Positions 1-37,540 of a stretch of DNA of 37,540 nt are shown here, piece after piece. Under the pieces are notes generated by a model. It was not told the origin of the DNA and did no database searches. It was given only the letters and a program-made list of their open reading frames with translations. A program made the translations under genes and the position numbers. Positions within the stretch are counted from its first letter, which is position 1, and every line of letters begins with the position of its first letter. Source of the DNA: an uncultured Ruminococcus sp. (GTDB lineage: Bacteria > Bacillota > Clostridia > Oscillospirales > CAG-272); the NCBI GenBank assembly GCA_902761695.1, contig CACWLT010000017.1, positions 1 through 37,540 on the forward strand. The letters run 5' to 3'.

Positions 1-1545
1 CACGATGTTGATAAATGTCTTGCCTGCGTTGAGGACCAGAGGCGTACCGTCGGCGTAGCTGTAGTGCATGGCGTCGTAATTGCTGGCGCGGGACCAGACG
101 ATCTCCGCCCGCTGGCCGTTGGTCATGTAGTACCCGGAGCCGGTGCCCACGTCCGTCACGGCCACACGGCTCTTCTCGTCCCCGGGGATCACGCCGATGT
201 CCATGAACAGAACCAGCACGTTCTTCACGGCGATCTGCTTGCCGGTGGAGCCGTCCACATGGGCCATGCCGTTGTACTGATACCGCAGATACTGGCCCGA
301 CGCCGCGTCATACACGTAATCCACCGTCTGAATGGGCGTTGCGCAGAGACGAACGTGGACAGCGGCCGGACCGCCGGTCAGATGATTGTTCTGCTCGTTG
401 TAGAAGGTGAAGGGGGGCGTATAGTCGGCCTTCAGCTCCGTGCGGTAGCCCTTGAACTGGATGCCGGAGATGATGCCCGCGCCGTTGGTCATGAGACTGT
501 GCTCGTAGCCGATGTTGTTGAGCCGCCACTGATCCCGGAAGTAGGTGGAGGGCAGGTACATGTTCGCCCCGTCCAGGGAAGCCAGCGCCTTCTCCGAAAT
601 GATGTTGTAGGCCCCCGGACTTCCGCCCGCGTGAACGTACACGGCGTCGTAATCCGGGACGCGGTTGGCGAATACCTCCCGGGAGGAGCGGATGGACCCC
701 ACCGTCCCCATATTCTCGTAGTCGGTCGTCAGCATCATCAGACGGGTGATGGACCCCTCGGTGACGCATTCGTAGAAGATCTCCCCGTAATCCAGGCCGA
801 ACTGGGGCAATTGCAGCTTGAGGTTGTTCAGCATGATGGCGACGGGACGCTTCTTCTGCTGCTCGGGATAGCAGGGCAGGCCGGTCAGATAGCTGTAGGC
901 GCCGGAGGCCCGCTTCGCCTCCTCTTCCCGGGCCAGCTTTTCAGCCGCCTCCTTCGCGATCCGCTCCGCCTCTTCCTTCGCCTCTTTTTCCTTTCTTGCG
1001 GCCTCGTCCCGTTCTCTGAGCCGCAAAACCTCCGTCATGACCACGCCGGCGATGTTGGTCTCCTCCGGCTCTTGGGTTTCGGCGGGCTCCTCTTCCTCAC
1101 CGCTGGCAGGGCCATTGGCGGAATCACTTTCGGACACCTTTGCGTCGGGCGCGTCTGTGTCGGACAGACCTGCGTCGGACGGATCGACCGCGTCTGTGTC
1201 AACGGGCTCCGTTTCCGCCGTCTTCGCGCTGTCCTCCGGGGGGATTTCCGTCTCCGGGGCGGTGATCTCCGGCGTTTCCGTTTCGGGCGCATCCGTTGCG
1301 GGAGGTTCCGTCTCGGGCGCTTCAGTCGCGGGGGATTCGGTATCCGCGGCTTCGGTGCCGGGAGCCTCCGTTTCGGGCGCGGCGGGGGTCTCGTCCTTCA
1401 CGGCATCCTCCGGTTCCGCCCTCTCCGTGATCCCGGGATCGGCAATGTCGCCTGTGGGAACGCGCTCCCCGCATCCCGCGGCAAACAGCAGCAGATACAG
1501 CGACGCCATCCACGCGGCCGCCCTTCTCAAACGCAAACGCTCCAT
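1..1545 (-). CDS. DUF3048 (YerB-like) lipoprotein, 3' end cut by window edge
   Basis: Reading from ATG at 1545, 515 codons stay open to the left edge. Residues 1-25 form a lipoprotein signal ending in FAAGC. Roughly residues 30-200 are a low-complexity stalk of T/E/P/A/D repeats, then a charged K/E/A-rich stretch likely to be a coiled coil. The rest matches DUF3048: RPVAIMLNN, then YECVTEGSITR, VGSIRSSR and VYVHAGGSP. The last visible residues, GKTFINIV, resemble the usual end of the domain, so only a few codons are probably missing. The family is a cell-surface lipoprotein of unknown biochemical role (B. subtilis YerB). A good ribosome site (AAGGAG, 6 bases before ATG) and its own promoter suggest a separate transcription unit. 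Confidence 0.88.
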   Translation of the reverse strand, partial: MERLRLRRAAAWMASLYLLLFAAGCGERVPTGDIADPGITERAEPEDAVKDETPAAPETEAPGTEAADTESPATEAPETEPPATDAPETETPEITAPETEIPPEDSAKTAETEPVDTDAVDPSDAGLSDTDAPDAKVSESDSANGPASGEEEEPAETQEPEETNIAGVVMTEVLRLRERDEAARKEKEAKEEAERIAKEAAEKLAREEEAKRASGAYSYLTGLPCYPEQQKKRPVAIMLNNLKLQLPQFGLDYGEIFYECVTEGSITRLMMLTTDYENMGTVGSIRSSREVFANRVPDYDAVYVHAGGSPGAYNIISEKALASLDGANMYLPSTYFRDQWRLNNIGYEHSLMTNGAGIISGIQFKGYRTELKADYTPPFTFYNEQNNHLTGGPAAVHVRLCATPIQTVDYVYDAASGQYLRYQYNGMAHVDGSTGKQIAVKNVLVLFMDIGVIPGDEKSRVAVTDVGTGSGYYMTNGQRAEIVWSRASNYDAMHYSYADGTPLVLNAGKTFINIV

Positions 1546-1584
1546 AGATTCTCCTTGGGGGAAGAGGTATTTTTTGTCGGATCC

Positions 1585-1613
1585 AGTATACCACGCGCTC
1601 CCCGCCCCGTCAA
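1585..1613 (-). promoter_or_regulatory. Sigma-A-type promoter of the DUF3048 gene
   Basis: On the minus strand TTGACG (1608-1613) and TATACT (1585-1590) are 17 bases apart. TGG directly before the -10 makes an extended -10. It lies in the 135-base gap between the rhomboid gene and the DUF3048 gene. Confidence 0.8.
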
Positions 1614-1680
1614 GAAGCAGAAGCGGCATAAACTGAATTTTGTCCCGACATTTTTCGTCCTGTCCGCCGGTAGTCCCGCT

Positions 1681-2262
1681 TTATCCGCGCCGCTTTTTCC
1701 CGCCCCGGTTCAGAAGGAAGCCCGCCGCCGCGCCCACAAGTCCGCCCACGATATGGGAGAGATTGGACACGTTGTCCCGCACGAAGAGACCGTCGTATAC
1801 CTGCTGGCCGATGTAGATCAGCGCCACGAGGATCACCGTCACCGGGATCTCCCCCTCCCGGAAGCCCGCGAAGGAGGTCAGCAGGATGAAGGCGAACACG
1901 ATCCCCGACGCTCCGCACATGGCAGCGCCCGGAAAGAGCAGGGTGTGCACCAGCCCCGTGGACAGCGCCGCCGCCCCCATGACCAGAAGGATCCGCTTCG
2001 AGCCGTATTTCTCCTCCAGAGCCGGCCCCAGCAGGAGCAGATACGCCATGTTGCCGATGTAGTGCTCCCAGCCGCTGTGACCCAGAGCGTGGGTGAAGAG
2101 CCGGATCCAGGTCAGGGGCGAAAGGGGGGACGAGCGGTAGGTGGTGAACAGCAGCCGGTTCGACGCGCCGCCCGTCAGGACGTTCAGAAGCATGGCGGCG
2201 AAGCTGACGACGGCAAACCCCAGCACCACCGGGGCGTTGAAGGTTATTTTCAGTTTTTTCAC
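1681..2262 (-). CDS. Rhomboid-family intramembrane serine protease
   Basis: A 193-residue, six-helix membrane protein. It carries the HYIGN motif of transmembrane helix 2 (residues 67-71), the catalytic GASG with Ser119, and the catalytic His170 in SHIVGGLVGA. These are the Ser-His dyad and oxyanion residues of bacterial rhomboids, which cut single-pass membrane proteins inside the bilayer. The start is GTG at 2262 with GGAGG nine bases upstream. It follows the VWA gene by 33 bases, so it is probably the last gene of the MoxR/DUF58/VWA operon. A substrate cannot be named; the two neighbouring membrane-anchored VWA proteins are natural candidates by position only. Confidence 0.9.
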   Translation of the reverse strand: MKKLKITFNAPVVLGFAVVSFAAMLLNVLTGGASNRLLFTTYRSSPLSPLTWIRLFTHALGHSGWEHYIGNMAYLLLLGPALEEKYGSKRILLVMGAAALSTGLVHTLLFPGAAMCGASGIVFAFILLTSFAGFREGEIPVTVILVALIYIGQQVYDGLFVRDNVSNLSHIVGGLVGAAAGFLLNRGGKKRRG

Positions 2263-2295
2263 GGTGATTGTCCTCCGTTCTCTGTCCGAGGATGT

Positions 2296-3888
2296 CTATT
2301 GCTGATTCCGCGCAAAAATCTGCCCGAACCGGATGCCTCTGAGCTTTCGCAGGGCGATGTCCGCGAGGGCGGCCAGAAGGAGCAGGATCCCCAGGGGAAG
2401 GAGCAGCTCGTCCGCGGTCCGCTTCAGGGGCTCGGATACGGGCGCGTCCCCTTCCCCGTCCTCCTCCTCCGGAGCCGCAAGCCCCATGGAGAGGATCTGC
2501 CGCAGCATGCTCCGTCCGGGATTGGTCTTCCTCCATGCGTCCGTCCAGTGGGTGAGCAGGTCGCTGGTGAAGGCGTCCGCCTCCCCGTCGCCCACGGTCC
2601 ATCGGGCCAGGATGGGATCCCCGCCGTCCGTCTGCAGAAGCAGCTCCGCCGTGTCTCTCAGGGTGGTGCCGAGATACCCTTCCACTGCGGGCAGATCCGC
2701 CGGTATGCCGCCGGGCAGGGCCACCGCCGTCTCAGTCTCGATAAGGGGATCGGACATGACGGTCTCCGTCTCCCCCAGCATGATGTCCGGCAGCTCCTCC
2801 ACGGTGGTGACCGCGTAGTACCGCCCGCCGCCCTCCCTTGCCATGCTCGAGAGCACCGGGGAGGAATAGCCCAGGGCGATGGAGGTCAGGGTGATGCCCT
2901 CGTCAGCCATGGCTTCCACAATATCCAGGTATCCGCTGTCGCTGGGCTCGCCGTCCGAGAGGAAGATCACGTGGCGCACCTCGGCGTCCGCATCCGTGAG
3001 CTGCTCCCGGGCCAGCTCCAGAGCGTCGCAGTAGTAGGTCCCCCGGGCGGTGCCGAGGGCGGAGATGGTCCGGGCCAGAGCGGCCTTTTCCGTATCCGTG
3101 ACGGGGACCAGAGGGGATTCCAGGGACGCCGTCCGGTTGAAGGACACCACGCCCACCGTGTCGCCCTCCCCCAGAGCCTCGATGCTCCGGATAGCCCCCT
3201 GCTTCGCCATGGACAGATTGTCGATGTCGTCGTCCCAGCTCCAGCCCCAGCCGTACATGCCGGTCATGCTGTTGGAGCAGTCCAGCACCAGCATCAGGGC
3301 CACCCGCTCCCCCGCCTCCGCCGTGTAATCGAAGGACACCGGCAGAAGGGATTCGTAGGCCGTCCCCCGCATGCCGCCGCAGCCATAACTGTGCCTCCCG
3401 CCGGAGATCAGGAGCGAGCCGCCGTCCTGCACGTACAGAGCCAGCTGTCCTCCCATCCGCGCGGGCAGCTCGTCCGCCGAGACGCCCAGCAGGAAAATCT
3501 TCTCATAACGGGACAGGGCGTCCAGAGCCGAGGGCGCGCGCCAGGGTACGCTGATGTCGGCGGGCATGTCCTCGGGCAGATAGGGCAGAAGCGCCTCCGC
3601 CTCGCGCTCGCTGTCCGCGATGATCAGCACGCCGGCCCGCTCCTCCGCCTCTTTCTCGGGCGCGTCCGTCACCTCGGGGGGCGTTGTCCTTGTCAGTGCG
3701 CCTCCGGACAGCACAAAAACGAGCACCGCCGCCAGAAGCCCGTGGAGCACAACCGGCAGAATTCTCGACGCGCCCCGCCGCCCGGCCTTCGGAAGCCGCA
3801 GCCATGGCACGAGAACCAGAGCCAGCGCCGGAAGGAGGAGCAGGAGCAGCCACGGGGATTCAAACCGCAGCTCAATATTGTTGTTCAT
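2296..3888 (-). CDS. Membrane-anchored VWA protein with GATase-like insert
   Basis: 530 residues. Two N-terminal membrane segments (about 11-30 and 43-62) precede a class-I-glutaminase-like Rossmann segment (about 86-185, with GGSLLISGGRHSYG at its end). A von Willebrand A domain follows (about 197-375) with an intact metal site: DCSNS 203-207, a conserved Thr near 281 and SDGEPSD near 311. A last helix (about 495-515) anchors the C terminus. This resembles the large VWA membrane protein often found beside MoxR, DUF58 and BatA-type genes; such systems are thought to act on metal-dependent assembly or envelope stress. The ATG at 3888 overlaps the preceding gene by 17 bases, which indicates translational coupling. 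The exact function is unknown. Confidence 0.85.
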   Translation of the reverse strand: MNNNIELRFESPWLLLLLLPALALVLVPWLRLPKAGRRGASRILPVVLHGLLAAVLVFVLSGGALTRTTPPEVTDAPEKEAEERAGVLIIADSEREAEALLPYLPEDMPADISVPWRAPSALDALSRYEKIFLLGVSADELPARMGGQLALYVQDGGSLLISGGRHSYGCGGMRGTAYESLLPVSFDYTAEAGERVALMLVLDCSNSMTGMYGWGWSWDDDIDNLSMAKQGAIRSIEALGEGDTVGVVSFNRTASLESPLVPVTDTEKAALARTISALGTARGTYYCDALELAREQLTDADAEVRHVIFLSDGEPSDSGYLDIVEAMADEGITLTSIALGYSSPVLSSMAREGGGRYYAVTTVEELPDIMLGETETVMSDPLIETETAVALPGGIPADLPAVEGYLGTTLRDTAELLLQTDGGDPILARWTVGDGEADAFTSDLLTHWTDAWRKTNPGRSMLRQILSMGLAAPEEEDGEGDAPVSEPLKRTADELLLPLGILLLLAALADIALRKLRGIRFGQIFARNQQ

Positions 3889-5695
3889 AGATGTAAATCT
3901 CCCATTCCGTCAGGAGCACCGCCAGCAGCACCGCCGCCGCGATCCGCCAGAGCCCTGACGCCGCCTCGGTTTCCTCCTCTTCTCCGGATTCGCCGGGGAG
4001 CAGGGTCAGGTCGTCCAGCCGTCCGGGCGCGCTCTCTCCGGCGGGAATGGCGGCGAAAAAGCCCGTCTCCTCCCCGCCGCACATGACGCGGTAAAGACCT
4101 GCCTCGTCCGGCCGGAGCTTCACGTTTCCGCCCTCATCCGTCTCCGGCTCCGTCACAGCTCCAACCGGGGAGGTGACGCGGATTTTCTCCGTACCGGGGG
4201 CGGCGTTTACGGTCACCCTCTCCCCTACGGTCACGATCCGCCGGTCAAGCAGCGGGGGCACCGCCGCGTTCATCAGGTTCCGCATAAGGCAGATGAAGTC
4301 CGTGGTGAGGGGCAGGTTCGCGTCGTGCAGATCGAAGAGCAGGACGCAGAGAAGGGTTCCGTTCTCCATGGTCCTGGTCAGAAACACCGGATCCTGTTCG
4401 ACGGAGCACACTGCCACCCAGTCGTCCGACGCGTCCGCTATGGTATGCCGGGACACCGCGATCTCCCGGAGCTTCATGTTCGTGAGAAGCCCCTCCCCGG
4501 CCAGACCGGACGCCGCCGACGCCGTCATGGATCCCGCCTCCTCCGCCGTGCCGAGGAAGGTCATCCCCTCCGGCGCCCGGGGCGGATCGATCAGCAGGAC
4601 CGCGCCGGCCTCGGGAAGCATATCGGGCAGGCATCCGTCGTACACGTAAAGATCATAGTCCCGCTCCGCCGCTCCGTCCGATCCGGGCGAGGTCAGCTTA
4701 ACCCGTCCCCGGTCCAGCGCGTTCACGGCGGCGGAGAGGTAGAAGGGCGTCTCCGAGACCAGCAGGGTGTCGCAGATCCGCTCGTTTTCCGGGCAGCAGA
4801 CGATCCGGTTGTCGGCCTCCAGCGCGTCCCCGGGATCGATGAACAGCACCGCCTCGGTCACCGTTTCCGCGTCCGCTAAAGTGAAAGCCACGGACTGCGC
4901 CTCGTTCGCCGGGCAGGAGACGTTGACGCTGTCCGTCAGCCGTCCGTTGACCGTGAGGCCCACGGTGATGTCCGCGTCACGGCCCCAGCTGGAAAGGGAC
5001 GCCGAGAGCTTCATGCCGCCCGCCCCGTCCTTCGACGCCATAAGGTCCGTCAGCGCCGCGTTCCATTCGCCGCCGTCCAGGGAGACGACCTCGATCCCGT
5101 CGCAGGTCCCGGCCGCCTGATCGGTGAAGAGGATCACCTCCGCACCCGGATGGTCATAGAGAAAGAGCTGGGCCAGGGTCATGGCGCCGGACAGCGCGGA
5201 GGTGCCCCAGCCGCACAAGGTCCCGTTCACCGCGTCCGTGATCTCCTTTGCCGACGCGCTCTCCCGCACCAGGAATTCCGCCCGATCCCCCGCCCGGATG
5301 ACGCTGACGGTGTGTCCCTCCGCCGTGCTCCGCCGGGCAAGCTCCCGGATCTGTTCCCCGGCCTCCTCATAGCGGGTATTCCCGTTTTCCGTCACCGTCC
5401 GCATGCTGGCCGAGGCGTCCAGAATCAGAAGATAGTCCACCCGGCCGCCGTGGTTCAGAACGGGACGGGCGGCCAGAAACGCGGCCCCGCTCACCAGAAG
5501 CAGCTGGAGCAGGAACACCAGCCACTTTCGTATGCGGCTGACGGGAAGCCTTTTCTTCATGAACCGCTCGCTGAGCCGCCAGATATAGCTGCTGGAAACC
5601 CGCCGCTCCTGGTAGGGAGGACGGATCAGCCAGATCAGGACCAGCACCGGGACGCCCAAAAGCAGCCAAAGGCCCCGTGGATTCTGAAACGTCAT
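3872..5695 (-). CDS. BatA-like VWA membrane protein
   Basis: 607 residues. The N terminus is typical of the BatA N-terminal domain: a short helix at 9-24, then RRVSSSYIWRLSE and a second helix at about 58-78. A VWA domain follows, with the metal site DASAS at 93-97 and the FTDQA turn. The long middle is beta-rich and extracytoplasmic, and a helix near the C terminus (about 583-600) closes the protein. Its ATG overlaps the stop of the DUF58 gene in an ATGA junction and it overlaps the next VWA gene by 17 bases. The tight packing supports one operon with moxR. The role is inferred from the family (BatA/YeaD-type partners of MoxR ATPases) and is not established. Confidence 0.86.
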   Translation of the reverse strand: MTFQNPRGLWLLLGVPVLVLIWLIRPPYQERRVSSSYIWRLSERFMKKRLPVSRIRKWLVFLLQLLLVSGAAFLAARPVLNHGGRVDYLLILDASASMRTVTENGNTRYEEAGEQIRELARRSTAEGHTVSVIRAGDRAEFLVRESASAKEITDAVNGTLCGWGTSALSGAMTLAQLFLYDHPGAEVILFTDQAAGTCDGIEVVSLDGGEWNAALTDLMASKDGAGGMKLSASLSSWGRDADITVGLTVNGRLTDSVNVSCPANEAQSVAFTLADAETVTEAVLFIDPGDALEADNRIVCCPENERICDTLLVSETPFYLSAAVNALDRGRVKLTSPGSDGAAERDYDLYVYDGCLPDMLPEAGAVLLIDPPRAPEGMTFLGTAEEAGSMTASAASGLAGEGLLTNMKLREIAVSRHTIADASDDWVAVCSVEQDPVFLTRTMENGTLLCVLLFDLHDANLPLTTDFICLMRNLMNAAVPPLLDRRIVTVGERVTVNAAPGTEKIRVTSPVGAVTEPETDEGGNVKLRPDEAGLYRVMCGGEETGFFAAIPAGESAPGRLDDLTLLPGESGEEEETEAASGLWRIAAAVLLAVLLTEWEIYIYEQQY

Positions 5696-6600
5696 CGCAC
5701 CATCTCCGATCGCACCGCGCCGTCAAACAGGATCCGGCTCAGGGGACGGTCGCAGGTCGTGGTGAACAGGCGGATCCGTCTGGCCGCGCAGAAGCGTTTT
5801 AACTCGTCGTCCAGCCAGGCGAGGGCCGCCGCGTACGCGCGCAGTCTCTCCCGGCCGATATCCATCCGCAGGTTCCGCCCGTCGTCCTCCCCCGCCGCCT
5901 CCGCGTCCTTCAGCCGGAGCTTGCCGGTGAGGGCGGGATTCACCTCATCCGGGGAGAGGATCCGGATCAGGCAGACCTCCCGTCCCGTCTCGGACAGCCA
6001 GTCCGCCGCGCTCTTCCAGTCCTCGTCCGTCAGAAAGTCGGAGAGCAGGAAGCTGATTCCGTCGCGGCGTCCCGGATCCGGACAGGACATGACGGCCCGG
6101 GCGAGCTTCGTGTCCCCGCCGCAGGGAACTCCGGCCAGTGCGTCCAGCCCCAGGGCCCACTTCTCCCTTCCGGAGACGGCCTCCGTGATCCGCCGGCACC
6201 GGTCCTCCTCCAGAGCGTACCAGGACACCCGGTCCATGCCGTTCACCGCCAGCAGTCCGAGGAGGGCGGCAGTTTTCAGGGCAATAAGGTGCTTTTCCGG
6301 CTGTCCCCAGTCCATGGAGGCGGAGCAGTCGATGTAGATCCGGTGGTGCTGACGCCGCTCGTCCGTGAAGAGCTTCAGCCAGAGCTTGTCCGTCCTGGCC
6401 CAGAGGTTCCAGTCCACCCGGCGGGGATCGTCGCCCGGGGCGTATTCCCGGTAGTCGGCGAAGTCCATGGAGGACCCGTAGAAGGCCGAACGCCGGTTGC
6501 CGCCGAAGAGCCCCTCCATGAGGCCCCGGATGTTCAGGTCCCGGCTCTCGGACAGGGCGATGGTTTCGTTATCGATGAGACGCAGTCCGTCCTTTGCCAT
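5692..6600 (-). CDS. DUF58 domain protein, MoxR partner
   Basis: 302 residues from ATG 6600. The DUF58 signature GSSMDFADYREYAPGDDPRR followed by VDWNLWAR lies at about residues 42-68. It is followed by a VWA-like fold with DCSAS (91-95). It has no membrane segment, so it is cytoplasmic. DUF58 proteins are encoded next to MoxR-family AAA ATPases and VWA proteins and are thought to link the two. An alternative GTG start at 6612 overlaps the moxR stop (GTGA). I prefer the ATG at 6600 because a GTGAGG ribosome site lies six bases upstream. Confidence 0.9.
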   Translation of the reverse strand: MAKDGLRLIDNETIALSESRDLNIRGLMEGLFGGNRRSAFYGSSMDFADYREYAPGDDPRRVDWNLWARTDKLWLKLFTDERRQHHRIYIDCSASMDWGQPEKHLIALKTAALLGLLAVNGMDRVSWYALEEDRCRRITEAVSGREKWALGLDALAGVPCGGDTKLARAVMSCPDPGRRDGISFLLSDFLTDEDWKSAADWLSETGREVCLIRILSPDEVNPALTGKLRLKDAEAAGEDDGRNLRMDIGRERLRAYAAALAWLDDELKRFCAARRIRLFTTTCDRPLSRILFDGAVRSEMVR

Positions 6601-6608
6601 GGCCGCCC

Positions 6609-7652
6609 TCACCCGACGACGGGATTCTTTTTGTCGGCCGCGGCCTGCTTTTTCCGCCGTCCGCCTTTCAGCTCGTCCAGAAGGTCCCGGATCACGTCGT
6701 CCGGAGTGCGCCGCTCCATGACGGCCTCGTAGGTGAGCTTGACGCGGTGGCGGAGCACGGGCAGGGCCAGCACGTCGATATCCTCATAGGCCGCGTTGTA
6801 CCGCCCCTGGGTCAGCGCACGGATCCGCGCACCCGCCGCCAGAGCCTGCACCGCCCGGGGACTGGCGCCGAACCGCAGCTCTTTCTTCGTCGTTTCGGGG
6901 GCGTCGTCCAGTTCGGGGTGAGTGGCGGTCACCAACCGCACGGCGTAGTCCAGCACCTCGTCCAGCATGGGGATCTGCTTGGCCGTCTCCCGCATGGCGA
7001 GCAGGTCCTCCCCGGTCAGCACGCAACGGGCCTGCTCCGCCTCGGTCTGCCGGGTCAGCTGCACGATCCGCTTCAGCTCATCCTTAGTCGGGAAGGACAT
7101 ATGGAGCTTGAAGAGGAAGCGGTCCATCTGGGCCTCGGGGAGGGCGTAGGTGCCGTCCTGCTCGATGGGGTTCTGGGTGGCCAGCACGAAGAAGGGCTCC
7201 GGCAAAAGCCACGTGGTCCCTCCGGCGGTGACCCGGTGCTCCTGCATGGCCTCCAGCAGGGCGGACTGGGTCTTCGGTGTGGCCCGGTTGATCTCGTCCG
7301 CCAGCACGATATTGGCAAAGACGGGGCCCGCCGCGAACCGCTGGACGGTCTTGCCGCTCTCGTCCCGGTCGATGACGTTGGTACCGGTCACGTCGGCGGG
7401 CATGAGGTCCGGGGTGAACTGGATGCGGGAGAAGCGGAGGCTGGCGGCCCTTCCCACGGAGCGCACCAGTCTGGTTTTGCCGACGCCGGGAACGCCCTCC
7501 AAAAGGACGTTTCCCCCGGCGATGAGGGCGATGAGGACGCCGTCCACGACCTCGTCCTGGCCCACGATATCCCGGGCGATTTCTCCCCGGACGGCGTTAT
7601 ACCGGTCGGCGAACCGGGAGACTTGCGCATTGATATCCAAGGTGGAATCCAT
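6609..7652 (-). CDS. MoxR-family AAA+ ATPase
   Basis: 347 residues. Walker A GVPGVGKT (about 53-60), Walker B VLADEINR (about 116-123), the sensor segment VLATQNPIEQDGTY and the lid-region FGASPRA all match the MoxR subfamily. MoxR ATPases act as chaperone-like remodelers, often with VWA proteins that bind metal; the next two genes, DUF58 and BatA-like, are the standard partners. ATG 7652 is preferred over ATG 7658, because GTGAG lies about six bases before the former and directly abuts the latter. The gene is separated from the upstream member of the cluster by repeat copy A, whose first hairpin begins only 24 bases before this start. Confidence 0.93.
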   Translation of the reverse strand: MDSTLDINAQVSRFADRYNAVRGEIARDIVGQDEVVDGVLIALIAGGNVLLEGVPGVGKTRLVRSVGRAASLRFSRIQFTPDLMPADVTGTNVIDRDESGKTVQRFAAGPVFANIVLADEINRATPKTQSALLEAMQEHRVTAGGTTWLLPEPFFVLATQNPIEQDGTYALPEAQMDRFLFKLHMSFPTKDELKRIVQLTRQTEAEQARCVLTGEDLLAMRETAKQIPMLDEVLDYAVRLVTATHPELDDAPETTKKELRFGASPRAVQALAAGARIRALTQGRYNAAYEDIDVLALPVLRHRVKLTYEAVMERRTPDDVIRDLLDELKGGRRKKQAAADKKNPVVG

Positions 7653-7676
7653 AAGCATCTCACTTTCGATAGGAAT

Positions 7677-8001
7677 GAAACCCTGCGGGTTTTAAATTTC
7701 ATTGTATGTCCCTGCGCGGGACAGGCGGCACGAGGGACACCATCTCATGGCCGACTGAGTTCACGAAGTGAACTCGGGTGCCCACTCGTGCGGGTCCCCC
7801 TTGGCCGGAGAGCATAACTTGTCCTCTCATACCTGTATCGAAAATCAATTGCGCAACCCATGTCCTCACGCGGACTGTGTTTGTGATGCTGAAACATGCG
7901 TAAAATCCCATCGGAGATGGAATTTTACGGTTTGCAGGGTAACCTGCAAACAGCGATCGAAACGCGCATGACAGGGGGCGCGGTAGAGAGAGATAAATAC
8001 T
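7677..8001 (+). repeat. Hairpin-packed dispersed repeat, copy A
   Basis: Fills most of the 448 bases between moxR and the membrane protein gene. Hairpins in order: GAAACCC/GGGTTT (7677-7692); GTCCC 7708-7712 with GGGAC 7718-7722; a long stem GCACGAG (7728-7734) with CTCGTGC (7785-7791), enclosing GAGTTCAC/GTGAACTC (7757-7775); GAGAG/CTCTC near 7809-7830; GTAAAAT/ATTTTAC; and GTTTGCAGG/CCTGCAAAC. It ends with the shared block CAGCGATCGAAACGCGCATG. It lies antisense to the surrounding operon. The remaining bases 8002-8100 are AT-rich around two GAATTC sites and hold no gene. No coding potential is convincing. Confidence 0.85.
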
Positions 8002-8100
8002 GATGTATCACTCCGCTGCTATTGCCGCGGCTGAATTCTTCATTCTTAATTCTGAATTCAAGCTTCTTCCCTTTTCCTTTTCAGCCGGTTTACGGGGCTT

Positions 8101-9219
8101 TCACTCGTTCAGTTCATTGAAGTAGGCCTTGGCGGGGGACTGGGCTTCGAAGGGGATTTCGCCGTTTTCGGCGGATTTGAGGTACTCGCGGTAATAGGCG
8201 GAGAAGACGTCGCCGTAGGGAACGGAGCCGGAGATGGGATCATAGACGGGTTCGGTTTTAGTGACGGGTCCGTCCGCGCCTTCTCCCTCGGATCCGGGAC
8301 CCCGGCCTTCCCCGTCTCCTCCGGGCATATCTCCGGGCATATTTCCCGGCATGTCCCCGGGCATGAGCCCCTCGCCTTCCCCGCCCTCTTCGCCGGGCAT
8401 GAGCATCTCCATTTCCATGCCGGGCTCGCCCTCGCCCTCTTCGCCCTCCCCGGCTTCCTCTTCCTCCATGAGCATGCGCTTGGCCTCCTCCAGCACATCC
8501 AGCATCTCGTTCATGGCGCCCCGGGAGGCCTCGCCGTTTCTGGCCGCGTCCTTGGCCGCCTCCTCGGCCCGGTTGATCTCTCCCAGGGCCTGCAGGACGC
8601 TGTCGGAATTTTCGAGCGCGTCTATGAGGCTGTCCATTTCCTTAGCCAGGGCCTCCTCGCCCATGGTCTCCAGCCGCTGCCGTTCATCCCGGAGCATATC
8701 CAGCATGTCCTGCCAGACCTGTTCCATGGGATCCGGCTCCCGGGCGAACCACGCGGCGGGGACGAAGGCGCTCCCGACGGCCAGAACGAGGGCCAGGAGG
8801 CACAGGACAGCGGACAGGAGGCTCACCGCGCCCCGCAGCCGTTTTTTCTCCGCGCCCGCCAGCGAATCCAGGGCGTCCTGTCTCTGCATGGCGGCGAGGC
8901 CGGAGTAATCATAGCGCAGGGCAAGCATGGTGGAGGTCCGCTCCTTCAGTCCCAGCGCGTCGACCCGTCTCGCTGCCTCCCGCTCGTCCGGAAAGGTGAG
9001 GATCAGGCGGAGAAAGAAGGCCGTCAGTCCGACTCCGGCTGCGATGTACAGCGGGATGCGCGTGTTGCCGTTCTGAGCGATTTTGAATCCCAGGGTGACA
9101 GCCGCGAAGGCAAATCCGCCGGCGGTCAGTCCCGTGACGAGGGAAGACAGGACGGCGAAAAGGGCCAGCCTTCTTCGATAGGGCCGGACCGCCGCAGACA
9201 GGGGATCGGAACGGATCAT
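8101..9219 (-). CDS. Membrane protein with acidic low-complexity tail, MoxR cluster
   Basis: 372 residues, not assigned to a named family. Two N-terminal helices (about 18-42 and 55-72) and a third (about 130-155) are followed by an alpha-helical, charged segment (about 165-255) that is probably a coiled coil. A striking E/G/M/P-rich tract contains MPGDMPGNMPGDMPGG. The C-terminal 50 residues look folded (YDPISGSVPYGDVFSAYYREY). Similar helical membrane proteins head MoxR/DUF58/VWA clusters in other bacteria, and the position here fits that. The start ATG 9219 has GGAGG five bases upstream and a promoter 40 bases upstream, so this is probably the first gene of the operon ending with the rhomboid. 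Its function is unknown. Confidence 0.8.
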   Translation of the reverse strand: MIRSDPLSAAVRPYRRRLALFAVLSSLVTGLTAGGFAFAAVTLGFKIAQNGNTRIPLYIAAGVGLTAFFLRLILTFPDEREAARRVDALGLKERTSTMLALRYDYSGLAAMQRQDALDSLAGAEKKRLRGAVSLLSAVLCLLALVLAVGSAFVPAAWFAREPDPMEQVWQDMLDMLRDERQRLETMGEEALAKEMDSLIDALENSDSVLQALGEINRAEEAAKDAARNGEASRGAMNEMLDVLEEAKRMLMEEEEAGEGEEGEGEPGMEMEMLMPGEEGGEGEGLMPGDMPGNMPGDMPGGDGEGRGPGSEGEGADGPVTKTEPVYDPISGSVPYGDVFSAYYREYLKSAENGEIPFEAQSPAKAYFNELNE

Positions 9220-9255
9220 GGCGTCCTCCGGGTAAACATACTTTTTCTGCGCATG

Positions 9256-9290
9256 ATTATACCATACGCTTTTGAAATTCTGTTTTTAAA
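9256..9290 (-). promoter_or_regulatory. Promoter of the MoxR/DUF58/VWA operon
   Basis: The minus strand reads TATGG-TATAAT, with the -10 at 9256-9261 and extended-10 TGG directly before it. No good -35 hexamer sits 17 bases upstream, so recognition probably relies on the extended -10. It lies between the thioesterase terminator and the first gene of the cluster. Confidence 0.65.
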
Positions 9291-9391
9291 AACGTAAATT
9301 GCGTGAAAACATTTCCGGCGGATTTATGAAGGGAAACCTGCTTTTCTGCCCGCCGCTTCCCATGCGGATCCGCCCGGATGCGGAGACAAGG

Positions 9392-9423
9392 AAAAAGCGG
9401 GGACACACGGACTGCGCTCCCGC
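9392..9423 (-). terminator. Rho-independent terminator of the ECF operon
   Basis: Reading the minus strand, GCGGG and CCCGC enclose an inner five-pair stem (one mismatch, two G-T pairs), and TTTTT follows directly. It begins 24 bases after the thioesterase stop codon. Confidence 0.7.
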
Positions 9424-9446
9424 CTTGATTATATGGTTGTTTCCCG

Positions 9447-9866
9447 TCAGCCTTTATAGCCGGTGCCGGTGAAGAGGGCGATTTTGCGGCCGGTATCGTC
9501 GGTGACGGTGACCTGATACACGCAGACGGTGCGGCCGTCCCTGACGCAGGCTGACTCGGCGATGAGTCTTGTGCCCTTTGCCGCGCTGAGGAACTGGACG
9601 GTCACGTCGATGGCCGCGGTGCCCTCATGGACGTTATTGGAGGACACGGCGAAGGCGAAGTCCGCCAGGGTGAAGATGATCCCGCCCATGACGCCGCCCA
9701 GAGCGTTGCGATGGCTGTCGGTCAGGTCCACGTGGCAGACGCATCCGTCCTCCGTCAGCGCATCCAGCCGGACGCCGTTTTCCGTTGCGAACCGGTCGTT
9801 CTGAAAATACGCCCGGGCCTCTTCCGCTGATGCGAATCGTTTCATTCCGTTTGCTTTCCTTTCCAT
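9447..9866 (-). CDS. PaaI-like hotdog thioesterase
   Basis: 139 residues of the single-hotdog 4HBT/PaaI family. The signature HRNALGGVMGGIIFTLADFAF (from about residue 52) holds the conserved Asn and the catalytic-region GG...LAD. It is followed by TVQFLSAAKGTRLIAES, the usual central strand. Such enzymes hydrolyse acyl- or aryl-CoA thioesters in the cytoplasm. It follows ecfT by 25 bases and precedes a terminator, so it is the last gene of the tryptophan-uptake operon. A link to aromatic acyl-CoA would fit that setting but is inference. ATG 9866 (GAGGAAGG 12 bases upstream) and ATG 9845 (AAAGGA upstream) are both possible starts. Confidence 0.85.
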   Translation of the reverse strand: MERKANGMKRFASAEEARAYFQNDRFATENGVRLDALTEDGCVCHVDLTDSHRNALGGVMGGIIFTLADFAFAVSSNNVHEGTAAIDVTVQFLSAAKGTRLIAESACVRDGRTVCVYQVTVTDDTGRKIALFTGTGYKG

Positions 9867-9891
9867 ATCTGCGTATACCTTCCTCGTTCCC

Positions 9892-10641
9892 TCACGGAAT
9901 CAGGGCCGCGCCGGTGATCAGGGCCGCTGAAATCAGGACCGCCGCCAGATCGACGAGGCCGAAGCCGTACTTTTTGTATCCGGAAGCCCGGGTCCGGAGA
10001 TTGAAGCCCCGCACCTCCGCCGCCGTAGCCGTGGCCCCGGTCCGCCGGATCGAGGAGATCAGCAGCGGGACGCAGAGGGGCAGGATCAGGCCCAGCTTTT
10101 TGAAGATGTTCTTCGTATCGAACTCCACGCCCCGGGCCGTCTGCGCCTCCATGATCCCGCTCATCTCCTCCATGAACTGGGGGATGAACCGGATGGCGGT
10201 GGTCAGGGTGAAGGCGTAGGCGTAGGGCACATGGAGGACCTGCACCAGAGCCCCGGCGATATCCGAGACCCGGGTGACGGTCAGCACCAGGGCAAGGGGC
10301 AGGCACACCGCCAGAAGCCGCAGCACCACCCCCGCCGCCGTGGAAAGACCCTCGTCCGTGACGATCCATAAGAGCCGATTCCCCCGCCGCACGAACAGCG
10401 CCTGCAGGACGAAGAGGAACAGGGACACCTTGAACAGTCCCCGGAAAATGGCGAGCGCCTTCCGGAACGCCCCCGCCGCGACGCCGATCATCAGATCGAA
10501 GAGGATGAGGGCGAGCAGAACAAAGAGATTGTCCGTCAGAAACGCCGCGACGCAGACGCTGAGGGTCAGGGCGATTTTCGTGACGGGGTTCATGCGGTGC
10601 AGCGGGGAATTGCCCGGCACGTACTGAAAGAGATCCGTCAT
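9892..10641 (-). CDS. ecfT: ECF transporter transmembrane component EcfT
   Basis: 249 residues with an N-terminal PGNSPLHRMNPVTKI segment and several hydrophobic helices. The coupling helices carry the two EcfT motifs: TARG in EAQTARGVEF (about 165-174) and a variant VRG in AAEVRGFN (about 208-215; the usual form is A-R-G). EcfT is the membrane scaffold through which ATP hydrolysis by the two ATPases drives the S component. It overlaps ecfA2 by four bases (ATGA), so the two are translationally coupled. By family and context it serves the TrpP-like S component encoded at the head of the operon. Confidence 0.93.
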   Translation of the reverse strand: MTDLFQYVPGNSPLHRMNPVTKIALTLSVCVAAFLTDNLFVLLALILFDLMIGVAAGAFRKALAIFRGLFKVSLFLFVLQALFVRRGNRLLWIVTDEGLSTAAGVVLRLLAVCLPLALVLTVTRVSDIAGALVQVLHVPYAYAFTLTTAIRFIPQFMEEMSGIMEAQTARGVEFDTKNIFKKLGLILPLCVPLLISSIRRTGATATAAEVRGFNLRTRASGYKKYGFGLVDLAAVLISAALITGAALIP

Positions 10642-11462
10642 GCGCCGCGCCTCCTTTCCGCCTTCGCCGCCACAAGGGAGGAGAGTGTCTCCGCGTCGTC
10701 GGCCTCACGGAATCCCTCCCCCAGCTCCCCCGCGATCCGTATGATCTGGGGCGGCAGGAGGGAGGCCTTTTTCATCAATGCCTCGTCCCGGAAGATCTCC
10801 CGGACCGGGCCGTCCGCCAGCAGCCTTCCCCCGGCCATGACCAGGGCGCGGCGGGCGTAGTCCAGGACCACCTCCATATCGTGGCACACCATGACGACGG
10901 TGGTGCCCTCTTCTTCGTTGAGCTGCCGGATAAAGTCCATGATCCGGGTGCACTCCCGGTAGTCCAGGCCCGTGGTGGGCTCGTCCAGGATCAGCACGGC
11001 GGGGGACGGCGCCAGGGTGGAGGCCAGGGCAACCTGCTGTCTCTGTCCCCGGCTCAGGGCGAAGGGATCCTCGTCCCCGGTGAAGCCGAAGCGCTCCAGC
11101 AGCTCATCGGTCCTCGTCCTGATCTTATCCTCCTCCCGCCTGCCCCAGACGGCCCGCAGTCCGAAGGCGATCTCCTCCCGGACGGTGTTCCGGCAGATCT
11201 GGCGGTCCGGGTTCTGGAAGAGGAAGCCCACCTGCGCCGCCCGTTCGCTGACTCTGGATTTCGCGGTGTCCAGCCCGTTGACGGTCATCTTTCCCTCCGT
11301 GGGCTTCAGCAGTCCGTCGATGAGCTTGACGGTGGTGGTCTTCCCCGCGCCGTTCTCGCCCAGGATGGCGGCAAACTCCCCCTTTTCGATATGGAAGGAC
11401 AGGCCCGCCACGGTCTGCGCGTTGCCCGGATAGCTGTAGCTTACGTTCTCCGCACGAATCAT
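10638..11462 (-). CDS. ecfA2: ECF transporter ATPase EcfA2
   Basis: 274 residues. Walker A GENGAGKT (35-42), Q-loop FQNPDRQ (82-88), signature LSRGQ (136-140), Walker B LILDEPT (157-163) and the switch His in VMVCHD. FQNPD and the C-terminal extension after about residue 215 match ECF ATPases. The signature has Arg in place of the usual first Gly (LSGGQ); partner domains in ECF dimers do vary here. It overlaps both neighbours by four bases (ATGA). Confidence 0.92.
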   Translation of the reverse strand: MIRAENVSYSYPGNAQTVAGLSFHIEKGEFAAILGENGAGKTTTVKLIDGLLKPTEGKMTVNGLDTAKSRVSERAAQVGFLFQNPDRQICRNTVREEIAFGLRAVWGRREEDKIRTRTDELLERFGFTGDEDPFALSRGQRQQVALASTLAPSPAVLILDEPTTGLDYRECTRIMDFIRQLNEEEGTTVVMVCHDMEVVLDYARRALVMAGGRLLADGPVREIFRDEALMKKASLLPPQIIRIAGELGEGFREADDAETLSSLVAAKAERRRGA

Positions 11463-12298
11463 CCCATCACCCTCCTTGCCGCCTCCACGGCCTCCTCCGC
11501 GCTGACGCAGACCGGAACCTCCGTCCCCGTCTTCTCCGCGAGGAGGGAGGAAAACAGCGCCGCCCGGGGGCAGTTGACGCCGATCCGCTCCAAAAGAGGG
11601 ATGTCCGAGAGGACCCCGCGCACCGGCCCCTCCTTCACGATCTCCCCGTCGTTCAGCACGGCCAGCCGGTCGGCGAATTCCGAGAGCAGCATGATCTTCT
11701 GTTCCACCACCACCACGGTCATGCCGTGCTCCCGGTTGAGGGTTCGCAGCAGGGTGAAGATCTGGCGGCTGCTGAAGGGGTCCAGCTCTCCCGTGGGCTC
11801 GTCCAGCACCAGGATCTGCGGCCGCAGGGCGACGAGAGAGGCGATGGCCACCTTCTGCCGCTGCCCGCCGGACAGGGAGGCGATGGTTCTTTCCCTGAGG
11901 GAGGAGATGCCCACCTGCTCGAGAGCCGCGGTCAGCCTGTCCCCGATCTCCTCATGGGGGACGCCGAAGTTCTCCAGCCCGTAGAGGATCTCGTCCTCCA
12001 CCACGGAGGAGATGATCTGGCTGTCCACGTCCTGGAAGACCGTCCCCACCAGCCGGGAGAGGTCCGTCAGCCGGTTGTCCGCCGTATCGAGACCGCCCAC
12101 CCGGACCGCGCCGTAAAAATCCCCGGGGAAGGCATGGGGAATGATGCCGCTCATGCAGTGGAGGAGGGTGGTTTTGCCCGCCCCCGCCGGACCGATGATG
12201 CCGAGGAAAGCTCCGTCCGGAACGGTGAGGTTCACGTCCCGGAGGGCATCTCTTTCGGAGACTTCATACCGGAAGGTCAGAGATTGCACTTCAATCAT
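11459..12298 (-). CDS. ecfA1: ECF transporter ATPase EcfA1
   Basis: 279 residues. Walker A GPAGAGKT (36-43), Q-loop TVFQDVDSQ (86-94), signature LSGGQ (142-146), Walker B LVLDEPTGELD (163-173). The switch histidine position reads VVVEQK, so Gln or Glu replaces His here. Together with EcfA2 it forms the heterodimeric motor of an ECF importer. The start ATG 12298 has AGGAG seven bases upstream. The upstream gene of the same operon (TrpP-like S component) is 881 bases away, and the whole space is filled by repeat copies B and C plus extra hairpins. Confidence 0.92.
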   Translation of the reverse strand: MIEVQSLTFRYEVSERDALRDVNLTVPDGAFLGIIGPAGAGKTTLLHCMSGIIPHAFPGDFYGAVRVGGLDTADNRLTDLSRLVGTVFQDVDSQIISSVVEDEILYGLENFGVPHEEIGDRLTAALEQVGISSLRERTIASLSGGQRQKVAIASLVALRPQILVLDEPTGELDPFSSRQIFTLLRTLNREHGMTVVVVEQKIMLLSEFADRLAVLNDGEIVKEGPVRGVLSDIPLLERIGVNCPRAALFSSLLAEKTGTEVPVCVSAEEAVEAARRVMG

Positions 12299-12439
12299 AA
12301 AACGCTCCTGCGAAGGTAGGAAACGCTTCGCGTTTCCAGAATAATGCCCCTGCGCGGGGCGGGCGGCACAGGGGACACCATCTCATGGCCGACTGAGTTC
12401 ACGAAGTGAACTCGGGTGCCCACCTGTGCGGTGTCCCCG

Positions 12440-12480
12440 GAAGAATGCTCTGCATTCTTCTGGAGTTGCTTCGCAACTCC
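12440..12480 (+). repeat. Two-hairpin cassette, first insertion in copy B
   Basis: Hairpins GAAGAATGC/GCATTCTTC (12440-12460) and GGAGTTGC/GCAACTCC (12462-12480), each with a 3-base loop. Copies A, E and F have no cassette at this point and read directly from GGGTCCCCC into TTGGCC. Confidence 0.85.
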
Positions 12481-12553
12481 GTTGGCCGGGGAGCATAATC
12501 TTTGCTGCTCACGTCTGTATCGAAAATCGATTGTTCATCCCATGTCCTCGCCT

Positions 12554-12594
12554 GAAGAATGCTCTGCATTCTTCGGGAGTTGCTCCGCAACTCC
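12554..12594 (+). repeat. Two-hairpin cassette, second insertion in copy B
   Basis: The same two hairpins again (12554-12574 and 12576-12594), now after TCCTCGCC. Copies E and F carry the cassette at this same place; copy D reads straight through (TCCTCGCGCGGACCAC). Confidence 0.85.
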
Positions 12595-12802
12595 GGCGAA
12601 CCACGGTGCGTCAGCCGTAACATGCGTGAAAATCCGTCAGAGACGTCTTTTCACGGTTTCCTCGGGGACCTCGGAAACAGCGATCGAAACGCGCATTGGA
12701 TTATGAGGGCTGGCAATAAAGGTAAGCTGTTCTCTTTGCAGACTTGCTTTATTCTCGCGAGGCTGATCTTTCAGTTTCGTCTTCTCTACAACGCGACCGT
12801 GT

Positions 12803-13048
12803 AATGGAAGCGCGTTTTGATCTCCGGATTATTCAGCTTCCGAATCGGGCCCGCGCCATCGATGGCGTCATGTTTCGCCGCGAAGCGTGGGTTACACGGT
12901 CGAGGTTGAATAAAGGGTCGTGCTGTCGCCTTATGCCATATGGCCAAGGGGGACCCTCGGGGGAGGGGCACCTTCGGCCAGAGATGGTGTCCCTCCCCCG
13001 CGCCTGTCCCGCGTAGGGACATAAAATCCGGAAACGCGAAGCGTTTCC
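12803..13048 (-). repeat. Dispersed hairpin repeat, divergent inverted copy C
   Basis: Same family, opposite orientation to copy B, so B and C are tail to tail. Read on the minus strand it starts with GGAAACGC/GCGTTTCC (13030-13048), then GTCCC/GGGAC, then a long stem whose outer part is CGGGGGAG/CTCCCCCG, and CTTGGCC. The 3' half has diverged: the usual GTGAAAT stem is replaced by CGCCATCGATGGCG, and the end reads GATCAAAACGCGC. About 100 bases between B and C (12697-12802) show no recognisable gene. Confidence 0.7.
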
Positions 13049-13056
13049 TACCTTCC

Positions 13057-13139
13057 CGCAGTCCGCAGACTGCGTTCCCTTCTTGAAGTTCAGGCTGAAC
13101 TTCATCCTTCTCCGCCGGGAGGTCAGGAATGACCTCCCG
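13057..13139. repeat. Cluster of three unrelated short perfect hairpins
   Basis: CGCAGTC/GACTGCG (13057-13074), GAAGTTCA/TGAACTTC (13085-13103) and CGGGAGGTCA/TGACCTCCCG (13116-13139, GGAA loop). They lie between repeat copy C and the end of the TrpP-like gene. Each is a perfect stem with a 3-4 base loop like those inside the repeats, but the arm sequences are different. None has a T-run, so they are not ordinary terminators. Confidence 0.8.
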
Positions 13140-13179
13140 AGCTGATTCAGAGGGGCGGGGATCTGTAAGGGCGGAGCCT

Positions 13180-13719
13180 TTACTTCCGCAGTACGCGGCG
13201 GAGGGGGAAGTACAGGATCTGCACGAGGACCATGTTGATGAGGGCGGTGCAGAGGACGATGGGGATATAGGCAACAAGTCCTTCCGTCGTGGCTTTCACA
13301 AAGGCGAAGAGGCAGACGGTATAGGTGCCGCCGGACAGCACGGTGGATACAAAGGCGGCGATCATGGGATTCGCGTCAAACTTGCCGAACTTCATGGGCA
13401 CGTTGATCAGGATACCCATGGCCACGCCGCCCACCAGCTCGGAAATCAGGTTGAGCCACGGCGTTCCGGGGAGGAACTGGCAGATGGCTCCGGCCAGCAG
13501 TCCGATGATCGCGCTCTGATAGAGCTTCGGGCGGGTCAGCAGGATGGCGAGGCAATAGGAGGCGATGACGAAATTCGGCTTCATGCCGAAGAAGTTGACG
13601 ACGCTGCCCACCACCAGCTTCAGCACGGCCCCCGCCGCCAGAAGCACGGCCACCACGATCAGATCCTGAATGGAGAAGCCCTTCTTCTCCTCGACGGTTA
13701 CGGTTCTCTTCTCTGCCAT
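13180..13719 (-). CDS. trpP: TrpP-like ECF substrate-binding (S) component, tryptophan
   Basis: 179 residues, five or six hydrophobic helices, and a soluble N-terminal 18 residues. It resembles the TrpP/YhaG family: AVLKLVVGSVVNFFGMKPNF, CLAILL, GTPWLN, and a basic C terminus. S components bind the substrate at the membrane and dock on EcfT/EcfA. The tryptophan assignment rests mainly on the T-box leader with a UGG specifier upstream, supported by family likeness. Start ATG 13719 (MAEKRTVT) has GGAGAG seven bases upstream; a longer reading frame to 13839 would run into the leader terminator and is rejected. The ECF ATPase genes follow after repeats B and C. Confidence 0.85.
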   Translation of the reverse strand: MAEKRTVTVEEKKGFSIQDLIVVAVLLAAGAVLKLVVGSVVNFFGMKPNFVIASYCLAILLTRPKLYQSAIIGLLAGAICQFLPGTPWLNLISELVGGVAMGILINVPMKFGKFDANPMIAAFVSTVLSGGTYTVCLFAFVKATTEGLVAYIPIVLCTALINMVLVQILYFPLRRVLRK

Positions 13720-13819
13720 GACAAACTCTCCTTTCCGCTTTGCGGATGTAAAATGATTTGATGGTTTCCGGGACAGAGAAGTCGGTTCATACAGATTCCG
13801 ATCCGAACGGAATTTGTAT

Positions 13820-13855
13820 AAAAAAACCTGCCCCAACAAAAGCTGCTGGGACAGG
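13820..13855 (-). terminator. T-box leader terminator
   Basis: On the minus strand CCTGTCCCAGCAG pairs with TTGGGGCAGG around a short loop, followed by TTTTTTT. It begins 14 bases after the T-box antiterminator sequence and is the off-state of the leader. Confidence 0.9.
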
Positions 13856-14098
13856 AGTCAAAGCTTGATCCTGCGGTGCCACCCGGCCTGACGTGAATTA
13901 CGTCCACTCAGTGCGTACCATCATACGCCGGATTTTGATGACGGAGATCCAGCTCCGGCTTCCATACAGGGATCTCTCGCGGGATCCGTTCCGGTCGCCC
14001 TCGGAAGTCCATTCGGCCCTGCTTCGCCTGCTGCGGTCACACCGTCCGCTGCTCTCTGGGAGGCTGTGTCAGAGCGTACTCACTCTTCCTCATCGGTT
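13820..14098 (-). promoter_or_regulatory. T-box riboswitch, Trp (UGG specifier)
   Basis: The leader has all T-box marks when read on the minus strand: stem I base GATGAGGAAGAGTGAGTACG, the CAGAGAG element with its distal loop, specifier GAA-TGG-AC with UGG at 14009-14011, antiterminator T-box GGGTGGCACCGC (13873-13884), and a terminator. The T-box UGGC would pair with the tRNA end GCCA; bacterial tRNA-Trp has G at position 73, which agrees with UGG. Uncharged tRNA-Trp should open the terminator and switch on tryptophan uptake. The leader is 280 bases and precedes the TrpP-like gene. Confidence 0.95.
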
Positions 14099-14104
14099 TA
14101 GCAC

Positions 14105-14133
14105 AGTATAGCACTGAAGAGGATTTTTGTCAA
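14105..14133 (-). promoter_or_regulatory. Promoter of the tryptophan ECF operon
   Basis: Perfect TTGACA (14128-14133), 17-base spacer, TATACT (14105-14110) with TGC extended -10. Strong promoters are usual upstream of attenuation leaders. Confidence 0.9.
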
Positions 14134-14208
14134 GAGGACAATTTGAGGAAAATTCGCCAAAATTGCATGCAAATCAACCCCGCCGTTTGTCCGTTCCGCG
14201 CAGAGGGT

Positions 14209-15267
14209 TCACCTGAGCAGGCCGTCGATGACCTCCTCGTACCGCTCCACCTGAGCGCCCACCACGGATTCTCCCACCAGATTGCCCTCCTTGTCCACGA
14301 AGAAGGTGGTGGGGAAGGCGTAGATGGGGAAGGAGGCGAAGATCCCCTCGTCCGGCACCAGCACCGGGAAGGTGATCCCGTTCTCCTCCATGACCGCGAT
14401 TCCGTCCTCGAGGCCCGTCCCGTCCCCGGCGTCATAGAGAATGCCGATGAGGGCGCAGTTCTTCTCCGCCAGCCGGCGGGACATTTCCTCCAGCTCCGGC
14501 AGCTCCGCCTTGCAGGGAGGACACCAGGAGGCCCAGACGTTGACCATGGTGATCTCGTTCTCCGCGAAGAGGGACGCGCTGTCATACGCCGTGCCGAAGA
14601 CGTCCTCCGTGGAGAAGGTCACGGTTCCCCCGCCGCCGGACGGCATGACCACGCTGCCCGCCTCCGGTTCGGTGAAGGTAAAGGTCCCGGCGTCGGAGAG
14701 CGTCTCCATGATCCGGTCCGCGATGGGGCCGATTTCGCCGTCGTAGCTGTGATTCATGCCCGTGAAGGCAGCCCGGTAGAAGGTCCATTCCCCCGCCCGG
14801 CCGATTTCCGTCAGGCTCTCGGGGTCGTCCCATCCGTCGCCGTTCAGCCACACGCGCAATTCGTCCTCCCCGCGCCCGCCGTCGATGCCGAACAGCAGCA
14901 CGGGATAGTTGGCCCGGTCGATCAGGTCGTAGATCTCCTCTTCGCTCATCCGCTCGATCTCCTCGTAGGCGGCGGGATAGAGGCCCACGTAGCCGTAGGA
15001 AATCCCCTCGTCCTCATACAGGGTGTCGGAGGGCTCCATGTAGAGCTTGTCCTCGTTGTCCCGGTATTCCGCCGGAACGGGGATGCTCACCCCGGCCATG
15101 GCAAGGGTCCAGACGTCCCCCGCCGCAGCATCCGGATCCCCGCCGGAGACCGTGCCGTTTCCGGAACCGGGGAGCGCGCCGGGATCGGCTCCCGCGCAGG
15201 CGGACAGGGACGGCAGAAGGAGGAGGGCCGCCAGAAGGACGCTCCACAGAACGCGAAAATGTCTCAT
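14209..15267 (-). CDS. TlpA/ResA-like thioredoxin-fold lipoprotein
   Basis: 352 residues. Lipoprotein signal with lipobox LSAC (Cys24). Residues about 50-200 form an unrecognised domain (lipoprotein-type, with SIPVPAEYRDNEDKLY). Residues about 215-352 are a thioredoxin fold of the TlpA type with the active site WCPPC (248-252) and the cis-Pro in AFPTTFF (Pro319). Such proteins act outside the membrane in disulfide reduction. It is the last gene of the gliding-type ABC operon, 21 bases after the DUF4340 gene. AAAGGA lies six bases before ATG 15267. The N-terminal domain plus TlpA fusion is worth a family search. Confidence 0.87.
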   Translation of the reverse strand: MRHFRVLWSVLLAALLLLPSLSACAGADPGALPGSGNGTVSGGDPDAAAGDVWTLAMAGVSIPVPAEYRDNEDKLYMEPSDTLYEDEGISYGYVGLYPAAYEEIERMSEEEIYDLIDRANYPVLLFGIDGGRGEDELRVWLNGDGWDDPESLTEIGRAGEWTFYRAAFTGMNHSYDGEIGPIADRIMETLSDAGTFTFTEPEAGSVVMPSGGGGTVTFSTEDVFGTAYDSASLFAENEITMVNVWASWCPPCKAELPELEEMSRRLAEKNCALIGILYDAGDGTGLEDGIAVMEENGITFPVLVPDEGIFASFPIYAFPTTFFVDKEGNLVGESVVGAQVERYEEVIDGLLR

Positions 15268-15288
15268 AGATATCCTTTCATGGTTGAC

Positions 15289-16263
15289 TCAGTCCGTATT
15301 GCCCAGCAGCGCCGCGGCCTTTTCCGAGGAAATCAGGTACACCACGTCCGAGGTGGCGGGGGAGGCGGCGGTGAGGCTTTCGTCCTCCGGGTCGGGATCG
15401 CCGATTTCAAAAACGTAGGCGGTGTCGAGGTAATTGGTGACGGTGTTGCCCGAAGCGTCGGCGGTGGACACGGATTTCCGGTAGTTCACCGTCACGGAGC
15501 GGCTCCCGTCCAGACCGAAGGCGGCCTTTTCGTTTTCGTCGGCGTGGTAATCGGCGTACTGCTTCAGGTAAATGGAGGACAGGGCGGAGAGGATGTCCTC
15601 AAAGTCCTCGGCGTCGGTGATGACGCGCTCTTCCCCGCCGTCCCGGACCGTCACGGAGGTCACCAGCTCCCGGCTGACCCAGTCCGCGGCCGGAATCGAA
15701 TCCCGCTGCAAGAGATCGGACAGCCCTTTGCCGAAATAGGACGCCAGATTGACGGAGGTCAGGTAGATCTCCCCGTCGGCATCGAGATAATAGGCCTTCA
15801 TGGTGCCGTTGTAGTCCCCGCAGGCGTAGACGTGCCGCTCCCCGCCGTAGTTCACCGTCACCCGGCAGGAGGGATCGTCCAGACCGCAGGCCGCCGCTCC
15901 GCCCTCCACGTTCTCCACCCGTCTCAGGGCGGTGATGGAGGTGACGGCGCTGCCCATGGCGGAGAGAGCGGTCTGATCGGCGGGAAAGGCGGCGTCGTTC
16001 TTCCACTGCCATGCGCCGTTCACCACGACGAAGGTCAGGGGCTCCCCGCCGTCCGTCTCCCAGGTCAGCTCCGTGAGGTCTGCGGGATCGAAGGCCGCCA
16101 CCGCCACGGAGGACGCCTGCATGGCCGCCTGTGCCGCCGCCTGCTCAGCCTCCGCCTTTTTCCGGTTGGCGGACTGCAGCAGCCCGTAGGCCAGAGCCAG
16201 CGCCGCCGCTACCGCAGCCAGAACGACCAGCCGGACCACGGGATTTTTCTTCTTGGATTTCAT
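15289..16263 (-). CDS. DUF4340 protein of a gliding-type ABC system
   Basis: 324 residues. One N-terminal helix (about 10-30) anchors an extracytoplasmic, beta-rich domain with repeated patterns such as YGLDDPSCRVTVNYG-like (CGLDDPSCRVTVNYGG) and FGLDGSRSVTVNY. This is the DUF4340 pattern, usually encoded directly after GldG-type genes. Function in the family is unknown. ATG 16263 has AAGGAG 12 bases upstream. It follows the GldG-like gene by 39 bases. Confidence 0.85.
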   Translation of the reverse strand: MKSKKKNPVVRLVVLAAVAAALALAYGLLQSANRKKAEAEQAAAQAAMQASSVAVAAFDPADLTELTWETDGGEPLTFVVVNGAWQWKNDAAFPADQTALSAMGSAVTSITALRRVENVEGGAAACGLDDPSCRVTVNYGGERHVYACGDYNGTMKAYYLDADGEIYLTSVNLASYFGKGLSDLLQRDSIPAADWVSRELVTSVTVRDGGEERVITDAEDFEDILSALSSIYLKQYADYHADENEKAAFGLDGSRSVTVNYRKSVSTADASGNTVTNYLDTAYVFEIGDPDPEDESLTAASPATSDVVYLISSEKAAALLGNTD

Positions 16264-16302
16264 ATTAATATGCGCTCCTTATAGAGAACCAAAGGCTTCG
16301 CC

Positions 16303-17805
16303 TTATTTCTTCCGTCTTCTGAGCCAGATGACGAATCCCGCCGCAAGGGTGGCGAGGGGGATCACGGCGATGAGGGCGACGGCCCAGATGTGGTAGTCCG
16401 CTTCGGTGACCGCCAGAGGCTCGATCTGGGAGGCGCGGCCGGGCAGGGACAGCATGATGTGGGTGGAGTCCGCCATCCAGTTCAGCACCGTCATGAAGGT
16501 GGCCGCGTTGCCGCCGAAATAGTCCGCCCGGGAATCGACGATGTCCGCCGAGGAGAACCACACCAGCCGGGAGCCGTTCCCCGCGTCCTCGCCGATGGCG
16601 CCCAGATAGAACATGCCGGTGACGTCCCCGTCCTCCTTGGTGAAGAGGTTTTCGTTGGTGGGATTCTTCTTGGCCCAGGCCTCGGAGGAGGTGTAGAAGA
16701 TGGGCGTCACGGCTCCCGTGCCCGTGGAGAGGATGCCGTGGGCGTAGGACAGGAGGGCGTAAGAGTTACGGTTGAGGCCGGCGAGAGGCTCCGCGTCGGA
16801 AGCCCCGTAGGAGGGCACGATCATGTGGGGATACATCATGTAGCGGTTCTGGTCCCCCTCCACCACGATGCCGTTCACGGGCTCCATGCCGAAGTCGGCG
16901 GCCAGCGCGGTCAGGTTGGGCATTTTCGAGGAGGAGAAGGTCATGCCGCCGGTCACCAGCAGGATCTGCCCGCCCCGGGAGGCGTAGTCCCGGAGCAGGG
17001 CCAGCTCGCCCTCCGTCAAGTCCGCCGTGGGATTGTCGATCAGAAGGGCCGCGCAGTCCTCGGGAACGGCGTCCGCGTTCAGGAGGCTCAAATCCGTCGA
17101 GGTGATGTTCTGGGCGTCCAGATAGCCGAGATAGTTAGAATCCAGCACGCTCTCCCCGTGGCCGGTCAGGGTATAGAGGGAGGGGATCACGGGGCGGGTC
17201 ACGTAGTCCGCCGCAGCCGCCAGCTTTCCGTCGCCCATGAACTGCTGTTCAAAGCCCTCGAGGGGCTGGCCGTAGTAGGCATAGTACTGGGCGATCTGCT
17301 GGTATTCCTCCGCCGACAGGGTTTCGCCGGTCTCCGTGTAGACCCAGGCCGTGAAGTCGGCGTAGTCCACGGCATAGCTGCGCCTGTCGCTGACGGCGAT
17401 GACGGAGTTGTCCGAGAGGGTCTTGTCCGTGTACTGCTCCGCGAAGAGGGGATTGGAGGCGGGATCCACGGTGGACCAGGTGATATGGCTGTTCATATCG
17501 TGGTACCGGTCCAGCAGCTGGGTCACGATCATGCTCTCGTTCCCGCGCTCGGTGAGGATATAGAAATGCACGTCCTCCCCGATGGAGCGGATCACGGCGG
17601 CGCTCTCGTCGGACACGGTGTAGAGGGAGGAGGCGGACCGGTCGAACTTCGTCACGGAGGCGGGCAGGCCGGACACGAAGAGGTTCACGAGGACGAAAAT
17701 GGCGATGACCACCGCCGTGGTGGTGACGGTGAGGGATCCGATCTTGAGGGTGCGGCGGTTCACGGGGATCTTCTTTTCCGCCGGGTTGGTCTGATTCTGA
17801 TTCAT
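16303..17805 (-). CDS. GldG-like ABC accessory membrane protein
   Basis: 500 residues. A helix near the N terminus (about 25-46), then a large extracytoplasmic domain with FDRSASSLYTVSDES, typical of the GldG / ABC_transp_aux family. The middle LLTGHGES-like segment reads YTLTGHGESVLDSNY, and GGQILLVTGG is a glutaminase-like turn. A C-terminal helix (about 473-494) is followed by RRRKK. In this operon it would be the accessory subunit of the ATPase and permease upstream. It has a near-perfect ribosome site (AGGAGGTC) and lies 16 bases after the permease gene. The substrate is unknown; in gliding bacteria GldAFG supports motility, but most homologues are in non-gliding species. Confidence 0.9.
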   Translation of the reverse strand: MNQNQTNPAEKKIPVNRRTLKIGSLTVTTTAVVIAIFVLVNLFVSGLPASVTKFDRSASSLYTVSDESAAVIRSIGEDVHFYILTERGNESMIVTQLLDRYHDMNSHITWSTVDPASNPLFAEQYTDKTLSDNSVIAVSDRRSYAVDYADFTAWVYTETGETLSAEEYQQIAQYYAYYGQPLEGFEQQFMGDGKLAAAADYVTRPVIPSLYTLTGHGESVLDSNYLGYLDAQNITSTDLSLLNADAVPEDCAALLIDNPTADLTEGELALLRDYASRGGQILLVTGGMTFSSSKMPNLTALAADFGMEPVNGIVVEGDQNRYMMYPHMIVPSYGASDAEPLAGLNRNSYALLSYAHGILSTGTGAVTPIFYTSSEAWAKKNPTNENLFTKEDGDVTGMFYLGAIGEDAGNGSRLVWFSSADIVDSRADYFGGNAATFMTVLNWMADSTHIMLSLPGRASQIEPLAVTEADYHIWAVALIAVIPLATLAAGFVIWLRRRKK

Positions 17806-17821
17806 GGTTGACCTCCTTCCG

Positions 17822-18700
17822 TCACATCCAGCGTTTCTTCTCCATGGACTGAACGGTCAGCCACACGAAGAGAACGGCGGTGGAGAGATAATACACGACG
17901 GCCCCCAGATCAAACAGGCCGCTGGAGAAGGGAGAGAGCCGGTCGAACAGGGCGGCCGCCCGCAGGATGGAGGGCACGGCGTTGGTGTAGAGATCCGCCT
18001 TGGCCACGTAGACCAGCACCGCCGCCGCCATGAGGATCACCGCCACGCAGACGGACACGCCGGCGTTTTTCGTCATGGCGTAGAAGATCCCGCCGATGAG
18101 GATTGCCAGCAGCAGGAAGCAGGCAAAGGAAGCCGCCGCGCTGTCCGGGATCACCGGCGCGAAGAGGGGCATGAAGAACAGCAGCAGGAACAGCCCCAGG
18201 GTGATGACCGCCGCGATGACCTGGCTCTCCGTCAGGGAGGAGATGAACAGGCCGATGGCGCAGAGGGCGGCACCCAGCAGGAAGAAGGCCAGAATCGTGC
18301 CGTAGTCCGCGGCGTAGTTGACGTTTCCGAACCGGCCGAGGATCAGGGGATAGAGGCACATGACGCCGCAGGGAAAGGCCAGCACCGTCACCATGGCGAA
18401 GTACTTGGCCGCCACGATCTTCCAGAGGGGAAGGGGCAGGGCGTAGAGCAGCTGGTCGGTTTTCTGGCGCTTTTCCTCCGCGATGGAGCGCATGGTCAGC
18501 ACAGGGATCACCAGCACGTAGACGAAGTTGGCCGACAGGATGAAATTCCCCGCCAGGGCCACGGAAAAGGTGGGATATCCGCTGCGGAGGCAATAGACCG
18601 CCGTATAGATCCCGGTCATAAGCAGGAGGAAGGCTGCGGTGATGGCGCCGGTCATGCCGGTGAGGTAGGCGCGCAGCTCCCGTTGGTAAATGGCTTTCAT
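17822..18700 (-). CDS. ABC-2 type permease (GldF-like)
   Basis: 292 residues from ATG 18700 (MKAIYQRELRAYLTG). Six hydrophobic segments and the EEKRQKTDQLLYALPL loop that typifies ABC-2 permeases of the GldF/NosY group. It forms the membrane channel with the ATPase encoded upstream. A longer open frame reaches 18775 but enters repeat copy D (reading through its first hairpin), so ATG 18700 with GGAG ten bases upstream is chosen. The ATPase gene is 436 bases away, separated by the repeat. Confidence 0.9.
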   Translation of the reverse strand: MKAIYQRELRAYLTGMTGAITAAFLLLMTGIYTAVYCLRSGYPTFSVALAGNFILSANFVYVLVIPVLTMRSIAEEKRQKTDQLLYALPLPLWKIVAAKYFAMVTVLAFPCGVMCLYPLILGRFGNVNYAADYGTILAFFLLGAALCAIGLFISSLTESQVIAAVITLGLFLLLFFMPLFAPVIPDSAAASFACFLLLAILIGGIFYAMTKNAGVSVCVAVILMAAAVLVYVAKADLYTNAVPSILRAAALFDRLSPFSSGLFDLGAVVYYLSTAVLFVWLTVQSMEKKRWM

Positions 18701-18724
18701 AATGCAATCGCTCCGTGTAAGGAA

Positions 18725-19076
18725 GGAAACCCTGCGGGTTTCCAAATTAAATGCCCTGCTCAGGGCGGGAGGCACGGGGGGACACCATCTCAGGCCGAAG
18801 GTTTCCCCCCGTGCAGGGGTGGGACACCATCTCAGGCCGAAGGTTTCCCCCCGTGCAGGGGTTTCCTTGGCCGGAGAGCATAACTTGTCCTCTCATGCCT
18901 GTATCGAAAATCAATTGTGCAACTCATGTCCTCGCGCGGACCACATTGCGTCAGCTGAAACATGCGTGAAATCCCATCAGAGATGGAATTTCACGGTTTG
19001 CTCTGCCCATTGGGGCGACGCAAACAGCGATCGAAACGCGCATGACAGGGGGCGCGGTGGAGAGAAGGTAAAAACT
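18725..19076 (+). repeat. Dispersed hairpin repeat, copy D
   Basis: Lies between the ABC ATPase and permease genes, antisense to them. Hairpins: GGAAACCC/GGGTTTCC (18725-18743); GCCCT 18753-18757 with AGGGC 18762-18766; a long stem GCACGGGG with CCCCGTGC; GAGAG/CTCTC; GTGAAAT/ATTTCAC with inner CATC/GATG; GTTTGC/GCAAAC. It lacks the GAGTTCAC module and the two-hairpin cassette. It ends CGAAACGCGCATGACAGGGG like copy A. Bases 19077-19136 hold nothing recognisable. Confidence 0.85.
18779..18862 (+). repeat. Exact 42-base tandem duplication inside copy D
   Basis: Two identical 42-base units, 18779-18820 and 18821-18862. Each runs from GGGACACCATCTC to CCCCGTGCAGGGGT. The duplication gives two possible 3' partners for the single outer 5' arm GCACGGGG. 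Confidence 0.95.
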
Positions 19077-19136
19077 CTTTTTCAGCCTCGCGGGGTGGAG
19101 GCAGTGCGGGGACGGTTAATCCGCAGTCAGCGGTTG

Positions 19137-20363
19137 TCAGCCGCCGAAGAGGGGGGTATAGTCGTCGTCGGACTGTTTATCGCGGGATTTGCCGGTTTTT
19201 TTCGGCGCTTCTGCGGACGGTTCGGGGGCGGGAGATTCCTTCGGGGAGGGTGCCGGCGAATCGTTCTTTTCCGAGTCGGGTTCGTCCGGGGCAGGTTCGC
19301 CCGGGGCGGGCACGTCCGGGGAGGCGGCGTTCCTCTGCACGTTGGCCATGGCCTGGGCGGCGAAGATGGCTTCGGGGGAGTCGTCGTCCGCAGGGGGGGT
19401 GTCATCCTCCGGAGCGGCAGGCGCGGGTCTGTCGGCGGTCAGCTCCAGGAAGACCTTCTCGAGGGTGGTTTCCTCGCAGCTCATGGACAGGATGGGCATC
19501 CGGACGTCGGCGAAGCGGAAGAACAGAGTCTCCCTAATGTCGTTCTCCTGGTCCGTTGAACGGTCCGTCGACAGTCTGGCGCGCACCATTCCGCCGGGCT
19601 TCTGCTCGATCTCGCGATCCAGGATCTGGGGAATGGAGTCCGCGATCCTTCTAACGGTATCCGCGCTGCCCCGGGCGGTGAGGTCCACGATGGTGCGGCC
19701 CTCATAGCGGTTGGTCAGGTTCTCCAGGGTATCCTGAGCGACGATTTCCCCGTGGGCGATGATGATGACCTCGTCGCAGACCTCGGAGATCTCCCCGAGG
19801 ATATGGGAGGACAGAATCACGGTGTGGTCCCGGCCCAGTTCCCGGATCAGGGAGCGGATCTCGATGATCTGCCTCGGGTCCAGGCCCACCGTGGGCTCGT
19901 CCAGAATGACGACTTTCGGGTCCGCGATGATGGCCTGGGCGATGCCGACCCGCTGCTTATAGCCCTTGGACAGGTTCTTGATGAGGCGGTCGGCGTAATC
20001 GGTGAGGCCGGTTTTCTCCATGACCCGGTCCACGGCACCCCAGAGGTCCGCAACGCCTCTCGCGCCGCCCACGAAGGCCAGGTATTCCTCCACCGTCATG
20101 TCCGGATAGAGGGGGGGCTGCTCGGGAAGATAGCCGATGGAGGATTTGGCGCCGATGGGGTCCTCGTAGATATCGCAGCCGTTCACCGTAACCTCGCCCT
20201 CCGTGGCGGCCAGGGTCCCGGCGATGATGTTCATGGTGGTGGACTTCCCCGTGCCGTTGGGTCCCAGGAACCCGCAGATCACGCCCTCCTTCACGGAGAA
20301 GCTGACGCCGCGCACCGCTTCAAAGTCCCCGTATCGTTTGACCAGATTTCTGACTTCAATCAT
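19137..20363 (-). CDS. ABC transporter ATPase with long acidic/Pro tail (GldA-like)
   Basis: 408 residues. Walker A GPNGTGKST (34-42), Q-loop LPEQPPLY, signature LSKGY (131-135), Walker B VVILDEPT (151-158), switch His in SSHIL. The core ends near residue 315 (TTLEKVFLELT), as in GldA/YxlF-type ATPases. About 90 extra residues follow, rich in D/E/P/A/S with basic patches (APKKTGKSRDKQSDDDYTPLFGG). The tail has no visible domain and is unusual for this family. It is the first gene of the operon: promoter at 20456-20464, AGAGGA about nine bases before ATG 20363. Confidence 0.92.
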   Translation of the reverse strand: MIEVRNLVKRYGDFEAVRGVSFSVKEGVICGFLGPNGTGKSTTMNIIAGTLAATEGEVTVNGCDIYEDPIGAKSSIGYLPEQPPLYPDMTVEEYLAFVGGARGVADLWGAVDRVMEKTGLTDYADRLIKNLSKGYKQRVGIAQAIIADPKVVILDEPTVGLDPRQIIEIRSLIRELGRDHTVILSSHILGEISEVCDEVIIIAHGEIVAQDTLENLTNRYEGRTIVDLTARGSADTVRRIADSIPQILDREIEQKPGGMVRARLSTDRSTDQENDIRETLFFRFADVRMPILSMSCEETTLEKVFLELTADRPAPAAPEDDTPPADDDSPEAIFAAQAMANVQRNAASPDVPAPGEPAPDEPDSEKNDSPAPSPKESPAPEPSAEAPKKTGKSRDKQSDDDYTPLFGG

Positions 20364-20455
20364 ATGCTGATTCCTCTCTGGCGCCAGCTTGTCTGACGTC
20401 GCGCGGACAAGGCCCGTTTTCGGATCCGCCCCGGGCCGTCCGGTAGTTATCTTCT

Positions 20456-20464
20456 ATTATACCA
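20456..20464 (-). promoter_or_regulatory. Extended -10 promoter of the ABC operon
   Basis: The minus strand has TGG-TATAAT with the -10 at 20456-20461, about 95 bases before the ATPase start. The -35 region is poor. Together with the rubrerythrin promoter it occupies the 305-base divergent gap 20364-20668, in which nothing else is evident. Confidence 0.65.
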
Positions 20465-20577
20465 CGAGTTGGAGCCGGATGGGTGAAGAATACGTGAAAA
20501 ATTCGCGACGAAGACACTTTTCCCGTCACGCGGCCGTCAAACTGTCCGCACGTCCTCCGCCGCCCATGAAAATCCCC

Positions 20578-20606
20578 TTGACCGGCGGGGCGTTTTGTGG
20601 TATAAT
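20578..20606 (+). promoter_or_regulatory. Promoter of the reverse rubrerythrin gene
   Basis: TTGACC (20578-20583), 17-base spacer ending in TGG, TATAAT (20601-20606). It lies 62 bases before the ATG. Confidence 0.88.
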
Positions 20607-20668
20607 GAAAAAGGAGAAGCGTTTTCGTTATCCTCAATCAAAAAATCAAAAATACAAGGAGAACCATC

Positions 20669-21214
20669 ATGAAAAAGTGGAGATGCACCATCTGCGGCGA
20701 GATCGTGGAGAGCGACATCCGCCCCGAAAAATGTCCCCTCTGCAAGGCTCCCGGCGAAAAGTTTGAAGAGATCGTGGAAGAGAATCTGAGCTGGGCCGCC
20801 GAGCACCAGGTCGGCATCATCGACGGCGTTCCGGAAGAGATCGTGGAAGGCCTCCGTTCCAACTTCCAGGGCGAGTGCTGCGAAGTCGGCATGTATCTGG
20901 CCATGGCCCGCGTGGCGTTCCGCGAGGGTTATCCGGAGATCGGCCTGTACTGGGAAAAGGCAGCCTGGGAGGAAGCCGAGCACGCCGCCAAGTTCGCGGA
21001 AATGCTGGGCGAGGTCGTGACCCCCTCCACCAAGACGAACCTCGAGCTGCGCGTAGCCGCCGAAAACGGAGCCACCGCCGGCAAGACCGAACTGGCGAAG
21101 AAGGCCAAGGCCCTCAATCTGGACGCCATTCACGACACCGTTCACGAAATGGCCCGCGACGAAGCCCGTCACGGCAAGGCCTTCAAGGGTCTTCTGGAGA
21201 GATACTTCGGCTGA
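20669..21214 (+). CDS. Reverse rubrerythrin
   Basis: 181 residues. The rubredoxin-like iron site is at the N terminus: Cys6, Cys9 (CTIC) and Cys22, Cys25 (CPLC). A ferritin-like di-iron domain follows, with the Glu/His motifs [18 protein letters not shown] and DEARHG. This domain order is the reverse of classic rubrerythrin and matches the clostridial reverse rubrerythrins, which reduce H2O2 and O2 in the cytoplasm. Strong ribosome site AAGGAG seven bases before ATG. It has its own promoter and terminator, so it is a single-gene unit. It fits an oxygen-sensitive lifestyle. Confidence 0.93.
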
Positions 21215-21228
21215 GGCACACGGAAAGC

Positions 21229-21268
21229 GGAAGTGCGGGACCCCGCGTCCCGGCTTCCCTTTTTGCTT
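21229..21268 (+). terminator. Rho-independent terminator after rubrerythrin
   Basis: GGAAG-TG-CGGGAC pairs with GTCCCG-G-CTTCC (21229-21258), followed by CTTTTTGCTTT. Repeat copy E starts about 12 bases further on. Confidence 0.85.
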
Positions 21269-21280
21269 TAGGAAAGGTAA

Positions 21281-21691
21281 GAAACGCTGCGCGTTTCAAA
21301 TTGAATGGCCTTGCGCAGGCCGGGCGGCACGAGGGACACCATCTCAGGCCAATTGATTTGCAAGCAAATCGGTGCCCCTCGTGCGGGTCCCCCTTGGCCG
21401 TATAGCATAACCTGACAGCTCGCACTTGCATCGAAGATCGACAGTATATCCCACGTCCTCGCCTGAAGAATGCTCTGCATTCTTCGGGAGTTGCTCCGCA
21501 ACTCCGGCGGACCACGTTGCGTCAGCTGAAACATGCGTGAAATCCCATCAGAGATGGAATTTCACGGTTTTCTCGGGAGCCTCGAAAACAGCGAACGAAA
21601 CGCGCATGACACGGAACGCGATAGAGGATAGATGAAACAGCACGTTCGATTCCGCGGCTGTAACTACCTCAAAAATCTTGTCAAAATTGCG
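21281..21691 (+). repeat. Dispersed hairpin repeat, copy E (long-tail subfamily)
   Basis: Between the rubrerythrin terminator and the SLH-CAP gene, in sense orientation. Hairpins: GAAACGC/GCGTTTC (21281-21297); GGCCT 21307-21311 with AGGCC 21317-21321; stem GCACGAG (21327-21333) with CTCGTGC (21378-21384), enclosing GATTTGC/GCAAATC in place of GAGTTCAC; the two-hairpin cassette; GTGAAAT/ATTTCAC; GTTTTC/GAAAAC. After CGAAACGCGCATGACACGGA it shares a further 60-80 bases with copy F only (GAAACAGCACGTTC, CTTGTCA). No promoter is clear. Confidence 0.85.
21465..21505 (+). repeat. Two-hairpin cassette in copy E
   Basis: GAAGAATGC/GCATTCTTC (21465-21485) and GGAGTTGC/GCAACTCC (21487-21505), matching the cassettes in copies B and F. 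Confidence 0.85.
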
Positions 21692-21730
21692 ATTTGTGTG
21701 AACACGGCCCGATTCTTCAGGAGGTCATCC

Positions 21731-23287
21731 ATGAAATCTGTCCGACTGCTTCTCGGCACAGCGCTGGCTCTGGCGCTATCCCTCTGCCTGCTCACCACCG
21801 CCCGGGCGGATTTTTCCGACGTGCCGGCGGAGCACTGGGCGCATGACTACGTACAGCGGGCGGAGGAGGCCGGGGCGATGAACGGCGTGGGCGGCGGCCT
21901 CTTCGATCCGGAGAGCTCCGTCACCGAGTCCCAGTTCTATGCCATGCTGCTGCGGACCCTGAGCGACGTTTCCATAGAGGCCTACGATCCCGGAACCGCC
22001 TGGTACGATCCCTACATGGCGGCAGCGGCGGATACGGGCCTCTCCGCAGACGTGCTCTCCCCCTCCCCCGACACGCCCCTCTCCCGCTGTCAGATGGCGC
22101 AGATCATGTTCAATCTGGTCCGGGGCCCACGGGACGCGGAGAACGCGGCGGCGGTGCTGGCCACGATCCCGGACGGCTTCACGCTGCCGGAGGGCTTCCG
22201 GTACGCCGTGGCCTTCGTCTATTCCGCCGGGCTGATCCGGGGCATGGACGCGGCGGGCTCCTTCCGGGGGGATCTGCCCATGACCCGCGCCCAGGCCGCG
22301 GCGGTGTGGTGCCGTCTGGCGGATTATCTGGCGGAATTCGGCGTGAACGATGAAGTCCCCTCCGAGCCCGAAAATCCCGCCGGATCGGTAAACGCCGACG
22401 TTCCGCCGGAGAACGCCGAGCCCGTCCCGGAAATCCCGTCTGAGCCTGCGGAGGAGACCGGCGTCCTGACCGTGAACGGCGTACAGTACCGGATCGGCAT
22501 GACATCCGACGAGCTGACCGGGCTGGCGGGGGAGCCGGACGAGATTCTCGAGGCCTTCGGCGGATTCCGCTGGTATGTCTTCGGCACGGAGGACTATCTG
22601 AACCGCTTCTTCGCGGCGGGCGTCACGGAGGGAAGGACGGTGGCGCTGCTGTCCGCGGGGGAATCGTTCTCCTGCACGTACATGGGACAGCCCATAGCCT
22701 GGGGGGACACCGTCGGCGGACTGCCCCACGGATCCCGGGCGTCGAACGTCGTCGCGGAGGGCCGGGACACGCAGATGCACCTCTACCTCGACAAAAACGA
22801 CGGGTACATCCTCCATATGGTCTATCTGGCGGAGAATCAGTTCATGAAGGTGCGCTACTACGCGGAGAGCTTCGGCGCCTCGAAGGAGCAGTGCGCCGGG
22901 GAGGCGAAAATGCTTCTCCATCTGACCAACGCCTTCCGCACAGCCCACGGCGTCCGCCCCATGATGTGGGATCCCGTGGCGGAGGAAGCGGCGCGGCTCC
23001 ACGCGGAGGACATGACGTTCGGCAGCTATTTCAGCCATGAAAGCGCGGACGGCCGTTCCGCGGGAGACCGGCTCAAAGCGGCGGGCATGACCTCCTGGCG
23101 CACCTATGGGGAGAACATCGCCAACGCCTACTGGGGGGCCGTGGAGTCCCACGCGGGATGGATCTCCTCCGAAGGCCACCGCGCCAATCTGCTGAAGGAC
23201 GGCTACACTCGCTTCGGCGCCGGCTTCGGCTGCGACGGCTATGTAGTCAACAGCGTGGAAGACTTTTACGCGGAGATGGGCGAATAA
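21731..23287 (+). CDS. Secreted SLH plus CAP-domain protein
   Basis: 518 residues from ATG 21731 (AGGAGGTC seven bases upstream). A signal peptide ends near TTARA (residue 26). SLH repeats occupy about 27-215 (FSDVPAEHWAHDYV, LFDPESSVTESQF, FRGDLPMTRAQAAAVWCRL). A Pro/Glu linker follows (about 218-250), then a CAP-associated domain with VNGVQYRIGMTSDEL, and a C-terminal CAP/SCP domain with HAEDM, FSHESADG, GENIA and SSEGHRANLL. SLH modules bind cell-wall polymers, so the protein is probably displayed on the wall. The enzymatic role of bacterial CAP domains is unclear. An upstream in-frame extension to 21632 lies in repeat E and is rejected. Confidence 0.93.
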   Translation: MKSVRLLLGTALALALSLCLLTTARADFSDVPAEHWAHDYVQRAEEAGAMNGVGGGLFDPESSVTESQFYAMLLRTLSDVSIEAYDPGTAWYDPYMAAAADTGLSADVLSPSPDTPLSRCQMAQIMFNLVRGPRDAENAAAVLATIPDGFTLPEGFRYAVAFVYSAGLIRGMDAAGSFRGDLPMTRAQAAAVWCRLADYLAEFGVNDEVPSEPENPAGSVNADVPPENAEPVPEIPSEPAEETGVLTVNGVQYRIGMTSDELTGLAGEPDEILEAFGGFRWYVFGTEDYLNRFFAAGVTEGRTVALLSAGESFSCTYMGQPIAWGDTVGGLPHGSRASNVVAEGRDTQMHLYLDKNDGYILHMVYLAENQFMKVRYYAESFGASKEQCAGEAKMLLHLTNAFRTAHGVRPMMWDPVAEEAARLHAEDMTFGSYFSHESADGRSAGDRLKAAGMTSWRTYGENIANAYWGAVESHAGWISSEGHRANLLKDGYTRFGAGFGCDGYVVNSVEDFYAEMGE

Positions 23288-23351
23288 CGGCGTCCCCCTT
23301 CTTCACGGATCCCATGACGCCGGTCGCCTGCACAACAGCGCATCAATCATC

Positions 23352-25043
23352 ATGACGCATAACCGGAAAAAACACATGACCCGCGGCCTCTCCGCATTTC
23401 TCTCGGCCCTGCTTCTCGCGGCGGCCTCAGTCTCCTGTTCCCCGAAGGCGGCCCCCGCGCAGGAGGCGGTCAATCCTCCCGCGTCCGACGAGGTGGTCAG
23501 CGCCGCCCCGGAGACGATCCCGGAGGAGGACGCTCCCCTGACCTCCGACACCGCCGCCTTTGCCGATTCCACCGCCTTCTTCAATCTGCGCACCAGCCGG
23601 AAAAAGGCGGACGCGGAGGAGCTCGGCCTGACCCTCTGCTGGGACGGCGTGGCCCTTCCCCGGGCGGGACGGGTGTTCTATCTCCCCGTGGAGGCGGATT
23701 TTTCTGCGCGGAACCTGCTGAAGCTCTCGGCGGAGGGGACGGCGGGCACCCTCTACGTGGACAGCCATCTTCTCGACATCGGGATCACTCCCCTCCTGTC
23801 CCACAACACCCACACGGACCTCTGCTTCTGCACGGAGGAGAGCTATGTCACCTTCGAGCTGTGCTTCACCACCCTGCCCGTGCTTTCGGCGGACGTGAAG
23901 CGCTCCTCCCTGGGCTGGGAAAACAAGAGCTGCGCCTTCTCCCTGTGGGAGGCGAAAAGCGGCGCGCTCCGGCGGATCGATTCTCCTGCCGCGCTGCGGA
24001 TCCGGGGGGCATCCTCCTCCAGCATGCCGAAGACCGGGCTGAAGCTCTCCCTGAAGGACGCGGACGGCAATCCGAAGGGGCAGTCCCTCCTGGGCATGCG
24101 GAAGGACGACGACTGGGTCCTATACGCCAGCTATTCCGACAACACCCACGTCCGGGACGCGGTGGGCTGGCATCTCTGGAAAAAAATGACGGACTCCGCG
24201 GGGCTGGAACCGGCGGGGGCCCTGGAGGTGCGCTGGGTGGAGCTGATCCTGGGGGACAAATACGACGGCTTCTATCTGATGATGGAGCCCATGGACAAAA
24301 AGACCCTGGACCTTGACGCGGAGCGGGGCGATTCCCTCTTCAAGTGCAAGTCCTGGGATGTGCCCGAGGCCGCCGCCCTCCGCCGACTGAACGGCCGCAC
24401 CGCCGCCTGGTCCTCCCTGGAGAAGAAATATCCCGATCCGGAAAACAAGGAGGAGAACAAAAACGGCAAGGCGGACTGGGGCTTCATGGCGGACTTCGTG
24501 GGCCTCTGCTACGAGACCTCGGGGGAAGAGTTCAAGGCTCGGGCGGAGGACATCCTCGAGACGAAGCAGATTCTGGAATACTGGCTGTTTCTGAACCTGA
24601 CCATGGCCGCGGACAACACCTGGAAGAACACCTATTACGCCGTGCGGGACGGGAAGATCACGGCCTATCCCTGGGATCTGGACATCACCTTCGGGCTGGG
24701 CTGGAACGGGGACATGGCCAACAACTTCCTCTGGGAGCAGCCCGGCATGGACACCCGCACCTACGACCTGCAGGCGGGGCGGCGGCTCATCAAGTACGTG
24801 GACGGCTGCGGGGATTACGTCCGGGAGCGGTACGAGACCCTGAAAAAGGCCGGGGTCTGCTCCGCCGAGGGTCTCATCGCCGACGCCGAAGCGGAATGGG
24901 CGCTTCTCCACGGCAGCGGAGCCTGGCAGAGGAATCTGGACCGCTGGCCCTCCGTCAGCACCACGGACTCCCTGGATTACTTCAAATCCACCGTCCGCAG
25001 CCACGAGGCGTGGTTCGAGGACTATTTGAAAACCCTTCCGTAA
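23352..25043 (+). CDS. CotH kinase-family lipoprotein
   Basis: 563 residues. Lipoprotein signal ending ASVSC (Cys29). After a short linker comes the CotH domain: RIRGASSSSMPKTGLKLSL (near 217-235), DDWVLYASYSD, YDGFYLMMEPMDKKT, a long helical part and the late PWDLDITFGLGWNG. CotH proteins are atypical protein kinases known from spore coats and, in Clostridia, from secreted cellulosomal or surface proteins. Here the lipid anchor puts it on the outer face of the membrane. The gene follows the SLH-CAP gene by 64 bases with no terminator, so co-transcription is likely. The ribosome site is weak before both ATG 23352 and ATG 23376, so the start is uncertain. Confidence 0.88.
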   Translation: MTHNRKKHMTRGLSAFLSALLLAAASVSCSPKAAPAQEAVNPPASDEVVSAAPETIPEEDAPLTSDTAAFADSTAFFNLRTSRKKADAEELGLTLCWDGVALPRAGRVFYLPVEADFSARNLLKLSAEGTAGTLYVDSHLLDIGITPLLSHNTHTDLCFCTEESYVTFELCFTTLPVLSADVKRSSLGWENKSCAFSLWEAKSGALRRIDSPAALRIRGASSSSMPKTGLKLSLKDADGNPKGQSLLGMRKDDDWVLYASYSDNTHVRDAVGWHLWKKMTDSAGLEPAGALEVRWVELILGDKYDGFYLMMEPMDKKTLDLDAERGDSLFKCKSWDVPEAAALRRLNGRTAAWSSLEKKYPDPENKEENKNGKADWGFMADFVGLCYETSGEEFKARAEDILETKQILEYWLFLNLTMAADNTWKNTYYAVRDGKITAYPWDLDITFGLGWNGDMANNFLWEQPGMDTRTYDLQAGRRLIKYVDGCGDYVRERYETLKKAGVCSAEGLIADAEAEWALLHGSGAWQRNLDRWPSVSTTDSLDYFKSTVRSHEAWFEDYLKTLP

Positions 25044-25113
25044 CGGGCAGCTCCCGCCGAAGGGAAGGCTATACACATCACCATCACTGTCCTTCGGAGG
25101 TCCCGAGATTTTT

Positions 25114-25815
25114 ATGTCCGGATTCGATACGTTTGTTTTTGTCATCGAGCTCGTGAGCATCACGTCCTTCGGCATATCCGGGGCTCTGACCGCCATCCGG
25201 AAGCACATGGACGTGTTCGGCGTCATCATTGTGGCGGTCACAACAGCGCTGGGCGGAGGCGTCATCCGGGACCTGCTGCTGGGGGTGATCCCGCCGAAGA
25301 GCTTCAACCGGCCCATCTACGCCATCGTCACGGCCTCCTTCGCCCTCATGACCTTCCTCATCGAATATCACCACGCGAAGCGGCACACCCCCGGCGAGCC
25401 CTTCACGGGGAAATTCACCGAGGGGGCCATGTTCTGGCTGGACACCCTGGGGCTGGCCATCTTCACCATGGTGGGCGTCGCCGTGGCTCACGAATCCTCC
25501 GTGCCGGACAACAATTTCCTCTACTGCTTCGTGGGGGTCCTGACGGGGGTGGGCGGCGGCGTCCTGCGGGATCTGCTCTGTCAGAACATGCCCTACATCT
25601 TCGTGAAGCACTTCTACGCCAGCGCCTGCGTCATCGGAGCCGTGGTCTGCGAGGTCATGTGGGCGCCCGCCGGAAAGATCGCCGCCATGCTGACAGGCAC
25701 AGCGGTGGTCATGCTGCTCCGCTTTTTCGCCGCCCGCTTCCGCTGGAACCTCCCCCACGTCCCGGATATGAACGTCCCGCCGGCGGACTCTCCCGACGAT
25801 CCGGCGCGCAAATAA
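25114..25815 (+). CDS. TRIC-type (UPF0126/YadS) membrane channel protein
   Basis: 233 residues, seven hydrophobic helices in two similar halves, each with a glycine-rich motif: GGGVIRDLLLG (47-57) and GGGVLRDLL (about 148-156). This is the trimeric intracellular cation channel fold found in prokaryotes as UPF0126. K+ conduction is known for some members. The GGAGG at 25096-25100 is 13 bases from ATG 25114, longer than normal. A terminator follows immediately after the stop codon. Confidence 0.92.
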   Translation: MSGFDTFVFVIELVSITSFGISGALTAIRKHMDVFGVIIVAVTTALGGGVIRDLLLGVIPPKSFNRPIYAIVTASFALMTFLIEYHHAKRHTPGEPFTGKFTEGAMFWLDTLGLAIFTMVGVAVAHESSVPDNNFLYCFVGVLTGVGGGVLRDLLCQNMPYIFVKHFYASACVIGAVVCEVMWAPAGKIAAMLTGTAVVMLLRFFAARFRWNLPHVPDMNVPPADSPDDPARK

Positions 25816-25842
25816 AAAAGACCGTCTTCGGGCGGTTTTTTC
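25816..25842 (+). terminator. Rho-independent terminator after the TRIC gene
   Basis: ACCGTC-TTCG-GGCGGT (25821-25836) with a run of T after it and a run of A before it, so it could act in both directions. Confidence 0.9.
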
Positions 25843-26039
25843 ATACTAATCTCAAGCTAAAAAGGAAACGCGGCTTCTTGAAAGGGAAGCCCAGAGCAGC
25901 AGGCTGCTCGGCAAGAACTTTATAATAACCTGGTGCAGCTTTCTTCTCAAAGTGCAGCACGGGGTAACGTACAGTGTGTTTCAAATTCTGCTTTTTCATA
26001 TGCGTTAATCGAATTTCCTTTTTAAGCTGAGAATAGTAT
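25843..26039 (+). mobile_element. MITE-like element, copy 1, with 24-base inverted ends
   Basis: 197 bases with imperfect terminal inverted repeats: 25843-25866 and 26016-26039 match at 20 of 24 positions (outermost ATACTA...; both arms contain TAAAAAGGA). A TA could be the target duplication if the ends are taken as CTAATCTC. Inside are a hairpin GAGCAGC/GCTGCTC and a GGCTTC/GAAGCC stem. There is no open frame of note. About 130 bases recur at 37370-37505. It abuts the preceding terminator and ends 18 bases before a promoter. Confidence 0.8.
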
Positions 26040-26056
26040 CACGGGCAAATTTATTC

Positions 26057-26085
26057 TTGACATTTGGAAAAGTTTGTGGTATTCT
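26057..26085 (+). promoter_or_regulatory. Promoter of the lipoprotein gene
   Basis: TTGACA (26057-26062), 17-base spacer ending TGG, TATTCT (26080-26085). It lies just outside the right end of the MITE-like element. Confidence 0.85.
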
Positions 26086-26123
26086 GTCCGTATACGGAGC
26101 CACATGAGAAAGGAGGGGAGACC

Positions 26124-27200
26124 ATGAACGCACGGATCCGGAAAACCGCGCTGCTGCTGACCGTCCTCTGTCTGCTGTCCGTGTCCTGCGCCTTGTGGAA
26201 AACAGACCGGGCGTGGACCGTGTCGGAGTTCGTCATCCCCTCCGGCTACGATGTGTCGGCGGTCCGGGGATTCGATCCGGAGGCGGGCACCGTGACGGTC
26301 TTCGCCTACCGGTACGCCGACGGGCCCCCCTGCCTGCTGACGGCGGAGGAGGACGGCCTGATCCGGGCAAGGACCGCGCTTCCGGGGGCGGAGCGGCTGA
26401 TGGGACTGACCTGGCTCCCCGACGGCGGCTTCATGGGGATCCGGGAAATCGATGGGGAGCAGATCGCCGAGCGGTACGGCCCGGACGGCTCCCTGACCGG
26501 CTCCTTCTCCGCCGACTGCCTGCTTGCGCCGTTTTTGTCAGGTACGGAGGAGACCTCCGGGGAAATAAGCCGCCGGAAAAAAGAGTGGATCGGCATGCTC
26601 TCGGACGGCGGCGCCGGGCTGATCTTTCAGACGTCCTCCGCCCTGTATATCTGTCCCGGCCCAGCGGACGCCCTCTTTGACTGCGGTGAGGGGGCCCTTC
26701 TTTCGGACGCGATCCGGGCGCTGCCCCTGCCGGATGGGATCCTTTCGGATGATCTGCCGCTGCTCTCCCCGGACGGGACGCTGTTTGTGCGGTGGCTCGG
26801 CGCGGGCGGACAGCACGGGGCGTTCCTGAATGCGGAAACGGGGGAGGCCCTCTGCGTCTTTCCTCTCCCCTGGCGCACCCGGATTCTGGGCTTTGACGGC
26901 GCGGGACGCCTTCTGTTCACGGAGGGCGGCGGAGTCCTGGCCGTCACCCCCGGTGAAAATCCCGCACCCGCCGTTCACGTCCTCGACCGGACCGGCCTGA
27001 AGCTGCCCCGGAACCCGTCCGTCTGCCTGCTCCCGGCGGAGTCCGGCACCGGTGAGGCGTCCGTCGCCCTGTTCTGGGAGAGCGTGAAGGATCCCGAGGC
27101 CGCGCGGAGACGGGACGGGGAGAGCGACGGCGCTTATTCGGCCAGGACGGCAGCCCTGCCCCGGCAGACGCGGATTCTGATTTTCAGCCCCGCGCCGTGA
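26124..27200 (+). CDS. Lipoprotein of unknown function, probable beta-propeller
   Basis: 358 residues from ATG 26124 (AGGAGGGG seven bases upstream). Signal with lipobox LSVSC (Cys22). The rest is soluble and beta-rich with several weakly repeated blocks such as LTWLPDGGFMGI, LLSPDGTLFVRW and GFDGAGRLLFTEGG. Each is a D-G turn between strands, as in beta-propellers. I do not recognise a named family. It stands alone between its own promoter and the tRNA on the other strand. Confidence 0.78.
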   Translation: MNARIRKTALLLTVLCLLSVSCALWKTDRAWTVSEFVIPSGYDVSAVRGFDPEAGTVTVFAYRYADGPPCLLTAEEDGLIRARTALPGAERLMGLTWLPDGGFMGIREIDGEQIAERYGPDGSLTGSFSADCLLAPFLSGTEETSGEISRRKKEWIGMLSDGGAGLIFQTSSALYICPGPADALFDCGEGALLSDAIRALPLPDGILSDDLPLLSPDGTLFVRWLGAGGQHGAFLNAETGEALCVFPLPWRTRILGFDGAGRLLFTEGGGVLAVTPGENPAPAVHVLDRTGLKLPRNPSVCLLPAESGTGEASVALFWESVKDPEAARRRDGESDGAYSARTAALPRQTRILIFSPAP

Positions 27201-27244
27201 AGCCGGGAATCTATCCTCTATATATGTAGTTAAAAACGTCCAAG

Positions 27245-27273
27245 AAAAATGGCACCCGGAATTTCCGGATGCC
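27245..27273 (-). terminator. Terminator downstream of tRNA-Thr
   Basis: On the minus strand GGCATCCGGAA pairs with TTCCGGGTGCC, followed by ATTTTTCTT. It begins 11 bases after the tRNA 3' end. Confidence 0.8.
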
Positions 27274-27283
27274 GATTCTTCTA

Positions 27284-27356
<73 letters not shown>

Positions 27357-27388
27357 ATTGAGAGCGGTTTTCGCTGTCAACGTCAAAG

Positions 27389-27417
27389 ATTATACCACCC
27401 CGCCCCCTCTTTGTCAA
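27389..27417 (-). promoter_or_regulatory. Promoter of tRNA-Thr
   Basis: TTGACA (27412-27417), 17-base spacer ending TGG, TATAAT (27389-27394). Both hexamers are perfect. Confidence 0.92.
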
Positions 27418-27505
27418 GAGGTTTTTTGAAATTTCCGAAAAGAATTTTCCGCGGGCTTTTTCAGGGATTTCCCGCGCGCCGACCCGCCTTTGTTGTCCAC
27501 CCGTC

Positions 27506-27534
27506 TTGATTTTCCGCCGGAACTATGGTATAAT
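27506..27534 (+). promoter_or_regulatory. Promoter of the DUF2232-like / gdpP genes
   Basis: TTGATT (27506-27511), 17-base spacer ending TGG, TATAAT (27529-27534). Confidence 0.85.
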
Positions 27535-27579
27535 CATACAATACAATAGGCGCATTGTCTGCAGAAGGGAGGCGCGGTG

Positions 27580-28758
27580 ATGCGGGAAAACAAACCTGAC
27601 CCTTCCCCGGCGGATCGATCCCACGGGGATCCGTCCCCGGATGAAAACGGCGCGGCACAGGACCGCAGTCTTCCCCGGCGGCTGTTCTCCGTCATGGAGA
27701 CCCGGGACGATCTGCCCCGGATGCCCGGCTTCATGGCCGCCGTGTTCATCCTCCTGGCCGCCGGAGCCGCCGCCGCTTCCGCCCGGATCTGCTCGCCCGC
27801 GGTGCCGGATGACCCCATGGCGGCGGAGAACATCGCGGGGATTTTAGCCTCCCTGCCCTTTCTGCCTCTGGCGGTGACCCTCTATTCCATCACGATCCTG
27901 CTCTGGCGGCGGGTGGCCTCCCTGCTCTGCACGCCCCTCTCCTTCGGGCTGATGCTCCTTCTGGGGACGCGGTTTTCCGACGCGGCGGTGCTGAGCCTGG
28001 CGATTCTGCCCATGGCCTACGCCTTTGCCGTCTCCCTGATTTCCCGGGAGGACCGGTTCCGGCGGGTGATGACCCTGGCCATTTTCGCGGCCTGCGCCCT
28101 CGGGATCGCGGCGGCGGTGCGGATCGGCCTGGATTTCGGTTCCCCGGAAAATCTCCGGGACGCCTTCATGACCGCGGTTCCCGACATGATCGGCGCCGCG
28201 CTGCTCGGACCTGCCGGGGGGATGCAGGCCGCTTCCGGGGAGGGCGCCGCCGCCATGCTGACCTCCCTGAGCCTGTACGATACGGCCCGCTCCCTCTTCA
28301 TCATGCTCCCCGCGTATTTCGGCATGTTCTGCGTAGTCCTCGCCTGGGCCTGCGACCGGATCATCCGGCTGCTCTTCGCCTGGCTGAACTGCGCCGACGT
28401 CTTCACGGATGAAGGGGCGGAGGTCTCCATGCCGGTGCGCTTCGCGGCGGTATACGCGGCCTTCCTCATCCTCTCCATCCTGACGCCGGGCAGCGTCTTC
28501 CCCATGGCGCGGTGCATGCTGCAGAGCGTTGTGCTGGTCATGGGCCTGCCCTGCGCGGCGGTGGGCGTGCGGCGGATCGGGGAGCGCCTCTCCGACAGCC
28601 TGTTCTATATGACGCGTGAAAAGCTCTTTACGGCCATGCTCCTCTTCGTGCTGTTCGCGGCGGTGGGAGCCTATCCCTTCCTGCTCATCACATCGGCGGT
28701 GGGCATGATCTCCGTCCTCCGCCGGGGAAGGGCGCGGGACCGGGGAAACAACGAATGA
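27580..28758 (+). CDS. Polytopic membrane protein, probable DUF2232/YybS-like
   Basis: 392 residues from ATG 27580 (GGGAGG seven bases upstream; a GTG at 27577 is less well placed). A polar N-terminal 45 residues precede about eight hydrophobic helices. The sequence shows no clear catalytic motif. The DUF2232 (YybS) assignment rests on topology and on the order membrane protein / gdpP / rplI that is conserved in Firmicutes; sequence likeness alone is weak. Function unknown. The gdpP start is 37 bases downstream, so the two are probably co-transcribed. Confidence 0.72.
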   Translation: MRENKPDPSPADRSHGDPSPDENGAAQDRSLPRRLFSVMETRDDLPRMPGFMAAVFILLAAGAAAASARICSPAVPDDPMAAENIAGILASLPFLPLAVTLYSITILLWRRVASLLCTPLSFGLMLLLGTRFSDAAVLSLAILPMAYAFAVSLISREDRFRRVMTLAIFAACALGIAAAVRIGLDFGSPENLRDAFMTAVPDMIGAALLGPAGGMQAASGEGAAAMLTSLSLYDTARSLFIMLPAYFGMFCVVLAWACDRIIRLLFAWLNCADVFTDEGAEVSMPVRFAAVYAAFLILSILTPGSVFPMARCMLQSVVLVMGLPCAAVGVRRIGERLSDSLFYMTREKLFTAMLLFVLFAAVGAYPFLLITSAVGMISVLRRGRARDRGNNE

Positions 28759-28795
28759 CGGATTGCGCCGGGAATCCCGGACGAAAGGACGACGT

Positions 28796-30787
28796 ATGCC
28801 GAAATCAGGGAATCAGAACAACGACCTGCCGGGACTCCGGATCGGGACGGTCATCGGGATCGTGCTCGCCGGAGCGGTCTGCATCGCCGCGCTGGCCGTC
28901 GGGATCGCAAGGCTCAATCTGCCCGCCCTCCGATGGGGCGCCGTCTGCCTGGCTGTGTTTCTCGTCGCCTCCTTCCTTTTGTGGTTCATCATCGAGCGGC
29001 ACGGAAAGCTCCCTCGAGGCGAACGGCTCTCCCCGGTCATGGGGCGGATCATGTTCGACGCGGTGGTGAAGATGTCGAGCCCCGTGTTCATCTGCGGCTC
29101 GGACGAGCGGATCCTCTGGTACAACAGCGCCATGGAGAACCTCTTCTCCGGGGACAGCAAGCTCTACGGCACCTCGGTGAAGGAGCTCTTCGGCGTGACC
29201 CTGGACAACATCCGCCAGGGGGAGGACGTCCGGATCTCCTGGGAGGGACGCCTCTTCCGGGCCAGATACAGCCATATCCGCAGCGAGGAGGACGACTTCG
29301 CCCTGATCCTGACGGAGGATCTCACCGAGACCGAGGCGCTCCGGACCGAGCTGGCGGGCAGTGAGCCGGCGGTCTGCTATATCATGATCGACAATCTGGC
29401 GGAGATGGTCCAGTACGACAGCGAGCTCTACCGTCCCGCCTCCGCCCGGGTGGACGCCGCCCTCAGAGCCTGGGCCGACCAGTACAACGGCATCCTCCGG
29501 GAGTACGAGCGGGACCGCTATCTCTTCCTGACGGAGGCCCGGGTGGTGGACGCCATGGTCGCCGCGAAATTCGACATCCTGGACCGGGTCCGGGCGGTGA
29601 AGGTGGGCGAATCCAGCCTGCCCCTCACCATCTCCATGGGCGTCTGCGCCGTGCCGGGTACCTTTGAGGAAAAGGAACGGGCAGCGGCGGCCGCGCTTGA
29701 CCTGGCTCTGTCCCGTGGCGGGGATCAGGCGGTGGTAAAGCGGGACGAGGGCACGGAATTCTTCGGCGGCGTCACAAGGTCCGTCCAGAAGCGCACCAAC
29801 GTTCAGGCCCGCCTGGTCTCCAACGAGCTGATCGGACAGATGCGCGCCGCCTCCAACGTCATCATCATGGGACACCGGCGGGCGGACTTCGACGCCTTCG
29901 GTTCCGCCGTGGGCATCGCGCGGCTGGCCATGTACTGCGGCGCCCGGGTGAACATCGCCGTGGACCTCAGCAACCGGGATATCCTGGGTCAGCGGCGGAT
30001 CATGGAGAGCGAGGAGGACTTCATCGGCGTGGTCATCTCCCCCGGCGAGGCGCTGGATCTTCTGGAGCTGGGCACCCTGGTGATCATGACGGACGTCTCC
30101 AATATGGCCAACGTGGAGAGCCTGGAGCTGGCGCAGCGCACGGACAAGCTGGCGGTGATCGACCACCACCGGAAGACCGCTGAGTTCGACCGGGAGCCGG
30201 ACGTGGAGTATATCGATTCCTCCGCCTCCTCCGCCTGCGAGCTCATCGCCGAAATGCTGGAGCAGGCGCTGCCCCGTGAGGAGCTTTCCGCCGCCGAAGC
30301 CTCCGTCATGCTGGCCGGCATCATGCTGGATACCAAGCAGTTCACCAAGAATACCGGCACCCGTACCTTCTCCGCCGCCATGTTCCTCCGGGACCGGGGC
30401 GCCGACCCCACCGAGGTCCGGGAGCTCTTCAAGGAGAGCTTCGAGGAGTACAGCGGCGAGGCGAAATTCCGCCGGAACGTGGAGATCTACCGGGGCTGCT
30501 GCGCCATCGCCGTCGCGGATGCCGACGCGGACGCCAATCCCGTCGTCGCGGCCAAGGCGGCGGACAACCTGATCATGGTGGACGGCATGCGGGCCGCGTT
30601 CACCCTCATGGAAATGGGGGACAGCGTCAAGATCTCCGCCCGCTCCGCAGGGGATCTCAACGTCCAGCTCATCATGGAGCAGATGGGCGGGGGAGGCAGC
30701 TTCTCCGGCGCGGCCGCCGTCTCGGAGGGCAAATCCGTCCCCCAGCTCGTGGAAGAACTCAAAGCCGCCATCGATAAGGTACTTTGA
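28796..30787 (+). CDS. gdpP: Cyclic-di-AMP phosphodiesterase GdpP
   Basis: 663 residues from ATG 28796 (AAAGGA six bases upstream). Two helices (about 16-36 and 47-66), a PAS-like domain (about 85-185), a degenerate GGDEF domain (about 190-320, ending LALSRGGDQAVVK), then DHH and DHHA1 domains. The DHH metal ligands are visible: GHRRADFD (His360, Asp364, Asp366), TDVSN (Asp433) and DHHRK (Asp456-His457-His458). Substrate c-di-AMP is cleaved to pApA at the inner membrane face. The usual GGGGH of the DHHA1 domain reads GGGGS here (MGGGGSFSGAAA), so a substrate-binding His may be missing. Repeat copy F separates it from rplI. Confidence 0.92.
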   Translation: MPKSGNQNNDLPGLRIGTVIGIVLAGAVCIAALAVGIARLNLPALRWGAVCLAVFLVASFLLWFIIERHGKLPRGERLSPVMGRIMFDAVVKMSSPVFICGSDERILWYNSAMENLFSGDSKLYGTSVKELFGVTLDNIRQGEDVRISWEGRLFRARYSHIRSEEDDFALILTEDLTETEALRTELAGSEPAVCYIMIDNLAEMVQYDSELYRPASARVDAALRAWADQYNGILREYERDRYLFLTEARVVDAMVAAKFDILDRVRAVKVGESSLPLTISMGVCAVPGTFEEKERAAAAALDLALSRGGDQAVVKRDEGTEFFGGVTRSVQKRTNVQARLVSNELIGQMRAASNVIIMGHRRADFDAFGSAVGIARLAMYCGARVNIAVDLSNRDILGQRRIMESEEDFIGVVISPGEALDLLELGTLVIMTDVSNMANVESLELAQRTDKLAVIDHHRKTAEFDREPDVEYIDSSASSACELIAEMLEQALPREELSAAEASVMLAGIMLDTKQFTKNTGTRTFSAAMFLRDRGADPTEVRELFKESFEEYSGEAKFRRNVEIYRGCCAIAVADADADANPVVAAKAADNLIMVDGMRAAFTLMEMGDSVKISARSAGDLNVQLIMEQMGGGGSFSGAAAVSEGKSVPQLVEELKAAIDKVL

Positions 30788-30825
30788 GCCGACCAGCCAG
30801 GATTCTTCCCGGCCGCACAAGGAAA

Positions 30826-31238
30826 GAAACGCTGCGCGTTTCAAGAATAATGTCCCTACGCGGGACTGGCGGCACGAGGGACACCATCTCATGGCCGACT
30901 GAGTTCACAAAGTGAACTCGGGTGCCCACTCGTGCGGGTCCCCCTTGGCCGGGGAGCATAATCCTTGATGCTCACATCTATATCGAAAATCGATTATGTA
31001 TCCCTTGTCCTCGCCTGAAGAATGCTCTGCATTCTTCGGGAGTTGCTCCGCAACTCCGGCGGACCACGTTGCGTCAGCTGTAACATGCGTGAAATCCCAT
31101 CAAACGCAGTCGCGCACCCGTGGGGGCGACGCAAACAGCGATCGAAACGCGCATGACACGGACCGCGATAGAGGACAGATGAAACAGCACGTTCAATTCC
31201 GCGGTTATAACTGGCTCGAAAGTCTTGTCATAATTGTG
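30826..31238 (+). repeat. Dispersed hairpin repeat, copy F (long-tail subfamily)
   Basis: Fills most of the 582 bases between gdpP and rplI, sense orientation. Hairpins: GAAACGC/GCGTTTC (30826-30842); GTCCC 30852-30856 with GGGAC 30862-30866; GCACGAG/CTCGTGC enclosing a GAGTTCAC/GTGAACTC hairpin; GAGCAT/ATGCTC; the two-hairpin cassette. The next stem is broken: GTGAAATCCCATCA is followed by ACGCAGTCGCG, and the 3' arm ATTTCAC is absent. It shares the GAAACAGCACGTTC tail with copy E. Bases 31239-31319 hold no recognisable feature. Confidence 0.85.
31017..31057 (+). repeat. Two-hairpin cassette in copy F
   Basis: GAAGAATGC/GCATTCTTC (31017-31037) and GGAGTTGC/GCAACTCC (31039-31057). Confidence 0.85.
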
Positions 31239-31319
31239 GTTCCGCCGTTTTAGCGTGAACACACCCTAATACCCAAGTCGCGTGGTGCATTTTCCCGTCG
31301 GCTGAGCAGCAGATAATCT

Positions 31320-31338
31320 GGAAACCCGCAGGGTTTCC
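31320..31338 (+). repeat. Isolated hairpin before rplI
   Basis: GGAAACCC/GGGTTTCC with a GCA loop. It matches the first hairpin of copy D on the other strand, but stands alone 14 bases before the rplI ribosome site. Confidence 0.85.
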
Positions 31339-31369
31339 TTCCAAAAATAATCGGAGGTTATATTTAAAA

Positions 31370-31813
31370 ATGAAAGTCGTTCTTCTCAAAGACGTGCCCG
31401 GCAAGGGCAAAAAGGATGAAATCGTCAGCGTGTCCGACGGGTACGCCCGGAACTTCCTCTTCCCCAGAAAGCTGGCGGCGGAGGCGGACGCCAAGGTCCT
31501 CAACGATATCAAAAATAAGGAAGCCGCCAAGGCCCGCCGGATCGAGCTGGAAAAGCAGGCCGCCCGGGAGACCGCGGAAAAGCTCCAGTCCGTGCTGGTA
31601 AAGATCACCATCCAGAGCGGCGCGGACGGCAAGCTCTACGGCTCCGTGGGAACCCGGGACATCGCCGAGGCCCTGGCCGCCCAGCACGGCATCGAGATCG
31701 ACAAGCGGAAGATCGTGCTGGACAGCGCCATCAAGGCCTACGGCACCTATACCGTGGACGTGAAGCTCTATCCCGAGATCGCCGGCAAGCTGAACGTGCT
31801 GGTCTGCGGCTGA
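31370..31813 (+). CDS. rplI: Ribosomal protein bL9
   Basis: 147 residues, normal length. The N-terminal rRNA-binding domain has [20 protein letters not shown] and [14 protein letters not shown] helical connector (about 40-75) and the C-terminal domain ([29 protein letters not shown]) follow. bL9 binds 23S rRNA on the large subunit. GGAGG (31353-31357) is 12 bases from ATG, longer than usual. The gdpP / rplI order is typical of Firmicutes, but the repeat intervenes. Confidence 0.96.
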
Positions 31814-31876
31814 GCAGAGCAGGTCTGCGGGTAATATCCGTCCGAACCGCCTCATTCAACCGAAGGGAGGTCCCCC

Positions 31877-34036
31877 ATGCGCTTTACCCCCGCCTTTACC
31901 GGCTCCTCGCCCGAGCTTGACTGCGCGCCTTTCCCCGCGTCCGTGCCGGGCAATATCCAGGCCGATTATATAAAGGCCCATCCGGAGTTCATCCGCGACA
32001 TCAACTACGGTCTGGAGCACCGGAGGATGACGGAGCTGGAACCTCTCACCTGGATCTATAAAACCACGCTGGACTATACCCTCTCCCCGGATGAAAAACT
32101 CTGGTTCGTCACGGCGGGCATCGACTACGTCTGGTTCCTTCTCCTGGACGGGGAGGAGTTCTACGCCCACGAGGGCATGTTCTCCCCCGTGGAGCTCTGC
32201 CTCACGGACCTTCTCGGAGAACGGCTCCGGCCTGGCGCGGAATTCGCCGTGAAGATCCATCCCCATCCCATGCGGAAGGACGCCCCCTTCGGACGAGCTC
32301 AGGCGGATATGTGCGTCAAGCCCCCCGTCTCCTACGGCTGGGACTGGCATCCCCGGGCCATCCCCTCCGGCATCTGGGATGACACCTATTTCGAGACCCG
32401 CGGTCCGGGCCATATCGACCGGGCGGAGGTTCGCTATATTCTGTCCCCGGATCTGACGCGGGCGGACGTGTTCGTTGACGCCGACACCCGCGCGGAAGCC
32501 CTTTTCAGGATGTATGCCCCCGACGGGAGCCTGATTTACGAAAAGACCGCGGCGCCCGACGCGCTCTCCCTGGCCTTCTCCGTCCATAATCCCGTCCTCT
32601 GGCAGTGCCGGGGCATGGGAGAGCCCGCCCTCTATACCTGGGAGCTGCGGACGGCGAAGGACGTGAAAACCGGCACCGTGGGCTTCCGGCGCACCAGGCT
32701 GGTCATGAACGCCGGGGCATGGCGGGAGCCGGAGGAGTTTCCGAAGACCCGCAGCGTTCCTCCCGCCCAGATCGAGCTGAACGGGCGGCGCGTCTTCGGA
32801 AAGGGGTCCAACTACGTCAATCAGGAGATCTTCACGGGAACCCTGACCCGGGAGCGGTACGAGGAATCCGTCCGGGCGGCCGCGGAATGCCATATGAACC
32901 TCTTCCGCTGCTGGGGCGGGTCCGGGATCCAGAAGGAGGACTTCTACGACCTCTGCGACCGGTACGGGATCATGGTCTGGGTCGAGTTCCCCCTGGCCTG
33001 CAACGAGTACCGGAACGATTCCCGTTACCTGGCCGTGCTCCGGCAGGAAGCGGAGGCCATCGTGAAAAAGCTCCGGTGGCATCCCTGCGTGGTCCTCTTC
33101 TGCGGCGGCAACGAGCTCTTCAACAGCTGGTCCCGCATGACGGATCAGCATCTGGCCCTGCGGCTTCTGAACGCCGTGACCCTGGAGCTTGCCCCGGAGA
33201 TCCCCTTCATCCCCACCTCCCCGCTCTCCGGCATGAAGCACGGGGGCTACACCTTCCTGGACCGGCGGACCGGGCTGGATCCCTTCGCCCTGTTCGGCTC
33301 CGCGAAGGCCACCGCCTACACGGAGTTCGGCATGCCCGGGATCACCTCGGCGGACTATCTGCGTGAGATCATTCCGGAGGACGAGCTCTTCCCGCCCGAG
33401 CCCGGAGAGGACAGCGTCTGGCAGGCCCACCACGCCTTCGAGGCCTGGGGAGCGGACGCCTGGCTCTGCCTGCCCATGCTGGAGCGCTTCGGCGACGTCT
33501 CCACCCCGGAGGCCATGGCGGAAACCTCGGCCTGGCTCCAGAGCGTCGGCTACAAGGCCGTGTTCGAGGCGGCGAGAATGCAGAAGCCCTGGTGCGCCAT
33601 GGCGGTGAACTGGTGCTGGTGCGAGCCCTGGAAATGCGCGGTGAACAACTCCCTCATCGCCTATCCGAATGTGAAGAAGGCCGCCTGGTACGCCGTCCGG
33701 GACTCTCTTCGGGATGTGCTGGGAGCGGCCCGGATCCCGAAGTTCGCCTGGCGGCCCGGGGAGACCATGACCCTCGTTCCCTGGCTCCTGAACGATTCTC
33801 CCGAGGCGCAGGGGGGCCGTGTCTCCCTCACCGTCACCGTAAACGGCGAGCAAACCTTCGTCGGCGCGGCTGATCTGGAGGCGGAACCCCTGTCCAACGC
33901 CAAGGGCAGCCCCCTCACCTTCACCCTGCCCCGGGACCTCCCCCCGAAAACCCGCTTCACCGTCACCGCCGTTCTGGAAACCAGGGACGGCGCCCGCACC
34001 GAAAACGCCTACGAGCTGGTCGTCTGCGATGCGTGA
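31877..34036 (+). CDS. Glycoside hydrolase family 2, beta-mannosidase-like
   Basis: 719 residues and no signal peptide, so cytoplasmic. An N-terminal jelly-roll domain (about 1-175, with FPASVPGNIQADY and YGWDWHPR), an immunoglobulin-like domain (about 180-275, GFRRTRL) and a TIM barrel (about 300-630). The acid/base is Glu413 in CGGNELFN and the nucleophile Glu483 in YTEFGMPG. This is the beta-mannosidase group of GH2, trimming mannosides from imported oligosaccharides. It is shorter than most members (over 800), and the C-terminal domain is brief. GGGAGG precedes ATG by about seven bases. No sugar transporter is adjacent, so the substrate is uncertain. Confidence 0.9.
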   Translation: MRFTPAFTGSSPELDCAPFPASVPGNIQADYIKAHPEFIRDINYGLEHRRMTELEPLTWIYKTTLDYTLSPDEKLWFVTAGIDYVWFLLLDGEEFYAHEGMFSPVELCLTDLLGERLRPGAEFAVKIHPHPMRKDAPFGRAQADMCVKPPVSYGWDWHPRAIPSGIWDDTYFETRGPGHIDRAEVRYILSPDLTRADVFVDADTRAEALFRMYAPDGSLIYEKTAAPDALSLAFSVHNPVLWQCRGMGEPALYTWELRTAKDVKTGTVGFRRTRLVMNAGAWREPEEFPKTRSVPPAQIELNGRRVFGKGSNYVNQEIFTGTLTRERYEESVRAAAECHMNLFRCWGGSGIQKEDFYDLCDRYGIMVWVEFPLACNEYRNDSRYLAVLRQEAEAIVKKLRWHPCVVLFCGGNELFNSWSRMTDQHLALRLLNAVTLELAPEIPFIPTSPLSGMKHGGYTFLDRRTGLDPFALFGSAKATAYTEFGMPGITSADYLREIIPEDELFPPEPGEDSVWQAHHAFEAWGADAWLCLPMLERFGDVSTPEAMAETSAWLQSVGYKAVFEAARMQKPWCAMAVNWCWCEPWKCAVNNSLIAYPNVKKAAWYAVRDSLRDVLGAARIPKFAWRPGETMTLVPWLLNDSPEAQGGRVSLTVTVNGEQTFVGAADLEAEPLSNAKGSPLTFTLPRDLPPKTRFTVTAVLETRDGARTENAYELVVCDA

Positions 34037-34081
34037 CTGAAGCAGGACGTCTGTCCGAACGCGAAAACGTATTCTATCTTT

Positions 34082-35044
34082 ATGCTTGATATATGTCTTC
34101 CCGGCACCGGCGGGACCGTCCCCCGGCTCGACCGGTTTCTCAGCTGCTGCTATATGCGGCACGAAGGGCGGGGGCTGCTCATCGACTGCGGGGAGGGGAC
34201 CCAGCTGGCGGTCAAAAAGGCCGGCTTCTCCCTGGGCCGCATCGATCTGATCCTCCTGACCCATTTCCACGCCGACCACGTGAGCGGTCTCCCCGGTCTT
34301 CTGCTCTCCATGGGCAACGAGGGGCGGACCGATCCCCTCCTGATCTGCGGGCCGAAGGGCGTGGACGCCGTCGTCAAGGCCCTGACCGTCATCGCGCCGG
34401 AGCTGCCCTTCCGCATCCGCACCCGGGCGCTGGAGGACTTCGACGCGGTGGAGCAGGGGGGCTTCACCGTCACCGCCTTCGAGCTGAAGCACTCCTGCGT
34501 CTGCCTTGGCTACGACGTGCGGATCCGGCGGGGCGGAAAGTTCGACGTGGAGAAGGCCATGTCCCGTGGCGTCCCACAGCGGCTCTGGTCGAAGCTCCAG
34601 AAGGGGGAGTCCCTCGAGGGCTTCACGCCCGCCGACGTTCTGGGGGAGGCCCGCCGGGGGATCCACGTCACCTACGCCACCGACACCCGGCCCGTGGAGA
34701 TCATCTCCGTCATGGCCGCCGACGCCGATCTTTTGGTATGCGAGGGCATGTTCGAGCGGGACAAGCGGAACCGCGCGCTGGAATCCTCCCATATGACCGT
34801 GGAGGAGGCCGCACGCCTGGGGAGGGACGCGGAATGCCGCCGGCTCTGGCTCACCCATTTCAGCCCCGCCCTGCCCGATCCCACCGTGTGTTACGGGGAG
34901 GCGGCCGCCGTCTTTCCCGGGGTGATCCTCGGCACGGACGGGTTGACGGAAACGATCCGTTTTGAGGACGAATCATTCGAGGACGAAGCCTTCGGGAGCG
35001 AACCGCCGGGGGACGGAGCTTCCGCAGAAGGGGCGCACGAATAA
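34082..35044 (+). CDS. rnz: Ribonuclease Z
   Basis: 320 residues of the metallo-beta-lactamase fold. Metal ligands are His61, His63, Asp65, His66 (THFHADHVSGLPGLL), His137 (ELKHS), Asp201 (ATDTRP) and His259 (LTHFSP). These match RNase Z, which removes tRNA 3' trailers; this fits the tRNA-Thr here that lacks an encoded CCA. The last 30 residues are acidic and probably disordered. No ribosome site is seen before ATG 34082. A TATTCT six bases before the start could mean a leaderless message. Confidence 0.9.
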   Translation: MLDICLPGTGGTVPRLDRFLSCCYMRHEGRGLLIDCGEGTQLAVKKAGFSLGRIDLILLTHFHADHVSGLPGLLLSMGNEGRTDPLLICGPKGVDAVVKALTVIAPELPFRIRTRALEDFDAVEQGGFTVTAFELKHSCVCLGYDVRIRRGGKFDVEKAMSRGVPQRLWSKLQKGESLEGFTPADVLGEARRGIHVTYATDTRPVEIISVMAADADLLVCEGMFERDKRNRALESSHMTVEEAARLGRDAECRRLWLTHFSPALPDPTVCYGEAAAVFPGVILGTDGLTETIRFEDESFEDEAFGSEPPGDGASAEGAHE

Positions 35045-35174
35045 GCGCCGAACCGTTTTTCATCATAATTATCACGACAACAGGGCGAAACAACGCTGTC
35101 AAGACTGCGGCTGACCGGATAACACAGGGGGGAAAATCTGCCTGCGTGTTTTCAGCCGGGAAAAGAGGCGCGGC

Positions 35175-35801
35175 ATGTCCCAACCGAAGCGCTCCTGTCC
35201 CCACACCGGCCACCGGCTCCGTCTGCGAATGAAGGCAGTCCTCGGTCTGGACCGGTTTGAGCCCCACGAGATCGCGGAGCTATTGCTGTTTGAGACCATC
35301 CGGCGGCGCAACACCAACGAGACCGCCCACCGCCTGCTCTGCCGCTTCCGTTCTCTCCGGGGCCTTCTCACCGCCCCGCGCGAAAGGCTGACCGCCGTAT
35401 CCGGGATCGGTCCCGCGTCCGCCGACTGGATCGCCTCCGTTCTGCCGGAAGCCGCCCGCATCCTGACGGACGATCTCAAAAGCGGCGCGCCCCTTGACCG
35501 GTGGAGCCTTCTGCCTGCGGCGGATCTGCGGCTGAATCTGCTGGGGGAGTCTGCGGCCCTGCTGACGCTGGACGCGGAATCCCGCCTGCTTGACTGGCAG
35601 ACCGTGACGGATCCCGCCGACCTCGGCCGCCTGCTTCACGCGGATGAGGATCCCGCCCGCCGGAAAATCCTTATCCTGCGCCGGGACGCGGCGGAGAGTA
35701 TGCTGACCGGGATCCCCGGGGATGAGGGGCAGAACCCGCTGATCCTTCTCATGACGCCGGAGCACAGGCTCGAGGAGCTTTCCCTTGAGCAGCCGCAGTA
35801 G
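35175..35801 (+). CDS. RadC-family protein without the JAMM metal motif
   Basis: 208 residues. Residues about 12-95 match the RadC (UPF0758) N-terminal part: GHRLRLRMKAVLG, PHEIAELLLFETIRRRNTNETAHRLL and the helix-hairpin-helix SGIGPASADWI. The C-terminal half should be an MPN domain with H-x-H and a downstream Asp, but neither is present. It reads LLTLDAESRLLDWQTV and LILRRDAAESM, a plausible degenerate remnant of the same fold. Metal-dependent peptidase activity is therefore unlikely. AAGAGG lies seven bases before ATG. Function is unknown even for complete RadC. Confidence 0.8.
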   Translation: MSQPKRSCPHTGHRLRLRMKAVLGLDRFEPHEIAELLLFETIRRRNTNETAHRLLCRFRSLRGLLTAPRERLTAVSGIGPASADWIASVLPEAARILTDDLKSGAPLDRWSLLPAADLRLNLLGESAALLTLDAESRLLDWQTVTDPADLGRLLHADEDPARRKILILRRDAAESMLTGIPGDEGQNPLILLMTPEHRLEELSLEQPQ

Positions 35802-35841
35802 AAGCTCAGCAGCGGATCCCCGCCCGTTTTCCCCTCCCCTC

Positions 35842-35870
35842 TTGCATTTCCCGGCGGTCTGTGCTATAAT
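35842..35870 (+). promoter_or_regulatory. Promoter of asnS
   Basis: TTGCAT (35842-35847), 17-base spacer ending TGC, TATAAT (35865-35870). Confidence 0.85.
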
Positions 35871-35918
35871 CCTTTATTATCCATACCCTATCTTTACCGA
35901 TTCAGAGGAATTTGATCC

Positions 35919-37275
<1,357 letters not shown>

Positions 37276-37290
37276 GCGCACAAAAACAAT

Positions 37291-37332
37291 GGCGCGTCTT
37301 CCCCTTCATCAGAGGAGACGCGCCGTTTTTTC
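37291..37332 (+). terminator. Rho-independent terminator after asnS
   Basis: GGCGCGTC pairs with GACGCGCC (extended by about three more pairs), then GTTTTTTC. It starts 15 bases after the stop codon. Confidence 0.92.
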
Positions 37333-37369
37333 ATGCCGCAGAGCAGAGAATTTCCTCCCGCGGAATCTC

Positions 37370-37505
37370 ATACTAATCTCAAGCTAAAAGGAAAACGCGG
37401 CTTCTTGAAAGAAACCCAGAGCAGCAAGCTGCTCGGCAAGAACTTTAAAAATCACTGGTGCAGCTTCCTCTCAAAGTGCAGCACGGGGTAACGTGCAGCT
37501 CACCT
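37370..37505 (+). mobile_element. MITE-like element, copy 2, right end degenerate
   Basis: From ATACTAATCTCAAGCTAAAA onward it matches 25843-25975 closely, including GAGCAGC/GCTGCTC, CGGCAAGAACTTTA and GTGCAGCACGGGGTAACGT. After 37505 the match is lost. A CCTTTTTA near 37504 may be all that remains of the right inverted end. Like copy 1 it sits just after a terminator. The rest of the window (37506-37540) shows nothing recognisable. Confidence 0.75.
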
Positions 37506-37540
37506 TTTTATGATATTTTTCCTACGTCTTCGTCAGATTG

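What the first reader, a model, noticed from the sequence alone, without database searches (positions are those of the whole stretch)
7677..31238. A six-copy modular repeat whose stems are conserved by compensatory changes
Copies A (7677-8001), B (12319-12696), C (12803-13048, inverted), D (18725-19076), E (21281-21691) and F (30826-31238) share one order of hairpins but not one sequence. Seen directly: the second hairpin is GTCCC/GGGAC in A and F, GCCCC/GGGGC in B, GCCCT/AGGGC in D, GGCCT/AGGCC in E. The long stem is GCACGAG/CTCGTGC in A, E and F, GCACAGG/CCTGTGC in B, GCACGGGG/CCCCGTGC in D, CGGGGGAG/CTCCCCCG in C. The 3' stems are GTGAAAT/ATTTCAC (D, E), GTAAAAT/ATTTTAC (A), GTGAAAA/TTTTCAC (B), then GTTTGC/GCAAAC, GTTTTC/GAAAAC and GTTTCC/GGAAAC. 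Both arms change together, so the fold, as RNA or as single-stranded DNA, appears to be selected. Single-stranded blocks such as CAGCGATCGAAACGCGCATG and CACCATCTCA are nearly constant, as expected for recognition sites. I know no named family that matches.
Basis: partly seen in the sequence, partly recalled or inferred. Interest (0 to 1): 0.93.

Follow-up and report, generated by a model that had tools for sequence, protein, structure and literature searches.

The report
Dispersed repeats with shuffled hairpin modules
This bacterial genome carries more than a hundred scattered copies of a non-coding DNA repeat built from a fixed series of hairpins; the copies were likely inserted as mobile DNA, and the hairpins are likely swapped between copies as whole units, which would imitate the paired mutations normally read as proof of a selected RNA fold.

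Summary
The repeat is real, but six copies is the tip of it. The same genome holds at least 123 copies of the 5' domain; 13 of 25 genus members carry it, and 395 genomes of the family gave only two weak matches outside the genus (a search with limited sensitivity). B and C are one composite: two inverted units with facing 3' ends. F has lost two 3' stems. Orthologous sites for A, B+C, D and E are empty in the relatives read, and one copy sits inside a phage gene cluster, so the copies are most likely insertions. Arms change together far beyond shuffles, but not in the classical way: each helix has a small menu of perfect-palindrome alleles, G-U intermediates are rare (13 of 2434 cells), and many changes are base-pair flips. 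In the own genome 26 of 26 units have different module combinations, and 8 of 10 module pairs are unlinked. Best reading: exchange of whole hairpins between copies under a fold constraint (one A.A mismatch kept in 65 of 66 long stems without insert). No Rfam family matched; no enzyme could be tied to it (Y1, TnpB, reverse transcriptase, IS630 tested). Nearest known kind: modular interspersed repeats such as pneumococcal BOX.

The parts
7671..8030 (+). Copy A: single unit, type-1 3' core; 3' terminal stem GCGCG..CCGCGG; orthologous site empty in three relatives
12314..13054 (.). Composite B+C: type-1 unit and inverted type-2 unit, 3' ends facing; about 740 bp; eight relatives have 11-55 bp between the flanking genes, own genome 881 bp
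12314..12700 (+). Copy B: type-1 unit with extra hairpins (GAAGAATGC.. and GGAGTTGC.., twice) inserted
12754..13054 (-). Copy C: type-2 unit (5' domain shared, 3' core different)
13055..13148 (.). Further palindromic hairpins outside C, ending ..GGGAGGTCAGGAATGACCTCCCGAGCTGATTC; similar outer hairpins flank units in G002-type loci
   Evidence: sequence read by eye
18719..19093 (+). Copy D: single type-1 unit with a 42-bp tandem duplication in its long stem (18776-18859); relatives have 12-18 bp here, own genome 436 bp
18726..18742 (+). H1 of copy D: GAAACCC-TGC-GGGTTTC, one of eight perfect-palindrome alleles seen in 95 units
18953..19046 (+). Type-1 3' core of copy D: closing stem CATGC/GCATG around GTGAAAT/ATTTCAC, GTTTGC/GCAAAC and GCG-ATCGAAA-CGC
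21274..21705 (+). Copy E: single type-1 unit, just after a gene-end hairpin with T-run (by eye); no unit at this site in two relatives; tail ends GTGTGAACAC
30820..31263 (+). Copy F: type-1 unit with two 3' stems broken; tail ends CGTGAACAC
31320..31342 (-). Isolated H1-type hairpin (AGGAAACCCTGCGGGTTTCC on the - strand) downstream of F
   Evidence: sequence read by eye

Best explanation
These are copies of a non-coding, hairpin-built interspersed repeat that likely spread by insertion as a non-autonomous mobile element, and whose stem pairs vary together mainly because whole hairpins are likely exchanged between copies. Shown: a fixed order of modules (H1, H2, long stem H3, constant linkers, a four-helix 3' core, a 3' terminal stem), at least 123 copies of the 5' domain in this genome, orthologous sites without it in relatives, both orientations relative to genes, and a small menu of mostly perfect-palindrome alleles per hairpin that combine almost freely. 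Inferred: an enzyme supplied in trans (not found) inserts the copies into gaps between genes; homologous recombination or gene conversion between the constant linkers moves hairpins as cassettes and homogenises the menu within each species; selection (or failure to spread) removes copies whose folded form is broken, so palindromy and a specific mismatch persist while stem sequence drifts.
For: Copy number and spread: at least 123 in G000, 138 in G002, 69 in G018, 69 in G024, 47 in G016; 13 of 25 genus members; 10 of 395 family genomes at E<=1e-5, eight of them in the genus. Insertion: between the flanking genes relatives have 11-55 bp at B+C against 881 (8 of 8 fetched), 12-18 bp at D against 436 (3 of 3), 9-19 bp at A against 442 (3 of 3, by eye), and no unit at E in 2 of 2 with both flanks. 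One copy lies between phage major tail and major head genes in a viral contig. Orientation: 22 sense, 34 antisense between co-directional genes. Module exchange: 26 of 26 haplotypes distinct in G000, 28 of 31 in G002-type loci; 8 of 10 module pairs unlinked in each (p>0.1), with neighbours H2-H3 linked (p=0.001, G000) as a positive control. Arms stay matched: 90 of 95 H1 hairpins perfect; wobbles rare; hybrid arms rare (L022, L074). Fold constraint: A.A mismatch in 65 of 66 long stems without insert, adjacent T-A 46 / G-C 20 with no exception.
Against: No transposase or autonomous copy was tied to the repeat: Y1 in none of the five strong carriers, TnpB not over cut-off in any carrier, no unit in the nine reverse-transcriptase stretches read, IS630 elements present but with different ends. 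No target-site duplication was established. Unlinked modules could in part reflect saturation of old copies rather than recombination; linkage exists for H2-H3 (p=0.001) and H3-Pa (p=0.032) in G000 and H1-H2 (p=0.009) and H2-H3 (p=0.043) in G002-type loci. H1 was picked with a pattern that requires AAA and TTT in its arms, so three of its seven pairs were fixed by the choice and units without it were dropped. A possible GGCC/GGCC loop contact fits RNA-level selection, with 4 compensatory and 3 wobble against 2 mismatched cases of 94.
Confidence: 0.66

Rival explanations
1. A functional structured RNA gene family, each copy kept by selection for its RNA fold through stepwise compensatory mutation.
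For: Covariation far beyond shuffles and slides on three of five measures; A.A mismatch and a covarying T-A/G-C pair kept; the reverse-complement strand folds more stably as RNA in 55 of 65 units; A.C cells in the long stem would be G.U on that strand (28 A.C against 8 G.T).
Against: Few G-U intermediates (13 of 2434 cells) and many transversion flips; modules reassort between copies; copies in both orientations to genes; one promoter-like match in the B+C region with 0.3 expected; patchy within the genus.
Confidence: 0.15
2. Replication template switching (quasipalindrome correction) perfects the stems, so covariation needs neither selection nor exchange.
For: Perfect palindromes, multi-base changes, few wobble intermediates; the mechanism is documented (PMC8794818, passages read).
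Against: It copies one arm onto the other and would be expected to erase the A.A mismatch kept in 65 of 66 long stems without insert; it does not explain the same few alleles recurring in many combinations.
Confidence: 0.12
3. A single-stranded-DNA transposon derivative of the IS200/IS605 or REP kind, mobilised by a Y1 transposase recognising the hairpins.
For: Hairpins along the unit and at its 5' end, no target duplication seen, intergenic location, strand-symmetric palindromes.
Against: Y1_Tnp (PF01797) was found in 8 of 25 genus genomes but in none of the five strong carriers; it does occur in weak carriers G004 and G022. The genomes are drafts of 78-94% completeness.
Confidence: 0.04
4. 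A miniature element with terminal inverted repeat TATAGTGTGTTCACAC moved by an IS630-type transposase.
For: This palindrome stands directly before H1 in 21 of 32 places examined (30 loci, two of them overlapping) and at both ends of one 420-bp copy (24 matches in G000, reversed control 0). IS630-type DDE_3 genes occur in 5 of 25 genomes, all of which carry the repeat.
Against: In the eight DDE_3 loci fetched the palindrome was not found at an element end: with four mismatches allowed only two stray matches appeared (L209, L212), and the ends seen in L211, L214 and L215 are of the TTTATAGC/TTAGAGCAATTCC type. Strong carriers G016 and G018 show no DDE_3 gene.
Confidence: 0.1

Closest known systems
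BOX elements of Streptococcus pneumoniae (boxA-boxB-boxC; PMC3049150, passages read)
   Same: Modular, interspersed, predicted stem-loop, sharing MITE features; modules vary between copies.
   Different: BOX varies by number of boxB modules; here a fixed series of hairpins varies by which palindrome allele fills each slot, units are about 330-430 bp and some are paired in inverted composites. No sequence comparison with BOX was made.
bcr repeats of the Bacillus cereus group (recalled; the term seen only in the listing)
   Same: Recalled as structured, dispersed, high-copy, mobile-like repeats.
   Different: Recalled as shorter and without such swapped stems; not compared by sequence.
REP/BIME elements and IS200/IS605-derived elements (recalled; a paper on GTAG- and CGTC-tagged REPs seen only in the listing)
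   Same: Palindromic intergenic units, sometimes in inverted pairs (recalled).
   Different: Much smaller units (20-40 bp in that listing); the Y1 transposase tied to their mobility was not found in strong carriers.
Template-switch RNA hairpins (PMC8794818, passages read)
   Same: Perfect stems and multi-base 'compensatory' changes that need no G-U step.
   Different: Template switching acts on one stem at a time; here alleles recur in free combination across many loci and a mismatch is conserved.

Membership tests
Rfam families (release 15) | Match at or above the family's gathering score | tested here: not met
   Whole window: only a tRNA; around copy A at E<=5 only one chance-level riboswitch match. 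Other copies not tested at the lax threshold.
MITE-like non-autonomous element | Dispersed copies with presence/absence at orthologous sites | tested here: met
   Sites A, B+C, D, E without the unit in the relatives read; copy in phage DNA.
MITE-like non-autonomous element | Terminal inverted repeats | tested here: inconclusive
   Composites have inverted 5' domains at both ends; most singles show it at one end only; one 420-bp copy has TATAGTGTGTTCACAC at both.
MITE-like non-autonomous element | Target-site duplication | tested here: inconclusive
   None evident by eye in the flanks printed; relatives too diverged for exact junctions.
MITE-like non-autonomous element | Ends shared with an autonomous transposon | tested here: not met
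   No transposase-bearing copy among those read; IS630 ends differ. Other transposase families not searched.
IS200/IS605, REP-RAYT | Y1 transposase in the host | tested here: not met
   0 of 5 strong carriers; 8 of 25 genus genomes.
TnpB/IscB guide-RNA (HEARO-like) elements | RNA-guided nuclease gene in the host or HEARO Rfam match | tested here: not met
   PF07282 over cut-off in 1 of 25, not a carrier; one match below cut-off in carrier G024; no Rfam match. IscB-specific domains not searched.
Group II intron / retroelement | Reverse transcriptase linked to the unit | tested here: not met
   RVT_1 in 5 of 5 strong carriers and 7 of 20 others, but no unit in the nine RT stretches read.
BOX elements | boxA/boxB/boxC sequence modules | not tested
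   Only architecture compared, from PMC3049150 passages.
Functional structured RNA | Discrete transcript | not testable with these tools
   No RNA-seq available.

The most novel reading that the evidence does not exclude
A nucleic-acid counterpart of protein domain shuffling: more than a hundred folded loci per genome share one architecture, and whole hairpins, not bases, are the unit of variation. Each slot draws from a species-specific menu of perfect stems that moves between loci, with the fold alone under selection. It would be a natural system in which strong 'covariation' arises without compensatory mutation, possibly in a family of paired, outward-read RNA genes with terminator-like end hairpins (seen by eye in the distant versions of G012 and G004).
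Probability: 0.3. Interest if true: 0.85.

Novelty: new variant of a known kind. Interest (0 to 1): 0.6.

Why it matters
Covariation of stem arms is standard evidence for a functional RNA. Here arms covary strongly while the alleles look exchanged as blocks among dispersed copies, so covariation tests on multicopy repeats may overstate selection. The family also offers a large natural set (hundreds of folded loci in several related genomes) for measuring what is conserved when stem sequence is free: linkers, one A.A mismatch, possible loop contacts and palindromy itself.

Tried and rejected
Known RNA family: no. Group II intron, retron or diversity-generating retroelement as source: RTs exist in carriers, some beside proteins that look like DGR targets, but no unit lies in the nine RT stretches fetched. 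RNA-guided TnpB: not over cut-off in carriers. Y1/REP: not in strong carriers. IS630: present in some carriers, other ends. Autonomous copy: two inverted pairs of units 1.7-2 kb apart enclose ordinary genes (by eye a PfkB-like sugar kinase in G024 and a phosphodiesterase-like ORF in G002), not a transposase. Cis-regulatory RNA: orientation to flanking genes is mixed. Pure template switching: disfavoured by the conserved mismatch. Model R2's automatic structure did not capture H2 and H3, so it served as a finder only. The pattern (and of the T-A/G-C count) forced the two A letters of the mismatch; one search recounted without forcing them: 65 of 66, the exception being copy E, whose loop carries a hairpin insert; 29 further units have the insert form and were left out. 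Of 30 core pairs, 22 were used for the G-T/A-C count; the eight left out hold 10 of the 13 G-U cells. Pair counts treat related copies as independent; R-scape was not available. Literature searches for such a repeat gave nothing relevant in their listings (one search returned no paper). The MAFFT alignment of site A was poor on the own left flank; gap lengths there were read by eye. One script used a wrong search pattern and was corrected.

Full report
What is there. Copies A, B, D, E and F share one order: H1, a 7-3-7 palindrome after AGGAARG or similar; H2 (for example GTCCC/GGGAC); the long stem H3 with CACCATCTCAGGCCGAAGG or a variant inside; the linker TTGGCC....GCATAA; a GTCC/GGAC hairpin, in some copies with extra hairpins; a 3' core closed by CATGC/GCATG around three hairpins; and a 3' terminal stem GCGCG...CCGCGG or a variant. 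C is the 5' domain with a different 3' half, and B and C face each other as one composite of about 740 bp. F has lost two 3' stems; D has a 42-bp tandem duplication.

How many and where. The own genome is a draft of 3.66 Mb in 437 contigs, 82.9% complete. blastn places: 64 and 59, with only 40 of 116 and 40 of 113 candidates scored. The 5'-domain model finds at least 123 in G000, 138 in G002, 69 in G018 and in G024, 47 in G016, 36 in G012, 28 in G004, 22 in G022, 21 in G015, 1-4 in four others and none in 12 of 25 genus members; 141 candidates per genome were scored, so the high counts are lower bounds. In 395 genomes drawn from the family, 10 match at E<=1e-5: eight in the genus and two others with one weak match each (8 candidates scored per genome under stricter filters, and G004, which matches, is not among the ten, so this search misses weak carriers). 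The 20-base core motif occurs exactly in only two named genomes of the contig collection, an Oscillospiraceae MAG (SIG615) and an uncultured Ruminococcus MAG (RUG12348); records very near the window's genome may be left out there. I treat the SIG615 loci as the genome G002, since L061 and L072 show the same unit with the same flanks.

Insertion. A 14.9-kb stretch of the window compared with 25 genus genomes shows the flanking genes side by side in relatives. At B+C, eight of eight relatives fetched have 11-55 bp between the flanking genes where the own genome has 881. At D three of three have 12, 14 and 18 bp against 436. At A three have 9-19 bp against 442 (by eye). At E two relatives align on both sides without a unit. 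No unit was found at E<=1e-5 in any of the 20 stretches of relatives fetched. A viral contig carries a unit between genes for a major tail protein (phrog_885, E 4e-19) and a major head protein (phrog_544, E 2e-50). Of 75 units or pairs with predicted genes on both sides, 67 are single and 8 paired; between co-directional genes single units lie sense 22 times and antisense 34 times. Codon-usage gene calls place no gene wholly inside a unit of the window; called starts run into the edges of D and E.

Do the arms covary? Yes. On 83 distinct 3' cores from several genomes, 11 of 30 pairs show change on both sides; 193 double-changed cells against 69 shuffled; 92.4% paired against 84.7%; slides collapse to 23-44%. 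Two measures, the number of pairs with such change and the number of pair types, are not above shuffles. RNAalifold without guidance proposes the same inner hairpins but not the closing stem, which it pairs differently. The pattern is unlike stepwise RNA compensation. Columns 19-47 read UA 44, GC 31, AU 8 and no wobble; 56-103 read GC 62, CG 10, UA 7 and 3 unpaired; G-U makes up 13 of 2434 cells. In 22 core pairs there are 1799 Watson-Crick, 3 G-T, 7 A-C and 8 other cells. H1 in 95 units has eight perfect alleles covering 90 units, and five units with imperfect arms; these units were picked by a pattern that fixes three of the seven pairs. G-C to C-G flips have no wobble path.

Why they covary. 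In G000, 26 type-1 units show 26 different combinations of H1, H2, H3, core stem Pa and core stem Pb; mutual information does not exceed shuffles for 8 of 10 module pairs, the exceptions being the neighbours H2-H3 (p=0.001) and H3-Pa (p=0.032). In G002-type loci 28 of 31 are distinct, with H1-H2 (p=0.009) and H2-H3 (p=0.043) linked and the other 8 pairs not. The menus differ between genomes (for example GATGAATT in G002, GTGAAA and GATGAACT in G000). This is what exchange of whole hairpins across constant linkers within a genome would give. Hybrid stems with arms of two alleles occur (L022, L074) but are rare.

Is the fold nevertheless constrained? In 65 of 66 long stems without a two-base loop spacer an A.A mismatch is kept (the exception, copy E, carries a hairpin insert there), next to a pair that is T-A in 46 and G-C in 20 (the patterns gave 40/20 and 41/20 but forced the A letters). 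Simple palindrome perfection should have removed the mismatch. The loop GGCC and the downstream GGCC form a possible contact: 85 unchanged, 4 AGCC:GGCT, 3 wobble, 2 mismatched of 94 parsed; most of the changed cases belong to related short stems, so this is weak. The reverse-complement strand folds more stably as RNA in 55 of 65 full units; with DNA parameters the strand as read is the more stable in 18 of 65. The long stem has 28 A.C cells (G.U on that strand) against 8 G.T. If an RNA exists it may be the opposite strand to the one first read.

Deeper anatomy. The palindrome TATAGTGTGTTCACAC stands directly before H1 in 21 of 32 places (two loci overlap) and occurs 24, 18 and 7 times in G000, G002 and G018 against 0 for the reversed control; one 420-bp copy (L012) has it at both ends. 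In distant genus members (G012, G004) the related elements are inverted pairs of about 420 bp whose outer hairpins look by eye like bidirectional intrinsic terminators (AAAAACGCC..GGCGTTTTT). A consensus scan of B+C finds 1 promoter-like site (0.3 expected) and 3 terminator-like sites (1.0 expected).

Mobiliser. Not found. Y1 transposases: 8 of 25 genus genomes, 0 of 5 strong carriers. TnpB: over cut-off in one non-carrier. Reverse transcriptases: 5 of 5 strong carriers and 7 of 20 others, but no unit in the nine stretches read. IS630-type DDE_3: 5 of 25, all with some copies of the repeat, but not G016 or G018, and with other ends where ends could be read. Two pairs of units further apart enclose ordinary genes. 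Other transposase families were not searched.

Comparison. By architecture the nearest described kind is the modular BOX repeat of pneumococcus (PMC3049150, passages). The paper on template switching (PMC8794818, passages) gives the main alternative cause of perfect stems and notes that compensatory changes are commonly believed to pass through G-U. Searches of the held literature listed nothing relevant to this repeat.

Noticed in passing
window 25841-25944 and 37368-37469: A second repeat of about 100 bp (two pieces, 86-95% identical), unrelated to the hairpin units.
   Followed up: no
window 1237-1380: 15/30-bp repeats inside a minus-strand gene (repetitive protein segment).
   Followed up: no
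window 27284-27356 (-): tRNA gene (Rfam RF00005), the only Rfam match in the window at gathering thresholds.
   Followed up: no
L180, L183, L186: Reverse transcriptases near proteins that look like diversity-generating retroelement targets (judged by eye).
   Followed up: partly
L181, L184, L185: A conserved RT of about 400-430 aa preceded by a small conserved ORF of about 164-171 aa in three genus members, no unit nearby; function unknown.
   Followed up: no
L037, L041, L054, L057, L169:2329-2384 and other G002-type loci: Another hairpin repeat (CTTGCCTCGCCCTCCGGGAGAGGTGGCGCAGTCGAAGACTGTGACGGAGAGGG or similar) often follows the 3' end of units.
   Followed up: no
L200-L208 (G012, G004): Distant versions of the element are bracketed by terminator-like hairpins whose stems also vary as whole palindromes.
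   Followed up: partly
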